Assembly: GCA_030148335.1 (NCBI GenBank)
Contig: JASBTQ010000032.1
Location: 62,001 to 126,000, forward strand
From: Allomuricauda sp.
GTDB taxonomy: Bacteria; Bacteroidota; Bacteroidia; Flavobacteriales; Flavobacteriaceae
DNA length: 64,000 bases
Direction of reading: 5' to 3'
Under the pieces are notes generated by a model. It searched no databases. It saw nothing but the letters and a program-made list of their open reading frames with translations, and was not told where the DNA came from. This document shows positions 1-64,000 of the stretch, in pieces; position 1 is the first letter of the stretch, and every line of letters begins with the position of its first letter. The translations under genes were made by a program, and so were the position numbers.

Positions 1-1
1 T

Positions 2-670
2 CCATTTTTTACTGGTGGCTCCTCGATCAGCATTTCATACCCCACTGATGCCATGACCTATGAACAACGTATGATGAGTATGAGGGGTAACAACCCACAT
101 TTCTCTATGGCAACCGTGCACCATGAATTGATTGCAGGGCATAACCTGCAAGGATTTATGAACAGCCGTCACCGTACCTACCGTAATTTCCGTACACCGT
201 TTTGGACCGAGGGATGGGCATTGTACTGGGAGCTTTTATTGTGGGACAAAGGTTTCCCACAAGGGCCGGAAGACCGAATCGGTATGTTGTTCTGGCACAT
301 GCACCGTTGCGCCCGTATCATTTTCTCCTTGAACTATCATTTGGGCAAATGGACACCACAGGAATGTATCGACTTTTTGGTAGATCGTGTTGGGCATGAG
401 CGCGCAAATGCCGAAGGTGAGGTAAGACGTTCCTTTGTGGGCAACTACCCGCCATTGTATCAGCTGGCCTACCTCACAGGAGGTCGTCAATTCTACGCTT
501 TGCACAAAGAATTGGTGGATAGCGGGAAAATGACCAACAAGGAATTCCACGATAGGATCATCACCATGAACGCCATGCCGGTCGAGATGATCAAGGCCAT
601 TATGACCGATCAGAAAATCACTAAAAATTATAAGGCCAAATGGAAGTTCTACGATCCACCAAAACAATAA
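2..670 (+). CDS. DUF885 family putative metallopeptidase, C-terminal part (5' end outside window)
   Basis: The reading frame is open from base 2, so the gene begins before the window; about 222 C-terminal residues are visible. The segment aligns closely with the C-terminal third of the next gene: it shares an HHELIAGH motif (HHELIPGH in the neighbour), WALYWELLLWD, FWHMHRCARIIFS and YLTGGRQFYAL. DUF885 proteins are predicted zinc-dependent peptidases or carboxypeptidases, so the His/Glu motif is the likely metal site. The stop is 2 bp before the ATG of the paralogue, which indicates a tandem duplication transcribed as one operon. Residue identity falls off at the extreme C-terminus. Its position beside hydroxyproline genes suggests peptide degradation, but the substrate is unknown. 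Confidence 0.85.
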   Translation, partial: PFFTGGSSISISYPTDAMTYEQRMMSMRGNNPHFSMATVHHELIAGHNLQGFMNSRHRTYRNFRTPFWTEGWALYWELLLWDKGFPQGPEDRIGMLFWHMHRCARIIFSLNYHLGKWTPQECIDFLVDRVGHERANAEGEVRRSFVGNYPPLYQLAYLTGGRQFYALHKELVDSGKMTNKEFHDRIITMNAMPVEMIKAIMTDQKITKNYKAKWKFYDPPKQ

Positions 671-672
671 GG

Positions 673-2409
673 ATGAGAAGCACTTTCATTGGAGGACTTT
701 TGGGATTGGTATGTATGACCATCGGTTCGGCCCAAGAAGCAGATTTTGTTCCTTGTCAAGAGATGCCGTTTCTCATCGAGAATTTTGAAGCGGATTCGCG
801 GGTATTGGACAATTTTTACAGCCCTTCCACAGGGTCGTTCTACGGTTTTGGAGGAAGAGGCCCATCAGCCTCATACCCAGAAAAGTTGGAACGCATGGAC
901 CGCTTGTACAAAGAATATCTCGACAAGTTGGATGCCATGGACTTTGATGGCTTGCCCCAGGAATGTCAGGTGGATTATATTCTGCTCAAAAGGGACTTGA
1001 ACGAAAACTTGCGTCAATCCCAAGTGGAACGACGCGAGTTGGATAGTGTGGCCAAATGGTTCCCTTTCAGCGACACAGTATACGATTTGTTCAAATTGAG
1101 AAGAAGAGGGATCCAGCCCGATGCACAACAAGTGGCAAAGGATTGGTCAGCAATCCTCGATGAAATTGATTCGCTAAAAACAATGCTAAAGGAATCAGAC
1201 GATTTAAGTGTATTGGTCATCAGAAAAGCAACCGATGTGGGCAATGGACTCCAACAGGCCCTAGCGGACGTTCATGGGTTCTATAATGGATATGATCCCA
1301 TGTTCACGTGGTGGACTTCCAAAACCTATGAAGATTTGGATGCTTCCCTAAAGGAATACACCGAATTGTTCAAGCAAAAACAGACCCCGGACAAAAATGG
1401 CATCGTTTCCCGGAAACCTGTGGGAAGAGAGGAGCTTATCCGCCTATTGGAATACCAAATGGTACCCTATACGCCAGAAGAGCTCACCAAAATAGCCAAC
1501 GAGGAATTTGCGTGGTGCGAGAAGGAGATGTTGAAAGCATCCCAAGAACTGGGATTCGGAAATGATTGGAAAGCAGCTTTGGAATATGTGAAGGATACCT
1601 ACGTCCCCCCGGGGAAACAACCAGAGGCCATCCTGGATCTATACGAAAGATCGGTGGCGTTCTTGAAAAAGCACGATTTGGTGACCATTCCCCCATTGGA
1701 AGAAGAAGTTTGGGGAATGTACATGATGTCGCCCGAAAGACAGCGCACCAATGCCTTTTTTACTGGTGGAAACAACATCACCATTTCCTACCCCACCAAC
1801 ACCATGGACCATGAGTTCAAGATGATGAGCATGCGCGGAAACAATCCCAATTTCTCATTTGCCACGGTTCATCATGAGTTGATTCCCGGACATAACATGC
1901 AGTACTTTATGAATGCCCGGTACCGAACCTATCGCGATTTTGGCACCCCATTTTGGATGGAAGGATGGGCGTTGTACTGGGAATTGTTGTTGTGGGATAT
2001 GGATTTCCCGACCACACCTGAAGAGCGTGTAGGAATGCTGTTCTGGCACATGCACCGTTGCGCGAGAATCATATTTTCATTCAATTTCCACATGGGCGAA
2101 TGGACCCCACAGCAATGCATCGATTTTCTGGTGGATAAAGTGGGACATGAACGGATCAATGCCGAAAGTGAGATTCGTGGACCTTTATCAAGCAACAGCA
2201 ATCCATTGTACCAAGTGGGCTATTTAACGGGAGGCCGACAATTTTATGCCCTAAAGAAAGAAATAGTGGGCAGCGGAAAAATGGGGATCAAGGAATTCCA
2301 TGACAAGGCCATCAAATTGAATGCCATGCCCATGGAAATGATAAGGGCTATCATCACGGAGCAAAAATTGACGAAGGACTTTAAGACCAATTGGAAGTTC
2401 TACGAATAG
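673..2409 (+). CDS. DUF885 family putative secreted metallopeptidase
   Basis: 578 residues from the ATG at 673, chosen because it starts a good signal peptide (MRSTFIGGLLGLVCMTIGSA, cleavage before QE) and lies 2 bp after the upstream stop. A longer frame opens at 640 inside the previous gene but would put charged residues before the signal. The DUF885 fold fills the mature protein. The HHELIPGH motif sits near residues 400-407 and is followed by the conserved FWMEGWALYWE segment, the likely catalytic and metal-binding part. Export places it in the periplasm or at the cell surface. It is the complete paralogue of the preceding truncated gene and is convergent with the AraC regulator. A peptidase role is inferred from the family; specificity cannot be read from sequence. 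Confidence 0.85.
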   Translation: MRSTFIGGLLGLVCMTIGSAQEADFVPCQEMPFLIENFEADSRVLDNFYSPSTGSFYGFGGRGPSASYPEKLERMDRLYKEYLDKLDAMDFDGLPQECQVDYILLKRDLNENLRQSQVERRELDSVAKWFPFSDTVYDLFKLRRRGIQPDAQQVAKDWSAILDEIDSLKTMLKESDDLSVLVIRKATDVGNGLQQALADVHGFYNGYDPMFTWWTSKTYEDLDASLKEYTELFKQKQTPDKNGIVSRKPVGREELIRLLEYQMVPYTPEELTKIANEEFAWCEKEMLKASQELGFGNDWKAALEYVKDTYVPPGKQPEAILDLYERSVAFLKKHDLVTIPPLEEEVWGMYMMSPERQRTNAFFTGGNNITISYPTNTMDHEFKMMSMRGNNPNFSFATVHHELIPGHNMQYFMNARYRTYRDFGTPFWMEGWALYWELLLWDMDFPTTPEERVGMLFWHMHRCARIIFSFNFHMGEWTPQQCIDFLVDKVGHERINAESEIRGPLSSNSNPLYQVGYLTGGRQFYALKKEIVGSGKMGIKEFHDKAIKLNAMPMEMIRAIITEQKLTKDFKTNWKFYE

Positions 2410-2449
2410 GGTAGCAAGATCAAGCCTTTGGCCAATCCCGAAGTTTGGA

Positions 2450-3328
2450 TCAAGAAGCCTTGGATTGGTTGTTGTTCCATTTTTCGAGCGAGTATTTTCT
2501 GTACTGGGTAGGAGTGGCACCTTTCAGTTCCTTGAACTTTCTGTTGAAATTGGCAATGTTCAGAAAACCACACTGTTCGGAGACCATCGCGATGGAAAGA
2601 TCATTGTGCCTGAACAGCAAGCGGCAGGCATGTTCTATCCGTATTTCTATCAAAAACTGAAAAAAGGTCTTGTTCGTCCTTTTCTTGAAATAGCGACAAA
2701 AAGCATTTTTGCTCATATTGGCCCTGTCGGCCACAGTTTCCAAGGAAAAGGATTCATGGAAATGGTTCAGGGCAAACTCGAACACATTGTTCATGCGATT
2801 GCCTTCGTCGTTGGTATAGATCTTCCGATAGACGAAGGTGGACAAGGGCTGCTTTTCGGCCGATATCATGATGTCGAGGATATGCAATAGGGTCGCAATG
2901 CGTTGTATCCGATTTTGATTCTTCAGTTGCATGAAATGTGACGAGAGCTTTTCAACGTCGGACAGTATTTTGATGCCATAGCCCGATTCTTCAAAGAATA
3001 GCTGAAGCCTTTTCATGTCAGAAAGATTGAAAAAATCCTTTCCAAAGGACTTCTTGGTGAAGAACAAGGTGTACATGACGGACTTGGAGGAGGTTTTTGG
3101 GTCGCTCCTGAACACATGGGGAACATTTTCCCCTATGACCAACACATCGCCTGCGTTGAAATCATTAACCGTATCGCCCACTATGAGTGATCCTTCCCCA
3201 GAAGCAACATAGCTGATCTGGATTTCCTCGTGTTGGTGCAGCTTGTCATAAAAAATGATGCCGATATCTTCTTGATAGACCAGTGCTTCTTGCTCAGGTT
3301 TTGGAATTTTAAAGGGAAGGACTTTCAT
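2450..3328 (-). CDS. AraC family transcriptional regulator, likely regulator of the hydroxyproline/peptidase operons
   Basis: 292 residues. The N-terminal ~100 residues form an AraC-type cupin (SYVASGEGSLIVGD, then FNAGDVLVIGENVPHVF), the usual effector pocket. The C-terminal ~100 residues carry two helix-turn-helix units (SLETVADRANMSKNAFCRYF and MVSEQCGFLNIANFNRKF) followed by the family signature GATPTQYRK. The gene is divergent from the hydroxyproline operon across a 266-bp gap. That gap holds two of the three 21-bp-phased GGTAATA repeats, and the third precedes the S9 peptidase. Direct repeats with about 21 bp phasing are the usual target of AraC-type proteins, so this protein is the natural candidate to bind them. 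The effector is unknown; hydroxyproline or a pathway intermediate is the obvious guess. Confidence 0.88.
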   Translation of the reverse strand: MKVLPFKIPKPEQEALVYQEDIGIIFYDKLHQHEEIQISYVASGEGSLIVGDTVNDFNAGDVLVIGENVPHVFRSDPKTSSKSVMYTLFFTKKSFGKDFFNLSDMKRLQLFFEESGYGIKILSDVEKLSSHFMQLKNQNRIQRIATLLHILDIMISAEKQPLSTFVYRKIYTNDEGNRMNNVFEFALNHFHESFSLETVADRANMSKNAFCRYFKKRTNKTFFQFLIEIRIEHACRLLFRHNDLSIAMVSEQCGFLNIANFNRKFKELKGATPTQYRKYSLEKWNNNQSKAS

Positions 3329-3384
3329 GGCTTCGGAGGTTTTGTATAAAATTAATAACTTAATTGAGAAAAATAAGTTAATGG

Positions 3385-3412
3385 GGTAATATAGTATAAA
3401 TCTTGGGTAATA
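3385..3412 (+). promoter_or_regulatory. Putative AraC operator, copy 1 (GGTAATA direct repeat, 21-bp phasing)
   Basis: GGTAATA at 3385-3391 and again at 3406-3412, start-to-start distance 21 bp. The shared core ATATAGTAT is at 3389-3397. It differs from the copy before the S9 peptidase mainly in the 7 bases just before the second half-site. It is the upstream one of two copies in this gap. Confidence 0.65.
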
Positions 3413-3510
3413 AAAATCAAGAAGATGACGAAATATTATTTCCGTTGGGTAACGGAATCGATTTTTTTAGCTAAACTTTGCCGATTGGAAGGGACAAATC
3501 CTGTTCTTCT

Positions 3511-3538
3511 GTCAATATAGTATCATAAAAGGCTAATA
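3511..3538 (+). promoter_or_regulatory. Putative AraC operator, copy 2 (degenerate half-sites, same geometry)
   Basis: GTCAATA at 3511-3517 (5 of 7 matches to GGTAATA) and GCTAATA at 3532-3538 (6 of 7), again 21 bp apart, with the same ATATAGTAT core at 3515-3523. It lies 126 bp from copy 1, close to 12 helical turns, and ends 30 bp before the candidate -7 element of the hydroxyproline operon. Confidence 0.6.
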
Positions 3539-3594
3539 AATAGGCGAATTCTTGCATAATGGTCTTTTATTTTTGCAATCAAAATACTAACATT

Positions 3595-4518
3595 ATGATA
3601 CAATGGGAAGGCGTTATGCCTGCTGTAACGACAAAATTTACAAGTGAGGACAAATTGGACCTTGCCATGTTTGAGAAAAATATAAGGGCCCAAGTAGAAG
3701 CAGGGGTCCATGGGATCATTTTGGGGGGTACCTTGGGAGAGGCGAGCACCCTTACCAAAGAAGAAAAGGAAACCCTGATAAAAGTCTCCTTGGAAATAGT
3801 CGCGGGCAAGATCCCCGTGATCATCAACATTGCCGAGCAGAGCACCAAAGAGGCCGTTGCCGTGGCGCAGCACGCAGAAAAAGTCGGCGCACAAGGACTA
3901 ATGGTCCTGCCACCTATGCGTTACAAGGCAACCGATTACGAAACTGTGGCGTACTTTAAGGCCATAGCGAACAGTACTTCCCTGCCCATCATGATCTACA
4001 ACAACCCTGTGGATTATAAAATAGAGGTAACTTTGGACATGATGGAAGAATTGTTGGAGTGCAATAACATTCAAGCCATCAAGGAATCCACAAGGGACAT
4101 CACCAATGTCATCAGGTTGAGAAACCGCTTTGGAGATCGCTTGAAGATATTCACGGGTGTGGATACCCTTGGTCTGGAAAGTTTGGTGATCGGTGCCGAT
4201 GGTTGGGTGGCCGGATTGGTCTGCGCCTATCCAGCGGAAACCGTTGCCATCTACGAATTGGTAAAGGCTGGAAAGATCAACGAGGCACTTGAAATCTACA
4301 GATGGTTCATGCCCTTGTTGGAACTGGACATCAGCCCCCAATTGGTGCAGAACATCAAATTGGCCGAAGTGGCCACAGGAATAGGCACTGAAAATGTCAG
4401 ACCCCCAAGATTGCCCTTGCAAGGAAAAGAAAGGGAGCGGGTGATCAAGGTGATTGAAACGGCCATGAAAAATAGGCCCGTGCTCCCAGAATATAAACAT
4501 CTTAAAAGTGTAGTATGA
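3595..4518 (+). CDS. Dihydrodipicolinate synthase family protein, probable 1-pyrroline-4-hydroxy-2-carboxylate deaminase
   Basis: 307 residues from the ATG at 3595 (MIQWEGVMPA); the open frame extends upstream but would run through the promoter. It is a TIM-barrel class I aldolase-like protein of the DapA/NAL superfamily. The GGTLGEAST loop is near residues 44-52, the conserved Tyr of IYNNP is Tyr135, and the Schiff-base Lys of AIKEST is Lys163. In hydroxyproline catabolism this family deaminates 1-pyrroline-4-hydroxy-2-carboxylate to 2-oxoglutarate semialdehyde. It is first in an operon that carries the other three enzymes of that route, and its stop overlaps the next start as ATGA. Family membership is certain; the substrate is inferred from neighbours. 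Confidence 0.88.
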   Translation: MIQWEGVMPAVTTKFTSEDKLDLAMFEKNIRAQVEAGVHGIILGGTLGEASTLTKEEKETLIKVSLEIVAGKIPVIINIAEQSTKEAVAVAQHAEKVGAQGLMVLPPMRYKATDYETVAYFKAIANSTSLPIMIYNNPVDYKIEVTLDMMEELLECNNIQAIKESTRDITNVIRLRNRFGDRLKIFTGVDTLGLESLVIGADGWVAGLVCAYPAETVAIYELVKAGKINEALEIYRWFMPLLELDISPQLVQNIKLAEVATGIGTENVRPPRLPLQGKERERVIKVIETAMKNRPVLPEYKHLKSVV

Positions 4519-6038
4519 TTACAGGTAAAAACTGTATAGCAGGAGATTTTATAGCAACGGGAAAGATTGTTTTCAAAACAGTCAATCCAAAATTGAACAT
4601 TGAAAACCCAACTACTTTTGTGGAGGCCACAAAAGAAGAGATCGAGGAGGCCGTTACCGCGGCATGGAACGCCTTCAAAACCTATAGAAAAATATCGGGA
4701 AAACAGCGCGCGGCTTTTTTGGATGCCATTGCCGATGAAATTTTGGCCTTGGACCAGGAATTGGTGGACATGTATGTTACCGAGTCAGGACTTCCTGAAG
4801 GGAGGGCCGTTGGCGAGAGAGGACGTACCATGGGCCAATTAAGGTCCTTTGCCGAGCTGGTTGCCAATGATGATTGGAGGGAAAACACCTTCGACGCCGC
4901 CCAACCGGAGAGAAAACCGTTGCCAAAGGATGACCTGAGAAAGACAATGATTCCCTTGGGACCCGTGGCCGTGTTTGGGGCCAGTAATTTCCCTTTGGCC
5001 TATTCCACAGCAGGTGGCGATACGGCAAGTGCCTTGGCAGCAGGTTGCCCCGTGATCGTGAAATCGCACCCCATGCATGCCGGGACATCCGAACTTGTGG
5101 CCTCTGCCATTGTAAAAGCGGCTGAAAAGACCGGAATGCCCAAGGGCGTGTTCTCCAGTATTAATGGAGGAATTCAAGCGGGGGTGGACTTGGTGAATCA
5201 TCCTAAAGTAAAAGCGGTCGGTTTTACCGGAAGCATTGGAGGTGGAAGGGCCTTGTTTGATTTGGCGGCAAAAAGAGAAGAGCCCATCCCCGTATTTGCT
5301 GAAATGGGAAGCATCAACCCGGTTATCATCACGCCCAGTGCCATATCCAAAAGAGGAAATGAAATTGCCAAGACTTATGCGGGTTCCATTACCTTGGGAA
5401 CAGGGCAATTCTGTACCAATCCCGGACTTTTATTAACGATAAAGGATGAAAACACCCAATCGTTTGTAAACAATTTGGCGAAAGAGACCATCGCTTTGGA
5501 TCCACAGTGCATGTTGCACCCCAATATCAAAAACGGATATGACAAAAAAGGTGCCGATGTAACCTCCCAAACAGGTGTGGAGGTCGTTGGAAAAGTGGAA
5601 GGAACACTGGAACCCAATTATGCGGCCTCAGTGGTGGCAACAGTATCGGGGACCGAGTTTTTGGCCAACCCCAAATTGCACCAAGAAGTTTTTGGGCCCT
5701 TTTCCATGGTGGTTCAGTGCAAGGACGAAGCCGAACTCCTTCAAATCATAGAAGGATTGGAAGGGCAATTGACAGGGACCCTTATTGCAGAGGAGGACGA
5801 TACCTTGGATTTGGCAGAAATTGTTGATGCCCTTCAGAATAGAGTGGGAAGGATCATCTATAACGGGGTCCCCACAGGAGTCGAGGTCTGTCCGTCCATG
5901 CAACACGGTGGACCCTATCCAGCATCTACGGATTCCCGTTTTACCGCAGTGGGTACACATGCCATCAAAAGATGGGTGAGGCCTGTGAGTTATCAGTCAT
6001 TTCCACAATCACTGTTGCCCGAATATCTCAAAGGATAA
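4515..6038 (+). CDS. Aldehyde dehydrogenase, probable 2-oxoglutarate semialdehyde (2,5-dioxovalerate) dehydrogenase
   Basis: 507 residues, overlapping the upstream stop by 4 bp (ATGA), so translation is probably coupled. It is an NAD(P)+-dependent aldehyde dehydrogenase: the Asn of FGASNFP is Asn157, the NAD-loop motif GFTGSIGGG is near 236-244, the general base in FAEMGSINP is Glu263 and the nucleophile in GTGQFCTNPG is Cys300. The QFCTNPG form, rather than the common GQ(X)C(X)A form, is typical of 2-oxoglutarate semialdehyde dehydrogenases. It would make 2-oxoglutarate, the last step from hydroxyproline into the TCA cycle. No signal peptide; cytoplasmic. Confidence 0.9.
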   Translation: MITGKNCIAGDFIATGKIVFKTVNPKLNIENPTTFVEATKEEIEEAVTAAWNAFKTYRKISGKQRAAFLDAIADEILALDQELVDMYVTESGLPEGRAVGERGRTMGQLRSFAELVANDDWRENTFDAAQPERKPLPKDDLRKTMIPLGPVAVFGASNFPLAYSTAGGDTASALAAGCPVIVKSHPMHAGTSELVASAIVKAAEKTGMPKGVFSSINGGIQAGVDLVNHPKVKAVGFTGSIGGGRALFDLAAKREEPIPVFAEMGSINPVIITPSAISKRGNEIAKTYAGSITLGTGQFCTNPGLLLTIKDENTQSFVNNLAKETIALDPQCMLHPNIKNGYDKKGADVTSQTGVEVVGKVEGTLEPNYAASVVATVSGTEFLANPKLHQEVFGPFSMVVQCKDEAELLQIIEGLEGQLTGTLIAEEDDTLDLAEIVDALQNRVGRIIYNGVPTGVEVCPSMQHGGPYPASTDSRFTAVGTHAIKRWVRPVSYQSFPQSLLPEYLKG

Positions 6039-6089
6039 TAGTTGCAAATTGATTGCTAAAAATTAGAATGGTTTTTTAAAGAGCTGCTA

Positions 6090-7097
6090 GTGGCAAGAAA
6101 AACATTTTTTTGTGTTGATGCACATACCTGTGGTAACCCGGTTAGGGTTGTGGCAGGGGGCGGTCCCAACCTTTTAGGGGCCAATATGAGTGAAAAAAGA
6201 CAGCATTTCCTTAAGGAATATGACTGGATAAGAAAAGGGTTGATGTTTGAGCCCAGGGGGCATGACATGATGAGCGGGAGTATTCTGTTCCCTCCCCATG
6301 AACCCGAGAATGATTTCGCCATCCTTTTTATCGAGACCTCAGGTTGTTTGCCCATGTGCGGGCACGGGACCATTGGGACCATCACGGTGGCTATTGAAGA
6401 AGGATTGATCGCTCCCAAAGTACCTGGAAAGATACGGATGGAAGCACCGGCCGGATTGGTGGAAATCGAATACCAACAGACCGGAAAAAAAGTGGATTGG
6501 GTACGCTTGGTCAATGTGAAATCCTATTTGGCCGCGGAAAATCTGAGCGTGGAGTGCCCGGAATTGGGAGAGATCACTTTTGATGTGGCCTATGGTGGAA
6601 ATTATTATGCCATTGTGGATCCGCAGAAAAACTTTAAGGGTGTGCATAATTTTTCTGCAGGCCAGATTATCCAGTATTCCCAAGTGGTACGAAATAGGAT
6701 CAATGAAAAATATCCTAATATGTTTATCCACCCCGAAAACAGCACCATCAGGGATGTCAGTCACATGCTTTGGACAGGAAATCCAATCGACCCGACTTCG
6801 TCAGGGAGGAATGCCGTTTTTTATGGGGACAAGGCTATCGACCGCTCCCCATGTGGTACAGGAACTTCCGCTCGTTTGGCCCAACTGTATGCCAAGGGAA
6901 AATTGAAAGTGGGGGAGCCATTCATCCATGAAAGTTTTATCGGCAGCAAGTTTATCGGGAAAGTAGAAAAAGAAACCACACTGGCGGACAAAAAGGCCAT
7001 TGTGCCGAGCATTCAAGGATGGGCACAGGTGACGGGCTACAACAACATCATCATAGATGATGACGACCCCTATGCACATGGGTTCCAAGTGATATAA
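6090..7097 (+). CDS. 4-hydroxyproline 2-epimerase (proline racemase family)
   Basis: 335 residues from a GTG start at 6090, which gives the usual family N-terminus (ARKTFFCVDAHTCGNPVR). Two catalytic cysteines are visible: Cys90 in MCGHGTIG and Cys255 in SPCGTGTSA. The presence of both argues for a racemase/epimerase rather than a trans-3-hydroxyproline dehydratase, in which the first is usually Thr. It would convert trans-4-hydroxy-L-proline to cis-4-hydroxy-D-proline. It lies 51 bp after the semialdehyde dehydrogenase and 11 bp before the flavin dehydrogenase that would use its product. No export signal; cytoplasmic. Confidence 0.92.
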   Translation: MARKTFFCVDAHTCGNPVRVVAGGGPNLLGANMSEKRQHFLKEYDWIRKGLMFEPRGHDMMSGSILFPPHEPENDFAILFIETSGCLPMCGHGTIGTITVAIEEGLIAPKVPGKIRMEAPAGLVEIEYQQTGKKVDWVRLVNVKSYLAAENLSVECPELGEITFDVAYGGNYYAIVDPQKNFKGVHNFSAGQIIQYSQVVRNRINEKYPNMFIHPENSTIRDVSHMLWTGNPIDPTSSGRNAVFYGDKAIDRSPCGTGTSARLAQLYAKGKLKVGEPFIHESFIGSKFIGKVEKETTLADKKAIVPSIQGWAQVTGYNNIIIDDDDPYAHGFQVI

Positions 7098-7108
7098 ATC
7101 GTTCCAAA

Positions 7109-8353
7109 ATGAAGAAAGTGATTGTTGTGGGGGGAGGTATCTCCGGACTTTTTAGTGCCTATTTTTTGGTAAAGGAGGGGTATGAAGTGACGGTTTTGGA
7201 CCAAATGGACAAGGCCAGTGGAGCCTCGTACATCAATGCGGGATACATCACCCCGAGCCATTTTATACCCTTGGCCGCCCCGGGGATCATTACCCAAGGT
7301 CTCAAATGGATGTTGGACAGTTCCAGTCCGTTCTACATCAAACCCAGATGGGACATGGAATTCTTCAAATGGGCCTTGCTCTTCAAGAAATCGGCCACCC
7401 ATTCCAAAGTAAAAAAAGCAATGCCCGTGCTCAAGGAACTCAACCTAAAGAGCAGGGATTTGTACGAAGAAATGTTGCGTATCCAGGATTTTGATTTTCA
7501 TTATGAGAGAAAAGGGGTGCTGATGGCCTATTGTTCGGACAAGGCAGAAGAGGAAGAACATGAAGTGGCCGAACAGGCCCTAAAGGAAGGGCTGGATGTT
7601 TCGGTGCTTTCCAAAGAAGCTTTGCACAAAATCCAACCTGTTTTTTCGGATAGGGTAAAAGGAGCGGTGCACTATAAATGTGATGCCCACATGACCCCAA
7701 ACCATTTCATGCAGCAATTAAAGGATTGGTTGCAATCGCAGGGAGTTCGGTTCAGGTTGGGCCAAAAGGTCGAAGAATTTGTTGTAAAAGATCGGAAAAT
7801 AGTATCCTTGAAAACAGGGGACACCATTTTTGAGGCGGACGAATATGTCCTGGCAAGCGGAAGCTGGACCTCAAAATTGACATCTTCTTTGGGGTTGAGT
7901 GTTCCCATCCAAGGCGGGAAAGGGTACAGTATGGACGTGAGCCGGCCCACGGGCATAACGCTGCCTACTATTCTGGTAGATGCCCGAATGGCCGTTACCC
8001 CCATGGAAGGTTTTACCCGTTTTGCTGGAACTATGGAGTTTTCGGGAAACAACACCACCATTAAAAAAGAAAGAGTGGAAGCCTTGGCCAAGGCAGTAAA
8101 GGCCCACTATCGAGATGTTGAAATACAGCAAGAAGAACTTAATAGTGCCACTTCCGGCCTCCGGCCCGTATCCCCCGATGGATTGCCCTACATTGGCAAG
8201 ACTTCCAAATACAACAATCTGACCATTGTGGCAGGACATGCGATGATGGGGTGGAGTTTGGGGCCCATTACTGGAAAATTGGTGGCCCAGGAAATTTCTG
8301 GAACAAAAACTTCGGTGGATCTTAAACCGCTTTCTCCGGACAGGTTCAAATAA
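7109..8353 (+). CDS. FAD-dependent D-amino acid oxidoreductase, probable D-hydroxyproline dehydrogenase
   Basis: 414 residues of the DadA/DAO family. The N-terminal ADP-binding motif is VVGGGISGLFSAYFLVKEG, ending in an acidic residue about 30 residues in (VLDQ), as for FAD. The C-terminal portion has the family signature SGLRPVSPDGLPYIG and a late glycine-rich segment (AGHAMMGWSLGP). It should oxidise cis-4-hydroxy-D-proline to 1-pyrroline-4-hydroxy-2-carboxylate, feeding the deaminase at the head of the operon. It is the fourth and last gene of the catabolic set; a 183-bp gap with its own operator separates it from the S9 peptidase. The electron acceptor cannot be told from sequence. Confidence 0.9.
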   Translation: MKKVIVVGGGISGLFSAYFLVKEGYEVTVLDQMDKASGASYINAGYITPSHFIPLAAPGIITQGLKWMLDSSSPFYIKPRWDMEFFKWALLFKKSATHSKVKKAMPVLKELNLKSRDLYEEMLRIQDFDFHYERKGVLMAYCSDKAEEEEHEVAEQALKEGLDVSVLSKEALHKIQPVFSDRVKGAVHYKCDAHMTPNHFMQQLKDWLQSQGVRFRLGQKVEEFVVKDRKIVSLKTGDTIFEADEYVLASGSWTSKLTSSLGLSVPIQGGKGYSMDVSRPTGITLPTILVDARMAVTPMEGFTRFAGTMEFSGNNTTIKKERVEALAKAVKAHYRDVEIQQEELNSATSGLRPVSPDGLPYIGKTSKYNNLTIVAGHAMMGWSLGPITGKLVAQEISGTKTSVDLKPLSPDRFK

Positions 8354-8457
8354 CCACTATCGACCAGAAACTCAAACCACATATGGGCCGTTTTTCTGTT
8401 GCCTTTGAGGGATATTGTTCATTTATGTCATTTTTTGGGATTCAAACCAACGTTTAG

Positions 8458-8485
8458 GGTAATATAGTATCAGCATCAGGTAATA
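8458..8485 (+). promoter_or_regulatory. Putative AraC operator, copy 3, upstream of the S9 peptidase/GH146 operon
   Basis: GGTAATA at 8458-8464 and 8479-8485, both perfect, 21 bp apart, with the core ATATAGTAT at 8462-8470. The first 14 bases of the core region (GGGTAATATAGTAT) are identical to copy 1. A -7-like sequence, TAGTTTTA, begins at 8515, 30 bp after the repeat, exactly the spacing found between copy 2 and TATTTTTG. This ties the second operon to the hydroxyproline regulator. Confidence 0.65.
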
Positions 8486-8536
8486 TGAACTGATGGACAA
8501 TTGGAGATTATCTCTAGTTTTAACCTTATGTATACT

Positions 8537-10801
8537 ATGGAATCTTTTGTCAAAAAAATAAGTGTATTTTTTATACTTGTAACTTCGGGAGCGGCATTTG
8601 CCCAAGGAACTTTAGCGGAATATAAAAAGGCCATTGCCCTAGATTCATTGTTTCGGGACAAGGTCACCAATTCGCCTTCCAGTTTTCATTGGTTGGAAAA
8701 TGGGTTGTTGTGGTATGTGAACAATACTGCTGATGGAAAGGAATACTTATGGGTGGACCCTTCCAGTGAAACGCAACAACCATGTTTTGACCATGCGGCC
8801 TTGGCCAAATTATTGTCCGAAACGTTTGATAAGGAAATTGCTGGGGATAACATCGATATCAGTGATCTGGAGTTTGATGTCCATATGGAAGAGATCAAGT
8901 TCATTTTTGACAAGAAGAAAATTTCCTACAGTCCAAGCACCAACATGTTGACCATCATCGATGCAAATCCAAAGGATAGGGACCGAAATAGGGGGTATTG
9001 GGGCAGTAGGTTCGATGAAACGACCAACCCGCCCGTGATGTCGCCAGACTCCACTATGACCGCATTTATCAAAAACAGCAACCTATACATCAAGAACAAT
9101 AAGACCGAAGAGGAAACCCAATTGAGTTATGACGGTGCGCCCGGTTTTTTCTATTCGAGTTATATCAAATGGTCCCCAGATGGGAAAAAAATAATGGCCT
9201 ATAAAGTGCGTCCGGGCGATGACCGAAAAATCTATTTTGTGGAATCCAGCCCAGAAGACCAATTTCAGCCCAAACTGCAATCCAGGGACTATTTGAAACC
9301 TGGGGATGAACTTCCCTTCAAGAGTCCGCAATTGTTCTTGGTGGACTCCAAAAAGCACATCCCCATCCCTACAGACGAATTCAACCATCAATTTGGCCTG
9401 AACCGAATCGATTGGAGGGAGGACAGCCGCGCCTTCTCCTTTGAATATAACCAACGGGGCCACCAAGCGTACAAAGTGATTGAGGTGGATGCCTCGACGG
9501 GAAACCTGAAAGTGTTGGTAAACGAAACCAGTGACACCTTCATTGACTACAGCAGCAAAAAGTACCGATACGATGTGGCAGATGGCAAAGAGATTGTTTG
9601 GACGTCCGAACGGGATGGTTGGAACCACATTTACCTCTACGATGGAAAGACAGGGCAGGTGAAAAAACAGCTCACCAAAGGTGAGTGGGTCGTGCGTGAG
9701 GTCATCCATGTGGATGAAAAGAACAGGGAAGTCTATTTTACTGCCAGTGGGGTCGATAAAGATCAGGATCCCTATTTTATTCACTATTTCAAGGTGGGGT
9801 TTGATGGAAAGAACCTTACCAGGTTCACTGTGGAGAATGCCAACCATGACGTCACTTTCTCCGAGGACTTTGCCTATTATGTGGATCAATTCTCTAGGGT
9901 AGATGCACCGCCAGTGACCCTTTTGAAATCATCAAAAAGCGGCAAGACCATCATGCAGTTGCAAAAGGCGGACCATTCCGATTTGTTGGAAGAAGGATGG
10001 ATAGCTCCCGAAGTTTTCACGACAAAGGGCCGGGATGGCGTAACCGATATCTGGGGAATCATCATCAGGCCAGCCTCTTTTGACCCGAACAAGACCTATC
10101 CGGTCATTGAATATATTTACGCTGGACCCCACAGTTCCTTTGTGCCCAAGGATTTTAGGGCCTATAACTGGTCCATGTCTTCCTTGGCCGAATTGGGTTT
10201 CATTGTGGTTCAGATAGATGGTATGGGGACTTCCAACCGATCCAAGGCATTTCACGATGTATGTTGGCAGAATTTAAAGGATGGTGGCTTTCCCGATCGG
10301 AAGATTTGGATCAAGGAAGCGGCCAAAAAATACCCCTACATGGATGCCGATAAAGTGGGGATTTTCGGAACTTCGGCTGGAGGGCAGAATGCAGCGGCCG
10401 CCCTGGTTTTCAATTCGGATTTTTATGACGTGGCGGTCTCTTCCTGTGGATGCCATGACAACAGAATGGACAAGATATGGTGGAACGAACAGTTTATGGG
10501 CTATCCCATTGGTCCCCATTACGCAGCCAGTTCCAATGTGGAAAATGCAAATCAGATGGGCGGTAACCTCATGCTCATATTGGGCGAGGTGGACGACAAT
10601 GTGGATCCAGCCAGCACCATGCAGTTTGCCAATGCTTTGATCAAGGCCAACAAGGATTTTGAATTGGTCACCATACCCGGAATGGGACATTCTCCTGGTG
10701 GGGAATTTGGTGAACGCAAACGCAAGGACTTTTTCGTGAAACACTTGATGGGAGTGGACCCACCATCATGGGAAGCCATTTATGGTCAGAAAACCAATTA
10801 A
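8537..10801 (+). CDS. Secreted S9 family serine peptidase (DPP IV-like fold)
   Basis: 754 residues from the ATG at 8537, which starts a clean signal peptide (MESFVKKISVFFILVTSGAA, cut near FAQ) and fits the promoter position; ATG 8528 and TTG 8501 are alternatives. Residues ~30-500 form the DPP IV-type beta-propeller and ~510-754 the alpha/beta-hydrolase. The triad is visible as Ser613 (GTSAGG), Asp686 (GEVDDNV) and His718 (GMGHSPGG). The Glu-Glu motif that anchors the free amino terminus in true DPP IV is missing: the matching place, before the YIKWSPDGKK strand, reads DGAPGFFYSS. It is therefore an S9 enzyme of uncertain exo- or endo-specificity. S9 enzymes commonly cut after Pro, which fits the hydroxyproline context. 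Only 27 bp separate it from the GH146 gene. Confidence 0.9.
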   Translation: MESFVKKISVFFILVTSGAAFAQGTLAEYKKAIALDSLFRDKVTNSPSSFHWLENGLLWYVNNTADGKEYLWVDPSSETQQPCFDHAALAKLLSETFDKEIAGDNIDISDLEFDVHMEEIKFIFDKKKISYSPSTNMLTIIDANPKDRDRNRGYWGSRFDETTNPPVMSPDSTMTAFIKNSNLYIKNNKTEEETQLSYDGAPGFFYSSYIKWSPDGKKIMAYKVRPGDDRKIYFVESSPEDQFQPKLQSRDYLKPGDELPFKSPQLFLVDSKKHIPIPTDEFNHQFGLNRIDWREDSRAFSFEYNQRGHQAYKVIEVDASTGNLKVLVNETSDTFIDYSSKKYRYDVADGKEIVWTSERDGWNHIYLYDGKTGQVKKQLTKGEWVVREVIHVDEKNREVYFTASGVDKDQDPYFIHYFKVGFDGKNLTRFTVENANHDVTFSEDFAYYVDQFSRVDAPPVTLLKSSKSGKTIMQLQKADHSDLLEEGWIAPEVFTTKGRDGVTDIWGIIIRPASFDPNKTYPVIEYIYAGPHSSFVPKDFRAYNWSMSSLAELGFIVVQIDGMGTSNRSKAFHDVCWQNLKDGGFPDRKIWIKEAAKKYPYMDADKVGIFGTSAGGQNAAAALVFNSDFYDVAVSSCGCHDNRMDKIWWNEQFMGYPIGPHYAASSNVENANQMGGNLMLILGEVDDNVDPASTMQFANALIKANKDFELVTIPGMGHSPGGEFGERKRKDFFVKHLMGVDPPSWEAIYGQKTN

Positions 10802-10828
10802 TTTTAAATAGAGGGAAACGATTTTATC

Positions 10829-13800
10829 ATGAAACTAGCTAAGTTATTCATTTGTGCATTTTTGAGTTATGGAGCTTTGGGCCTGAACGGTTTACAAGCG
10901 CAAAGTGGCAATCAGATTCTGGACGGAATTGGTGAGACCGCAATGATTTCCAGGTACATTTTTGATGGTGATGCCAAGGATTGGTCGCGAAACAACTTGC
11001 ATGGGAGAATTCACGGCCCCAATGTTAGGTTTGCCGAGGATGAAAAGTTTGGTAAGGTACTGGTTTTGCCCGGGGATGGCCAATCCTATGTTTCAATCCC
11101 AGGTGAATCTTTGGAAGGGGAAGAATCCCTGAGTATCACCGCTTGGGTGAATTTACAATCCACAGCACTGGGCCAAAGGATGTTTGATTTTGGCAAGGAC
11201 GACAGAACGCATCTTTTTTTGGCACCATCGGGTACTAAGGAAAAAGAAGGGTTTCAGGCCGTTATCATCAAAGATGATAAAAAAGCATACGAGGCAAATT
11301 CGCCTGCAACAAAAATGGATACTGACCAATGGGTACATATTGCCGTGGTTCTGGACATTCCCTCAAAATCCATGGTCACATACGTCAACGGGGAGCAAGT
11401 AGGAAAAGTGGAGAACATGGAAATGGAACTGGGACAGTTGTTCACCCATGAAAACCAACTCTACATTGGAAAGTCGATAGCATCCGGTGGCACCTACCTC
11501 AATGCCAAGATCCATGATTTTAGATTGTACCGGACCCCCCTGAGCGAAAAACAGATTGCCAGAATCCGCTACATTGCCCTTCGTGGGGGAGATGGCGCGG
11601 CACAAAGGGAAAAACCAGAGAACGATCTGCCAAAGTTCGCCCCCAATACCCCTCAATTGTATAATGCATATCTAACAGGAGTATCCGATGTGGAGGTCGA
11701 AACAGAAGTGGGCTTTTTGCCAAGATTGCCCCGCTTTGTCCAAGGTACGTACCGCAATGGGATCAAAGGTCCAGAAGTAAGGGTGCTTTGGCCGGCCCCG
11801 ACCGACAATTCCGATGTTTCAAAACCTGGAAGCTACGTGGTCGCAGGTAAGGTTTCCGGAACAGATTTTCAACCCAAGGCCCGGGTTACTGTTAAAGCAA
11901 GCAAGGAATCGGTTACGCCAAGCCTCAAATTGGATGTTTTCGGGTTGGACCAAGTGACACTCAACACCGATGTCCATGGTCAACAAACAAAATTTATTGA
12001 AAATCGTGACAAGTTTATAAACACCTTGGCGCAGACCAACCCGGATAACTTTCTGTATATGTTCCGAAATGCCTTTGGACAACAACAGCCTGAAGGGGCA
12101 AAACCCTTGGGGGTCTGGGACAGCCAGGAAACCAAATTGCGGGGACACGCCACGGGCCACTACCTCACAGCCCTTGCACAGGCGTATGCCAGTACAGGTT
12201 ATGACAAGGAATTGCAGGCCAATTTTGCCAAAAAGATGGACTATATGGTGGAAGTGCTCTACCAATTGTCCCAAATGTCCGGACAGCCCACTAAAGCAGG
12301 AGGAGAGCATGTCGCCGACCCAACGATGGTCCCTCCAGGTCCGGGTAAATCGACCTATGATTCCGATATTAGTGAAAATGGCATCCGTACCGATTACTGG
12401 AATTGGGGAAAAGGATTCATCAGTGCCTATCCGCCCGATCAGTTCATCATGTTGGAAAATGGGGCCACTTACGGTACCCAGCCTACCCAGGTTTGGGCGC
12501 CTTACTACACCTTACACAAGATTTTGGCCGGTTTGATGGACATTTATGAGGTCAGCGGAAATGCAAAGGCCCTTGAAATTGCCAAGGGAATGGGCGATTG
12601 GGTTTATGCCCGATTGAGCCAAGTGCCCACAGATACCCTGATCAGTATGTGGAACACCTACATTGCCGGGGAATTTGGGGGCATGAACGAGGCCATGGCC
12701 CGTTTGGACAGGATCACCGATGAACCACGCTACCTGAAGGTCGCCCAATTGTTCGACAACATCAAAATGTTCTTTGGTGATGCAGGACATTCCCACGGAT
12801 TGGCCAAAAATGTGGATTCGTTCCGAGGACTGCATGCCAATCAGCACATCCCCCAGATCATGGGTGCGCTTGAGATCTATCGCGATTCGGAATCACCCGA
12901 ATATTACAGGGTGGCCGATAATTTCTGGTACAAGGCCAAGAACGATTACATGTACAGCATCGGAGGCGTGGCCGGTGCAAGGAACCCCACGAATGCAGAA
13001 TGCTTTATCGCCCAACCCGAAACACTTTACGAAAACGGGTTTTCAACTGTTGGACAAAATGAGACTTGTGCCACATACAACATGTTGAAATTGACCAAAA
13101 ACCTCTTCCTTTTTGATCAAAGGACAGAGTTGATGGACTATTACGAGCGTGGACTGTACAACCACATCCTTGCCTCCGTGGCCGAGGATAGTCCGGCCAA
13201 CACCTATCACATATCGCTGAGGCCCGGTTCCGCAAAAAGATTTGGGAATGCCGATATGAGCGGCTTTACCTGTTGCAACGGCACCGCTTTGGAGAGCAGC
13301 ACCAAGCTCCAGAATTCCATTTATTTCAAAAGTTTGGAAGAAGATGCCCTGTATGTGAACCTCTATGTGCCCTCCACCTTGAATTGGGAAGAGAAAAATA
13401 TTACGGTTCAACAGAAAACAGCTTTTCCAAAAGAAGATCATACCCAATTGACCATCAAGGGCAAGGGGAAATTTGACCTGAACCTTCGCGTACCGCAATG
13501 GGCAACCAAAGGTTTTTTTGTGAAAGTGAACGGCAAGGAAGAAAAAGTGGAGGCCCAATCAGGTACGTACCTTACCTTGAGCCGAAAATGGAAGGATGGT
13601 GATATTGTGGATATCCAAATGCCGTTCCAGTTCCATTTGGACCCTGTGATGGACCAACAGAACATCGCCAGTCTATTTTACGGCCCCATCCTACTGGTGG
13701 CCCAGGAACCCGAATCCAGGAACGATTGGCGTAAAGTGACTCTGGATGCCAACGATATTGGAAAGTCCATTCAAGGTGACCCCAAAACTTTGGAATTCAC

Positions 13801-13879
13801 CATTGATGGAGTGGTCTTCAAACCGTTCTATGAAACCTATGGGCGTCATTCGGTCTATTTGGATGTTACACTGAAATAG
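10829..13879 (+). CDS. GH146/GH127-type (DUF1680) beta-L-arabinofuranosidase with N-terminal LamG domain
   Basis: 1016 residues with a signal peptide (cut near LQAQ). Residues ~40-245 are a LamG/concanavalin A-like domain (YIFDGDAKDWSRNNLHG, then ITAWVNLQS, VTYVNGEQVG). A short Ig-like stretch follows near 290-360. The DUF1680 (alpha/alpha)6 catalytic domain with C-terminal beta-sandwiches fills ~380-1016. The Zn-cysteine site is visible: Glu745 and Cys747 in NETCATYNM, Cys815 and Cys816 in TCCNGT. NETCATYN with CCNGT is closer to GH146 than to the GH127 copy later in the window (ETCAS, CSCCP). These families release beta-L-arabinofuranose. The exact linkage is unknown; position after the peptidase suggests Hyp-linked arabinosides. 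Confidence 0.88.
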   Translation: MKLAKLFICAFLSYGALGLNGLQAQSGNQILDGIGETAMISRYIFDGDAKDWSRNNLHGRIHGPNVRFAEDEKFGKVLVLPGDGQSYVSIPGESLEGEESLSITAWVNLQSTALGQRMFDFGKDDRTHLFLAPSGTKEKEGFQAVIIKDDKKAYEANSPATKMDTDQWVHIAVVLDIPSKSMVTYVNGEQVGKVENMEMELGQLFTHENQLYIGKSIASGGTYLNAKIHDFRLYRTPLSEKQIARIRYIALRGGDGAAQREKPENDLPKFAPNTPQLYNAYLTGVSDVEVETEVGFLPRLPRFVQGTYRNGIKGPEVRVLWPAPTDNSDVSKPGSYVVAGKVSGTDFQPKARVTVKASKESVTPSLKLDVFGLDQVTLNTDVHGQQTKFIENRDKFINTLAQTNPDNFLYMFRNAFGQQQPEGAKPLGVWDSQETKLRGHATGHYLTALAQAYASTGYDKELQANFAKKMDYMVEVLYQLSQMSGQPTKAGGEHVADPTMVPPGPGKSTYDSDISENGIRTDYWNWGKGFISAYPPDQFIMLENGATYGTQPTQVWAPYYTLHKILAGLMDIYEVSGNAKALEIAKGMGDWVYARLSQVPTDTLISMWNTYIAGEFGGMNEAMARLDRITDEPRYLKVAQLFDNIKMFFGDAGHSHGLAKNVDSFRGLHANQHIPQIMGALEIYRDSESPEYYRVADNFWYKAKNDYMYSIGGVAGARNPTNAECFIAQPETLYENGFSTVGQNETCATYNMLKLTKNLFLFDQRTELMDYYERGLYNHILASVAEDSPANTYHISLRPGSAKRFGNADMSGFTCCNGTALESSTKLQNSIYFKSLEEDALYVNLYVPSTLNWEEKNITVQQKTAFPKEDHTQLTIKGKGKFDLNLRVPQWATKGFFVKVNGKEEKVEAQSGTYLTLSRKWKDGDIVDIQMPFQFHLDPVMDQQNIASLFYGPILLVAQEPESRNDWRKVTLDANDIGKSIQGDPKTLEFTIDGVVFKPFYETYGRHSVYLDVTLK

Positions 13880-13906
13880 AACGGGCTAAAAACAAAAGAA
13901 ATAGTT

Positions 13907-16612
13907 ATGAAAATGAAGTACAACAAATATGGGTTGGCCTTGGTATGCTTTTTTGCGATCATATCAGGTATGAAAGCACAACGCACTTATTGGAGCAAGG
14001 TAGAAAATAGGGAATCGACCTTGGGCATTGCCAATGTCTATCAGAAATTCAGCACCCCTGATTTTCAGTTGAAATTGGTCAAGGCCTCTCAGACTGTTGC
14101 CGCCCTCAGGCCCAATAGCGAACCTTATTTTGATTTTACCCCTGGGGAGCGCCTCGAGATTAGGGACAAGGACAGTCTTTATCATTTAGGAGACATCAAC
14201 CTTCGGATAAAGGATGCCAGTGGAATATGGAAATCGTATTCCACGGCTACCAGCCGTGCAGCCGTAAAACCTTTGGAAGTGAGTGGAAATGTACTTGCTG
14301 GTGCCGATTTGGCCAATACCTTGCCCAATGACATCCCCGTTTCGGTAAAAAGGTATTATGAATTGGACAATGATCAGTTGGTCATGCGCTTTGAGATCAC
14401 CAACAAGCAAAATGCTCCTGTGGAAATCGGGGCATTGGGCATCCCGATGATCTTCAACAACATCCTGGAAGGGAAATCATTGACGGAGACCCATGCGCAA
14501 AACGTATTTTTTGACCCCTATATCGGAAAGGATGCGGGCTATCTGGAAGTGAAAAGACTGAGCGGTAGAGGCCCTGCGCTTTTGGTGCTGCCCAAGGAGA
14601 ACATGGGCTTTGAGGCGTACCGACCCTTATTGGACGACCCAACGCCAAAGAGTATCGTTTTTGAAGGCTTTCATGAGTGGATGGCCCATAGCATGGCCTA
14701 TGCGGAAAAGGAATGGCAGGGAGTGGAGCAGTGGAACAACCCTACCTCGCTCATTCTTCAGCCCAAGGAGACCAAAAACTTTTCCTTGAAGTTTGTCCTG
14801 TCCGAAGGTATCAAGAACATTCAGGAAACCTTGGTGAAGGAAGAACACCCTGTGGCCGTTGGGGTGCCGGGTTATGTGTTGCCCCAAGATGTGGTGGGCC
14901 AACTGTTCATCGACTATAAAAGTGAAGTGGCTTCTTTGCAGATTGAACCTAAAGGTTCCTTGGAGGTCAAAGAGGATGGGAAGACCCCATCGGGAAAGAA
15001 GAAATACCGTGTCCAAGGGAAAAAATGGGGAAGGGCAAGGCTTACCATAAATTATGATGATGGAGTGGTGCAGACCATCGATTACAAGACCATCAAACCG
15101 GAAACAGAGGTAATCAAGGATTTTGGACATTTTTTGACCACGGAACAATGGTTCGATGATCCCAACGATCCCTTTGGCCGGAATCCTTCGGCCATCACGT
15201 ATGATTATGAGAAAAAAGAGCAGGTGGTGCAGGACGGAAGGGTCTGGATCAGCGGATTAAGCGATGAAGGTGGTGCCGGAAGTTGGTTGGCCGCCATCAT
15301 GAAGCAATTGGTACAGCCCAATAAAGAAGAAATCCAAAAGCTGCAGGGATTTGTGGACGAGACACTTTGGGGAGGGATACAGTACAACGAAGGTCCCCAT
15401 AAATACGGCGTAAAAAAGAGCATCTACTATTACGAGCCCGATTCGCTGCCCAAGGGCACATACAGTGACAAGATCAACTATAAGACCTGGGCAGCTTGGG
15501 ACCACAAGCATGCCAATGATCCGGGAAGATCCTACAACTATCCCCACGTAGCGGCTGCCTATTGGGTCATGTATCGTCTATCCCGATACCATCAAGGATT
15601 GGTGGACAATAGATCATGGGATTGGTATTTGGAAAATGCCTACCACACCAGTGTGGCCATGGTGGAGCAGGCACCATACTATGCCCAGTTCGGGCAAATG
15701 GAAGGTTCTGTGTTCCTTTTCATTTTGGAAGATTTGAAAAACGAAGGGCTTACGGAAATGGCCACCGATTTGGAAAAACGGATGAAGGAAAGGGCGGACC
15801 ACTGGAAGGCATTGGACTATCCCTTTGGCAGTGAAATGCCCTGGGACTCCACAGGACAGGAGGAAGTGTATATGTGGTCCAGTTATTTTGGATATGACCG
15901 AAAAGCGATGGTGACCTTGAGTGCCATATTGGCCTATATGCCCACCATGCCCCATTGGGGCTATAACGGCAATGCCAGAAGATACTGGGATTTCTTGTAC
16001 GGTGGCAAGGCAGGGGAAACTTCCCGTGTGGAACGTCAGATCCATCATTATGGATCGTCGTTGAACGCCATTCCGGTGTTGAGCCATTTCCGAAAAAAAC
16101 CGGACGATTTGTACCTGTTGAAAGTGGGCTATGGTGGACTTTTGGGGGGGATTTCCAACATCACCCAAGATGGGTTTGGCCCGGCGGCCTTTCATTCCTA
16201 TCCATCAACGCTAAAAATAGATGGGATTTCTGGGGATTATGGTTCCGGTTTCTATGGCTATGCCGTGAACACTTCGTCCTATCTGGTCAAGGATGAGGAT
16301 ATGGGATGGTTGGCCTTTGGGGGCAATTTGTCCCAAAAAGGGAGCGTGGTGGAAATGGAACTGACCACGGCCGCAAAATCAAAAGTCTTCATTGCGCCTA
16401 AAAAGTTGTGGTTGACCTTGGATGCAGGGTCGTTTGAAAAAGTGGCCTACAATGAAAGCACTGGAGAGGTCACCCTTACCTTGGGGGCAAGCACAACTCA
16501 TGCTCCCAATGCCTATTTACGGATAGAAGGGGAGGTGGAACTGCCATATCCAAAAGTGCGGGGCGCCTACGAAATTGCACTGGACAAAAAGGGAACGGTG
16601 ATCAAACTGTAG
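13907..16612 (+). CDS. DUF5695-like secreted protein, candidate carbohydrate-active enzyme
   Basis: 901 residues; a signal peptide ends near MKAQ. ATG 13907 and 13913 are both possible starts. The protein resembles the DUF5695 family as I know it, but I could not confirm this. A beta-rich N-terminal half (~25-400, including DLANTLPNDIPVSVKRYYELDND) is followed by a Trp/Tyr/His-rich helical half (YNYPHVAAAYWVMYRLSRYH, WGYNGNARRYWDFLYGG, QIHHYGSSLNAIPV) that looks like a six-hairpin glycosidase barrel, then a beta C-terminus. It lies between a GH146 and a GH43 with gaps of 27 and 3 bp, so it is very likely co-expressed with arabinosidases. No catalytic residue can be assigned. Confidence 0.7.
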   Translation: MKMKYNKYGLALVCFFAIISGMKAQRTYWSKVENRESTLGIANVYQKFSTPDFQLKLVKASQTVAALRPNSEPYFDFTPGERLEIRDKDSLYHLGDINLRIKDASGIWKSYSTATSRAAVKPLEVSGNVLAGADLANTLPNDIPVSVKRYYELDNDQLVMRFEITNKQNAPVEIGALGIPMIFNNILEGKSLTETHAQNVFFDPYIGKDAGYLEVKRLSGRGPALLVLPKENMGFEAYRPLLDDPTPKSIVFEGFHEWMAHSMAYAEKEWQGVEQWNNPTSLILQPKETKNFSLKFVLSEGIKNIQETLVKEEHPVAVGVPGYVLPQDVVGQLFIDYKSEVASLQIEPKGSLEVKEDGKTPSGKKKYRVQGKKWGRARLTINYDDGVVQTIDYKTIKPETEVIKDFGHFLTTEQWFDDPNDPFGRNPSAITYDYEKKEQVVQDGRVWISGLSDEGGAGSWLAAIMKQLVQPNKEEIQKLQGFVDETLWGGIQYNEGPHKYGVKKSIYYYEPDSLPKGTYSDKINYKTWAAWDHKHANDPGRSYNYPHVAAAYWVMYRLSRYHQGLVDNRSWDWYLENAYHTSVAMVEQAPYYAQFGQMEGSVFLFILEDLKNEGLTEMATDLEKRMKERADHWKALDYPFGSEMPWDSTGQEEVYMWSSYFGYDRKAMVTLSAILAYMPTMPHWGYNGNARRYWDFLYGGKAGETSRVERQIHHYGSSLNAIPVLSHFRKKPDDLYLLKVGYGGLLGGISNITQDGFGPAAFHSYPSTLKIDGISGDYGSGFYGYAVNTSSYLVKDEDMGWLAFGGNLSQKGSVVEMELTTAAKSKVFIAPKKLWLTLDAGSFEKVAYNESTGEVTLTLGASTTHAPNAYLRIEGEVELPYPKVRGAYEIALDKKGTVIKL

Positions 16613-16615
16613 AAT

Positions 16616-18763
16616 TTGGGAAATAAGACGCTGAACATAGTGTTGTTGGGCCTGATGTTGGCCAATGCCTTTGGCCAGCAACGCATGGGCCAACTTTCCA
16701 TGGAGAAGGTTAACCCCATTCTCCCTGGGTATTTTGCGGATCCCACCATCAAAAAGTTCGGGGACATCTACTACATCTACGCCACGACCGACAACGAAAT
16801 GCTGGCGTCCGGTGTTCCCACGGTCTGGTACAGTACGAATTTTGAACATTGGTACAACTATACCATGGAAGTCCCCTCACTAGAATCCGTCAACCTTAGA
16901 AATTTTTGGGCGCCGGATATCATCGAAGGGGATGATGGGAGATATTACCTGTATTTTGGCAATTGCCAGGCCGGATGCAATATCTATGGTTATGTGTCCG
17001 ATACGCCAGTGGGTCCTTGGGAAAAATTGAACAAGGACGATGTTCCGGTAATTGCACACAACTATCCCAGAAAAGGGTTTCCTTCCCTAGATGCCCAATT
17101 TTTTGAGGACAGTGATGGACGGATTTATGCCTATTGGGGCACATGGGTGCATTACAATGGTGGATATGCCGTAGGGGAATTGGACACGGGCATGGCCAAG
17201 GTAAAGAACGCGAAGAACATTCCTTTGGAAGAGACCCCGGAACCTTTTGAAGCGGCCTATATGATGAAAAAGGGGGACAAATACATTTTGATGTACTCCG
17301 GCGGTTCCTGCCATGATGAAACCTACAATGTGAGGTATTCCTATTCAGATACACCCTACGGACCGTTTGTTTCGGGGGAGAACAACCCCATCTTGTCCAC
17401 CAATGAAGAAGGAACGGTGCATGGTCCGGGACACCATTCGGTATTGGAGGAAAATGGGAAGTATTACATCGTCTATCACAAACACGATTACCCTATGACA
17501 AGGGGAGGTTTGTCCCGACAAGTTGCTGTGGATGAAATGGTTTTCGAAAACGATTCTACCATCAGAAAAGTGGTTCCGGGACAAAAAGCCCTTCAGGATT
17601 TGAGGGCACCTGACCTGCCAAGGAATTTGGCATTGGGGGCTAGGGCCTCTGCATCCTCATTTTATCATTTGCAATCCTTGCAATACGACTATGTCTATGA
17701 ACCTTCTTTCGCCACGGATGATCACAATGCGACCATGTGGAAGGCAGCGGACAATTCCTTTCCGCAACAGTTGACCCTTGACCTAGGGAAGGAGACCAAC
17801 ATCAAAAGGGTGATGACCCAATTCGAGTTTGCCGGGTACTATTACCAATACAAACTGGAATATTCCACGGATGGACAAAACTGGGACCTTTTTGCAGACC
17901 GTTCCGGCAACAAAACACCGGGAAGTCCCATGGTCGATGACAAGGAGGTCAGGGCCCGCTATGTGAAACTAACGGTCTTGGATGTAGAAAAAACTGGGCT
18001 TTATGCGGCAGTTTGGAACATCAAGGTATTTGGTTCACTGTTTGAAATTCCTTTGTCATTGCAGGGCAAACCCTCCAATGAAGACACCGGGGCAAAAAGT
18101 ACCCACCAAAAACTGGTGGAGATAAATGCAAATGATTTTTCTTCCCCAAGTGACTTGACCCATCTCCCCAACAGAGGAAGCGTAGGCGGAAATTTTGAAA
18201 AGGAAGGGGAGGTGGTCATTGAAGAAGATGAAGAGGGAATAAGGGCATTCAACTTCACCAAGGGAGCTCTCGTTTTGGATCAAGCTGTTCCAAAGAGTTT
18301 GGAGTGGAATGGGGCTTTCACTGTGGCTACTTGGGTGAAAAATCCACAAATAGTCAAAGAAGGGGAATGTTTGTTGTCCTGGTGCGATAGGTTCAGGTTC
18401 AATCTGGCCAATTCCTATAATGCCTTGCATTACAATAGCGGCCATTATGGCGCCGCAGCACATTTGGATGGACATTTTGATATGGCATACAGCACCCTTC
18501 CATCTGCCAATGAATGGCACCATATCGTGCTGACTTTTGACGGAGTGGTCGAAAAAATATATGTGGATGGTCAACTGGATAATTCCCAGATCATGACCTT
18601 GGCCTCACAAATTGAGGATGCCAAAATTCGGATAGGGGCCTCGGATGTGGGAGAAAACTATTCAGGTTATATGGCCTCCTTGCAGATGTACGATTACGCT
18701 TTGGATGAAACAGAGGTCAACGAATTGATGCACCAAACAAACCCAAAAAGAGCTAAAAATTGA
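16616..18763 (+). CDS. GH43 family glycosidase with F5/8-type (CBM32-like) and LamG domains
   Basis: 715 residues from a TTG start at 16616. An in-frame stop at 16610 leaves no earlier start, and the TTG gives a short signal peptide (to NAFGQ). The five-bladed GH43 propeller covers ~30-320; catalytic residues are probably Asp42 (YFADPT), Asp159 (SLDAQFF) and Glu212 (FEAAYM). Residues ~345-475 look like an F5/8-type C galactose-binding-like domain (DLGKETNIKRVM). A LamG domain (GAFTVATWVKN, KIYVDGQLDNS) ends the protein. GH43 enzymes are mostly alpha-L-arabinofuranosidases, beta-xylosidases or galactan hydrolases. Only 3 bp follow the DUF5695-like stop. It is the last gene before the convergent araR. 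Confidence 0.85.
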   Translation: MGNKTLNIVLLGLMLANAFGQQRMGQLSMEKVNPILPGYFADPTIKKFGDIYYIYATTDNEMLASGVPTVWYSTNFEHWYNYTMEVPSLESVNLRNFWAPDIIEGDDGRYYLYFGNCQAGCNIYGYVSDTPVGPWEKLNKDDVPVIAHNYPRKGFPSLDAQFFEDSDGRIYAYWGTWVHYNGGYAVGELDTGMAKVKNAKNIPLEETPEPFEAAYMMKKGDKYILMYSGGSCHDETYNVRYSYSDTPYGPFVSGENNPILSTNEEGTVHGPGHHSVLEENGKYYIVYHKHDYPMTRGGLSRQVAVDEMVFENDSTIRKVVPGQKALQDLRAPDLPRNLALGARASASSFYHLQSLQYDYVYEPSFATDDHNATMWKAADNSFPQQLTLDLGKETNIKRVMTQFEFAGYYYQYKLEYSTDGQNWDLFADRSGNKTPGSPMVDDKEVRARYVKLTVLDVEKTGLYAAVWNIKVFGSLFEIPLSLQGKPSNEDTGAKSTHQKLVEINANDFSSPSDLTHLPNRGSVGGNFEKEGEVVIEEDEEGIRAFNFTKGALVLDQAVPKSLEWNGAFTVATWVKNPQIVKEGECLLSWCDRFRFNLANSYNALHYNSGHYGAAAHLDGHFDMAYSTLPSANEWHHIVLTFDGVVEKIYVDGQLDNSQIMTLASQIEDAKIRIGASDVGENYSGYMASLQMYDYALDETEVNELMHQTNPKRAKN

Positions 18764-18783
18764 TTGTGCCGTTGGGCGAAGCA

Positions 18784-19521
18784 TCAGAGTTTGAAACTGA
18801 ACCCGTCCTCGGTAACTTTCTTCTCATACTTTTCCTTGTCAAACACAAATAGGTAGGCACCCTTGCGCGAGACGGTCATGTCCTTTTCGTTCAATTTTAC
18901 CAAGACATCCAAAGAATTGACCTTGTTGATAAAGTTGCGCTTGTCCAGTTTTTTGCCCAAAATGGATTCGTATAGGTTTTGGAGCTGGCGCATAGTGAAT
19001 TTTTCAGGCAGTAGTTCAAAGCCGATGGGCATGGTCATGGCCCTGCGTCGCAAACGGGCTATGGCCTTTTGGATCATTTCCTCGTGGTCAAAGATCAAGT
19101 TGGGGGCCTCGTTGAGGTCGAACCACCGGGCCGATTCGATTTGGATACCATCAAACTGGTACGAATCCACATCGATCAGCGCAAAATAGGATACGGAAAT
19201 GGTACGCTGCCCAGGATCCCTATCCACTTTACTGTAGGTGTAGAGCTGTTCCATGTAAATGTCGCTCAGGCCGGTCAAGGCGTTCAATACCCTTGTGGCA
19301 GCTTGGTCAAGGTTCTCATTTTTCTTCAAAAACCCGCCAATGAGCGACCATTTCCCTTTTTCAGGTTCAAAATTCCGTTTGATGAGCAATATTTTCAAGT
19401 TGGTTTTGTCAAAACCGAAAATAATACAGTCCACGGCCAATAAAACCTGGTCCTCCTTTTGGTAAAAATTAAGTTGCCTGTCAATGTCTGTGGTCAACTC
19501 CGCATTTTTGGGTACTTCCAT
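18784..19521 (-). CDS. araR: NrtR/AraR-type transcriptional regulator with Nudix-like domain, putative L-arabinose regulator
   Basis: 245 residues from the ATG at 19521 (MEVPKNAELT); the frame is open further upstream but the extension is hydrophobic and falls in the promoter region. The N-terminal ~150 residues have a Nudix fold (KGKWSLIGGFLKKNENLDQAA), but the catalytic box REXXEE is degenerate, so it is a sensor rather than a hydrolase. The C-terminal part holds a winged-helix domain of the NrtR type (FTMRQLQNLYESILG then KRNFINKVNS). In Bacteroides a regulator of this architecture (BtAraR) responds to L-arabinose. Here the gene is divergent from the GH51-GH127-araBDA operon, which supports the name. 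Confidence 0.85.
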   Translation of the reverse strand: MEVPKNAELTTDIDRQLNFYQKEDQVLLAVDCIIFGFDKTNLKILLIKRNFEPEKGKWSLIGGFLKKNENLDQAATRVLNALTGLSDIYMEQLYTYSKVDRDPGQRTISVSYFALIDVDSYQFDGIQIESARWFDLNEAPNLIFDHEEMIQKAIARLRRRAMTMPIGFELLPEKFTMRQLQNLYESILGKKLDKRNFINKVNSLDVLVKLNEKDMTVSRKGAYLFVFDKEKYEKKVTEDGFSFKL

Positions 19522-19687
19522 AAGAGCTAAAATCCTAAAACTAAATTTTTTAAACAAATATCTTTTGATGAAAATTCTTAAAAAAGTGCCCAAATCCAGT
19601 TGAGATAAAAGAAGGGTCATTTTTCGATAGGTCGCTGTTTTTTATGCTATTGAAAATGAGACTATTATGTTTCGTCTTTGCAAATAG

Positions 19688-19701
19688 TGTAAAATCGACA
19701 C
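19688..19701 (+). promoter_or_regulatory. Candidate AraR operator 1
   Basis: TGTAAAATCGACAC. With the preceding G it forms a GTGT...ACAC inverted repeat with a 7-bp centre (19687-19701). Twelve of its 14 bases recur at 19756. Assigned to AraR by position only. Confidence 0.45.
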
Positions 19702-19755
19702 ATAAAATTTAAAATAAAATTTGTTTTAACGGTGAAACTTTTGTTAATTTATAAA

Positions 19756-19769
19756 TGTAAAAACAACAC
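19756..19769 (+). promoter_or_regulatory. Candidate AraR operator 2
   Basis: TGTAAAAACAACAC, identical to the copy at 19688 except at two positions. It lies 129 bp before the GH51 start codon and 68 bp from copy 1 (start to start), in the same orientation. Confidence 0.45.
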
Positions 19770-19897
19770 TTAAATAATGTTCTCCCATCAATCATGGGGT
19801 TGACATATTTGGGTTAGTTTAAGTTTAGTAATTGTAATTCAAGGCCATGACCCGGTCATGGTCTTTTACCTTTTGTAACCATTGAAAAACTGTTTTT

Positions 19898-21430
19898 ATG
19901 AGATACCTGACTTTACTTTTGACCATGGTGTTGTCATCACAGTTGTTTGCCCAACAGACTGTTTTGATACGTGTGAACGAGGACTCCGAAGCCCCGCAGA
20001 TCAGTAAGCACATTTATGGGCATTTTGCCGAACATTTGGGACGTTGCATCTACGAAGGACTTTATGTGGGCGAAGAAAACAAAACCATACCCAATACGGA
20101 AGGCGTGCGCAATGATATCATAGCGGCCCTCAAGGAACTTAACATCCCCAATCTGAGATGGCCCGGAGGTTGCTTTGCCGATACCTATCATTGGAAGGAC
20201 GGAGTGGGACCGAAGGAAGAGAGACCGACCATTGTGAACCGTTGGTGGGGCGGGACTACCGAGGACAACAGTTTTGGGACGCATAACTTTTTGAACCTTT
20301 GTGAGGTATTGGGGGCAGAACCTTACCTTTCCGCGAATGTGGGCAGTGGCACTGTACAAGAACTGATAGACTGGGTACAGTACACGAACCATGACGGGGT
20401 CAGCCCCATGGCCGATTGGCGTCGGGAGAACGGTCGCGAAGCCCCGTGGAAAGTAAAATACTGGGGCGTGGGTAACGAAACCTGGGGGTGTGGTGGAAAC
20501 ATGACAGCCGAGTACTACGCGGACATCTACCGCCAATATGCCACTTTCATGCCAGGTTGGTCCGGGGAAACCGAGGTTTACAGGATAGCATCCGGTGCAT
20601 CGGAAGATGATTATCACTGGACGGAAACCCTGATGAAAAATGTACCACACACTTTAATGGAGGCCGTGGCCCTTCACGATTATGCAGTTTTTGATTGGTC
20701 CGACAAGGGGCCGTCCGTCAATTTTGATGATGAGATTTACTTCAAGTCGATGGAACAGGCACTGAAAATGGAGGAGTACGTTACGAAGCACATCGAGATC
20801 ATGGACAAATATGATCCCGAGAATAAGGTGGCCCTTTTTGTGGATGAGTGGGGCGGTTGGTACGATGCCGAACCCGAGGTGAAGAACGGGGTGCTCTATC
20901 AACAGAACACCATCCGCGACGTGATGATTGCCGGAACGGTGCTCAATACCTTCAACAACCATGCGAAGCGAGTGAAAATGGCCAACTTGGCCCAAATGGT
21001 CAATGTGTTGCAGGCCGTGATCCTTACCGATAAGGAGAAGATGATCAAAACTCCGACCTATCACGTCATGCACCTATACAAAGTACATCAGGATGCACAA
21101 TTGTTGCCTTCCAAAATAGAGGGCAACCTAGAGTTTAGGGAGCTTCCGGCCATCTCCGTGTCCGCATCAAAGGGCAAAACAGGAGAAATCCATATTTCCT
21201 TGGTAAACATCGACCCAGAAAATGACATAGCTGTTGAATTGGATATGGCCAATCTGGACATCAAGGATATCGAAGGGAAAATTTTGACATCGGACAAGTT
21301 GCAGGACCATAATTCCTTTGACAATCCCGAAAAAGTGACCCCGAAGGAATTTAAGGACGCCAAACTGAGAAAAGGGAAAATCTCACTTACCATCCCAGCA
21401 CATTCACTCATTGTTTTAGAAGGAAATTAA
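19898..21430 (+). CDS. GH51 alpha-L-arabinofuranosidase (secreted)
   Basis: 510 residues with a signal peptide (MRYLTLLLTMVLSSQLFA, cut before QQ). The GH51 (beta/alpha)8 barrel covers ~25-370 and a C-terminal beta-domain the remainder. The acid/base in GVGNETWGCGG is Glu194 and the nucleophile in FVDEWGGWYD is Glu317; spacing is normal for GH51. The N-terminal HIYGHFAEHLGRCIYEG and RWPGGCFADTYHW segments are family signatures. It removes terminal alpha-L-Araf residues. It heads the arabinose operon, 6 bp before the GH127 gene. It is the compact GH51 form, in contrast to the longer GH51 two genes downstream. Confidence 0.92.
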   Translation: MRYLTLLLTMVLSSQLFAQQTVLIRVNEDSEAPQISKHIYGHFAEHLGRCIYEGLYVGEENKTIPNTEGVRNDIIAALKELNIPNLRWPGGCFADTYHWKDGVGPKEERPTIVNRWWGGTTEDNSFGTHNFLNLCEVLGAEPYLSANVGSGTVQELIDWVQYTNHDGVSPMADWRRENGREAPWKVKYWGVGNETWGCGGNMTAEYYADIYRQYATFMPGWSGETEVYRIASGASEDDYHWTETLMKNVPHTLMEAVALHDYAVFDWSDKGPSVNFDDEIYFKSMEQALKMEEYVTKHIEIMDKYDPENKVALFVDEWGGWYDAEPEVKNGVLYQQNTIRDVMIAGTVLNTFNNHAKRVKMANLAQMVNVLQAVILTDKEKMIKTPTYHVMHLYKVHQDAQLLPSKIEGNLEFRELPAISVSASKGKTGEIHISLVNIDPENDIAVELDMANLDIKDIEGKILTSDKLQDHNSFDNPEKVTPKEFKDAKLRKGKISLTIPAHSLIVLEGN

Positions 21431-21436
21431 ACGCAA

Positions 21437-23416
21437 ATGAAAAAAATGATATGGATGGCCACCAGTGTATTGGTGTTGGTGGCATCATGCAAAAAAGAAG
21501 CGGAAAAGCCATCGGATACCGAAGACGAGGTCTATGCGGAATCCAGTTATCCCATTGAGCCGGTGAACATTCGCAATGTGAAGCTGCATGATGATTTTTG
21601 GTTGCCGATTATACAGCGTGTCCAAGAAAAAACGATTGAATATGCCTTGGAAAAATGTAGGGAAGAGGGACGTTTCGACAACTTTCTGATTGCTGGAGGG
21701 AAAATCGAAGGTGAGACAAAGGGAGTAATGCCTTTTGACGACACCGACGTTTACAAAATTATAGAAGGGGCCTCCAATTCCTTGATTAGCGCACCCAATC
21801 CAACATTGGAAAAGCTATTGGATTCCTTGGTGTCCATCATAAAAGTGGGACAAGAAGCAGACGGTTACCTGACCACTTGGCGGACCATAAATCCTGCAAA
21901 ACCTCCGGCAAGTTGGGTAAAGGTGGACAAGGGCGAGCGTTGGGAGTCCTTGGAGGCAAGCCATGAACTTTATAACGCGGGCCATTTGTACGAGGCTGCC
22001 GCTGTCCATTACAAGGCCACGGGCAAACGCAACTTTTTGGACATCGCCATCAAAAATGCAGACCTGATGGTGGAGACCTTTGGTGAAGGAGAGGGCAAAA
22101 TTGCCGCCGTTCCTGGACACCAGATCATTGAAACGGGTTTGATCCAATTATATCAAGTCACGGGGAAAAAGGAATATTTTGACCTCGCCAAATATTTCTT
22201 GGACCATAGGGGAAAACCGGACCACCATGAACTTTTTGGGGCCTATTCCCAAGACCATCTGCCCGTGGTAGATCAAGATGAAGTGGTTGGCCATGCCGTA
22301 AGGGCCGTGTATATGTATGCTGCCATGACGGACATTGCCGCCATTGAGAAGGACTCTGTATACCTAAAGGCCGTAAACGCCCTTTGGGACAATATGGTGA
22401 ACAAAAAAATGTACATCACCGGAGGAATCGGGGCCAAACACGATGGGGAGGCCTTTGGCGAAAATTACGAATTGCCCAACCTGACCGCTTACAACGAAAC
22501 CTGCGCATCAATCGGCGATGTGTACTGGAACCATAGGTTGCACAATTTGACAGGTGATGTAAAATACTTCGATGTGATCGAAAGAACACTTTACAACGGG
22601 TTGATTTCAGGATTGTCCCTTGATGGCCAACAATTCTTTTATCCCAATGCCTTGGAATCGGATGGTGTGTATAAATTCAATCAGGGGGCATGCACCCGAA
22701 AGGATTGGTTCGACTGCTCTTGCTGCCCAACCAATGTGATTCGTTTTATCCCAGCTATGCCCGGTTTGATTTATTCCAAACAAGATAACACCCTGTTCGT
22801 GAATCTATATTCGGCCAACACTGCCAAAGTCGAACTCAATGATCATAACGTTGAGGTGGAACAAGAAACTTCTTATCCATGGAACGGCAAGGTAAAACTC
22901 ACGGTAAAACCTGAAAAGGCAGGTGAGTTCACCATCAAACTTAGAATACCGGGGTGGGCCAGAAATGAAGTCTTGCCGGGAGATTTGTATCACTATGCAT
23001 CCAAAGATGAAGCCGGTAACAAGCTTTTCCTGAACGGCGAGCAGCTTGATGGGGGTGTCGAAAATGGCTATTTCACAGTGACCAGAACATGGGAACCTGG
23101 GGATGAGGTGGAATTGGAATTTCCAATGTCCGTCCGAAAGGTGATTACCAATCCAAAAGTGGAGGAAGACAAAGGGAAAATGTCACTCGAATATGGTCCC
23201 ATAGTGTATGCGGTCGAGGAAATCGATAACAAAGGCCAATTTGATGATATCCAACTCACCGCAAATGAAGAATTCAAGGTGGAGATGCAGCCCGATCTTT
23301 TGGGGGGCGTAAACACCATTTCCAACGAAACACTGACCGCCATACCTTACTATGCCTGGTCCAACAGGGGAGTAGGTAAAATGAAGGTATGGTTGCCCAC
23401 AAAACCCAAAAAGTAA
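21437..23416 (+). CDS. GH127 beta-L-arabinofuranosidase (DUF1680), lipoprotein
   Basis: 659 residues. The signal ends in a lipobox (VLVLVASC, Cys18), so it is membrane-anchored, possibly at the cell surface. The DUF1680 catalytic domain starts near residue 35. The GH127 Zn/cysteine site is intact: Glu354 and Cys356 in YNETCAS, Cys427/429/430 in DCSCCPTN. In the Bifidobacterium enzyme HypBA1 the equivalent residues are Glu338, Cys340, Cys417 and Cys418, with Cys417 as nucleophile. HypBA1 releases L-arabinose from Hyp-linked beta-L-arabinofuranosides, which makes this the most direct link between the arabinose and hydroxyproline halves of the window. Gaps are 6 bp upstream and 11 bp downstream. 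Confidence 0.9.
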   Translation: MKKMIWMATSVLVLVASCKKEAEKPSDTEDEVYAESSYPIEPVNIRNVKLHDDFWLPIIQRVQEKTIEYALEKCREEGRFDNFLIAGGKIEGETKGVMPFDDTDVYKIIEGASNSLISAPNPTLEKLLDSLVSIIKVGQEADGYLTTWRTINPAKPPASWVKVDKGERWESLEASHELYNAGHLYEAAAVHYKATGKRNFLDIAIKNADLMVETFGEGEGKIAAVPGHQIIETGLIQLYQVTGKKEYFDLAKYFLDHRGKPDHHELFGAYSQDHLPVVDQDEVVGHAVRAVYMYAAMTDIAAIEKDSVYLKAVNALWDNMVNKKMYITGGIGAKHDGEAFGENYELPNLTAYNETCASIGDVYWNHRLHNLTGDVKYFDVIERTLYNGLISGLSLDGQQFFYPNALESDGVYKFNQGACTRKDWFDCSCCPTNVIRFIPAMPGLIYSKQDNTLFVNLYSANTAKVELNDHNVEVEQETSYPWNGKVKLTVKPEKAGEFTIKLRIPGWARNEVLPGDLYHYASKDEAGNKLFLNGEQLDGGVENGYFTVTRTWEPGDEVELEFPMSVRKVITNPKVEEDKGKMSLEYGPIVYAVEEIDNKGQFDDIQLTANEEFKVEMQPDLLGGVNTISNETLTAIPYYAWSNRGVGKMKVWLPTKPKK

Positions 23417-23427
23417 TCACTGGAGCT

Positions 23428-25449
23428 ATGAAGAGGTCTTTGAAAGTGGGTTTTTTAGGGGGACTGGTGTTGATATTGGGTCTTTCCTCATGTAAAAAGG
23501 GGAAAGGGGATACTGTTCAAAGTGCCTCTGGGGAAAAGCGAGATTTGGTGGTCGATTTGGGCGATACCGGAATCAAGATACAGCCTACCATGTACGGGAT
23601 TTTTTATGAGGATATCAATTTTGCCGCAGATGGAGGTCTGTATGCTGAATTGATCAAGAATCGCTCCTTCGAATTTCCCGACCCAAAAATGGGATGGGAA
23701 GAGCCCAACAGTGTAAAATACTCCTTGAACAAAGAATCCGGTTTTTCCAAGATCACCGATTATGTCGACCCAAAAGGTGGGAACAAAAGATTCAGTCACA
23801 CCGTTGTCCAAAATAATGCAAAGTACGAACTGTTCAATACCGGGTTTCGCGGTATCGGTATAAAAAAGGATGCATCATATCACCTTTCCATAAAGTTGGC
23901 CAATGCCACAGGGATCAAAAAGCTGAAAATTGCTTTGGTGGACACCGTTGGAACTGTTTTGGCCTCCTCTGAAATCATTCCGGATACTAAGGATTGGAAA
24001 ACGTATGAAAGGGTCCTGGTTCCCACTACAACAGAAGAAAAAGCCAAACTCAAGATTACTTTTGAGGGCAATGGAAGCATTGATATGGATATACTTTCCC
24101 TATTTCCCGAAGACACATGGAAGGGTAGAAAGAACGGACTTCGCAAGGACTTGGTGGAATTGTTGGAAGGATTGAACCCCGGATTTTTAAGATTTCCCGG
24201 AGGATGTATCGTGGAAGGGAAAACCTTGGACCGACGTTACCAATGGCAAAACACGGTCGGCCCAGTAATGGAACGGGAGCTGTTGATCAACCGATGGAAC
24301 AATGAATTTGCACACAGATCGGCACCAGATTACTACCAAACCTTTGGCCTAGGGTTCTTTGAATATTTTCAATTGGCCGAAGATTTGGGAGCACAGCCTG
24401 TTCCCATTTTGGGATGTGGAATGGCCTGCCAGTTCAATTCAGGCGAATTGGTACCATTGGAAAATCTTGGTCCGTTTGTGCAGGAAGCTTTGGATCTAAT
24501 TGAGTTTGCCAACGGCGATGTAAGCACCCCATGGGGAAAACTGCGGGCAGAAATGGGACATCCTGACGCTTTCAACATGAAATATTTGGGTATTGGTAAT
24601 GAACAATGGGGTCCGGAATATTTTGAACGATATAGGATCTTTTCCAAGATCATCGGAGAAAAACACCCCGAAATCATATTGGTATCCACACCAGGCCCTT
24701 TTCCTGATGGTGATATGTTCGAGTATGGTTGGGAGCAGATGAGGAAATTGAATGTGGCCCTGGCAGACGAACATTATTACAAGCCACCGGAATGGTTTTT
24801 GGAAAATGCCGACCGTTATGATGGTTATGACCGCAACGGACCAAAGGTATTTGCTGGCGAGTATGCCGCGCATCCCAAGGGAGTGGACGACGGGGCAATG
24901 GAAAACAATTGGGAGGCTGCACTTTCCGAGGCTGCTTTCATGACAGGTCTTGAACGCAACGCAGACTTGGTGCACATGACATCTTATGCCCCTTTGATGG
25001 CACATGCCGAAGGGTGGCAATGGGCACCCGATTTGATTTGGTTCAATAATCTTGATTCGTATGGCACGGCCAACTATCAAGTACAAAAGCTGTATTCCAA
25101 CAATGCAGGGACAGATTTGTTGAAAATAACGGAAGACCAAAAATCATTGATAGGTCAGAACGGGTTGTATGCGAGTGCCGTAAAAGATGTGGGAGTAGGT
25201 GAGCTTATTGTGAAAGTGGTGAATACGGAGTCCTATCCACAGCAGTTGACCCTTGTTGCCAATAAGGGAAATCTGGATGGTACAGGTACCATGTACACCT
25301 TGCAGAGCAGTGATTTGCAGGCGGTGAACTCATTTGAATCCCCAGAAAAGATAAGTCCAAAGGAAAGTACATTGACGGTCAATACTGGTGTGGTCGAAGT
25401 GACCGCTGAACCCTATTCGGTGAATGTTTTGAAAATCAAAATACTATAA
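23428..25449 (+). CDS. GH51 alpha-L-arabinofuranosidase, long form, lipoprotein
   Basis: 673 residues from the ATG at 23428; an earlier in-frame ATG at 23389 lies inside the GH127 gene and would spoil the lipoprotein signal (LGLSSCKKG). The N-terminal part has an extra beta-sandwich of the CBM4/9-like kind (~110-230) found in long GH51 proteins. The barrel carries the acid/base Glu392 (GIGNEQWGPEY) and nucleophile Glu478 (VFAGEYAAHP). It differs clearly from the first GH51 and probably has different linkage preference. It would clear alpha-L-Araf from arabinan, arabinogalactan or extensin side chains. 47 bp to araB. Confidence 0.9.
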   Translation: MKRSLKVGFLGGLVLILGLSSCKKGKGDTVQSASGEKRDLVVDLGDTGIKIQPTMYGIFYEDINFAADGGLYAELIKNRSFEFPDPKMGWEEPNSVKYSLNKESGFSKITDYVDPKGGNKRFSHTVVQNNAKYELFNTGFRGIGIKKDASYHLSIKLANATGIKKLKIALVDTVGTVLASSEIIPDTKDWKTYERVLVPTTTEEKAKLKITFEGNGSIDMDILSLFPEDTWKGRKNGLRKDLVELLEGLNPGFLRFPGGCIVEGKTLDRRYQWQNTVGPVMERELLINRWNNEFAHRSAPDYYQTFGLGFFEYFQLAEDLGAQPVPILGCGMACQFNSGELVPLENLGPFVQEALDLIEFANGDVSTPWGKLRAEMGHPDAFNMKYLGIGNEQWGPEYFERYRIFSKIIGEKHPEIILVSTPGPFPDGDMFEYGWEQMRKLNVALADEHYYKPPEWFLENADRYDGYDRNGPKVFAGEYAAHPKGVDDGAMENNWEAALSEAAFMTGLERNADLVHMTSYAPLMAHAEGWQWAPDLIWFNNLDSYGTANYQVQKLYSNNAGTDLLKITEDQKSLIGQNGLYASAVKDVGVGELIVKVVNTESYPQQLTLVANKGNLDGTGTMYTLQSSDLQAVNSFESPEKISPKESTLTVNTGVVEVTAEPYSVNVLKIKIL

Positions 25450-25496
25450 ATATAAAATATGGTGTGGCCATAATGGCCCAAGCACTAACCTATAGA

Positions 25497-27173
25497 ATGA
25501 AAAAGTACGTAATAGGACTCGATTATGGTTCCGACTCGGTAAGGGCTGTATTGATCGATACAAAAAATGGCGCAGAGCTGGCCTCCGAAGTATTCTGGTA
25601 TCCCCGATGGAAAGCGCAAAAATATTGCAGACCGGAAATCAATCAGTTCCGGCAACATCCTTTGGATCATATCGAAGGATTGGAACACACCATCAAGTCC
25701 GTGGTGGCACAGAGCGGAGTGGCCCCAGGGACCGTCAAGGGAATCTGTATCGATACCACAGGCTCTTCCCCAATGCCGATTGCTGAGGATGGAACAGCAT
25801 TGGCCATGCTATCTGGGTTTGAGGAAAATCCAAATGCCATGATGGTGCTTTGGAAGGACCATACCGCCGTAAAGGAGGCCAACGAGATCAACGAATTGGC
25901 CCGAACTTGGGGAGGGGAGGATTACACCAGGTACGAAGGCGGTATCTATTCTTCGGAATGGTTTTGGGCCAAGATACTTCATGTGGCCAGAGAAGATAAA
26001 CGTGTGGTTGATGCCACATATACGTGGATGGAACACTGCGATTTCATCACTTACCTTTTGGCGGATGAAAAGGATCTAAAAAAATTCAAAAGAAGTCGAT
26101 GTGCAGCTGGTCACAAGGCGATGTGGCACGAGAGCTGGGGCGGACTTCCCGACGCTAGATTTTTAGCGAAACTGGACCCTTATCTGGCATCGCTTCGCGG
26201 AAATCTATATGATGAAACCTATACTTCCGATGAGGTGGCAGGCCACTTGAATGAAGAATGGGCGGGCAAATTAGGCCTTACCACGGATACAGTTATCGCT
26301 GTCGGAACTTTTGATGCCCATGCAGGGGCCGTAGGTGCCAAAGTGGACCATCATGCCCTGGTCAGGGTCATGGGAACCTCCACTTGCGATATTATGGTGT
26401 CCTCCGCGGAAACAGTGGGCAGCAAAACGGTCAAGGGAATCTGTGGGCAGGTCGATGGGTCCGTAATCCCGGGAATGATCGGGCTTGAGGCCGGCCAATC
26501 CGCTTTTGGGGACGTGCTCGCATGGTTCAAAGATCTATTGGAATGGCCCATGGACCATCTGATTATGGGATCAACGGTACTCTCAGATCAGCAAAAGCAA
26601 GAACTTCAGGCCGAAGTGGAATCCAAATTCATACGCACCTTGGCCGAGCAGGCCGAGAATATTCCTTTGACGGAGTCTGTTCCCATTGCTTTGGATTGGG
26701 TCAATGGTAGAAGAACCCCGGATGCCAATCAAGAGTTGAAAAGTGCCATTTCTGGAATTTCGTTAGGAACCAAAGCGCCACATATTTTTAAATCTTTGGT
26801 GAATGCCATCTGCTTTGGGGCCAAAATGATCGTGGACCGTTTTCAGGAAGAAGGGGTGAAGATCGAAACCGTGATCGGCATCGGTGGTGTGGCCAGAAAA
26901 TCTCCTTTCATCATGCAGACCTTGGCCAATGTGCTGAACATGCCCATCAAAGTGGCCGAGTCCGATCAGGCCCCTGCTCTGGGAGCAGCAATATATGCGG
27001 CCGTGGCATCGGGAATCTATGATAATGTGATCGAGGCCAGTAAGATTATGGGCAGCGACTTTGAAGCGGAATATGTGCCAGAGCCTTCCCAAGTGGAGGC
27101 CTATGCCCAATTATTGGAAGAATATAAGGCCCTTGGGAGCTTTGTGGAAGAACGAACCAACAAAAACAAATAA
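25497..27173 (+). CDS. araB: Ribulokinase
   Basis: 558 residues from the ATG at 25497 (MKKYVIGLDYGSDSVRA); an earlier in-frame ATG at 25464 adds a short hydrophilic leader and is less likely. FGGY kinase family: the N-terminal phosphate-binding DYGSDSVR loop and the C-terminal GIGGVARKSPFIMQTLANVLN and ALGAAIYAAVA segments are typical of ribulokinase. It phosphorylates L-ribulose with ATP in the cytoplasm. It is followed after 4 bp by araD and then araA, so the intracellular arabinose route is contiguous. Confidence 0.94.
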   Translation: MKKYVIGLDYGSDSVRAVLIDTKNGAELASEVFWYPRWKAQKYCRPEINQFRQHPLDHIEGLEHTIKSVVAQSGVAPGTVKGICIDTTGSSPMPIAEDGTALAMLSGFEENPNAMMVLWKDHTAVKEANEINELARTWGGEDYTRYEGGIYSSEWFWAKILHVAREDKRVVDATYTWMEHCDFITYLLADEKDLKKFKRSRCAAGHKAMWHESWGGLPDARFLAKLDPYLASLRGNLYDETYTSDEVAGHLNEEWAGKLGLTTDTVIAVGTFDAHAGAVGAKVDHHALVRVMGTSTCDIMVSSAETVGSKTVKGICGQVDGSVIPGMIGLEAGQSAFGDVLAWFKDLLEWPMDHLIMGSTVLSDQQKQELQAEVESKFIRTLAEQAENIPLTESVPIALDWVNGRRTPDANQELKSAISGISLGTKAPHIFKSLVNAICFGAKMIVDRFQEEGVKIETVIGIGGVARKSPFIMQTLANVLNMPIKVAESDQAPALGAAIYAAVASGIYDNVIEASKIMGSDFEAEYVPEPSQVEAYAQLLEEYKALGSFVEERTNKNK

Positions 27174-27177
27174 GAAT

Positions 27178-27879
27178 ATGGGCTCAAAATACAAATCGCT
27201 CAAGGAAGAATGTTATGAGGCCAACATGGAGCTGAATGCCCTTGGTTTAGTCATCTATACCTTTGGGAACGTGAGTGCCGTCGATAGGGAAAATTCGGTT
27301 TTTGCCATCAAGCCCAGCGGTGTGCCTTATGAAACATTGAAACCCGAGGATATCGTCATCGTGGATTACGATAACCAAGTGGTTGAAGGGAAATTAAGAC
27401 CCTCATCGGACACCAAAACCCATAGTTATCTCTACAAAAATTGGGAAAACATCGGCGGAGTGGCGCATACCCATGCCATGTATTCCGTGTCGTGGGCGCA
27501 GGCCCAGCTGGACATTCCCATTTTCGGGACCACACATGCCGACCACCTTACCCAAGACATACCGTGTGCCCCTCCCATGGCGGACGAGCTCATCGAGGGG
27601 AACTATGAGCATAACACAGGGATTCAGATTTTGGATTGTTTCAAGGAACGGGGACTGGATTACCATGAAGTGGAAATGATATTGATAGGGAACCATGGTC
27701 CATTTGCTTGGGGCAAAAATGCCGCAAAGGCAGTGTATAACACCAAAGTGTTGGAGACAGTGGCACAAATGGCCTATCTCACCCTACAGATAAACCCCGA
27801 TGCACCGAGATTAAAAGAATCACTCATAAAAAAACACTACGAACGTAAACATGGTAAAAATGCCTATTACGGTCAATAA
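27178..27879 (+). CDS. araD: L-ribulose-5-phosphate 4-epimerase
   Basis: 233 residues from the ATG at 27178, 4 bp after the araB stop. An overlapping upstream in-frame extension reads through the araB end and is not used. Class II aldolase/epimerase family: the N-terminal GNVSAVDRE and IKPSGVPYE phosphate-binding segments, the Zn ligands in GGVAHTHAMY, and the later His in IGNHGPFAWG are visible. It makes D-xylulose 5-phosphate for the pentose phosphate pathway. The length is as expected for the family. Confidence 0.94.
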   Translation: MGSKYKSLKEECYEANMELNALGLVIYTFGNVSAVDRENSVFAIKPSGVPYETLKPEDIVIVDYDNQVVEGKLRPSSDTKTHSYLYKNWENIGGVAHTHAMYSVSWAQAQLDIPIFGTTHADHLTQDIPCAPPMADELIEGNYEHNTGIQILDCFKERGLDYHEVEMILIGNHGPFAWGKNAAKAVYNTKVLETVAQMAYLTLQINPDAPRLKESLIKKHYERKHGKNAYYGQ

Positions 27880-27896
27880 TATAATTTTACATCTAA

Positions 27897-29402
27897 ATGA
27901 AAATAGCTTCTAAAGAAATCTGGTTCGTTACCGGAAGTCAACATTTATATGGCCCAGAAACCTTGAAACAGGTGGCCTCCAATTCCAAAAGCATTGTGGA
28001 CGGACTGAACGGATCGGGCCAATTGCCCATCAACTTGGTCTTTAAACCCATAGTGACCACTCCCGATGAAATCCTAAAACTCTGTCGCGAAGCCAGTAAC
28101 GACCCTTCCTGTATTGGTCTGGTGGCTTGGATGCATACCTTTTCGCCCGCCAAAATGTGGATTGCCGGACTTACTGTGCTTAGCAAACCTTTGTGCCATC
28201 TGCACACACAGTTCAATGCAGAGATTCCTTGGGAGAACATCGATATGGACTTTATGAACCTGAACCAATCGGCACACGGTGACCGCGAGTTCGGTTTTAT
28301 GATGTCCCGCATGCGCAAGAACCGAAAAGTGATCGTGGGCCATTGGAAAAGTGAAAGAGTACAACAAAAGTTGGGCGTTTTTGCCCGTGTGGCGTTGGGC
28401 GCCGATGAACTGCGACACCTGAAAGTGGCCCGTTTTGGCGACAATATGAGGGAAGTGGCCGTTACCGAAGGCGATAAAGTGGCCGCACAGATGCGCTTTG
28501 GTGTGGCGGTCAATGGATACGATTCTTCGGATATCACCAGCCGTATCGATGCGCTGGATCAAAAATCAGTGGATCGGCTCCTTGAAGAATATGAAGCCAC
28601 ATATACCTTGTCCGCTGCCCTGCAAAAAAATGGAGCGAAACGTCAATCCTTGGTGGAAGCGGCCAAGATTGAACTTGGGCTTCGCACCTTTTTGGACGAA
28701 GGCGGATTCAAGGCATTTACGGATACCTTTGAAAACTTGGGTGTCCTCAGACAATTGCCAGGGATTGCTGTGCAAAGGCTCATGGCCGATGGTTATGGAT
28801 TTGGGGGCGAGGGCGACTGGAAAACAGCCGCGATGCTCAGAAGCATGAAGGTGATGGCCGAAGGACTGAAAGGTGGAACCTCTTTTATGGAGGACTATAC
28901 CTACCATTTTACCCCACAAAAGGAATACGTGTTGGGATCCCATATGTTGGAAATCTGTCCGTCCATAGCCAGTGGAAAAGCTTCTTGCGAAGTCCATCCT
29001 TTGGGCATCGGGGGCAAGGAAGATCCTGTGCGATTGGTCTTCAATTCCCCGGCAGGAAATGCGATCAACGCTTCCTTGGTGGATATGGGGAACCGCTTCC
29101 GATTGATCGTGAACGAAGTGGAAGCCGTGGAACCCATGGCCCATCTGCCCAAACTGCCCGTGGCACGGGTGCTTTGGGACCCCAAACCCAATCTGGACAT
29201 AGCCGCAACCGCATGGATCTATGCGGGTGGGGCGCACCACACCGTATATTCCCAAGCACTGGACACTGAATATATGGAAGATTTTGCCGATATTTTCGGA
29301 ATTGAACTCTTGGTCATCGATGCCGATACCAGAATCAGGAATTTCAAAGATCAGTTGCATGCCAATGAAGCCTACTATCATTTGTTTCAGCATGGGATGT
29401 AA
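27897..29402 (+). CDS. araA: L-arabinose isomerase
   Basis: 501 residues, normal for AraA. Family hallmarks are present throughout: [16 protein letters not shown] at the N-terminus, [26 protein letters not shown], and the C-terminal [15 protein letters not shown]. The catalytic region around [15 protein letters not shown] and [10 protein letters not shown] is intact. It converts L-arabinose to L-ribulose in the cytoplasm, using a divalent metal. 17 bp after araD; 42 bp to the aldose 1-epimerase. Confidence 0.96.
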
Positions 29403-29444
29403 TCGACACAAATAAAAAAATAACTAACAAACAAACAGATCATC

Positions 29445-30629
29445 ATGAGGACAGCACAACCTTACCTTATTTCTTTTGTTTTTCTGCTGACACTTTTAAA
29501 TTTGGGATGTAAGGAAAACAAAAAGGAAAATCAATCAAGTATGGAAACCACAGACGCCCAACAGGGAAAAGAATATTTTGAAAAGACCAGTTTTGGGAAA
29601 ATGCCGGATGGGCAGACAGTGGAAAAGTACACATTAAGGAATGCTTCGGGCATGGAAATCGATGTGATCACCTATGGTGGTATCATCACCCGCTGGACAG
29701 CCCCGGACAAAAATGGCTCGTATGAAGACATTGTCCTAGGGTTTGATGATTTGCAACAATATCTTGACGGCAATCCCTATTTCGGAGCTTTGATAGGCCG
29801 TTACGGCAACCGTATCGCCAAGGGAAAGTTCAGTTTGGATGGTGAGACCTATACCCTTGCCACCAACGATGGCGAAAACCATTTGCATGGGGGTGAAAAG
29901 GGTTTTGACAAGGTACTTTGGCAAGCCAAAGCGGAAAGTACCGACGATGGGGCTTCCTTGGAACTCACCTACACCAGTGCCGATGGGGAGGAAGGATATC
30001 CGGGCAAACTGGACGTGAAGGTTACCTATATTCTGACTGGGAACAACGAGCTCGATGTGCGCTACGAGGCCACAACGGACAAACCTACCATTGTGAACTT
30101 GACCCAGCACAGCTATTTTAATCTTTCGGGAGATTTTACCCAAAGCATACTCGATCACGAACTTTTCTTGGATGCAGATGCATACCTACCAGTGGATGGC
30201 GGGCTAATCCCGACCGGGGAGTTGCGTAAGGTCGCTGGGACTCCGTTCGATTTCAAACAACCCAAATTGATGGGCAAGGAGATCAATGCGGAGAATGAAC
30301 AGTTGAAGCTGGGAAAAGGCTACGATCACTGTTGGGTACTCAATCAGGAAGGAGGTAATTATGGCCTGGCGGCATCTGCATATCACTCAAAAACAGGACG
30401 TTTGCTGGAAGTATATACAGATGAACCCGGAATCCAGTTTTATAGTGGCAACTTCTTGGACGGCACCCTGCCCGCCCAAAAAGGAGGCACCTATGGACAA
30501 AGATCAGGATTTTGTCTGGAGACCCAACACTATCCTGATACCCCTAATCAAGAAGGATTTCCTTCCGTTAGGTTGAATCCGGGGGAGACCTATTCGTCCA
30601 GGACCACGTTCAAACTATCTACAAAATAA
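29445..30629 (+). CDS. galM: Aldose 1-epimerase (mutarotase), lipoprotein
   Basis: 394 residues. The signal peptide ends in LLNLGCKEN, a lipobox, so unlike most mutarotases it should act outside the cytoplasm. The GalM fold starts near residue 50. The pattern GRYGNRIAKGKF, NDGENHLHGGEKGFDKVLW (with the catalytic-type His), NLTQHSYFNLSG and the late YSGNFLDG segment are family hallmarks. It probably equilibrates anomers of sugar released by the retaining glycosidases upstream before uptake. It sits 7 bp before the symporter gene. Confidence 0.9.
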   Translation: MRTAQPYLISFVFLLTLLNLGCKENKKENQSSMETTDAQQGKEYFEKTSFGKMPDGQTVEKYTLRNASGMEIDVITYGGIITRWTAPDKNGSYEDIVLGFDDLQQYLDGNPYFGALIGRYGNRIAKGKFSLDGETYTLATNDGENHLHGGEKGFDKVLWQAKAESTDDGASLELTYTSADGEEGYPGKLDVKVTYILTGNNELDVRYEATTDKPTIVNLTQHSYFNLSGDFTQSILDHELFLDADAYLPVDGGLIPTGELRKVAGTPFDFKQPKLMGKEINAENEQLKLGKGYDHCWVLNQEGGNYGLAASAYHSKTGRLLEVYTDEPGIQFYSGNFLDGTLPAQKGGTYGQRSGFCLETQHYPDTPNQEGFPSVRLNPGETYSSRTTFKLSTK

Positions 30630-30636
30630 GCAGGAC

Positions 30637-32256
30637 ATGAGGACATTGGATACTTTTGATTGGATTACCATATCCGCTTACTTCGTCGTGCTTTTAGGAA
30701 TCGCCGTTTGGGTGATACGCAAGAAAAAAGAAAGCACGGAAGATTATTTCCTTGCAGGTAGAAATGTGGGATGGTTTGTGGTGGGAGCCTCCATTTTTGC
30801 CTCCAATATTGGCTCGGAACACGTGGTGGGACTAGCAGGTGCAGGAGCAGGGAACCGTTTGCCCATGTTGATCTATGAGATACAGGCATGGGTGGTGCTG
30901 ATTCTGGGATGGGTGTTTTTGCCCTTCTATGCGCGAGCGGGAGTCTTCACCATGCCGGAATTTTTGGAAAAGCGTTTTGATGCCCGTGCCCGATGGATCC
31001 TATCCGTATTCTCCATTGTGGCCTATGTGCTCACCAAAATATCGGTGACCATCTATGCGGGTGGGATTGTGGTCTCTGCCTTGTTGGGCATTGATTTTTG
31101 GACCGGGGCCATTGCCACGGTGGTATTGACAGGGGTTTACACCGTTCTGGGCGGAATGCGGGCAGTAGTTTATACGGAAACGCTTCAGGCCATTATATTG
31201 GTCATCGGTGCAGCTGCCCTTACCCTCATCGGTCTGGACCATGTGGGAGGATGGCAGAGCATGAAAGAGACCGTGACCCCAGAATACCTGAACATGTGGC
31301 GTTCCGCTTCCGACCCTGATTTTCCATGGCCCTCTCTTTTGATTGCGAGTACGATCACGGGAATTTGGTATTGGTGTACGGACCAATACATCGTGCAACG
31401 TGCATTGACGGCAAAGAATATCAAAGAGGGCAGAAGAGGGACCATTTTTGGTGCCTTGTTAAAACTTTTCCCAGTTTTCTTGTTCTTGATCCCGGGCGTG
31501 ATAGCGCTGACCTTGAAAATGCGTGGTGAACTGCATTGGGACAGCCCGGATGAAGCTTTCCCCGTTTTGATGAGCAACCTCTTGCCATCCGGACTGCGTG
31601 GTCTGGTCGCGGCAGGCCTGTTGGCGGCATTGATGAGTTCATTGGCCTCCGTGTTCAATTCATGTTCCACCCTGTTCACGGTCGATATCTATAAAAAACT
31701 GAGGCCAAATACCCCTGAGAAGAAACTGGTCAGGACGGGACAGATCGCTACAGTGGTGGTGGTCATCATCGGTATCATCTGGATCCCCATCATGGCCAAC
31801 ATATCGGGAGTGCTGTATGAATACCTCCAAAGTGTGCAATCCTATATAGCCCCACCGATCACCGCGGTGTTCCTTTTGGGGATATTCCATAAACGTATCA
31901 ATGCCCAAGGCGCATTCGTCACTCTTGTAACCGGATTTATCGTGGGAGCGCTCCGGATCATTTTGGAATTGGTAAAAGAATCTTTGGACCCCGGAAGCTT
32001 TTGGTTCCTTTTGGGCGATATGAACTTTTTGTCCTTTGCGTCTTGGTTCTTCCTATTCTGTATTATTTTGATTGTGGTGGTGAGCTATGCCACGGCAGCA
32101 CCATCGGAAGAAAAATTGAGGAACCTTACCTATGCCACTATTTCTGAAGAGGAAAAAAGTAGGAACAAAAGTAGTTACAACTGGAAAGATATTGTCATTT
32201 CCTTGGTGATAGTGGCCATTGTCATCTATGTGATGGTGTGGTTCAATGGGAAATAG
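30637..32256 (+). CDS. SSS family sodium/solute symporter, probable L-arabinose transporter
   Basis: 539 residues with about 14 predicted membrane segments. Sodium:solute symporter family marks: EDYFLAGRNVGWFVVGASIFASNIGSEH near the N-terminus, the GGMRAVVYTETLQ loop, and AALMSSLASVFNSCSTLFTVDIYK. It resembles the sugar-transporting SGLT branch. It ends the arabinose operon, so L-arabinose is the likely substrate, by position. No SusC/SusD-like outer-membrane pair is present in the window, so outer-membrane entry must be encoded elsewhere or occur through general porins. Confidence 0.9.
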   Translation: MRTLDTFDWITISAYFVVLLGIAVWVIRKKKESTEDYFLAGRNVGWFVVGASIFASNIGSEHVVGLAGAGAGNRLPMLIYEIQAWVVLILGWVFLPFYARAGVFTMPEFLEKRFDARARWILSVFSIVAYVLTKISVTIYAGGIVVSALLGIDFWTGAIATVVLTGVYTVLGGMRAVVYTETLQAIILVIGAAALTLIGLDHVGGWQSMKETVTPEYLNMWRSASDPDFPWPSLLIASTITGIWYWCTDQYIVQRALTAKNIKEGRRGTIFGALLKLFPVFLFLIPGVIALTLKMRGELHWDSPDEAFPVLMSNLLPSGLRGLVAAGLLAALMSSLASVFNSCSTLFTVDIYKKLRPNTPEKKLVRTGQIATVVVVIIGIIWIPIMANISGVLYEYLQSVQSYIAPPITAVFLLGIFHKRINAQGAFVTLVTGFIVGALRIILELVKESLDPGSFWFLLGDMNFLSFASWFFLFCIILIVVVSYATAAPSEEKLRNLTYATISEEEKSRNKSSYNWKDIVISLVIVAIVIYVMVWFNGK

Positions 32257-32279
32257 TATTGTCCAAAGAACTTCTTATC

Positions 32280-32351
32280 TGTCAGTTCGAGCGTAGTCGA
32301 GAACTAAATCAGCATCAAAACCAATAGATTTCGACTGCGCTCAACTTGACA
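32280..32351. repeat. REP-like imperfect inverted repeat between convergent operons
   Basis: Arms TGTCAGTTCGAGCGTAGTCG (from 32280) and TCGACTGCGCTCAACTTGACA-type (32331-32351, reverse complement with few mismatches) flank a ~30-bp centre. It lies between the symporter stop (32256) and the TolC-like stop (32504), so it may act as a two-way terminator. Sequences with GAGCGTAGTCGAGA are common intergenic elements in Flavobacteriaceae. Confidence 0.7.
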
Positions 32352-32503
32352 AGATTTGAATTTGATCTGCGGGAATTTCCGAAGATTGGCATCTAACTGA
32401 CTTTTGGAATTAAGACAAAAGTCCAGTTTCTTGACTCCAAAAGCGAAGCGGTCTTGGTTCTGATACTTCGTTGCCCTGCATCTCAAGGCAGTAGTTTTGA
32501 TTT
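32352..32503. other. Unassigned intergenic sequence after the REP-like repeat
   Basis: About 150 bp with no start-stop frame that looks coding. It includes a stretch (about 32412-32500, around GACTCCAAAAGCGAAGCGG) that has the look of flavobacterial dispersed repeat DNA, but I found no second copy in this window. Confidence 0.3.
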
Positions 32504-33814
32504 TTAGATCTCCAAGTTTCCGGCCAATTGTTTTAGCACAATCTCGGAAAGTTTGGCTTGGAATTTAGCATTACTGAGCCTTACACTGGCGTTGATATAA
32601 TTCAATTGTGCCGTTCTGAACTCTATGGTGGGAATGATACCGATCCGGTATTTCTCCACAGTAATATCCAAGTTTTCCTTGGCGATGGCCTCGTTACTTT
32701 CTTCAAGTTCCATGAGGCTGATGTTGGTCAGGTACGTTTGGTAAGTGGTGTTCACCAAAGATGCCAAGGCCTGTTCTTGTTGTGCAATGGCAATTTCAGC
32801 GTTCTCCAAGGCCACTTTCCCCATTTTTTCGTTCCTGTTCTGGTTGAAACCATCGAACAGGTTAAGCGTAGCTCCAAAACCGTAGCTGAACCCCTTGGAT
32901 TCAGAACTTGTGGCAAAGCCCAACTCTGATTTGGAATTGCCAATGTTGTACCCCGAGGTCACGAATAGGGACGGGTAGCGGGCCGCCTTGATCTGTTTGA
33001 GTTCCAGTTCACTGATGCGCTTGTTTATTTTTTCGGCCTGTAACTGTGGATTTTCCTCAGCTACTTTGGCTTCCAGTTCGTCCAAGATCAGTTTTTGGTC
33101 CACAAAGATCTCAGGAATCACCCTAAAATCGATTTTAAGGTCACGGGCCAATTGCTCGTTCAGTTGAATCTTGGTATTCTTATAGAGTTCCTGTTGGCGC
33201 TGCATCAGGGTCTGGTCCGTATTGAGGTCTACCTGGGCATTCAGTACTTCCAGTTTGGACGCCTTACCTATGGTAAATCGGTTCTGGGCAAGTTCCACGC
33301 GCTGTTTCGAGATGATCAAGGTACTGTCCAAGGCAGAAAGCTGTTGCTGTTGTTGGACCAAGTCATAATAGGTGATCATGACTTCGCCTACGGTGGTCAA
33401 TATGGCCTGTTTCAGTTCGGCTTCACCCAATTTTTTGGTTTCCTTCAACTGTTCATAATTGGCGAACATACGAAGACCATCAAAAACGGTCCACTCCAAG
33501 GCCACACCATAATTGAAACTGCTGTTCTTTACATTGTCCCGGTCCTGAACGGTTCCATCGTTACGGACCTGGGTCAAACTTTGTACGGTGTTGTTGTCAT
33601 TCAGATTGGCCCCGACCTGGGGAAGCATTCCGGCTTGTCCGGGAGTGGTGCCCAACTCGTCTATCTTCAGTTCGTTTCGGGCCGTTTTTATCTGAAAATT
33701 GTTGTCCAGGGCTATTTTGACCGCATCCTGAACGGTCAGGATTTCTTGTGCATCGGCCAAAGAAATGCTGCCCAGTACGAATATAAAAATGCTTATTCGC
33801 TGCTTAATGTCCAT
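32504..33814 (-). CDS. TolC-family outer-membrane efflux channel
   Basis: 436 residues; the signal peptide (MDIKQRISIFIFVLGSISLADA) is followed by two long alpha-helical repeats of the OEP family, each with VQDAVKIALDNNFQIKTA-like and LSALDSTLIISKQRVELAQ-like coiled segments. Its start overlaps the RND pump stop by 11 bp, so it is the third gene of a tripartite efflux operon (membrane-fusion protein, pump, channel). It forms the outer-membrane exit duct. The family is clear; the substrate is unknown. Confidence 0.9.
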   Translation of the reverse strand: MDIKQRISIFIFVLGSISLADAQEILTVQDAVKIALDNNFQIKTARNELKIDELGTTPGQAGMLPQVGANLNDNNTVQSLTQVRNDGTVQDRDNVKNSSFNYGVALEWTVFDGLRMFANYEQLKETKKLGEAELKQAILTTVGEVMITYYDLVQQQQQLSALDSTLIISKQRVELAQNRFTIGKASKLEVLNAQVDLNTDQTLMQRQQELYKNTKIQLNEQLARDLKIDFRVIPEIFVDQKLILDELEAKVAEENPQLQAEKINKRISELELKQIKAARYPSLFVTSGYNIGNSKSELGFATSSESKGFSYGFGATLNLFDGFNQNRNEKMGKVALENAEIAIAQQEQALASLVNTTYQTYLTNISLMELEESNEAIAKENLDITVEKYRIGIIPTIEFRTAQLNYINASVRLSNAKFQAKLSEIVLKQLAGNLEI

Positions 33815-36800
33815 GTGAGGAAAGTTCTAAATTTTTGAATTCTGGACGTACTACTTTTTTTCTGGACCACATGAGATACAGTGCTGGGATGATGAACAAG
33901 GTGAGTACCAAGGAGAACAAAGTACCACCAATGATGACGACACCCATACCTGTTCGGCTTGCCGATGCAGCTCCCAAGGATAATGCAATGGGGAGTGCGC
34001 CCAATGCGATGGTAAGACTGGTCATCAATATGGGGCGCAATCTGGACACTGAGGCCTTCATGATGGCTTCCATTTTGGAGATGGTTTCATCCTCTTCTTG
34101 CAACTGATTGGCAAATTCCACGATAAGGATACCATTTTTGGTCACCAACCCGATCAACATAATGGTACCGATCTGACTGAAAATGTTCCATGTTTCCCCG
34201 AACAGCCATAGGGAGAACATAGCTCCGGCAACCGCCATGGGCACGGTAAGGATGATAATGATGGGGTCAATAAAACTTTCAAACTGGGCGGCCAAGATCA
34301 GGAATATCAATAGAAAGGCCAGACCAAAGGCAAAGGCCGTATTGGAGCTACTTTCCACAAAATCACGGGATTCCCCACCAAGATCGGTCGTGAACGAATC
34401 GTCCAACACCCTATCCTTGATGGCGTTCATGGCATCGATTCCATCACCGATGCTCTTGCCCGGCGCCAAATTTGCCGAAACTGTTGCCGACATATATCGG
34501 TTGTTGTGGAACAATTGTGGCGGACTACTGTGCTCTTCGGTGGTCACCAAATTGTCCAACTGGATGAGCTGCCCTTCATCGTTCTTCACAAAAATGGAGG
34601 TAAGGTCCGTTGGCTCGTTCCGATCTTGCTTGTCGAACTGCCCGATTACCTGATACTGTTTTCCGTTCATCAAAAAGTAGCCAAACCGTTGCCCACTCAA
34701 TGAAAGTTGAAGGGTCTGTGCCACGTCCCTGACAGAGACCCCAAGGCTTTCCGCTTTTTCCCTATCTATGGAAACGTACAGTTCGGGCTTGTTGAACTTT
34801 AAGTTGACATCCACGAAAGCAAAAGTGGGGTCCTTTTCAGCTTCGGCCATGAATTCCGGCACTTTTTCTTCCAGTTTTTGGAAATTCTTGGCTTGGATGA
34901 TGAACTGTATGGGCGGCCCACCACGTCGGTTCACGGAAATTGTGGGTTTTTCGGATACGTTGGATCTCCCTCCGACATAGGCTTTGGCCCATCGTCCAAA
35001 ATCTTGGGCTATTTCGTTTTGTGACCGTTCCCTTTCGCTGGGTTCCACCAAGGCAACGTGGGCCCGGCCGCTATTGACGGATGAGGTGCCAAAACCTGGG
35101 GAAGTCAATACCAAACTTACTTTTTTCTCTGGAATGGAATCATTGATCATTTCCGTGATGCCTGTCATCAATTTGTCCATATATTCATAGGACGAGCCTT
35201 CTGGAGCGGTAACGTTGAGGCTCACAAAGCTACGGTCATCATAGGGTGCGGTCTCTTTTTGGAGCAGGGAATAGAACAGTACGATCAGTCCCAAACAGCC
35301 AATAAGGATCGGGAAACTGAGCCATTTTTTTTGCATGAACTTCTCCAGCGCATTTTTGTAGGATTCGTTCATGGCCACAAAATATTTTTCGGTGACCTGA
35401 TAAAATCTGGACCGACTCTGCTTTCCAGGTTTGGTCAGGTATGCATTCAGCATGGGGGTGAGCGTCAGGGACACAAAGGCCGATACCAACACCGCCGTGC
35501 CGAGCACCACACCAAATTCACGGAACAGTCTTCCCACAAAACCTTCCAAGAAGATAACGGGCAAGAAAACCGCGGCCAAGGTGATGGAAATGGAGATGAC
35601 CGCGAAGAAAATTTCATTGGAACCCTTTATGGCGGCTTCAATAGGGTTCATGCCCTCCTCGATCTTTTTGTAAATGTTCTCTGTGACCACGATACCATCA
35701 TCCACCACCAGTCCAGTGGCAAGAACGATGGCCAATAGGGTAAGGACGTTCACGGAGAATCCCAGGAGCCACATAAAAAAGAAGGTGGCGATCAAGGAAA
35801 CGGGAATGTCCAATAGGGGACGTAGGGCCAACGACCAGTTCCTGAAAAACAGATAGATGACCAAGATCACAAGCACGATGGATATCAAAATGGTCTCGGC
35901 CACTTCGGTGACCGCTTTTTTTACGAATACCGTATCGTCAATGACAATATTGAGCTTAAAATCTTCGGGAAGGTCTTTTTGTAATTTCTCGTATTCCTCA
36001 TAAAAGGCATTGGCAATTTCAAGATAGTTGGTCCCTGGTTGGGGAATTACCGCTACGGCCACCATGGGCTGTCCGGAATCGCTCATCTTGGTCTCCATGT
36101 TCTCCCCTTCCAGACTGGCACGGCCTATATCGCTCAATTGTACCAGTTTTTCACCGTCTGCCAATATGATGATGTTGTTGAACTCCTCTTCGGTGTTGAG
36201 GTTCCCCAAAGTTTTTACGGTGAGTTCGGTATTTTCCCCTGTAAGTTTTCCTGAGGGAAGTTCAATGTTCTGGGCCAACAATGCTGCACGCACATCGGCC
36301 ACGGTGAGTCCGTAAGAGGCTAGTTTCAATGGGTCTATCCATAACCGCATAGCATACCTGCGCTGTCCCCAAATCTGTACCCCGCTCACGCCGGGGATGG
36401 TCTCTATACGTTGGGCTATCACATTCTCTGCATAATCGGAAAGCTCCAAGATGTTCTTGTTGTTGCTCTGTACCGTCATGGATATGATCCGGTCGGCATC
36501 GGCATCGGCCTTTGAAACTACCGGAGGGGCATCCAAATCTTCAGGAAGGCTGCGCAGGGCTTGGGATACCTTGTCACGGACATCGTTGGCGGCCGCTTCA
36601 AGATCTTTGTCCAGTTCAAATTCAATGTTGATGGAACTGGATCCTTGCACACTGGAAGAGGTAATATTTCGTATTCCGTCTATGGAATTGACTGCTTTTT
36701 CAAGGGGTTCCGTGATCTGGGATTCAATAATATCTGCATTGGCACCAGAGTAATTGGTGCGCACGGAAACCACCGCGGGATCGATGGATGGAAATTCCCT

Positions 36801-36902
36801 TACCCCCAAAAAGGTATAACCGATAATTCCAAACAGGATGATGGAAATGTTCATCACAATGGTGAGAACCGGTCTTTTGATACTGATGGTGGAGAGGTTC
36901 AT
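33804..36902 (-). CDS. RND family multidrug/solute efflux pump (AcrB-like)
   Basis: 1032 residues, the usual length. Twelve transmembrane segments and two large periplasmic loops are apparent. The N-terminal helix and GVREFPSIDPAVVSVRTNYSGA are HAE1-like; the proton-relay aspartates lie in the TM4 segment LATGLVVDDGIVVTENI. The late GLVTKNGILIVEFANQLQ and SRLRPILMTSLT segments are typical of TM10-TM11. The start overlaps the fusion-protein stop by 4 bp (ATGA) and the end overlaps the TolC-like start. Drug or solute range cannot be deduced. Confidence 0.95.
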   Translation of the reverse strand: MNLSTISIKRPVLTIVMNISIILFGIIGYTFLGVREFPSIDPAVVSVRTNYSGANADIIESQITEPLEKAVNSIDGIRNITSSSVQGSSSINIEFELDKDLEAAANDVRDKVSQALRSLPEDLDAPPVVSKADADADRIISMTVQSNNKNILELSDYAENVIAQRIETIPGVSGVQIWGQRRYAMRLWIDPLKLASYGLTVADVRAALLAQNIELPSGKLTGENTELTVKTLGNLNTEEEFNNIIILADGEKLVQLSDIGRASLEGENMETKMSDSGQPMVAVAVIPQPGTNYLEIANAFYEEYEKLQKDLPEDFKLNIVIDDTVFVKKAVTEVAETILISIVLVILVIYLFFRNWSLALRPLLDIPVSLIATFFFMWLLGFSVNVLTLLAIVLATGLVVDDGIVVTENIYKKIEEGMNPIEAAIKGSNEIFFAVISISITLAAVFLPVIFLEGFVGRLFREFGVVLGTAVLVSAFVSLTLTPMLNAYLTKPGKQSRSRFYQVTEKYFVAMNESYKNALEKFMQKKWLSFPILIGCLGLIVLFYSLLQKETAPYDDRSFVSLNVTAPEGSSYEYMDKLMTGITEMINDSIPEKKVSLVLTSPGFGTSSVNSGRAHVALVEPSERERSQNEIAQDFGRWAKAYVGGRSNVSEKPTISVNRRGGPPIQFIIQAKNFQKLEEKVPEFMAEAEKDPTFAFVDVNLKFNKPELYVSIDREKAESLGVSVRDVAQTLQLSLSGQRFGYFLMNGKQYQVIGQFDKQDRNEPTDLTSIFVKNDEGQLIQLDNLVTTEEHSSPPQLFHNNRYMSATVSANLAPGKSIGDGIDAMNAIKDRVLDDSFTTDLGGESRDFVESSSNTAFAFGLAFLLIFLILAAQFESFIDPIIIILTVPMAVAGAMFSLWLFGETWNIFSQIGTIMLIGLVTKNGILIVEFANQLQEEDETISKMEAIMKASVSRLRPILMTSLTIALGALPIALSLGAASASRTGMGVVIIGGTLFSLVLTLFIIPALYLMWSRKKVVRPEFKNLELSSHGH

Positions 36903-37975
36903 TGGGCTTGGGTCAAAGGTTCGGGTTCTTCAAGGATCACTTTTACCGGTGACCCATCCTGCAATGCCATCACACCGTAGGTCAATATGGTGTCGCCCGG
37001 TTGTAAATTGGTCAGTACACGCACCACCTTGCCGGTACGGGCCCCAATTTCCACATCCACTTGTTTGGCCCTACCGTTTTCCAGGATAAAGATCCTTTTT
37101 CCGTTCTGAACAGGAATCAATGATTCCGAGGGGACCAACAGGGCATTGTCCACCGTTTCCAAGGGCAGTTGTACACTGGTATAGGCGCCGGGGTACAGTT
37201 TGCTGCCCCTATTGTCCATGATGGCCCGCATCCTAAGGGTCCTAGTGGTGATGTCCACTTCAGGATCAATGGCATAGATGGTGGCATTGTGTTCTTCTTT
37301 TGAATCTGACGTGGTAAAGGTCAAGGCCGTGCCCACGGCCACTTGTGATGCATACTTTTCAGGTACGGAGAACGTGATCTTCAATTCATCGGTGTTGACC
37401 AATTTGGCAATGACAGTGGTCGGGGTCACATAGGTTCCCGTGGAAATGGACCTCAGACCGATGGTTCCTGAAAAAGGAGCGCGAATGGTAGTCTTGGATA
37501 ATTGCGCCTCGATGAGTTCGGCTTCCGCGCTGGCCGATAGGTAATCTGCACTGGCAATGTCATATTCTTCCTGGCTTATGGCCTGTTTCTCCAGTAGAAG
37601 CTTTGCCCTTCTTTCGTTTTCTGCGGCCAGTTTTTTTGCGGTCAGTGCCTTGGAAAGTTGGGCACGCAGTTCAATGTCGTTCACTTTTAGCAAAATCTGT
37701 CCTTGGGACACCTTGCTTCCTTCCTTGAAATTGATGCTCTCCACGACGCCGGACACTTCACTTCGAATCTCGACCTGTTCATTGGCTTCAAGGGTTCCGG
37801 CAATTGAAATATTATCCTTGAAAACCTTTGGTTTCAGCACCATCCCAGATACGGTGGTAATCTGTGGGCCGGTTTCCCTGGATGTGCCAGTTTCGGCATT
37901 TGACTTGATCCTGTAGGCAATGAGTGCACCTATTCCAACGATCAATAGGATATAAACAATAGTTCTTACTTTCAT
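36899..37975 (-). CDS. RND efflux periplasmic adaptor (membrane-fusion protein)
   Basis: 358 residues from the ATG at 37975 (MKVRTIVYILLIVGIGALIAY), which begins with the membrane anchor; an upstream in-frame start at 38014 would add a hydrophilic leader. Lipoyl/barrel-sandwich halves (VEIRSEVSGVVESINFKEG and TIRAPFSGTIGLRSIS) flank a coiled-coil hairpin (~100-160). A beta-barrel domain (DELKITFSVPEKYASQV) and a membrane-proximal domain follow. It couples the RND pump to the TolC-like channel and leads the three-gene operon. Confidence 0.93.
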   Translation of the reverse strand: MKVRTIVYILLIVGIGALIAYRIKSNAETGTSRETGPQITTVSGMVLKPKVFKDNISIAGTLEANEQVEIRSEVSGVVESINFKEGSKVSQGQILLKVNDIELRAQLSKALTAKKLAAENERRAKLLLEKQAISQEEYDIASADYLSASAEAELIEAQLSKTTIRAPFSGTIGLRSISTGTYVTPTTVIAKLVNTDELKITFSVPEKYASQVAVGTALTFTTSDSKEEHNATIYAIDPEVDITTRTLRMRAIMDNRGSKLYPGAYTSVQLPLETVDNALLVPSESLIPVQNGKRIFILENGRAKQVDVEIGARTGKVVRVLTNLQPGDTILTYGVMALQDGSPVKVILEEPEPLTQAQ

Positions 37976-38228
37976 TTTGGCTTGGTGGATGGCAACACTA
38001 AAGTGTATGGCCAAAGATAGAGTTTAGCTGCTGTTCCATAAAACTTGATAAGGGTATTTTAACATAGGAATCCTCTGAACGTCCACTTGTTATGGGTTAA
38101 CGACTTATAGTGGGGCTTCAACCGCACGGTGGGTCCCCATTTGTTAATTCGGATATGTTTGGTGTATTGACCAATATCATTTTATGCCCGAAGTGGCACA
38201 TCTATCTTTGAAGAAAACAGAGATTGCC

Positions 38229-39074
38229 ATGAAAACCGTACTTATTCCCACAGATTTTTCCGCAAATGCGATCCAAGCGCTCAAATATGCCCAAGAGCTC
38301 TACAAATGTGAGCGCGCCTGTTTTTTTGTACTTCATGCCTATGCGGAACAGGTGTATGGGGAGTTTGGTGCCACTCCGCAGGAAGATGTGGACAAACTTA
38401 AAAGCGAGATAGGGGAGCAAACACGGAAGAAACTGGACCAAATGCTGGAACCCATCATTGGTACGCCTCCGAACCCTTTGCACAATTTTGAGGCCATCGC
38501 CTCTTTTGATAGTTTGGTGGACGGGATAAACGACGTGGTGGATGAAATGAACATAGACATGGTTATCATGGGCACCAAAGGGGAGACCAGTGACCACAAG
38601 ACCACTTTTGGGAGTTATACCATTGAAGTCTTCAAGTATGTGAAGTGTCCTGTACTGGCCGTTCCCGAAGGTTTTGAATATAGGCAGCCCAAGATTGTCC
38701 TTTTTCCTACCGATTATATGCTCCCATACAAACGCAGGGAGTTGAAACTTCTGGACGATCTCGCTGGGAAATTCAAGTCCGAGGTGCATTGCCTCTACAT
38801 CACGGATTTTGATGAACTCAGTCCACGACAAGAGGACAACAAACGTTTCTTGGAAGGCACACTTTCCCGATCCTATCTGTATTTTGAAACCATGCCCATC
38901 AAGAACAGGGCAGAGGCCATTATGGAACAATTGGAACTGATAGGGGCCGACCTGCTTGTCATGGTGAACTCCCGACATTCCTTTTTTGAGGACATGCTCT
39001 ATCGATCTACGGTGGATCTTTTGAGCCTGAAATTGAAGATACCCTTCCTAGTAATGCAAAATTTGAACAGGTAA
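38229..39074 (+). CDS. Universal stress protein, tandem UspA domains
   Basis: 281 residues from the ATG at 38229 (MKTVLIPTDFSANAIQALKYA), the canonical UspA opening; the frame is open 45 bp earlier. Two UspA folds are fused: ~1-145 (with MVIMGTKGE and a following nucleotide-loop-like TTFGSYTIEVFKYVKCPVLAVP) and ~150-281 (more divergent, with LLVMVNSRHSFFEDMLYRSTVDLLSLK). Cytoplasmic; likely a stress or nucleotide-responsive protein. Convergent with the thioredoxin gene. Confidence 0.88.
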   Translation: MKTVLIPTDFSANAIQALKYAQELYKCERACFFVLHAYAEQVYGEFGATPQEDVDKLKSEIGEQTRKKLDQMLEPIIGTPPNPLHNFEAIASFDSLVDGINDVVDEMNIDMVIMGTKGETSDHKTTFGSYTIEVFKYVKCPVLAVPEGFEYRQPKIVLFPTDYMLPYKRRELKLLDDLAGKFKSEVHCLYITDFDELSPRQEDNKRFLEGTLSRSYLYFETMPIKNRAEAIMEQLELIGADLLVMVNSRHSFFEDMLYRSTVDLLSLKLKIPFLVMQNLNR

Positions 39075-39160
39075 AAAGAAAAAGTATGGTACTGGCCCAA
39101 GGTGTTCGGTTGTTGCATTGCTTATAGGAACAATGGAGCGGGAGCCCGGAAAGGTTTGGT

Positions 39161-39460
39161 TCAGATAAAAGATTTTACCACATCCAGCAGTTCTTGTTTT
39201 TGAAGTACGCCCGACTGTCTCCAGAGCTGTTTGCCCTTTTTGAAAAGCATCATGGTGGGCACGCCCCTGACTTGGTATGTACTGGCCAGGGATTGGTTTT
39301 TGTCCACATCGATCTTTACAATTTTTAACGAATCGCCCATCTCGGCCTTTACCTCTTTGAGGATAGGGGCAAGCATTTTGCAGGGGCCGCACCATTCTGC
39401 AAAGAAATCAATGAGCACTAATTGGTCCGAATGTATCAAAGCGGAAAAACTTCCTTTCAT
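39161..39460 (-). CDS. Thioredoxin
   Basis: 99 residues, a single thioredoxin fold. The redox motif WCGPCK is at about residues 23-28 (FFAEWCGPCKMLAP) and the cis-Pro loop is RGVPTMMLF. No signal peptide, so cytoplasmic disulfide reduction is expected. It stands alone between the stress protein and the Crp-like regulator. It is slightly short at the N-terminus for TrxA, but all active-site parts are there. Confidence 0.92.
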   Translation of the reverse strand: MKGSFSALIHSDQLVLIDFFAEWCGPCKMLAPILKEVKAEMGDSLKIVKIDVDKNQSLASTYQVRGVPTMMLFKKGKQLWRQSGVLQKQELLDVVKSFI

Positions 39461-39618
39461 GGTTCAAAATAATGATGATATGCAAGTTAAAAAATAGGAA
39501 TGGTTTTGAAATTGACGGTTGTCATAATCGGTTCCTTTTCTTGAAAAAGATCTATGAGAACTGGAAATGGTATGGAATCAGTGTTTGCCCATGCCATGCC
39601 AAATAAGGAAGTCTTCAA

Positions 39619-40215
39619 TCACAGATTTTCCTTCATCAACCTTGAGAGGGTCTCAGGTCTCATGGCCAAAAAAGAGGCCAAATGCTTTCTTGGAATTCTA
39701 TTCACAATCTGTGCCTTGCTGTTTTCCATAAAATAAATCAGCCGTTTCCGCGCATTGGGTATCCTGGCCAAATATACCCTGTGCTCGGCAAGGATGTAGT
39801 ATTCTTCCAGCATGATCCTGTTGATCTGCCGCATTTCGGAGAAATTTTCCAAGCAATATTTATAGTCTTCATACTCCAAATAGTCACAATACGTATCCTC
39901 AAGACTTTGGATGTATTCGCGGCTCTTTTCGTTCCTGAAAAAACCCGTTATGGAGGTGAAGATTTCATTTTCGGCGTCGACCCATGTTGTTATTTCTGTA
40001 GACCCGCTCATAAAATAGCCCCTTACCATGCCCTGTTTGATGACATACAGCCTGTTGCAGATCTCCCCTTCCTTGCTGATGATCTCATTTTTGGCGAAGG
40101 AACAGCTCTTTATTCTCTGGATCAAAAAGGCCTTAAGACTGGGACTGAGCGGGTATATGGAATTCAGGTAGAGTATGATGAACAGGTTTTTCTCAATGTT
40201 TTGGTTTGCAGACAT
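39619..40215 (-). CDS. Crp/Fnr family transcriptional regulator
   Basis: 198 residues from the ATG at 40215 (MSANQNIEKNLF); an alternative in-frame start is at 40254. The N-terminal cyclic-nucleotide-binding jelly roll covers ~25-130 (ISKEGEICNRLYVIKQGMVRGYFMSG). A dimerisation helix and a compact helix-turn-helix (PRKHLASFLAMRPETLSRLM) end the protein. No Fnr-type cysteine cluster is seen, so it is not an obvious Fe-S oxygen sensor. Many Bacteroidota carry such short Crp-like regulators; target genes are unknown. Confidence 0.85.
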   Translation of the reverse strand: MSANQNIEKNLFIILYLNSIYPLSPSLKAFLIQRIKSCSFAKNEIISKEGEICNRLYVIKQGMVRGYFMSGSTEITTWVDAENEIFTSITGFFRNEKSREYIQSLEDTYCDYLEYEDYKYCLENFSEMRQINRIMLEEYYILAEHRVYLARIPNARKRLIYFMENSKAQIVNRIPRKHLASFLAMRPETLSRLMKENL

Positions 40216-40434
40216 GAAATTGGTCGGTTTTCTTGTTTGGTTAAATTGCTCCACAAAAATAACACATAGAAGTGACCTAGGGTTTGTATTGGACTCTGTA
40301 GATAAAAATTCTTTGAAGTATCAAAAAATGGAGTGTTGCACCAGTTTTTATCACATTATCCATACATTTACTGAATCAAAGGAACTGGTTTTGCGGTCCC
40401 ATTTTAAAGAATCGGAAAAAATAATTTTTTTGAT

Positions 40435-42183
40435 TTGAAGTATTCCAATACTCTTTTTCAGACAACATTCTATACCAGCATATTCGGGATATTACTTTTT
40501 GTTGCCGACTTTGGTTTTGATAAGCCCCGACATGTCCAGCAAGTTTTCAATACGGTCTACTTTGTGGTGATCGGTCTGGGAATTGTCTCCACCGTCGTTC
40601 GTTATTTGGAACGCCAAAAAGAGATGAAGCGTTCCGTCATCATTTTTGATGCGGTCACCATTGTGGCCACGCTGGTGATACTCTATGCCCACTTTTTGGG
40701 GGAAGGGGCACATACGCATATATCGTTCCTTTATAGCGACAACTGGGTAAAATTTGCCATTATACTCACTTTTATCAGGGAATTTTCTGAGCAGGAGATC
40801 AATTATAAACGCACCCTCCTCAATCCCGCCCAACTTTTCATAGCAAGTTTTCTGGGCATCATATTCGTGGGTGCCCTACTGTTGATGTTGCCCAATGCTA
40901 CACATGACGGCATATCGTTTTTGGATGCCCTGTTCACCTCCACCAGTGCGGTGTGTGTCACTGGGCTTATCGTGGTGGACACGGGAAGCTATTTTACCGT
41001 TTTCGGCCAATCTGTCATCTTGTTCCTCATACAGGCAGGCGGTATCGGCATACTTACCGTGGCCAGTTATTTCAGCTATTTTTTTAAGGGAGGGGCTTCC
41101 TACGAGAACCAATTGACCTTGGGCGACATGACGGGCAGCAATAAGTTGGGAGAAGTGTTCTCCACATTGAAGCGCATTCTTGTCATCACCTTTTCCATAG
41201 AATTGGTGGCCGCTATATTGATTTACTTCAGTTTGGACAGTGATTCTTTCAGTTCCTTTTTTGAGCGGGCCTTTTTTTCGGCGTTCCATGCGGTGTCCGC
41301 TTTTTGCAATGCAGGGTTCTCCACTTTGCCCAACAGCCTTTACGAAACAGGTTTCCGCTTCAATTATGCTCTCCAGGGCATTGTTCTTTTGGCTTTTGTG
41401 TTGGGAGGACTTGGTTTTCCCATTGTGGTCAACATCATCAAGTACATTAAATACTTTATCCTGAGGAAACTGTTCTATTTGGTGGGAGAGGAGCAGAAGT
41501 ACAGACCCTGGGTACTCAATCTTAACAGTCGCATCACCCTTGTCACCACGGCCACGTTGACCCTTGTGGGCACAGTGATGTTCTATGTGAACGAATACGA
41601 CAATACCTTGGCAGAACACAGGGGGCTTGGAAAATTGGTGACCGCCCTATTTGGTGCCGCCACTCCCCGAACGGCAGGGTTCAATAGTGTGGACATGACG
41701 GCCTTGGACTTCTCCACCGTTATGATGATCTTTCTGTTGATGTGGGTCGGGGCATCGCCTGCCTCCACGGGCGGGGGTATCAAGACCAATACCTTTGCCA
41801 TAGCCACCCTCAACTTCTTGAGCCTCGCCAAAGGAAAATCGAGAATCGAGATTTTCCGGAGGGAAATTTCCGAAATATCGGTCAGGCGTGCCTTTGCCGT
41901 CATATCTTTGTCCTTGTTGGTCATCGGATCGGGCATTATTCTGATTTCCGTCTTTGACAGTGACAAAAAATTATTGGACATTGCTTTTGAATGTTTTTCG
42001 GCATACAGCACCGTGGGACTCAGTTTGGGAATAACGGCCCAATTGAGTGGTGTCAGCAAGTTTGTGATCATCTGCGTTATGTTCATTGGAAGGGTGAGCA
42101 TGCTCACCTTGTTGATCGCGGTGTTCAAAAAAGTGAAGCAAAAACAGTACAAATATCCTGTGGAGGAACTTACCATAAATTAA
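40435..42183 (+). CDS. Trk/Ktr-type K+ transporter, channel subunit
   Basis: 582 residues from a TTG start at 40435; no better-placed ATG exists before the first membrane helix. Four selectivity-filter loops of the TrkH/KtrB family are visible: SAVCVTGLIVVDTG, AFCNAGFSTLPN, ATPRTAGFNSVDM and AYSTVGLSLG. An N-terminal extension of about four extra helices (~1-120) precedes the transporter core. It mediates K+ (or Na+-coupled K+) uptake across the inner membrane. The partner RCK protein follows after 10 bp. Confidence 0.9.
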   Translation: MKYSNTLFQTTFYTSIFGILLFVADFGFDKPRHVQQVFNTVYFVVIGLGIVSTVVRYLERQKEMKRSVIIFDAVTIVATLVILYAHFLGEGAHTHISFLYSDNWVKFAIILTFIREFSEQEINYKRTLLNPAQLFIASFLGIIFVGALLLMLPNATHDGISFLDALFTSTSAVCVTGLIVVDTGSYFTVFGQSVILFLIQAGGIGILTVASYFSYFFKGGASYENQLTLGDMTGSNKLGEVFSTLKRILVITFSIELVAAILIYFSLDSDSFSSFFERAFFSAFHAVSAFCNAGFSTLPNSLYETGFRFNYALQGIVLLAFVLGGLGFPIVVNIIKYIKYFILRKLFYLVGEEQKYRPWVLNLNSRITLVTTATLTLVGTVMFYVNEYDNTLAEHRGLGKLVTALFGAATPRTAGFNSVDMTALDFSTVMMIFLLMWVGASPASTGGGIKTNTFAIATLNFLSLAKGKSRIEIFRREISEISVRRAFAVISLSLLVIGSGIILISVFDSDKKLLDIAFECFSAYSTVGLSLGITAQLSGVSKFVIICVMFIGRVSMLTLLIAVFKKVKQKQYKYPVEELTIN

Positions 42184-42193
42184 AACACAGCAC

Positions 42194-42880
42194 ATGAAAT
42201 ACATTATAGTCGGTTTGGGCAGTTTTGGCGCATCTTTGGCAGAAAAATTGACAGAGCAGGGAAATGAGGTCATTGGCATTGACACGAACATGGACAAGGT
42301 GGACAACTACAAAGAGCGCATTTCGCATACCATATGTATGGATGCCACGGATGAGTTCACCGTTTCCGGTCTGCCATTGAAAGATACCGATATCGTGGTG
42401 GTGGCCATAGGGGAGGACAAGGGGACCAATGTGATGGTAACCGCCCTTTTCAAGAATTTTCAGGTAAAAAGATTGATCAGCAGGTCCATTGATGAACTCC
42501 ACGAGAAGGTGCTGCATGCCATAGGTGTTGACGAAATTGTACATCCCGAGGAAGAATCGGCCGAGCGTTGGGCCAAAAAATTGTGCCTGAAAGGGGTTGT
42601 GGACTCCTTTGAACTCAATGATGATTATAGCATAGTTGAAGTCAGTGTTCCGCTACGTCTTCAAGGAAAGAGCATAAAGGAAAGCCATATAAGGGAAGAT
42701 TACAATTTGTTGGTGTTGACCACAATGGAAAACACTAAAGAGAAAGCTTTGCTGGGCAAAGTTCGGAACGTGACCTTGGTGAAAGGGGTGGCTTCACCTA
42801 ACAGTGTGCTCGGAAAAGACGATATTATGGTGGTCTATGGCGCGAATAAGGACATAAAAAGATTCTTGAAGGATGATTGA
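42194..42880 (+). CDS. TrkA/KtrA-type K+ uptake regulatory subunit
   Basis: 228 residues. The N-terminal RCK/TrkA-N Rossmann domain starts at once (YIIVGLGSFGASLAEKLTEQG, with acidic end VIGID) and binds nucleotide. A TrkA-C domain follows from ~140 (SIVEVSVPLRLQGKSIKES). It gates the channel subunit encoded 10 bp upstream. Its stop is only 11 bp from the convergent SUMF1-type gene. Confidence 0.93.
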   Translation: MKYIIVGLGSFGASLAEKLTEQGNEVIGIDTNMDKVDNYKERISHTICMDATDEFTVSGLPLKDTDIVVVAIGEDKGTNVMVTALFKNFQVKRLISRSIDELHEKVLHAIGVDEIVHPEEESAERWAKKLCLKGVVDSFELNDDYSIVEVSVPLRLQGKSIKESHIREDYNLLVLTTMENTKEKALLGKVRNVTLVKGVASPNSVLGKDDIMVVYGANKDIKRFLKDD

Positions 42881-42891
42881 TCCTTTGTTAC

Positions 42892-43608
42892 CTATTGATT
42901 TGTATTCACCACGACCCTGAACCCGATGTCCTGTCTGCGCAGACTTTGGGAGAACTCTTTTCGAGAATATACTTTCACATGATCGGCATCTTCAAAAAAA
43001 CTGCCACCCATTACGGAAGGCCCCCATCGGTTTCCCAATTCCTTCAGTGTCCACTCCCAAACATTTCCGCACATGGCGTACAGCCCCATTTCATTGGGTT
43101 GCATACAGGTAATGCAATTCGGTTTTTCCTTGCTGTTGGCGATGTAGACCACATATGCGTTGGGTAGTTCCGCATTGTACATATAGTCGTCTGTATCAAA
43201 GTTTCCCGCCCGGGCAGCATATTCCCATTGTGCAACGGTGGGCAATGTAAAGGGAATCCCATATTTTTCCGTGAGCCAGGCACAATACTGAAGTGCATCG
43301 GCATAAGTGACGTTCACCACGGGCAGTTTGGGGTCTCCCCAGCCCCAATCAGGTTCTGGTGGCATCCTGCGGTCCGTCTCCTTACAGAATTGCTTGAAAT
43401 CTTGGACACTGACTTCCGTATTGCTCATGTGAAAGCTTGTGATGTCATGTGATGGATAGGTTTTGGTCATATTGGTGATGCTGTCATAAGTCTGTATGCC
43501 GTAGGTTCCCCCTTCTACATATACCATATCTACTGGTAGGTTGTTCTGGGCATGGAGGACCATTGGCAAAATGAAGAGAAAAATCAATAGTTTTTTACAG
43601 GTTTCCAT
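42892..43608 (-). CDS. SUMF1/FGE-fold protein (non-catalytic type), secreted
   Basis: 238 residues with a signal peptide (cut near LHAQ). The formylglycine-generating-enzyme fold is recognisable: DMVYVEGGTYGI, PVVNVTYADALQYCAWLTEKYG, FTLPTVAQWEYAARAG, GLYAMCGNVWEWT and a final GFRVVV. The two active-site cysteines expected near the C-terminus of true FGE are absent (the stretch reads KEFSQSLRRQDIGFRVV). It is therefore probably a binding or structural protein of the kind abundant in Bacteroidota, for example the gliding proteins. A second copy lies 10 bp upstream in transcription. Confidence 0.85.
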   Translation of the reverse strand: METCKKLLIFLFILPMVLHAQNNLPVDMVYVEGGTYGIQTYDSITNMTKTYPSHDITSFHMSNTEVSVQDFKQFCKETDRRMPPEPDWGWGDPKLPVVNVTYADALQYCAWLTEKYGIPFTLPTVAQWEYAARAGNFDTDDYMYNAELPNAYVVYIANSKEKPNCITCMQPNEMGLYAMCGNVWEWTLKELGNRWGPSVMGGSFFEDADHVKVYSRKEFSQSLRRQDIGFRVVVNTNQ

Positions 43609-43618
43609 GATGGTCGTA

Positions 43619-44557
43619 TTAGTGGTTCTGGTTTTCCATGAGTTGTCTTACAAGTTGTTTCAACTCCTTGGCCAAGGAAAGTTGGGACGGGTCAAAATCG
43701 AAAGGCAAGCCGGTGTAGGTGATTCTTTCGATTTCCATTGCGTCCTCTTGCTCGTATTCAAAGTTTTGCAGACAGCAAAAAATGATCTGATGGGTATCCT
43801 CATCTACAGTAATTGGAAAACTTTCAGGAGGTGTGTCCCCATATCCCATGTAAAATTCATCCACTTGCATGTCGTGCTCGTAAATGGTGATGTCCTCATT
43901 GGGCAGCAGTGCTTTCACGATGGCATTGGCCTTGTTGATATGTAATGTAGTCTCAAAATCCTGGGCATTGGCCACGGGCCTGAAACTGATGTTCATGTCT
44001 TCCATGTCTTTGCTCACGGCAAACCTTGATTTTGGGGATAGGCTTTTGGGCGGCTCCTGAAAGTCACCACCTTTGATGATAAAGTAACGCTCGTCTCCTT
44101 CGGGTTCAGGTGTGGAGGTCCATTCCCAAACGTTGCCCAGCATACCATATAATCCATTGCCATTGGGCTTTGTACAATCGATGCAACGGATTTCCTTTGC
44201 CCTTTTGGGTGTGGCTGTCCCTTTGGCGGCCAATTCCCATTCGGTTTCGGTGGGCAGACGGAAATGGGTGAGGTAGGCGTCCGAAATATGCTCCAAGTAT
44301 CTTTCCGCATCTTCTTTGGTCACCAGGGCAGGCAGGTTAGCTTCTTCATCGGACAGATTTTGTGCCGAAAGCTCATCCCAGAATTTTACGAATTCATTGA
44401 ACTCACTTGCACGGATTGCATATTTATAGATGTAGAAATGATGCCCATCCGTTTTGATTTCCACAAAATTATCCAGAAAACCATCTTGTTGCGCAAGGGC
44501 ATTCAAACTTATGAAAGAGATCGAAAGCAGTATATATTTTTTAAGCAGATAGCTCAT
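43619..44557 (-). CDS. SUMF1/FGE-fold protein, second copy, secreted
   Basis: 312 residues from the ATG at 44557 (MSYLLKKYILLSISFISLNALA, cut before QQ); a longer open frame reaches 44737 through the zinc-ribbon gene and is rejected. The SUMF1 fold spans ~25-190 (FRLPTETEWELAAKG, GLYGMLGNVWEWTS, ISFRPVAN), again without the FGE active-site cysteines. The remaining ~100 residues are an acidic extension of unknown role. The start overlaps the preceding zinc-ribbon gene by 17 bp, so the two are probably translated together. Confidence 0.8.
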   Translation of the reverse strand: MSYLLKKYILLSISFISLNALAQQDGFLDNFVEIKTDGHHFYIYKYAIRASEFNEFVKFWDELSAQNLSDEEANLPALVTKEDAERYLEHISDAYLTHFRLPTETEWELAAKGTATPKRAKEIRCIDCTKPNGNGLYGMLGNVWEWTSTPEPEGDERYFIIKGGDFQEPPKSLSPKSRFAVSKDMEDMNISFRPVANAQDFETTLHINKANAIVKALLPNEDITIYEHDMQVDEFYMGYGDTPPESFPITVDEDTHQIIFCCLQNFEYEQEDAMEIERITYTGLPFDFDPSQLSLAKELKQLVRQLMENQNH

Positions 44558-44759
44558 CTCTTTTTTTAAGTTTTTTAATGTAGTCTGAATTTTGTCCGTT
44601 CCAGCGGCATTTGGTACATCTCCCTTTTTGGAAATCGTGTCGGCAATTGGCATAGCCGTACAGGATGTGCGAACACTCTGGGCAAAGCCCAGGCATTGGG
44701 GAAGAGTGACCATAAAAATTACTTTTACATTCGTCACAGACCTTGATTTTCCGGTCCAT
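44541..44759 (-). CDS. Small zinc-ribbon protein
   Basis: 72 residues from the ATG at 44759 (MDRKIKVCDECKSNF); an upstream ATG at 44795 overlaps the neighbour's end. Cys pairs CDEC, CPEC and CTKC, with an extra CRH, suggest one or two zinc-binding ribbons. Lys-rich C-terminus. Function unknown. It lies 32 bp after the YwqK-like gene and overlaps the SUMF1 gene. Confidence 0.7.
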   Translation of the reverse strand: MDRKIKVCDECKSNFYGHSSPMPGLCPECSHILYGYANCRHDFQKGRCTKCRWNGQNSDYIKKLKKRDELSA

Positions 44760-44791
44760 TTGGCTAAATTTTAGGGTTGATGTGCCAAAAA

Positions 44792-45727
44792 TCAATAAAA
44801 CTCTGATTTCACATATTCGTCATTGGCCCACTTGTAGAGTTTCCATTCTCCAGTGAGCTTGCCGTTGCGGTATTCGCCAATGGCATAGTTTCCGGTGAAC
44901 AAACGGTTTTCTTTCCAGCGACCCTCTTTTTGACCCATTATATAGTTGCCCTCGGCAGTCACCGATTTTGGGTTGTGATCATTTTCATAAGATCTCCAAA
45001 ATCCATGCTTGAGTCCATTCTCATACTGCCCTTCTTCTTTCAAGGTACCCCATTTATATCTTTTATAGGTCCCATGGTTTTTCCCTTTTACATAGTTGTT
45101 TTCTGTCCAAAGGGAACCATTTTCCTCATAGGAGATGCATTGTCCATGCAATTCTCCGTTAACATAAGTGCAATCGGAGATTACTTGACCGTTTGCCCAA
45201 AAGGATCTATTGCGGGTAATCTTTCCTTCGTTGTATTCGATGATGCTTGATAGGCTGCCATCCTTATGGAACTCCTTGTGCTGGCCATGAAGGACATCAT
45301 TTTTATAGTGTTCGATGACGCTGGTCTTGGGAGGAGCGTTTTTAAATAAATAGTCTTCCGTTATAAAGTATAGTTTCCATTCCCCGTGCTTCTTATCGTT
45401 AAGGATGGATCCTTCCTTTATCACTTTTCCATATCCATATTCTTGGAGATAGGTGGCTTGTCCGTTCTCGAAATGTATTTTTCGGCCAATGTTGCCATCT
45501 TGGTAATTTTGGGTCCATTCCCCAGATTGTTTTCCATTTTGGTAAGATCCTTGGGTGCTGATTATCCCGTTCTCGAAATATGAGGTATAGGAGCCATGTA
45601 AATTTCCATTCGCCATTTGGGCCCTTTCCCTAATTTTTCCATTGGGATAGTAGATCAAGGTGTCTTTTTGTGCAAAGGCCAGGGTGGAGAGGAACACCAG
45701 GCATGTAAATAGCAATGATTTTCGCAT
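44792..45727 (-). CDS. MORN-variant repeat protein (YwqK-like), secreted
   Basis: 311 residues with a signal peptide (MRKSLLFTCLVFLSTLAFA, cut before QKD). Most of the mature protein is a run of about ten 20-24-residue repeats of the form YxNGxxxxxxxxxNGxxHGxW (for example YYPNGKIRERAQ, YFENGIISTQGSY). This is the family often labelled YwqK antitoxin; nothing here supports a toxin-antitoxin role. The beta-hairpin repeats suggest a binding surface. Located between an unknown membrane protein and the zinc-ribbon gene, all on one strand. Confidence 0.82.
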   Translation of the reverse strand: MRKSLLFTCLVFLSTLAFAQKDTLIYYPNGKIRERAQMANGNLHGSYTSYFENGIISTQGSYQNGKQSGEWTQNYQDGNIGRKIHFENGQATYLQEYGYGKVIKEGSILNDKKHGEWKLYFITEDYLFKNAPPKTSVIEHYKNDVLHGQHKEFHKDGSLSSIIEYNEGKITRNRSFWANGQVISDCTYVNGELHGQCISYEENGSLWTENNYVKGKNHGTYKRYKWGTLKEEGQYENGLKHGFWRSYENDHNPKSVTAEGNYIMGQKEGRWKENRLFTGNYAIGEYRNGKLTGEWKLYKWANDEYVKSEFY

Positions 45728-45733
45728 AGAATT

Positions 45734-46870
45734 TTACTGTATGGTTTTGGTCAATTTCACCGAGGGATCTTGTATGACGCCTGCCAGCATTTCGGTACTC
45801 AATTTGGCCGTCACCACAGCACTGTCATGGGGCGAGAGCATATTGGCCCACTTAAGCACCTTGTTCATGTCCCCCAGCAAAGCGGTGATTTCAGAAATCT
45901 CGAAGGAGTCCTCTTCGTTCCCGGTGATATCTTCGGATATTTCTGTGGTTGCATCGATATCTTCTACCACTTCGGAGCTCCATTGGATCCGTCCCAAAAA
46001 GGAGTAGTTCTTCAATGTCTTGTTCAGCAACCGAATGTTTTCCATGGCCTTTACACCAAATTTGCTGTTGGAATTGAAAACAAAAGTTGCCGGCATCACG
46101 ATACCGTCTTCGTTCACATAGTGAATGATCAATTTTGATGCATCTACATTCGCCTTGCCCACTTTTGCCCCACCGGTCTGGGATGCTGCGCTCACAATGG
46201 TCTGCGCCATCCTTCGCCCCACATCGGCACCGACCCTTTTGAGTTCCCTGCCCTTTGCCAGGTCCACGACCTCGAGCTCCACTATGGAGGCCAAGGGGAT
46301 TTGACTGAACTTGTTTTTCAACGGGGTGTTTTTTTCTAGCTCTTGCTGACTGGAATGGTGGAATTCCAAAACCCCGTCCCTGATCTGGGCTGCGGTGAAC
46401 TGTTGTTTCAACTCGGAAGGCCTTAACAGATTGGGGCCGGGAAGCCCGCTCACATAGCGGTGTAGTGGTATGGTGTAATTGTCGCTCGCTTCCGAGATAC
46501 TTTTTTGCAAGGCAAGACTTTCATAGTTTTTACGGTTCCTGATGTTTTCCGCTTCGGCTTTTGTATAGGTGGCATTACCCAACATTTCGGCGTACTGTTG
46601 TTCGGAAGCATTGCCCTTGGAGTCCTTTCTGGCGGCACTTCGTTCCGCTTGTGCCCCAGACGTGTCGGCACCATAATCGAACGCTTTTTGCTTAAGGTTG
46701 GTGAACCAGTTGTAGAAGCGAAGGACGAATGGCAAGACGAGGAGTACCCACCAATATTCCACAATGGCGGATTCCATGCTGTCATACCCTTCAATGACCC
46801 ATAAGAGAATCCCACCGGTAATGAAAAGAATGAGGGTGAGTTTAAAGTTTTTCCAAATTTTCTGTATCAT
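45734..46870 (-). CDS. Hypothetical membrane protein
   Basis: 378 residues, not recognised. Two hydrophobic segments at ~12-28 and ~38-55 form an N-terminal membrane hairpin. A Lys/Ala/Glu-rich stretch (~60-130, likely coiled coil) and a soluble C-terminal domain (~150-378) follow, ending in acidic and hydrophobic helices. It is 6 bp upstream of the YwqK-like gene and probably the first gene of this five-gene same-strand set. No motif lets me assign a function. Confidence 0.65.
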   Translation of the reverse strand: MIQKIWKNFKLTLILFITGGILLWVIEGYDSMESAIVEYWWVLLVLPFVLRFYNWFTNLKQKAFDYGADTSGAQAERSAARKDSKGNASEQQYAEMLGNATYTKAEAENIRNRKNYESLALQKSISEASDNYTIPLHRYVSGLPGPNLLRPSELKQQFTAAQIRDGVLEFHHSSQQELEKNTPLKNKFSQIPLASIVELEVVDLAKGRELKRVGADVGRRMAQTIVSAASQTGGAKVGKANVDASKLIIHYVNEDGIVMPATFVFNSNSKFGVKAMENIRLLNKTLKNYSFLGRIQWSSEVVEDIDATTEISEDITGNEEDSFEISEITALLGDMNKVLKWANMLSPHDSAVVTAKLSTEMLAGVIQDPSVKLTKTIQ

Positions 46871-47152
46871 GGTGTTGGTTTTGGTTGGTCTTTTGGGTTG
46901 ATGATGTCAATCTTCCTCCGCAGAGAACTAGGCAGATACGTTTGTTGGCCTTTTCATGACATCTATTTTTTTTTGCTGAAAGAGGTTGAACTGAAAATGA
47001 AGAAGATAACTTGTCCCATGTTCAGGTTTTTTAAGTAAGAATTTAGGTTTCTTAACAAAAATAGCCCCATGCAGGTGTTGCCCGCAATACCCAATTTTGG
47101 GTATTTTGGTCGTGTGCATCATATAGATAACGCTAAAACGGTTGTTTTAAAT
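46871..47152. other. Intergenic region with no recognised feature
   Basis: 282 bp between the unknown membrane protein and the PAS-LuxR gene, AT-rich in its central part. It must hold the promoter of the five-gene set to its left and the end of the regulator gene to its right. I see no repeat, small gene or clear hairpin. Confidence 0.4.
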
Positions 47153-47950
47153 TTAGATGTACCCTTTCCTTATACATTCCGCGACAAGTTCGGAAGTGTT
47201 TTTTGCTTTGGATTTACGCAAGATGTTCTTTCGGTGGGTAAAGACGGTTTGGATGGAGATGTTCAGTTCCTTGGAAACTTCATCCGTGGACAGCCCCCTT
47301 GCCAACAAGCGTATGACCTCCAGTTCCCTTTTGGTGAAGGATGGGCTGTATGCCTCAAAGTCATAGGGAACAAAATTTTCAAATACTTGGTCCTCAAAAA
47401 CATCGATTTCAAGAAACGAAGGTTCCCCGTTCAGGCCGATCAGCGACAGTTTTCGGTTGTTGACGGAAGTGATGTGGTTGATATCGGTATGGGTGCCAAA
47501 AACTTTCAGCAGCGCACCATCTTCCGTGGTCTTCAAGGTGATGGTCTGCATCAGGAACAACCGATAGTTCCCATTGGCCACCCTTTCCCTGAGACTATAG
47601 TTGATCTTATAGTTCACCATTTTTTCCGGGGAGACGCAATTTTTTAAAAAATAGGCCACCACATCCTCGCACCGCATAAAAAAATCAAGGTCGTCGGGAT
47701 GTATCAGATCAATGAACCTGTCCAGGGTAAGATCCTTCGGTTCGATGCCCAACAAGTCCCTCGTAGATTCACTCACAAGGTCCAGCGTCAGGGTAGGGGA
47801 GTCGAGAATGTAGTAGTAATAAGGCCCGGGACAAAAAAGATTGGCCATATAGTCAACAACGTTGACCGCTTTCAGTTCCACCGATTTCTTGGCCAGATAA
47901 TTGCTGTGCGACTTCCAAATGTCCACAACGACCTCATGGTTGGTTTTCAT
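47153..47950 (-). CDS. PAS domain LuxR-type transcriptional regulator
   Basis: 265 residues. Residues ~40-180 look like a PAS fold (YYILDSPTLTLDLVSES, DLTLDRFIDLIHPDD). The C-terminus is a LuxR/GerE helix-turn-helix (FTKRELEVIRLLARGLSTDEV, then IQTVFTHRKNILRKSKAKN). This architecture is common in Flavobacteria. It lies downstream of the TauE-type exporter on the same strand, separated by 115 bp, and could control the sulfur genes or respond to another signal. No response-regulator receiver domain is present. Confidence 0.85.
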   Translation of the reverse strand: MKTNHEVVVDIWKSHSNYLAKKSVELKAVNVVDYMANLFCPGPYYYYILDSPTLTLDLVSESTRDLLGIEPKDLTLDRFIDLIHPDDLDFFMRCEDVVAYFLKNCVSPEKMVNYKINYSLRERVANGNYRLFLMQTITLKTTEDGALLKVFGTHTDINHITSVNNRKLSLIGLNGEPSFLEIDVFEDQVFENFVPYDFEAYSPSFTKRELEVIRLLARGLSTDEVSKELNISIQTVFTHRKNILRKSKAKNTSELVAECIRKGYI

Positions 47951-48065
47951 GCGTTTATGGATAAAATAGACTCTGTCCGTTCCATAAAAGAACAGGAAAT
48001 GGTTGGTTTTTAGTGTGTAATATATGAAAAAACGACATTCTGTATTCCATGAAGTGCATTGTCGA

Positions 48066-48878
48066 TCAAATTAATTGGACCATTTCTTTGCAGAGGACGA
48101 GCAGTGAAATGCCCAACACCACATAGCCAAACCCTTTTTTTAGGTTTTTTTCGGCAATGAGATGGGAACTTTGTATGCCTATGGTCATTCCCGTCAAGGA
48201 GATGGCCGTGAAGCTGAGCAGCAATATCCAATCTATCTCGACACTTCCCACATCTCCAATAAATCCCATAAAGGATTTTAAAGCGATGATCATAAGTGAT
48301 GTGACAATGGCTTTTTTGATGGGAAGTCTTAAGAAGACCACCAGCACCGGGACTATCAAAAAACCGCCTCCTGTTCCCGTTATTCCCGTGATGACCCCTA
48401 TCAACATCCCGAAAAAAAGTACAGGAAGGGGGTGTTTCTTGATTTCTTGTTGTACGGGGATCTTTGCCTTACCGTCCTTTATTGTGAGAATAGCGGCAAT
48501 GGCCATCAATACACCAAAGAGCACCATAATGGTCAAATCCCTTGTAATGGTAAGCTCATAAGTGGGCAAGTGGAACAGTACATCGGGAATGGATGGCAAC
48601 AAAAATCTTCGTACCAGATATACCGTTATGGCCATGGGTATGGCAAAAAGGAGGGACAGTTGCCAATCCAATCTATGTTTTCTCAAGTTGAGCAGTACCC
48701 CTGCCGAAGCGGACATGCCCACCACAAACAAGGAATGGGCTGTAGTGGAGTGCATGTCCATCAGGAACAGGTAATTGAATATGGGAACTGCCATGGCGGA
48801 TCCGCCACTGCCTGTGGTTCCCATGACCAATCCTATGGCAAATGCGCCCGCATAGCCTATAAGTTGAAAAGTTTCCAC
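48066..48878 (-). CDS. TauE/SafE family sulfite/anion exporter
   Basis: 270 residues with about eight transmembrane helices in two repeats. The glycine-rich family motifs are clear in both halves: GLVMGTTGSGGSAMAVPIFNYL and GVITGITGTGGGFLIVPVL. The family exports sulfite, sulfoacetate or related anions across the inner membrane. It is 102 bp downstream of the DsrE-like gene, in the same direction as the TsdA-like cytochrome, which suggests handling of sulfur oxyanions. The anion is inferred from context. Confidence 0.88.
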   Translation of the reverse strand: METFQLIGYAGAFAIGLVMGTTGSGGSAMAVPIFNYLFLMDMHSTTAHSLFVVGMSASAGVLLNLRKHRLDWQLSLLFAIPMAITVYLVRRFLLPSIPDVLFHLPTYELTITRDLTIMVLFGVLMAIAAILTIKDGKAKIPVQQEIKKHPLPVLFFGMLIGVITGITGTGGGFLIVPVLVVFLRLPIKKAIVTSLMIIALKSFMGFIGDVGSVEIDWILLLSFTAISLTGMTIGIQSSHLIAEKNLKKGFGYVVLGISLLVLCKEMVQLI

Positions 48879-48980
48879 TTAAAATGATTTTCTTTTGAAG
48901 TTGTAAAGAATGGACACAAAAACCCAAGGGGCCATTCATTCATAGCCCCTGTGAAGTTTTACATGCTATCCGAAGAATAT

Positions 48981-49670
48981 TTATCCCCCGGCGTAGATAT
49001 AGGAACAGCCGTGTTGTTGTGCACGACCCAAGGCCCACACCCCGGAAGGAACCAATTGGATTCCTGGAAGGACGGCATTGGCCCATTCGTCATACACCTC
49101 TTTGGGATCCAGCCCCATTTTTTGCGCCGCTATACTGGAATAGACCGTTAGGGCAAGGTTGCACACACAGAACATGGCCCCACGTTCTTGCAGGCGTTTA
49201 ATACCCTCTATCACCGGCATTGGAAAGTCGCCCTCCCGCGGTTCAAAATACGGGTTGCGCAGCGCATGTTCCTGAGTGGCATTGTCCCTTATCTTGAAGA
49301 CCTCTCCCAGTTTGTATTTTTCCCACAAATCCGAATGCAGTGCAAAGGGAATGGCATCGTGCCTAAGAACGGTCATGGCTGTAATGTCACTGTCGGGAGA
49401 ACCCGTTTCATTGTTGGTCAAATAATAGGCCCAGTTCCAGATGATGGGAAATCCATCATACGGCATGGAACCGTCGAACACCACGCGGTGGGTGCCCTTG
49501 ATCTTTTTGAACCAAGCTTCGGCATCCCCGGCCTCCACGGAACCAGAATCCAATGTGTTCGGGTTCAAATACCACGACCTTAAAGGGTTCGTTACTGTGG
49601 CCATTGTGGTGGCCGTTGCTCCTAGAGCCAACGCTCCAACAAACATTCGTCTCGATTGATGATTTTTCAT
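48981..49670 (-). CDS. Tat-exported DsrE-like protein
   Basis: 229 residues. The N-terminus SRRMFVGALALGATATTMA is a plausible Tat signal. The mature region resembles the DsrE/DsrF-like fold: HRVVFDGSMPYDGFPIIWNW, then VPSGVWALGRAQQHGCSYIYAGG at the C-terminus, where a conserved Cys lies. DsrE proteins take part in sulfur transfer. It is 2 bp from the TsdA-like cytochrome, so the two are almost certainly co-translated. DsrE assignment is by resemblance. Confidence 0.65.
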   Translation of the reverse strand: MKNHQSRRMFVGALALGATATTMATVTNPLRSWYLNPNTLDSGSVEAGDAEAWFKKIKGTHRVVFDGSMPYDGFPIIWNWAYYLTNNETGSPDSDITAMTVLRHDAIPFALHSDLWEKYKLGEVFKIRDNATQEHALRNPYFEPREGDFPMPVIEGIKRLQERGAMFCVCNLALTVYSSIAAQKMGLDPKEVYDEWANAVLPGIQLVPSGVWALGRAQQHGCSYIYAGG

Positions 49671-49672
49671 GA

Positions 49673-50707
49673 CTACTGATTTTTGATTAAATTAAAATTG
49701 CTTTTGTAATACTCCATAATAGGTTGAAATGGTCCCATTTGATGCTGTTCCAGAGGAAAACTGTCCGCATAGGGTCCATAAGGGGTTGAGACGGGCTTTT
49801 TTTTCAGGTCTGGAAAATCTGCTTCCAAATCCTTCTTTTTGGGCCTTTGCTGCTGGTTGATGAATCCAGCAACGTCGTATGCTTCCCCATCGGTCAGAAA
49901 GGGAGTTTCATAAGTGGCTCCATAGGGCATGTTCGCTTTGATGAAGCTAGCTGCCGTGATCACCCGTGCCATTCCCGCACCGTTGTTATAAGAATCCTTG
50001 CCCCATAGGGGTGGATATTGATAAATTTCGCCGTTTGCCGCCATTTTCCCCTGACCATCCATGCCATGGCATTCCACGCATTGCTTTATAAAGACAGTTC
50101 TGCCTTTTTCAAGATTGACCGGCCGATTGGGAACTTGGATTTTCACAAATCCCTGCCCCTCAATTTTACCGTTCGTAGGCGCATAGCGGCCCAGCCATTC
50201 CAGATAAGCGATGAAGGCCTTCATTTCGTTGCTGTCTTCAGACAGTGCCATACCGTTCATGCTACGCTGCATACAACCGTTGATGCGTTCTTCAAGAGAA
50301 CCCACCTTGTTTTCCCTGTTCCTGAATTGGGGGAAACGCTTGACGATCCCGATCAAGGGAGCTGCGAATGGTTTTGTTCCGGATAAGAGATGGCAATTAT
50401 TGCAGGACAGTTGATTTCCTGCATAAGGATTGTCGCTATTTGGTCCCAAATATTTTGGTGTATGCCGGAACAGCTCGAAACCGTATTTTATGGTCTGGCT
50501 CTCATGGGAATTCCCCAAAAGGGATGTGTTATAACTATTGTGGTACACATCCATGGTTTCCTTTTTGTCAAAAACACTATCGGCCACACCATATACACAT
50601 GACAAAAGCATCACCGACAGGAAGATGATTCCCAGTATCGGATAGAGGAGCATTTTTTGGAGTCGCTCCATGCCCATTAGCATAAGGTTGTGTCTTTTTG
50701 CGGACAT
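49673..50707 (-). CDS. TsdA-like diheme cytochrome c, probable thiosulfate dehydrogenase
   Basis: 344 residues; a hydrophobic N-terminal segment (~20-37) ending in LLSC is a membrane anchor or lipobox. Two c-type heme sites: CNNCH (Cys102, Cys105, His106) and CVECH (Cys210, Cys213, His214). Between them, NGCMQRSMNG places Cys145 where TsdA enzymes have the cysteine that ligates the catalytic heme. This strongly favours thiosulfate dehydrogenase/tetrathionate reductase over an ordinary diheme cytochrome. It has a 2-bp gap to the DsrE-like gene, followed by the TauE exporter. Confidence 0.8.
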   Translation of the reverse strand: MSAKRHNLMLMGMERLQKMLLYPILGIIFLSVMLLSCVYGVADSVFDKKETMDVYHNSYNTSLLGNSHESQTIKYGFELFRHTPKYLGPNSDNPYAGNQLSCNNCHLLSGTKPFAAPLIGIVKRFPQFRNRENKVGSLEERINGCMQRSMNGMALSEDSNEMKAFIAYLEWLGRYAPTNGKIEGQGFVKIQVPNRPVNLEKGRTVFIKQCVECHGMDGQGKMAANGEIYQYPPLWGKDSYNNGAGMARVITAASFIKANMPYGATYETPFLTDGEAYDVAGFINQQQRPKKKDLEADFPDLKKKPVSTPYGPYADSFPLEQHQMGPFQPIMEYYKSNFNLIKNQ

Positions 50708-50996
50708 GCTGTCTTTAATTGATTGTGTTCGGATAGTTGTGTTCGATTTTCCAAAAACTCCTAAAGGCGATTATGACCCTAGGTTGTTTTTGGAGAGCGC
50801 AAAAGTATTGCCGTGATCTGGAAAACTGTTTGGAGACCAAGTACATGCTGTGTGCACAGGGGTGGTACACCAAGTGGACAAATTAGTTGAAATTCTTAAA
50901 AGAAGGTGGACAACCGGTCAACAAAAATTTGTAAGCAATTGATTGTCAACAATCAAAATCATGTTAAATTATTTTCGTCCAGAGCGGAAAATCATA
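50708..50996. other. Intergenic region before the TsdA-like operon
   Basis: 289 bp. It must contain the cytochrome promoter and the end of the TPR-LuxR gene. No clear -7 element, repeat or small gene could be picked out. Confidence 0.35.
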
Positions 50997-52661
50997 TCAG
51001 TTTTTTTGGTCACATTGGGAAAGAAAGGAAAAAAGATCGTCTTCCTGGGCCATTTGTAGTTTTTTTCGGAGTCGGTACCGGGCCGTTTTTGCACTTTCGG
51101 GGGAGATTCCCAAAATATTGGAAGTTTCCTTGATGTTCAAATTCAATCGGGCCAGTGCGGCCACTTTCAGGTCATTACTGCTGAGTTCCGGGAATCTGTC
51201 TTTAAGGCCTGTGAGAAAATCGGAATGGACCTGTTCAAAATGGAATTTAAAATCTTCCCAATCCTTCTCCTGTGACTTGTGCTGTCTTATGGTCCGTTCT
51301 ATTTGATCAAGGTATTTTGCTTGGTTTTTGGGCGGTGCATCCCTGGCAACCTTCAGTTGGGAATACAAATTTTCCAGCAGCTCATTTTTTTGGACAAAGT
51401 TAAGGGCATAGGAGGCCAGTTCCTTATTCTTGAAATGCAGTTGGTTTTCGAGTTCGATTTGTTTCAACCGTTGGTTTTCCATGGCTGTTGTATTGAGATG
51501 TTCCTTGGAGTCCAAAAGTTCCCGCTGTTTTTTGTTCTTTAGGTTCAGGCTCCATATCAAAAAAATGGAAAGGACCGTGATCATGGAAATCCCGATGCCC
51601 ATGATCCATTTTATTCGGGAGTCCGTCTGTTTCATTTGGTTAAGGTGCTCCAGTTGACGGTCTTTTTCCGTAAGCTCATTTTCAAATTCCAGAGCCGCTA
51701 TCTGTTTTGATTTATCGGTATTGTAGATAGAATCCTTCAGTGCTATGAACTGGTCGTAATATTCCAGGGATTCTTCCAGCTTCCCCTCTTGCTTCTTTAG
51801 GAGTTTCAGTTCCCGTAGGGCATTCAGTTTGTATTTTTTCAGGTTTTTTTTGTCCGCTTGGGCCAAGGCCAGGTTCAAATGGATTTCCGAAGCTTCAAAT
51901 TCATTTTGCAATCGCAACAATTGTCCAAACAGGACAAGATTATTGATTTTTCCATCTTCATCGCCCGCTTGTTTTCCCAGGATAGTGGATTGCCGGATAT
52001 GGTATTCGGCCTGCTCCAGTTCACCTTGTTCCATGAAAAGCCTGCCCAACCTGTTGTGCACTTCGCTGATGCCGTAGGTAAAATTGTTTTCCGAATGTAT
52101 GGCAAGGGCATTTTCCAAGAACCTTTTGGCATCATATAGATTATCCTGCGCAAGAAAAATATCGGCCATTTTGGTGTATGTGGTTGCAATCCGGTCCTTG
52201 AGATCAAGTGCGGTAAATTTTTCGATTGCCTTTTCATAGAGTTTCCTGGCCTTGGTAAACTCATCGATATCGGCATAGACCATCCCAATATTGAGAAAGC
52301 AATTGGCCAACCCTTGATCATCCCCTAATTTTTCATAAATGGACCTGGCCTCCACAAGATTTTCCAAGGCCAGTCTTGGTTTGCTTTGAGCCCAATAGGA
52401 AACCCCGATGATTCTTCTCGCTCTGGCCATTCCCGGGATGTAATCCGATTTTTCCGCCAATTCCAATGCTTGACTGCCATATTCCACGGATTTTTCCGTG
52501 TCGACGATCCAATGTTCATAACCCAAATCGTTCAGAACGTCTACCCTGACCGTATCCGATAGATTTCTTTGGCCCACCAGCGATTGCAAACTGTCCAAAT
52601 TCTTCTGCCCGTAAATTACGGTCATTGCAAAAAAGACAATAATGAAGGTTGAGGTCTTCAA
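50997..52661 (-). CDS. TPR sensor with C-terminal LuxR-type helix-turn-helix
   Basis: 554 residues with a signal peptide (cut near IYGQ). Residues ~30-330 hold several tetratricopeptide repeats (for example LANCFLNIGMVYADIDEFTKARKLYEKAI). A single membrane helix is near 347-368 (WIMGIGISMITVLSIFLIW). A coiled coil and a LuxR-type DNA-binding domain follow (LSSNDLKVAALARLNLNIKE, GISPESAKTARYRLRKKL). Such membrane-bound TPR regulators are common in Flavobacteria. It lies upstream of the TsdA-like operon and may control it. Confidence 0.82.
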   Translation of the reverse strand: MKTSTFIIVFFAMTVIYGQKNLDSLQSLVGQRNLSDTVRVDVLNDLGYEHWIVDTEKSVEYGSQALELAEKSDYIPGMARARRIIGVSYWAQSKPRLALENLVEARSIYEKLGDDQGLANCFLNIGMVYADIDEFTKARKLYEKAIEKFTALDLKDRIATTYTKMADIFLAQDNLYDAKRFLENALAIHSENNFTYGISEVHNRLGRLFMEQGELEQAEYHIRQSTILGKQAGDEDGKINNLVLFGQLLRLQNEFEASEIHLNLALAQADKKNLKKYKLNALRELKLLKKQEGKLEESLEYYDQFIALKDSIYNTDKSKQIAALEFENELTEKDRQLEHLNQMKQTDSRIKWIMGIGISMITVLSIFLIWSLNLKNKKQRELLDSKEHLNTTAMENQRLKQIELENQLHFKNKELASYALNFVQKNELLENLYSQLKVARDAPPKNQAKYLDQIERTIRQHKSQEKDWEDFKFHFEQVHSDFLTGLKDRFPELSSNDLKVAALARLNLNIKETSNILGISPESAKTARYRLRKKLQMAQEDDLFSFLSQCDQKN

Positions 52662-52739
52662 TTGAAATTGGATGTTTTTTGTACAAAGAGATGTGCGAAG
52701 TTAAGTGATTTCTAGCATTGCAGGCTAATTAGGTGATAA

Positions 52740-52765
52740 TTACCCTTAATGGTGGGTTAGGGTAA
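52740..52765. repeat. Inverted repeat upstream of the TPR-LuxR gene
   Basis: TTACCCT (52740-52746) and AGGGTAA (52759-52765) with a 12-bp centre; arms extend with mismatches to 10 bp. It is 79 bp before the TPR-LuxR start. No T-run follows, so an operator is more likely than a terminator. Confidence 0.35.
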
Positions 52766-52855
52766 CAGCAACCATCGAACCAAAAATAGGTTTGACATGG
52801 CATGATGTTCGGTTTGTCCTTCAAATTCATCAATCCCATGACATTTGACTTGTTT

Positions 52856-53245
52856 TCATTGTGGTATGTTTTCTACCAGTATCTCATTTCCTTTTTTGTC
52901 ATAATAGGTACAGGTCATTTTTTCCATGGACAGAGTCCATTTCTCGATGCCCATTTCGGCACTCATACTTATAAAAGTGGGGTAATCCGTATTCCCTTTT
53001 TGATGTTCTTTCAATTCAATCATGAACTGTTCCCTGTTGCATTGATCTGCAATGGCAACAGCCCCATATTTGGCGGGTGCCGTTATGGTGTATCCATTTG
53101 CACCATAATAATCTACGTGTCCATCTGTTACATAGGCTTTGTAATGAGTGACTCCCATGGCTTTGATTTCCTGTATGTAAGCAGGAAAATCTGCTCCCGA
53201 CCTTACTTTGCCATGTGCGGCTTTGATTTGTTCTACTGTAAACAT
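52856..53245 (-). CDS. DUF1398 family protein
   Basis: 129 residues, no signal peptide. It matches the DUF1398 family (E. coli YbcV type): FTVEQIKAAHGKVRSGADFPAYI at the start and a middle segment GVTHYKAYVTDGHVDYYGANGY. The function of the family is unknown. The gene stands alone, 108 bp before the AgaI-like gene's end on the same strand. Confidence 0.8.
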   Translation of the reverse strand: MFTVEQIKAAHGKVRSGADFPAYIQEIKAMGVTHYKAYVTDGHVDYYGANGYTITAPAKYGAVAIADQCNREQFMIELKEHQKGNTDYPTFISMSAEMGIEKWTLSMEKMTCTYYDKKGNEILVENIPQ

Positions 53246-53353
53246 GGTCCTCTATTTTATGGTTTGCGTGGTTTCAGCAAATGTAGTGGAAAATCGATCG
53301 CAGAAAACATCAAAATGATAGTGACCTGAAGGACAAAACCAAAGAGACTTACC

Positions 53354-54061
53354 CTAATTATCTTTCACCCACAAACAATCCACATTGGAGTGGAGCCATA
53401 AAAAAGTTACGGGAAACCGGGGAGTGACTTTTTCTTTCAGGAGCATGGTAGTGGCCTCTTCCTTTCCGTTCCCACAAATCAATAGGATGATCCTTTTTGC
53501 GGACAGGATATTTTGTATTCCGAGGGTCATTCCATATTCCGGTCTTTCGGGCAGTTCACTTACCATGCCGTGCGCTTTGGATTCCTCCGACAGTTCGGCC
53601 ACATGGCAAAAGGGATGGAGTGCTTCGGCAGGTTCATTGAAACCAATATGCCCATTCTTTCCCAGGCCCAGAATGCATAAGTCTATGGTTTCTTTTTTTT
53701 CGATGAGTTGTTGAATCCGTGCACATTCGGCTTTAGGATCTTTGGGGTTGGGTAGAAAACCTGCATACCGATCGTTGCTTATTTTGAGGGGATTGAGCAG
53801 CTGTTCTTGCAAATAGCGTTCGCAGGAACTTGGATGATCTGCAGAAAGTCCTCCCCATTCATCCAATTTTAGGACATGCAGTCCCTCAAAAAGTTTAGGG
53901 TCGCCCAGAAAGGCATCTGCCAATAGCTGATAGGTTCCTGTGGGCGAATTGCCAGTTGCGGTACAGAGGGTAAGGTCTTTTTTCCGTTCCAATTCATCCA
54001 TGATGATCTTGGCGGCATGGGCGCTCATTTGCCCATAATGGTCAAAAGTGTGTATGTTCAT
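53354..54061 (-). CDS. AgaI-like galactosamine/glucosamine-6-phosphate deaminase/isomerase
   Basis: 235 residues from the ATG at 54061, whose A is the last base of the upstream TAA (TAATG), so translation is coupled. Family marks: LCTATGNSPTGTYQLL and LDEWGGLSADHPSSC near the start; LGLGKNGHIGFNEPAEAL in the middle. In NagB the catalytic loop reads GNDGH; here it is KNGH, with Asp changed to Asn, as in AgaI-type enzymes. It is cytoplasmic. Its place beside a Tat-type dehydrogenase subunit is odd. Confidence 0.82.
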   Translation of the reverse strand: MNIHTFDHYGQMSAHAAKIIMDELERKKDLTLCTATGNSPTGTYQLLADAFLGDPKLFEGLHVLKLDEWGGLSADHPSSCERYLQEQLLNPLKISNDRYAGFLPNPKDPKAECARIQQLIEKKETIDLCILGLGKNGHIGFNEPAEALHPFCHVAELSEESKAHGMVSELPERPEYGMTLGIQNILSAKRIILLICGNGKEEATTMLLKEKVTPRFPVTFLWLHSNVDCLWVKDN

Positions 54062-54612
54062 TAGGCCCAAGCATTTTCACCATTGTACGGGATGCAGCCT
54101 TCAAACCTGCCCGGTACAGGGTTGTATCGAAGGGCCTTCGTGGCCCCAGGTTCCGAAGAAAAATACCCCCACAAGGTGAGTTCTTTCAACATGGCAAAGA
54201 AATGTGGTTTACCAGATAGACGGAAATTTCTTGCCTCATTATCAAACTGGGTCAACAGCTCCAGTTTTTGTTCCTTGTTCAGGTCAAGAAACGCTTTTCC
54301 GTATGTTTCTTCAGATTTTTCGGCTATGGTTTCGAGTCCGTTGATGAAGATGGAAGTCTCATCAAGATCATAACAATCGTTCACCATGGCTTTTATGAAT
54401 GTCCCGACATGGGCCGCCTTGGCTCCAGGCGATTGGGCGGTATCCGGGAGAATGGTCTCACTGATTTCATCTAAAAATGGCACATCGGTATCCGTGATCA
54501 GTTGCGCCCTTTTTTTGGGAGGAGCGGAACAGCCCGACAAAAATAGTTCGGCTCCGATGATACTGCTGCCCAGCGCAATGGTCGTGAGTTTTAAGGCTTC
54601 TCTTCTTTCCAT
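54061..54612 (-). CDS. Gluconate 2-dehydrogenase subunit 3-like protein, Tat/lipoprotein
   Basis: 183 residues from the ATG at 54612 (MERREALKLTTIALGSSIIG); a longer frame opens at 54720 but would precede this signal. RREALKL resembles a Tat motif and LSGCSAP a lipobox. The rest is the small gamma-subunit fold of membrane sugar dehydrogenases (FLDEISETILPDTAQSPGAKAA). In such complexes it partners a GMC-type flavoprotein, which lies two genes upstream. The gene between them is a Gfo/Idh/MocA oxidoreductase. Confidence 0.82.
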   Translation of the reverse strand: MERREALKLTTIALGSSIIGAELFLSGCSAPPKKRAQLITDTDVPFLDEISETILPDTAQSPGAKAAHVGTFIKAMVNDCYDLDETSIFINGLETIAEKSEETYGKAFLDLNKEQKLELLTQFDNEARNFRLSGKPHFFAMLKELTLWGYFSSEPGATKALRYNPVPGRFEGCIPYNGENAWA

Positions 54613-54628
54613 GGTTTGTTCTTTATTG

Positions 54629-55708
54629 CTACTTCTTCCATAATTTATAGGGCTTGTCCGCTTCGGTCTTAAAGGGCAGTTCCACTTTTTTTCCAGAACC
54701 TGCCGATTCGTAAGCCGCAAAAATGACCTCTAGAACGGCCCTACCGTCCTCCCCGGTCACCAAAGGTTGTTTGTCGTTTTTGACACAATCCACAAAGTGT
54801 TCAAACTCTTGGGGAAAGCCGTAGTTCCAACTTTCCTCATACATGGTGTAGCTCCATCCGATGGTGTTTCCTGCTTTTTCCACTGCGTAGCCGACCCCTT
54901 TGTTACTATAGGTTTGAATGGAACTGCCTTGGAGCAGGTCGGCATAGGCGACACCTTCCGAGCCATGTATTTCTGCCTTGTCGTCCATGCCGCCTAGTTT
55001 GGTCCAACTTTCCTCCATCATGGCCACAATACCATCTTCAAATTCCAAAATGATGATGGCATTGTCCTCACCCTTGGTCTTGTCCGTGTGGACACTGGTC
55101 ATCATTTGCGCATATACCGATTTGATGGCCTTTTTGGGGTGCAACCAGCGAAAAAACTGGATGGCATGGCAGCCCATATCCATAGTGACCCCACCGCCGG
55201 AACGCTCCACGTCCCAGAAATGGTCGGCATGTGGCCCATCATGCTTTTCGGATTGTTTGAAGAGGACAGGTTTTCCTAGGGCTCCTTCATCCAAAAGTGC
55301 CTTCATGCGGACGTATTTTGGGGCAAAGCACAGTTCCTCTGCATACATGAGCTTCACATTGGCCTGTTTGCAGGCATCGATCATGAGGTCGGCTTCCTTC
55401 AAGTTCATGCAAAGGGGCTTTTCGACCACAACATGCTTGCCCGCTTTTGCAATTTTCAATGTGATTTCGCAATGAAGGTAATTGGGCGCCCCGATGACCA
55501 CCATGTCAATTTCAGGCATGGCCAGCATCTGGTCCAGATCGGTAAAGTGGTTGGGGATGTTGAATTTTTCCGCAAAGTTCTTGGCATTCCCTTCGGTGGG
55601 GGACATGACCGCCAAGATTTCCGCATCGGCCACCCTGCCCAATGCCTCTGCGTGTATAGTCGATATAAATTGTGAACCTACGAGTCCGATCCCTACTTTC
55701 TTGTCCAT
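54629..55708 (-). CDS. Gfo/Idh/MocA family oxidoreductase
   Basis: 359 residues, no export signal. The N-terminal Rossmann domain (VGIGLVGSQFISTIHAEALG) binds NAD(P); EKPLCMNLKEADLMI carries the conserved EKP Lys. The C-terminal substrate domain has GGGVTMDMGCHAIQFFRWL with the family's conserved His. In gene sets with GMC oxidoreductases, such proteins often act on sugar or inositol derivatives. It is 15 bp after the GMC gene. Confidence 0.9.
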   Translation of the reverse strand: MDKKVGIGLVGSQFISTIHAEALGRVADAEILAVMSPTEGNAKNFAEKFNIPNHFTDLDQMLAMPEIDMVVIGAPNYLHCEITLKIAKAGKHVVVEKPLCMNLKEADLMIDACKQANVKLMYAEELCFAPKYVRMKALLDEGALGKPVLFKQSEKHDGPHADHFWDVERSGGGVTMDMGCHAIQFFRWLHPKKAIKSVYAQMMTSVHTDKTKGEDNAIIILEFEDGIVAMMEESWTKLGGMDDKAEIHGSEGVAYADLLQGSSIQTYSNKGVGYAVEKAGNTIGWSYTMYEESWNYGFPQEFEHFVDCVKNDKQPLVTGEDGRAVLEVIFAAYESAGSGKKVELPFKTEADKPYKLWKK

Positions 55709-55723
55709 TTTTGCATTTTTATA

Positions 55724-57415
55724 TTATAAGATACCGCTTTTGAATTGTGCCACGGCATACGTGGCCGCTCTGGCTGTAAGTGCCATGTACAGGATGGAGG
55801 GGCTTTGGTTCCCTGTACTGGTCATGCAGGCACCGTCCGTGACAAAGACATTCTTGCAGGCATGCAATTGGTTGTGCTCGTTCAGCATTGAGGTTTGTGG
55901 GTCTTTGCCCATCCGTGTACCGCCCATTTCATGGATGTCAAGGCCCGGGGCCTGCTTGTTGTCCAAGGTTTCGATGTCCGTACAACCCATTTCTTCCAAC
56001 ATTCTTTGGCTTTCGATCAAAAAATCATTGACCATTTTGTCATCGTTTTCGTCATAGCCCACATCGGTCACCAAAAGGGGAATGCCCCAATCATCCGTCT
56101 TGTCAGGGCTAAGATATACCCTGTTGGAAGCCTTGGGAATGGTCTCGCCCTGCATGTACATATAGATGCGCCAATCGCCAGGCTTGCTGATCCGGTGCTT
56201 AAAGTCGGCCCCAAGCTGGGGGACATTTTCAGGCACTTCTTCGGTCCTGTTCCGATAACCCCCGGTAAAAATGGTATAACCGCCCACAAAGTCGGTATCC
56301 TGTTCCTTGAGGTTGCGGTAATTGGCGATGATGCATTCCGAAGGTCTTGATCCATAGTAGTATTTATCCTCAAAGCCACTGATTTTTCCGCCTGCACTGG
56401 CCCTATAATTATGGAAACCGACATACCTTCCCAAAAGGTCATGGTCATTGCCCAAGCCGTTCGGAAAGCGTTCCGATCTTGAATTGAGCAAGATCAGGTT
56501 GGAATTGAGCGCCGATGCGTTGACAAATATGATACGTGCATTATAGATGATTTCTTCTTTGGTGTTCGTGTCGATGACCTTGACCCCTGAAGCTTTTCCG
56601 GAAGCATCATCATAGATGATGGAGTGCACTACGGAAAAGGGACGTATGGTCAGGTTCCCGGTTTTTTCCGCCCAGGGCAAAGTGGATGCGTTGGAACTGA
56701 AATATCCTCCAAAAGGGCAGCCCCGCATACACTTGTTGCGGCACTGGCATTTGCTCCGACCTTGGTCCAAATGTATCTGCTCCGGTTCGCTCACGTGGGC
56801 CCATCGGCCTTGTGCCAAATACCTTCCGGGAAACTGTTTTTCAAGAACATCCTTCATGTGCTCTTCCACGCAATTCAGCTCGAAAGGAGGAAGAAATTCG
56901 CCATCGGGCATGGCTTCGATGCCGTCCTTGTTGCCACAGACCCCTATGAATTTTTCCACATGGGAATACCAAGGGGCAATGTCATCATAACCAATGGGCC
57001 ACGCTATCCCGTAGCCATATTTTTGGGGCGCCTTGAACTCGTATTCGCTCCAACGCTGGCAGGCGCGACCCCAGATGAGTGACTTTCCGCCCACTTGATA
57101 GCCCCTGATCCAATCGAACGGTTTTTCTTGGATGTAGGGATGGTCGGCATCCTTGATGAAAAAATGTGCGGTGTCCTCGCCAAATCCAGAAGCCTTGGTG
57201 ATCAGGGGATTTTCTTGGTAGAATTCCTTGGTCATCCTGCCGCCATGGGCAAAATCCCAAGGGTCCATGGTCATGGTCGGATAGTCCTTGATGTGCCTTA
57301 CGTCCCGTCCCCGTTCCAATACCAGGGTTTTCAGTCCTTGCTCACAGAGTTCTTTGGCCGCCCAGCCCCCGGATATGCCCGATCCGATCACGATGGCATC
57401 AAACTGGTTTTCCAT
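55724..57415 (-). CDS. GMC family oxidoreductase with possible Fe-S cysteine motif, putative sugar dehydrogenase
   Basis: 563 residues from the ATG at 57415 (MENQFDAIVIGSGISGGWAA), which directly begins the FAD-binding fold. The C-terminal active-site His lies in DIHEMGGTRMG and the following Asn in STGNQSPS. SKCQCRNKCMRGCPFGG carries Cys223, Cys229 and Cys233 in C-x5-C-x3-C spacing, like the 3Fe-4S motif of FAD-dependent glucose dehydrogenase. With the subunit-3-like gene two genes away, it is probably the catalytic subunit of a sugar dehydrogenase. It lacks its own signal, so it may ride out with the Tat subunit. Confidence 0.85.
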   Translation of the reverse strand: MENQFDAIVIGSGISGGWAAKELCEQGLKTLVLERGRDVRHIKDYPTMTMDPWDFAHGGRMTKEFYQENPLITKASGFGEDTAHFFIKDADHPYIQEKPFDWIRGYQVGGKSLIWGRACQRWSEYEFKAPQKYGYGIAWPIGYDDIAPWYSHVEKFIGVCGNKDGIEAMPDGEFLPPFELNCVEEHMKDVLEKQFPGRYLAQGRWAHVSEPEQIHLDQGRSKCQCRNKCMRGCPFGGYFSSNASTLPWAEKTGNLTIRPFSVVHSIIYDDASGKASGVKVIDTNTKEEIIYNARIIFVNASALNSNLILLNSRSERFPNGLGNDHDLLGRYVGFHNYRASAGGKISGFEDKYYYGSRPSECIIANYRNLKEQDTDFVGGYTIFTGGYRNRTEEVPENVPQLGADFKHRISKPGDWRIYMYMQGETIPKASNRVYLSPDKTDDWGIPLLVTDVGYDENDDKMVNDFLIESQRMLEEMGCTDIETLDNKQAPGLDIHEMGGTRMGKDPQTSMLNEHNQLHACKNVFVTDGACMTSTGNQSPSILYMALTARAATYAVAQFKSGIL

Positions 57416-57608
57416 TGGAGATATGTTTGTGGTTGTTTTAAAGTTATAAAACCTTTTGTTCAATTTCAGGTTTTTCCTATCCCATACAAGTCTATTTATG
57501 AGGGATTTCTTGTTCGGAGGTTTATGGCCAGATTTCCAAAGATGGTTGTTTCATCCGATACTCTTTTTGTAAATTACTCCATATTTTTTGTAAAATCGTG
57601 ATGGGACA

Positions 57609-58424
57609 ATGATCAAAGAGGCAGATTTAAAGCGCTTTTACTTTGAACTGGATGAGGAGACACCTGTGCAGGTGCTTCTGAACAGGCATGAAGATGTTGG
57701 TGAAGGCTGGTTCGATATGCATTATGAACTGGAACTGGGGGTGGTGGTCCAGGGAAGGATGGTCAGGGAATACTTTGGTCACAAGATGGAAATTGGGCCC
57801 GGGGACATCTGGCTTTGCAATATGTGGGAGCCACATGGTTTTGAGATAGTGGAGGCTCCCTGTGAAGTGGTCGTTTTTGTAGTGGACCCAAAATATGGTG
57901 CCACATCCCATTTTCTGAACAAGGATATTTCCAGGGCATTCATGGCACCACCCGCCGAAAGACCCAAAACATTACCCGATTCAAGGAAAAAAATGAAAGG
58001 TTTGGCCAAAAAGGTCCAGCTACAGTTCTCCGAAGATGATGATTCTGATTGGGCCAAGCTTTATTTCTTCCAGGCCATGCTTTCATTGATTGAAAAATGG
58101 GAGCCGCAGAGCCCAATGACCAGTTATGGCTCCCGAACATCCATTCAAGGAGCCCTTCGTTTGATTTTCAGGGAAAGAAGATTGATCACCACCAAAGAGG
58201 CCGCATCGGTCTGTAATATGTCGGTCACCAAGTTCACGGCACTGTTCAAGGACCTAATGGGGTCGACCTTTTCTGATTTCGCCCTCCAATATAGGATAAA
58301 GGGTGCCGCTTCCGAATTGAAGAACTCCGACCTCACTCAAGAGGCTGTCGCTCTGAATTGGGGATTTACCGATGCAAGCCATTTGCATAAACACCTTTAT
58401 CATGTGGTGGACAAAAAGTTTTGA
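57609..58424 (+). CDS. AraC family transcriptional regulator
   Basis: 271 residues. A cupin-like N-terminus (HYELELGVVVQGRMVREYFG, GPGDIWLCNMWEPHGFEIV) and a C-terminal AraC helix-turn-helix pair (TTKEAASVCNMSVTKFTALF, LTQEAVALNWGFTDASHLHKH). It is divergent from the GMC-Gfo-subunit-3-AgaI gene set across 193 bp, so it is the likely regulator of that set. No palindrome or phased repeat was clear in the gap. Confidence 0.85.
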   Translation: MIKEADLKRFYFELDEETPVQVLLNRHEDVGEGWFDMHYELELGVVVQGRMVREYFGHKMEIGPGDIWLCNMWEPHGFEIVEAPCEVVVFVVDPKYGATSHFLNKDISRAFMAPPAERPKTLPDSRKKMKGLAKKVQLQFSEDDDSDWAKLYFFQAMLSLIEKWEPQSPMTSYGSRTSIQGALRLIFRERRLITTKEAASVCNMSVTKFTALFKDLMGSTFSDFALQYRIKGAASELKNSDLTQEAVALNWGFTDASHLHKHLYHVVDKKF

Positions 58425-58445
58425 ACCATCTGTCTGGCACTATTT

Positions 58446-60098
58446 TTACTCAAAAATCTCACCAATGGGCCTTCTGTCCGAAGCATCGGGCAGGGGAATA
58501 TCCAAAAACATCGACAAAGTGGGTGCTATTTGTGTAATGGTGTGCGGGGCAACGCTCCATCCTTGCTTCACACCCCATCCATACCAGAGCATGGGCACGT
58601 GCGTGTCCGTGGTGTAGGCCGTTCCGTGGGTGGTCCCGTAATCCCGTTGGTCCATCCAGCCAGGAAAGGAGTGGAGGAGAATGTCCCCCGAATTTTTGGA
58701 ATTGTAGGCATTGCGCACAAACTCACCTATGGTGCTGTTCATCAAACTCCATTCGTGAAGGGCAGGAACAAAAACCTCTTTTACGCTGTCCAAGTTTTGC
58801 AGGTATAGGGCCACTTTTTTAAGAAGTTCCGTATTCGCCCTGATTTCTGGAGCCAAATAGACTTGGGTGTTATCGATAAACAAGACACCGTTTTCAATTC
58901 CGGATTCCTTGGAAAGATATTCATTCAGTTTTTGGCCTATCAGCTTGGGGTCATAACTGCTTCCGGGAAGTCCTTTTTGCTCCAAGAACCCAGGATGGTT
59001 ACTGGCAGCATGGTCAGCGGTAAGGAACACCAAATAGTTGCCTTTCCCCACAGTTTTGTCCAAATGGGCCAATAGCCGGGCAAGTTCCCTGTCCAACCGC
59101 ACATAAATGTCTTCCAGTTCTTTGGAGCGAATCCCAAAATAATGTCCCACATAATCGGTGCTGGAGTAACTCAAAGCTAGAAAATCCATGTCCTTGCCTT
59201 TTCCCAGTCCTTCTCCATCTATCGTAGCCATGGCCATTTCCGTTACTATGGTATTTCCGAAGGGCACCTCGGTGAGCATGGCCAAATCACCATTTTGTTT
59301 TCTCAGTTTTTTCAGGTTATAGGGAAAGGTACTTTTGGTATTGCCTTTGTAGATTTTTTCAAAAGGGGAATCGTCAGGATTGCTGTTCTGGTAGCGTTCC
59401 ATGGGCAAAAAGGGAGCCCAGGTCAGGTTCATCAGGGAATCGGACAATTGTTTTTTGTTGAAATCGATGAGCCAATCCGGCAATTGCTCCCCATAATACG
59501 AACTGCTGATAAAATTGCCATTTCCCGAATGGTACCAATAGGCATGATCGGCCATATGGCCGGAAGGGAAGATGGCGGAACGGTCCTTTAGGGAAACCCC
59601 GACCACCTTGGACCGCCCATTCGTGCTTAGCTTCAGCTCATCCGTAATGGTATTGGCCATTAGGTTCTTGGGAGATCGGGAGTAGTTTTCCTTTTTGTTG
59701 GGATCCATCGAAGCTGGGTCGTCCACAAGCGAAACCTCCATATCCTCCGCGCAATAAACGGTCCTGCTTTCCGCACGGCTATACCAATTGTTGTTGACGA
59801 TTCCATGATGTGCGGGCGTTGTCCCGGTATAAATGGAAGAATGCCCTGCCCCGGTGGTGGTGGGGACATAATTGTAGTGCATGTTCTTTACATTGAAACC
59901 GTCGCCCATCAAGCGTTTAAATCCTTCCTCCGTATAATTGTCCTGAAAGCGGTAGAGGTATTCGGCCCGCATTTGGTCCACTACGATGCCGACCACCAGC
60001 TTTGGCTTGGCTTTTTGTTGGGCGGACACCATATTCAGGAAACATATGGACACCATAAGGATTTTGGGCAAAAGGCCCATGTTGAAAAAAGATTTCAT
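58446..60098 (-). CDS. Alkaline phosphatase family protein (PafA-like), secreted
   Basis: 550 residues with a signal peptide (cut near MVSAQQ). PafA-type alkaline phosphatase: the metal-binding Asp41 in GIVVDQMRAEYLYR, a Thr nucleophile candidate in PTTTGAGHSSIYTG, and later LTADHAASNHPG and HGTAYTTDTHVPM metal ligands. PafA is calcium-stimulated and works on many phosphomonoesters in Bacteroidota. It is divergent from the DeoR regulator across 302 bp. Confidence 0.88.
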   Translation of the reverse strand: MKSFFNMGLLPKILMVSICFLNMVSAQQKAKPKLVVGIVVDQMRAEYLYRFQDNYTEEGFKRLMGDGFNVKNMHYNYVPTTTGAGHSSIYTGTTPAHHGIVNNNWYSRAESRTVYCAEDMEVSLVDDPASMDPNKKENYSRSPKNLMANTITDELKLSTNGRSKVVGVSLKDRSAIFPSGHMADHAYWYHSGNGNFISSSYYGEQLPDWLIDFNKKQLSDSLMNLTWAPFLPMERYQNSNPDDSPFEKIYKGNTKSTFPYNLKKLRKQNGDLAMLTEVPFGNTIVTEMAMATIDGEGLGKGKDMDFLALSYSSTDYVGHYFGIRSKELEDIYVRLDRELARLLAHLDKTVGKGNYLVFLTADHAASNHPGFLEQKGLPGSSYDPKLIGQKLNEYLSKESGIENGVLFIDNTQVYLAPEIRANTELLKKVALYLQNLDSVKEVFVPALHEWSLMNSTIGEFVRNAYNSKNSGDILLHSFPGWMDQRDYGTTHGTAYTTDTHVPMLWYGWGVKQGWSVAPHTITQIAPTLSMFLDIPLPDASDRRPIGEIFE

Positions 60099-60400
60099 GT
60101 GCTTGGATTTATTGATGAAAAATGGATTGTATGGATAGGGGATTTCAAGTATATTACATACGCTAATATACGGCCCTAAATACTTTCATACAATATCTTT
60201 TTATTCCATTTGATTATTTTTATCGATAATTTACATGATTATGGAAACTAAACGTTATTTCTAAAATAGATGTTGACAAAACTCTGGTTTGTTAAAAAAT
60301 GGTCGTGGGATGAGACTGGAAGATGTTAGCAATTGTTCCAGAATTAATACCTTTAAGCGATTCAGTTATCATATAGGGCACACTAACTAACCATTATAAG
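60099..60400. promoter_or_regulatory. Divergent region between the phosphatase and DeoR genes
   Basis: 302 AT-rich bases with no gene. It holds an inverted repeat at 60273-60295 and a -7-like TACCTTTA at 60348-60355, 46 bp before the DeoR-type start, with no good -33 partner. Nothing else stands out. Confidence 0.4.
60273..60295. repeat. Inverted repeat, possible operator
   Basis: TTGACAAA and TTTGTTAA (7 of 8 complementary) with a 7-bp centre, in the gap between the phosphatase and the DeoR gene. Possible DeoR-type operator by position only. Confidence 0.35.
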
Positions 60401-61162
60401 ATGAATACGGTAGAACGGCACAAGCATATTCTCGAGAAAATACAGCAAGAAGGGCAGATCAAGGTTCAATATATCTGCGAGACCATGGACATATCGCCGG
60501 TCACGGCCAGAAAGGACCTCAAGTTTTTGGAAGAAAAGGGGCTGGTTTACCGGGTGCACGGTGGGGCAACATTAATCAATCCCTACACCATCGACAAGCA
60601 CGTAAATGAGAAAGAGAAGATCCACTACGATGAAAAATCCAAGATTGGTGCGGCTGCCGCAAAACTGATCACCCCAAACGATTCCATCCTGATTGCATCG
60701 GGCACCACCGTACTGGCCCTAGCCAAGAACATTGTACCCCAGGAAAACCTTACCGTCATCACATCTGCCTTGAACGTTGCCCTGGAACTGAACAAACATT
60801 TGGAGATCGAAGTGATACAGTTGGGAGGGGCACTCCGGAAGAGATCATCCTCTGTAACAGGGTTATATGCGGAATCTATTTTGCCTGATTTTTCATGCAG
60901 TAAGTTATATCTGGGAGTCGATGGGATTGATCTTGATTTTGGGTTGACCACCGCTAATGTGATGGAGGCCCACCTGAACAGGGAAATGATCAAGGTTTCA
61001 CAGAAGACCATTGTTCTGGCCGATTCCACCAAGTTCAGCAAACGAGGTTTTGGTCGTATCTGCGGCTTTGAACACATTGATGAGATCATCACCGATCAAG
61101 GGATTTCCAAGTTTACCCAAAATGCCTTGGAAGAGTATGGAATCAAAGTGACCATCGTCTAG
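60401..61162 (+). CDS. DeoR family transcriptional regulator
   Basis: 253 residues. The N-terminal winged helix (RHKHILEKIQQEGQIKVQYI, SPVTARKDLKFLEEKGLVYRVHGGA) is the DeoR signature. The C-terminal DeoRC sensor (~75-253) includes LIASGTTVLALAKNI and KLYLGVDGID, which usually bind a sugar phosphate. It is divergent from the alkaline phosphatase and 111 bp upstream of the SGNH hydrolase. Which sugar phosphate it reads is unknown. Confidence 0.9.
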   Translation: MNTVERHKHILEKIQQEGQIKVQYICETMDISPVTARKDLKFLEEKGLVYRVHGGATLINPYTIDKHVNEKEKIHYDEKSKIGAAAAKLITPNDSILIASGTTVLALAKNIVPQENLTVITSALNVALELNKHLEIEVIQLGGALRKRSSSVTGLYAESILPDFSCSKLYLGVDGIDLDFGLTTANVMEAHLNREMIKVSQKTIVLADSTKFSKRGFGRICGFEHIDEIITDQGISKFTQNALEEYGIKVTIV

Positions 61163-61273
61163 ATTTTCAAATTTTAAGAGTGGTAGTGGGGTTTCGAAAT
61201 TCATGAAAATTCTTTCAGGAGGGTTCCGATAAATTTCCTTATATTTCGATTACTTTCTAAAATTTGATTTAAA

Positions 61274-61954
61274 ATGAAATTTCCAGTTACCCGAGTGATT
61301 CTATATACTGCCCTATTGGGAACCATGAGTGTTGTGGCCCAAACTGAAGAAATCAACAGAGATTATCGTCCCCGAACCTATGATGTCCAGGTACGTCAGT
61401 TCAAAATCTATCCCGATGCCACGGAAGATATCATATTCCTGGGCAACAGCATCACGGCCCGCGCTCAGTGGAACGAACTTTTGCAACTTCCCCAGGCCAA
61501 AAACCGCGGAATTTCAGGGGATACTACTTTTGGCATCTTGGAACGTTTGGATGAAGTGACCGAAGGACAACCCGCTCAAATTTTCCTGTTGATCGGAATC
61601 AACGATATTTCACGGAATTTCCCTGATCAAGAGATTATCCAGAATTATGAAACTATCATCACAAGAATAAAAAAGGAGTCACCCAACACCCGATTGGTGG
61701 TACAGACCATCCTGCCCGTCAATAGCAGTTTTGGGGAATATGAAAGGCATTACAATAAGGATGGACATATTGCCAAAGTGAATGCGGGCATCAAGCAATT
61801 GGCCAAGAAGTATGGATTGACATTGATTGACCTACATCCTTTGTTTTTGGACGATTCGGGCAGTTTGAAAGCTGAATATACGGATGAAGGCCTACACCTG
61901 AACGAAAAGGGATATTTGCATTGGGCAGAAATCCTACGTCCTTATTTTGAATAA
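61274..61954 (+). CDS. SGNH/GDSL family hydrolase, secreted
   Basis: 226 residues with a signal peptide (cut near VVAQ). The catalytic blocks are present: Ser in FLGNSIT (block I), NRGISGDTT (block II Gly), LIGINDISR (block III Asn) and DEGLHLNEKGY (block V Asp/His). It is likely an esterase, such as a carbohydrate acetyl esterase. It follows the DeoR gene and is convergent with the glycerophosphodiester phosphodiesterase. Confidence 0.88.
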   Translation: MKFPVTRVILYTALLGTMSVVAQTEEINRDYRPRTYDVQVRQFKIYPDATEDIIFLGNSITARAQWNELLQLPQAKNRGISGDTTFGILERLDEVTEGQPAQIFLLIGINDISRNFPDQEIIQNYETIITRIKKESPNTRLVVQTILPVNSSFGEYERHYNKDGHIAKVNAGIKQLAKKYGLTLIDLHPLFLDDSGSLKAEYTDEGLHLNEKGYLHWAEILRPYFE

Positions 61955-61997
61955 GAAAATCGGAATCCTGCCCAGAATCAAAAATCAGAATTGCTAA

Positions 61998-62810
61998 CTA
62001 TTTTTGTGCTGACAAAAGTTCGAAAAGCCGCTCTGGCTCGTTGGTGGTGATAAAATCGACCTTTTTCTGGATCATGTCCATCATGTCTTCCTTCGTATTT
62101 ACGGTCCACACATTGACGGTCATGTTTTCCTGGTGTGCCTCTTCGATCCATTCGGGATGGTTCCGATAGACTTTGATGTTGTAATCGATGCTGGTATATC
62201 CTGATTTCTTGGCCTCGGAAGGAGCCATGTCGCCATTTAGGTAGGCCACTTCGGATCCTGGTGTCAATTGACTGACCAAAACCCCGGCGTCAAAATCAAA
62301 GGTGATATACTCCACTTGGTCCTCACCACCCAATTGCTTCACCATATCCACGGCCTTTTCGGTCAATAGTAGGGTATGCTCCTTGCCCGAGGGCGCTTTT
62401 TTGATTTCCAGAATCAAACGGGTCTTGTCCTGTTGCAGCCCTTCTTTCAGATAGGCTTCCAGCGTAGGGATTTTTTCGCCGTTTGAGAGGGAAACGGACA
62501 GTAAATCGGCATAATTGGTGTGTTCAATGTCCATCCCCATAAAGTCAGCGTCGTGGTTTACCACCGGTACACTGTCCAAGGTCATGTGGACATCAAACTC
62601 GGCCCCATAGCAGCCCAATTCGATGGCATGATTCAAGGCAGCGATCGAATTCTCGGGAAGATTTTGTGTTTTCCATGCTCCTCGATGGGCGATCACACGG
62701 GTGCCTGAGTCCATTTCTTCTGAACAAGAGACATTGTATAATAGGAGAAAGGGGAGCAACAAAAGTGCTCCCCGTCCCCAAAAATGAGAACTAATGGTTG
62801 AAAATTTCAT
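61998..62810 (-). CDS. Glycerophosphodiester phosphodiesterase, lipoprotein
   Basis: 270 residues; the signal ends in LYNVSC, a lipobox. GDPD-family motifs are clear: IAHRGAWKTQNLPENS with the catalytic His and Glu, EFDVHMTLDSVPVVNHD with the metal ligands and second His. It hydrolyses glycerophosphodiesters to glycerol 3-phosphate and an alcohol. It lies 36 bp downstream of the calcineurin-like gene. Confidence 0.92.
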   Translation of the reverse strand: MKFSTISSHFWGRGALLLLPFLLLYNVSCSEEMDSGTRVIAHRGAWKTQNLPENSIAALNHAIELGCYGAEFDVHMTLDSVPVVNHDADFMGMDIEHTNYADLLSVSLSNGEKIPTLEAYLKEGLQQDKTRLILEIKKAPSGKEHTLLLTEKAVDMVKQLGGEDQVEYITFDFDAGVLVSQLTPGSEVAYLNGDMAPSEAKKSGYTSIDYNIKVYRNHPEWIEEAHQENMTVNVWTVNTKEDMMDMIQKKVDFITTNEPERLFELLSAQK

Positions 62811-62846
62811 AGTGATTATTGAAATATCGATAATTTAATTAATGCT

Positions 62847-64000
62847 TTAGATAATGGCTGTTGAAAAAGTCTTCGGGCGTTCCATACTCTCGGTATATAC
62901 CCTCCCAAAACGATCGGTTACCTTGATTTCCAATGTTGAATCCGGTGCTGATGCCTGAACCTTGAACAAGTGTGCCGTCTCATTGCTGGTAAAGGCTCCA
63001 GTGGGTTGGGCACCAACGTTCAATCTCTTGGCTTCATAGGAAATGATGTGCAGCGGATCCAGAGTTTTCACCCGTTCCACTTCCAAAGGCTGCCCGTTCT
63101 CGGTCACTTCGATCTGCCATTGCTGATCATAGCCCCAGATATTGATCAAAACCTCATTGTTAAGGTTGGGCTGGGCAAATGGTCCGGCATATTGGGCCAT
63201 GTCCTCTTCTGAAGCGTTCGGTGCAAATTCGGCCGCCGTAATGTGAATTGTGTTCAAATCGTAGGCACGGAACTGATAATCGGTATCAAAACCAATGCTC
63301 TTGTACTGCCATTGCATTTGGTTGCCATTGATTTCCCAAATCCCATATCCTCCCGGACTCCCGTCCTTGCAGATATGGTTTCCGGCATAACCTTCGCGAC
63401 CTGTCCACCACCAAGTGGCGCAAATGGCGGCGGTGTTGTGTTCCATAATGCCAAGTTCTTCTTCAACAGTGAAGTTGATATGGGTGTGACCCGTAAGAAT
63501 GTGTACTGTTGTGAACTCTTGAAGGCTGGCCATGAGCTCTGGTGCATTGTCCAATTTATAGGAGTTGACCTGATTTCCACTTTCGTCAAGTGACGGGTTT
63601 TTATACACAGGTGTATGCGTTGCTATGACTATCGGAGTGCTCTTGTCGGTGATCATGGCCAAGTCTTTTTTCAGCCATTCCAACTGTTCCGTTGCCAAAC
63701 GCTCCCTGTAATTGCGGCTTCCAACGGTTCCCTGTGAACCGCCCGAGTTCAAATATTCCACATCATCGAGCACCACATAATGGATCTGGCCCAGATTGAA
63801 GGAATAATAGGTCGGCCCAAGAACGTTCCTGTATCGGTCTTCGGCCAAGCGATCGTTGGCGAAGTAGGGGTCGTAATCGTGGTTGCCGATCACGTTGAAC
63901 ACTGGGGAATGCAATTGGTTCATGTATGGGATATAGTCGTTGAGCCCAAAACCATTACTGTACCAATAAAGGTCCCAAGTCATATCGCCAAGAGTGAGCA
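62847..64000 (-). CDS. Calcineurin-like phosphoesterase (N-terminal part outside window)
   Basis: The frame is open to the right edge: the codons before the Met at 63983 read LTLGDMTW, so the metallophosphoesterase GD motif straddles it and the gene starts beyond the window. Visible metal-binding motifs are GNHDYD, IATHTPVY and LTGHTH. The C-terminal ~150 residues are the beta-rich domain of this subfamily (IEVTENGQPLEVERV). It is probably exported and acts on phosphoesters. It pairs with the GDPD gene downstream. Confidence 0.9.
   Translation of the reverse strand, partial: LTLGDMTWDLYWYSNGFGLNDYIPYMNQLHSPVFNVIGNHDYDPYFANDRLAEDRYRNVLGPTYYSFNLGQIHYVVLDDVEYLNSGGSQGTVGSRNYRERLATEQLEWLKKDLAMITDKSTPIVIATHTPVYKNPSLDESGNQVNSYKLDNAPELMASLQEFTTVHILTGHTHINFTVEEELGIMEHNTAAICATWWWTGREGYAGNHICKDGSPGGYGIWEINGNQMQWQYKSIGFDTDYQFRAYDLNTIHITAAEFAPNASEEDMAQYAGPFAQPNLNNEVLINIWGYDQQWQIEVTENGQPLEVERVKTLDPLHIISYEAKRLNVGAQPTGAFTSNETAHLFKVQASAPDSTLEIKVTDRFGRVYTESMERPKTFSTAII

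Follow-up and report, generated by a model that had tools for sequence, protein, structure and literature searches.

The hydroxyproline (Hyp) catabolism genes, the peptidases and a beta-arabinofuranosidase-type enzyme of this Allomuricauda sp. contig apparently form one conserved, co-regulated unit, so described because of their linkage across genomes, a common repeat and the kinship of the regulator. We think it likely that the locus serves glycoprotein utilisation and that its regulator is of the hydroxyproline type. Gene families, conserved linkage, the common operator-like repeat and regulator kinship are backed by the sequence; enzyme activities, inducer, binding, glycopeptide import and the sign of regulation are what we infer from it. 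Extensin-type Hyp-arabinosides may be one among several possible substrates, which could be of extensin, arabinogalactan protein (AGP) or algal type.

The window, as we call the whole 64,000-nucleotide stretch analysed, comes from an assembly of 3.44 Mb that is 83.6% complete. Based on a Pfam/NCBIfam scan of 20 window proteins at positions 53-32256, every family named in a preliminary description was recovered (DUF885, S9, a Hyp set, GH146/GH127, GH51, GH43 and ara genes). That description had treated them as one contiguous unit. Hyp catabolism, peptidases and the GH146-like gene are indeed joined, but the arabinose half appears to be separate, with its own regulator and palindrome, and the true borders differ. 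The unit begins about 13 kb upstream of the window, where it holds two SusC/SusD pairs as well as a third DUF885 gene; its last gene, GH43, ends at position 18763. A Nudix/NrtR-type regulator gene on the minus strand (18784-19620) divides the stretch in two. The two SusC/SusD pairs are adjacent and lie directly 5' of the window (locus L093), as in a polysaccharide utilisation locus; the closest structures of the SusD proteins do not separate glycan from peptide importers. No tRNA and no Rfam match reaching the gathering score was found in the window.

Three DUF885 genes lie in tandem, against two in the preliminary description. The window opens with the 3' part (53-670, plus strand) of a metallopeptidase-like DUF885 gene that starts 1106 bp before it (L093:18895) and encodes 591 amino acids free of internal stops. 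The next (640-2409, plus strand) is assigned by family match, motif (HELIPGH) and predicted fold, which agrees with DUF885 structures and bears a weak similarity to ACE and to M32 carboxypeptidase. Behind it, on the minus strand, is an AraC-type regulator with a cupin domain (2450-3328), assigned by family match and akin to regulators adjoining Hyp operons. The Hyp operon follows on the plus strand. A DHDPS-family protein would fill the slot of the DHDPS-type deaminase (3559-4518; judged by family and position, below any equivalog cut-off), followed by an aldehyde dehydrogenase, probably 2-oxoglutarate semialdehyde dehydrogenase (4515-6038; judged likewise, without reaching the cut-off of any of the 25 models listed), 4-hydroxyproline epimerase (6090-7097) and an FAD amino-acid oxidoreductase, probably D-hydroxyproline dehydrogenase (7109-8353; family and position). 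The epimerase scores 597.7 bits with NF010578, above the curated cut-off of 376, and its gene is the sole Pro_racemase match in the assembly. Its two candidate active-site Cys (residues 90 and 255) and the HELIPGH of DUF885 are presumably active-site motifs. For the other three steps, gene order and families fit, and no equivalog cut-off was reached among the models listed.

A secreted S9 peptidase (ORF 8501-10801, plus strand, with ATG at 8537 the likely start; family match) carries GTSAGG and GHSPGG; the YEEEF motif of the Sinomicrobium DPP4 was not found in its sequence. It is followed on the same strand by a secreted LamG-Big_4-GH146-like protein of beta-L-arabinofuranosidase type (10829-13879), assigned by structure matches and motifs. 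This protein is closer to GH146 than to GH127 structures (5opj 224.7, 8k7y 138.2, 6ex6 72.9 and 3wkw 32.7 bits) and scores 89.3 bits with NF049879, below the cut-off of 950. In alignments, both GH127_cat proteins of the window contain the Glu, ETC (ExC) and CC motifs of the Zn/Cys active site, a role described in the available passages of PMC10850190. The glycosidase genes of this half end with a GH43 carrying F5/8-type C and LamG domains (16616-18763, plus strand; family match).

The operator-like repeat AATATAGTAT-N10-TAATA sits 5' of the Hyp operon, the S9/GH146-like operon, SusC1 and one DUF885 gene. With at most one mismatch, five sites are present in the 3.44-Mb assembly, and all five are in this locus; the window holds three where 0.08 are expected. 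The putative operators in the window are exact and on the plus strand: one in the AraC/Hyp-operon gap (3388-3412), one 5' of the Hyp operon (3514-3538) and one 5' of the S9/GH146-like operon (8461-8485). Another putative copy (L093:18717-18741) is 5' of the DUF885 gene that begins outside the window. When two mismatches are allowed, this genome shows no excess of the repeat over its reversed control (11 versus 13). The pattern was derived by eye from AraC intergenic regions, within which counts are circular. Across loci, it was found 5' of the opening gene of the Hyp set in 25 of 26 cases and 5' of S9 in 19 of 21, and the reversed control gave 0; since one source region was the AraC/S9 gap of L102, the S9 count that does not depend on how the pattern was derived is 18 of 20. 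These counts excluded genes whose alignment started after residue 12, with <40% identity or with <200 bp upstream.

In a phylogenetic tree, the AraC-type regulator of the locus shows kinship to regulators adjoining Hyp operons that are without these glycosidases. The tree comprised 20 hand-picked linked loci, 2 GH-only loci, 15 Hyp-only loci and one outgroup, whose long branch leaves the root unsure and whose join with L159 is flagged. The 16 Hyp-only loci were the best epimerase matches in genomes without a full-length GH146-like protein, down to genome G029, plus three further loci; G066, with its epimerase close to a contig end, was left out of this set, and L173, with no whole AraC frame, was left out of the tree.

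Linkage of the two gene sets was compared in 51 loci, using thresholds of >58% identity for GH146-like proteins and >55% for the epimerase. A Hyp epimerase gene lies within 10 kb of the GH146-like gene on the same strand in 35 of these (largest distance 9218 bp), and in four of them (L057, L058, L071, L088) the GH146-like gene is 45-57 bp downstream of the epimerase. In the remaining 16, among them loci of Robertkochia, Sphingobacterium, Pedobacter and Flavobacterium, the stretch examined contains no Hyp epimerase. In a family sample of 149 genomes, one per genus, a full-length GH146-like protein (>1400 bits) occurs in 10, and the epimerase is within 10 kb on the same strand in seven of those, counting our own. 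The comparison of gene order in other Flavobacteriaceae proposed in the preliminary description bore out the Hyp/GH146-like linkage in six of nine other genera. In three genomes (G075, G144, G030) the epimerase is on a different contig from the GH146-like gene. In G075 and G030, with Hyp genes on other contigs, the same regulator type and exact repeats remain with SusC1, GH146-like and S9.

These distributions bear on whether a general Hyp operon, serving collagen or other Hyp proteins, merely adjoins an arabinan or RG-II side-chain locus by chance. A Hyp epimerase is present in 86 of the 149 genomes (paralogues included), mostly without a GH146-like gene; in Maribacter (L070) the neighbours of the GH146-like gene are AraR and ara genes, and the 16 kb examined contain no Hyp gene; and the passages available of PMC7883544 report a collagen cluster in Colwellia that includes Hyp catabolism. 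Against this, linkage recurs in 7 of 10 genera sampled, the Hyp and S9/GH146-like units have the repeat in common, and the Hyp-type regulator stays with the GH146-like gene where Hyp genes lie elsewhere. No M9 collagenase match, which would mark a collagen-utilisation cluster, was found among 26 proteins in or just before this half (20 in the window and six 5' of it). Recurrent linkage and a repeat that, at up to one mismatch, is confined to the locus rule against chance neighbourhood, which we consider highly improbable.

The arabinose half consists of the Nudix/NrtR-AraR-type regulator (family match), which lies outside the Hyp regulon, a palindrome GTGT-N7-ACAC in the AraR/GH51 gap (19687-19701), and genes for GH51, GH127, GH51, araB, araD, araA, aldose epimerase and an SSS symporter (19898-32256, plus strand; family matches). 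The preliminary description had joined both halves into a single co-induced unit for extensin-type (Hyp-O-Ara3/4) glycoproteins, ara operon and GH127 included. The halves do adjoin each other in the window, as they do in relatives from Flagellimonas/Allomuricauda, an AraR-type gene is present in 24 of the 35 linked loci, and GH146 enzymes for Araf-beta-Hyp are known from the passages seen of PMC10850190. Extensin would also be suited by an alpha-galactosidase-type GH36 in genome G127. Extensins carry Ser-linked Gal. Yet the arabinose half has a separate regulator and palindrome, the Hyp repeat was found in 0 of 40 regions upstream of GH51a, GH127 or araB, and AraR and araBDA gave no match within 45-57 kb around the block in six other genera; on these grounds we rejected membership of the ara operon in the same regulon. 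The GH127 (21437-23416) scores 684 bits against 6ex6 but 333 bits against HypBA1 and was rejected as HypBA1; it was also rejected as aceric acid hydrolase (NF049879, 471.1 bits against a curated cut-off of 950). We therefore regard the single extensin unit as unlikely.

The secreted DUF5695 protein (13907-16612, plus strand; family match and structure model), absent from the preliminary description, bears on the choice of substrate. Its model shares the overall beta-sandwich and (alpha/alpha)6 fold of PL27, a strong match among the best rows listed. The PL27 in question, BACCELL_00875, is reported as an L-Rha-alpha-1,4-D-GlcA lyase, or gum-arabic lyase, in the passages available (PMC8377490). 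The two have 15% identity in the structural alignment, and the DUF5695 profile gave no match to BACCELL_00875 up to E 10. Against solved structures by sequence, a single query gave one match at E 0.33 and the profile nothing meaningful; in the literature the family surfaced in one paper, incidentally. The predicted fold suggests AGP chemistry no less than extensin. The same locus logic may serve a different glycan, that of an AGP or an algal Hyp-glycoprotein with uronic-acid or rhamnose caps. This we hold possible though rather doubtful: the profile search showed no kinship of DUF5695 with PL27 at the sequence level, fold alone says nothing on function, and no galactan-backbone enzyme was recognised at family level among the window proteins scanned at 53-32256. 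Extensin is likewise no more than a candidate substrate, given a second GH127 unlike HypBA1, a DUF5695 fold that points as much to AGP, and no GH121 beta-L-arabinobiosidase named among the 20 window proteins by Pfam/NCBIfam, libraries that may lack a GH121 model.

For a Hyp-glycoprotein locus under the Hyp-type regulator, we propose that the SusC/SusD pairs would import glycopeptides or sugars from a hydroxyproline-rich glycoprotein. The secreted GH146-like, GH43 and DUF5695 proteins would strip L-arabinose and other caps off hydroxyproline, and the S9 and DUF885 peptidases would cleave the proline/hydroxyproline-rich chain. Freed trans-4-hydroxy-L-proline would undergo epimerisation, a first oxidation and deamination, and a second oxidation would yield 2-oxoglutarate. 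The AraC-type protein would bind the repeat and switch the units on jointly, and arabinose could enter the adjoining ara operon, under separate regulation. More tentatively, with chances a little short of even, this is a dedicated system for whole Hyp-glycoproteins, in which a Hyp-sensing AraC regulator would have captured genes for uptake, deglycosylation and proteolysis; the amino acid, not the sugar, would be the signal, the Hyp-linked glycan would be the target of DUF5695 as a new carbohydrate-active family, and the repeat with its gene set would be a marker of such turnover by marine Bacteroidota.

Arabinosidase and Hyp-use abilities are each known in bacteria, and, as the preliminary description had supposed, our literature search found, among the papers listed, no description of them as a joined system in one locus. 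The HypAA/HypBA2/HypBA1 system of Bifidobacterium longum includes a GH121, imports through an ABC transporter and has BauR as its proposed sugar regulator of LacI type (PMC7263609, PMC5928203, PMC10850190). Both systems have GH43 and GH127/GH146-type enzymes for arabinose on hydroxyproline-rich glycoproteins and a dedicated importer, but in the present locus the importer is SusC/D, the regulator is a Hyp-type AraC protein, and peptidases and Hyp catabolism are included, whereas the B. longum passages available mention neither Hyp catabolism nor peptidases. The XeHypBA1/BA2/AA cluster of Xanthomonas euvesicatoria likewise places Hyp-arabinoside arabinosidases beside a predicted prolyl oligopeptidase gene, but that gene is reported as a pseudogene and Hyp catabolism does not appear in the passages available (PMC6085000). 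The Colwellia cluster is similar in combining peptidases, transport and Hyp catabolism for a single protein substrate; it differs in its M9 collagenase, its lack of arabinosidases and its phylum, and a glycan part is absent from the passages available (PMC7883544). Bacteroidota polysaccharide utilisation loci resemble the locus in their SusC/SusD pairs, secreted carbohydrate enzymes and local regulator, but here amino-acid (Hyp) catabolism lies inside the unit, sharing regulator type and putative operator. Sugar loci of Bacteroidota are usually read by their glycan; here the glycan-carrying amino acid appears as signal and partial food. The locus gives testable genes for what becomes of Hyp glycoproteins of extensin, AGP or algal type at sea, the repeat is a handle for finding the regulon in genomes, and DUF5695 is a candidate new enzyme family.

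Loci of other genera contain further peptidases of proline type (an aminopeptidase P-like M24, a prolidase-like M24 and DPP4), together with a permease for amino acids. S9 and DUF885 genes also adjoin ordinary Hyp operons.

Scanning 20 proteins (53–32256) against Pfam and NCBIfam recovered all families named in the preliminary description, which had proposed one locus for extensin-type arabinosylated hydroxyproline (Hyp)-rich glycoproteins across 1–32256; the gene families of its Hyp catabolic set (3559–8353) and of its glycosidases are thus confirmed. The epimerase exceeds the NCBIfam 4-hydroxyproline epimerase cut-off (597.7 vs 376 bits) and is the sole Pro_racemase match in the assembly (83.6% complete). 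The remaining three Hyp steps are assigned from family and position, as none of the models listed for them scored above an equivalog cut-off. The secreted GH146-like protein (10829–13879, plus strand) combines LamG, Big_4 and GH127-type catalytic domains and has its top scores against GH146 structures, and the best structure for the GH127 protein (21437–23416) is 6ex6 (684 bits; HypBA1, 333 bits). The Glu, ETC and CC motifs are retained in both. A DUF5695 gene (13907–16612) was absent from the earlier account.

Linkage of the Hyp epimerase to the GH146-like gene was counted in 149 Flavobacteriaceae genomes, one per genus. A full-length GH146-like protein (over 1400 bits) was identified in 10 genomes, and seven of these (G000, the source of the window, G143, G127, G061, G100, G094 and G117) have the Hyp epimerase on the same strand, no more than 10 kb away. 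The other three (G075, G144 and G030) carry it on a different contig. The epimerase alone occurs in 86 of the 149 genomes, paralogues included. We also compared 51 GH146-like loci (the window, 41 named genome contigs and nine regions). The epimerase is present in 35 (the window, 28 of the 41 and six of the nine), always on the same strand and 45–9218 bp upstream, but the named loci are mostly Flagellimonas/Allomuricauda/Muricauda, so the one-per-genus sample gives the fairer figure. It was not found in the other 16, among which are those of Robertkochia, Sphingobacterium, Pedobacter and Flavobacterium as well as several on contigs ending within 10 kb. The S9 peptidase and oxidoreductase genes are absent between epimerase and GH146-like gene in 10 of the 35 linked loci, and the gap is just 45–57 bp in L057, L058, L071 and L088.

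The gaps between the AraC-type regulator gene (2450–3328, minus strand, in the window) and the next gene share a putative operator, AATATAGTAT-N10-TAATA, a direct repeat with TAATA-like halves about 21 bp apart. Of 31 gaps, 23 carry it exactly, seven with one mismatch and one with two, counts that are circular in that the pattern was derived from those same gaps; none of 620 mononucleotide shuffles had under two mismatches. Beyond these counts, the assembly contains five sites with 0–1 mismatch, all within this locus: 3388, 3514 and 8461 in the window (three observed vs 0.08 expected) and two in the 20 kb directly before it (L093), at L093:6645, which precedes SusC1 by 137 bp, and at L093:18717, which precedes a DUF885 gene by 154 bp. 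When two mismatches are allowed the repeat is not in excess of the reversed pattern in this genome (11 vs 13), with a similar outcome in nine others. In a comparison of loci that allowed up to one mismatch in the 250 bp upstream of each gene, the repeat precedes the first Hyp gene in 25 of 26 cases, S9 in 19 of 21, SusC1 in one of four and the GH146-like gene in three of 40 (L063, L079 and L087). It was found before no other gene, including GH51a (0/18), GH127 (0/16) and araB (0/6), and the reversed pattern gave 0 for all genes. In L079 (Flavobacterium sp. MC2016-06, 9750–15802) the GH146-like gene with its repeat is followed by GH42 and GH43, and no Hyp gene was found within 10 kb of it. The linkage and the shared regulatory sequence lend good support to the proposal that one locus serves both the hydroxyproline of a glycoprotein and its sugar, and the locus would be a kind of SusC/D utilisation locus.

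Among 19 Hyp loci unlinked to a GH146-like gene (16 plus three added), 16 have an AraC-type gene (44–62% identity) and three (L167, L168 and L173) the repeat with at most one mismatch. In a 38-row tree, linked-locus regulators cluster with L167, L168 and two GH-only rows, apart from other Hyp-only rows (87/100, on an unstarred branch; rooting depends on a single long-branched outgroup row). By sequence, the regulator is of the Hyp type. Such regulators also accompany the glycosidases where no Hyp genes adjoin: in L100 (G075) and L102 (G030), with Hyp genes on other contigs, the regulator is present with an exact repeat before the GH146-like or S9 gene, and upstream of it lies SusC1/D1, accompanied by a repeat site with 0–1 mismatch. 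The Hyp operons of G075 and G030 themselves gave no AraC match in 19 kb; one operon has a two-mismatch repeat site, the other none. Retention of a Hyp-family regulator beside the glycosidases makes an arabinan or RG-II locus less likely. In bifidobacteria, by contrast, excerpts of PMC5928203 assign beta-arabino-oligosaccharide genes to the LacI-type BauR.

The borders proposed earlier require revision on both sides. The locus extends further left than the window: L093 holds two SusC/SusD pairs, one DUF885 gene and the start of a second, which crosses into the window, where a third follows (640–2409). The DUF885 proteins carry HELI(A/P)GH, and H412, E413, H418 and E441 are invariant across 12 aligned sequences. 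A structure model (pLDDT 79.8) has DUF885 structures as its best matches, followed by angiotensin-converting enzyme and an M32 carboxypeptidase (TM-scores about 0.3–0.4), and is thus compatible with a metallopeptidase. Distant DUF885 genes (22–26% identity) occur in Hyp-only operons (e.g. L160, L161, L163, L164, L166, L168 and L169), some with S9 genes (33–37% identity); since these are ordinary Hyp operons, both peptidases may be general components of Hyp utilisation in the family.

On the right, the Hyp half ends with GH43 (18763), and the arabinose half (18784–32256) opens with a Nudix/NrtR-AraR-type regulator (18784–19620, minus strand). A palindrome, GTGT-N7-ACAC, lies in the AraR/GH51 gap, its sole exact copy in 53 kb being at 19687. 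The Hyp repeat was not found before the arabinose-half genes tested, and in six other genera the 45–57 kb surrounding the block gave no AraR or araBDA match. This half seems to be a neighbour able to use arabinose, regulated apart. In Maribacter sp. ACAM166 (L070, 1843–16136), GH146-like and DUF5695 genes adjoin AraR, a second GH146-type gene and araBDA, with the AraR-type palindrome upstream of the GH146-like gene, between it and the AraR/ara genes; no Hyp gene was found in 16 kb. The same enzymes thus stand beside a sugar-type regulator, an arrangement compatible with an arabinose-releasing enzyme.

Companions in the 35 linked loci, over stretches of differing length, are DUF885 (31), AraC-type (29), DUF5695 (27), S9 (25, as at 8501–10801, plus strand), AraR-type (24) and GH43 (16). 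Downstream of the block in Sinomicrobium (L067, L075) lie M1, aminopeptidase P-like M24 and DPP4 peptidases, and no AraR match was found in 23 kb. A SusC/SusD pair sits within the operon, between oxidoreductase and S9, in G143, G100 and G117 (SusC 68%, 43% and 44% identical to SusC1), with M1 nearby in all three, M24 and DPP4 in G100 and G117, and extra glycosidases in G143 (GH2) and G117 (GH97). Aminopeptidase P-like M24 is present in G094; creatinase/prolidase-type M24 in G127, with an amino-acid permease and GH36, and in G061, with an ornithine-cyclodeaminase family protein. Proline-type peptidases and the permease are compatible with a proline/hydroxyproline-rich peptide substrate; the extensin label is not supported.

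Parts of this system have precedents in the source excerpts. Hyp-arabinosides are degraded by GH43, GH121 and GH127/146 enzymes in B. longum and X. euvesicatoria (PMC7263609, PMC6085000), a broken prolyl oligopeptidase gene adjoins the Xanthomonas Hyp-arabinosidase genes (PMC6085000), and GH146 enzymes acting on Araf-beta-Hyp are known (PMC10850190). A Colwellia collagen cluster includes Hyp catabolism (PMC7883544), extensin use was proposed for Latescibacteria on the basis of GH127 (PMC4454575), and GH127/GH51 were tied to algal extensin in sponge symbionts (PMC8163846). A locus joining Hyp catabolism and arabinosidases was not found described in excerpts of the open-licence literature searched, which does not prove absence.

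DUF6055 proteins are encoded near the block in two genera (L153:4354–6579 in G127, L151:1638–3068 in G061), in G127 with a one-mismatch Hyp repeat upstream (L153:6651). In the window, an RND efflux set (OEP, AcrB-type, HlyD-type; 32504–38014, minus strand) directly follows the arabinose half, and an FGE-sulfatase-type domain protein lies at 43619–44737 (minus strand).
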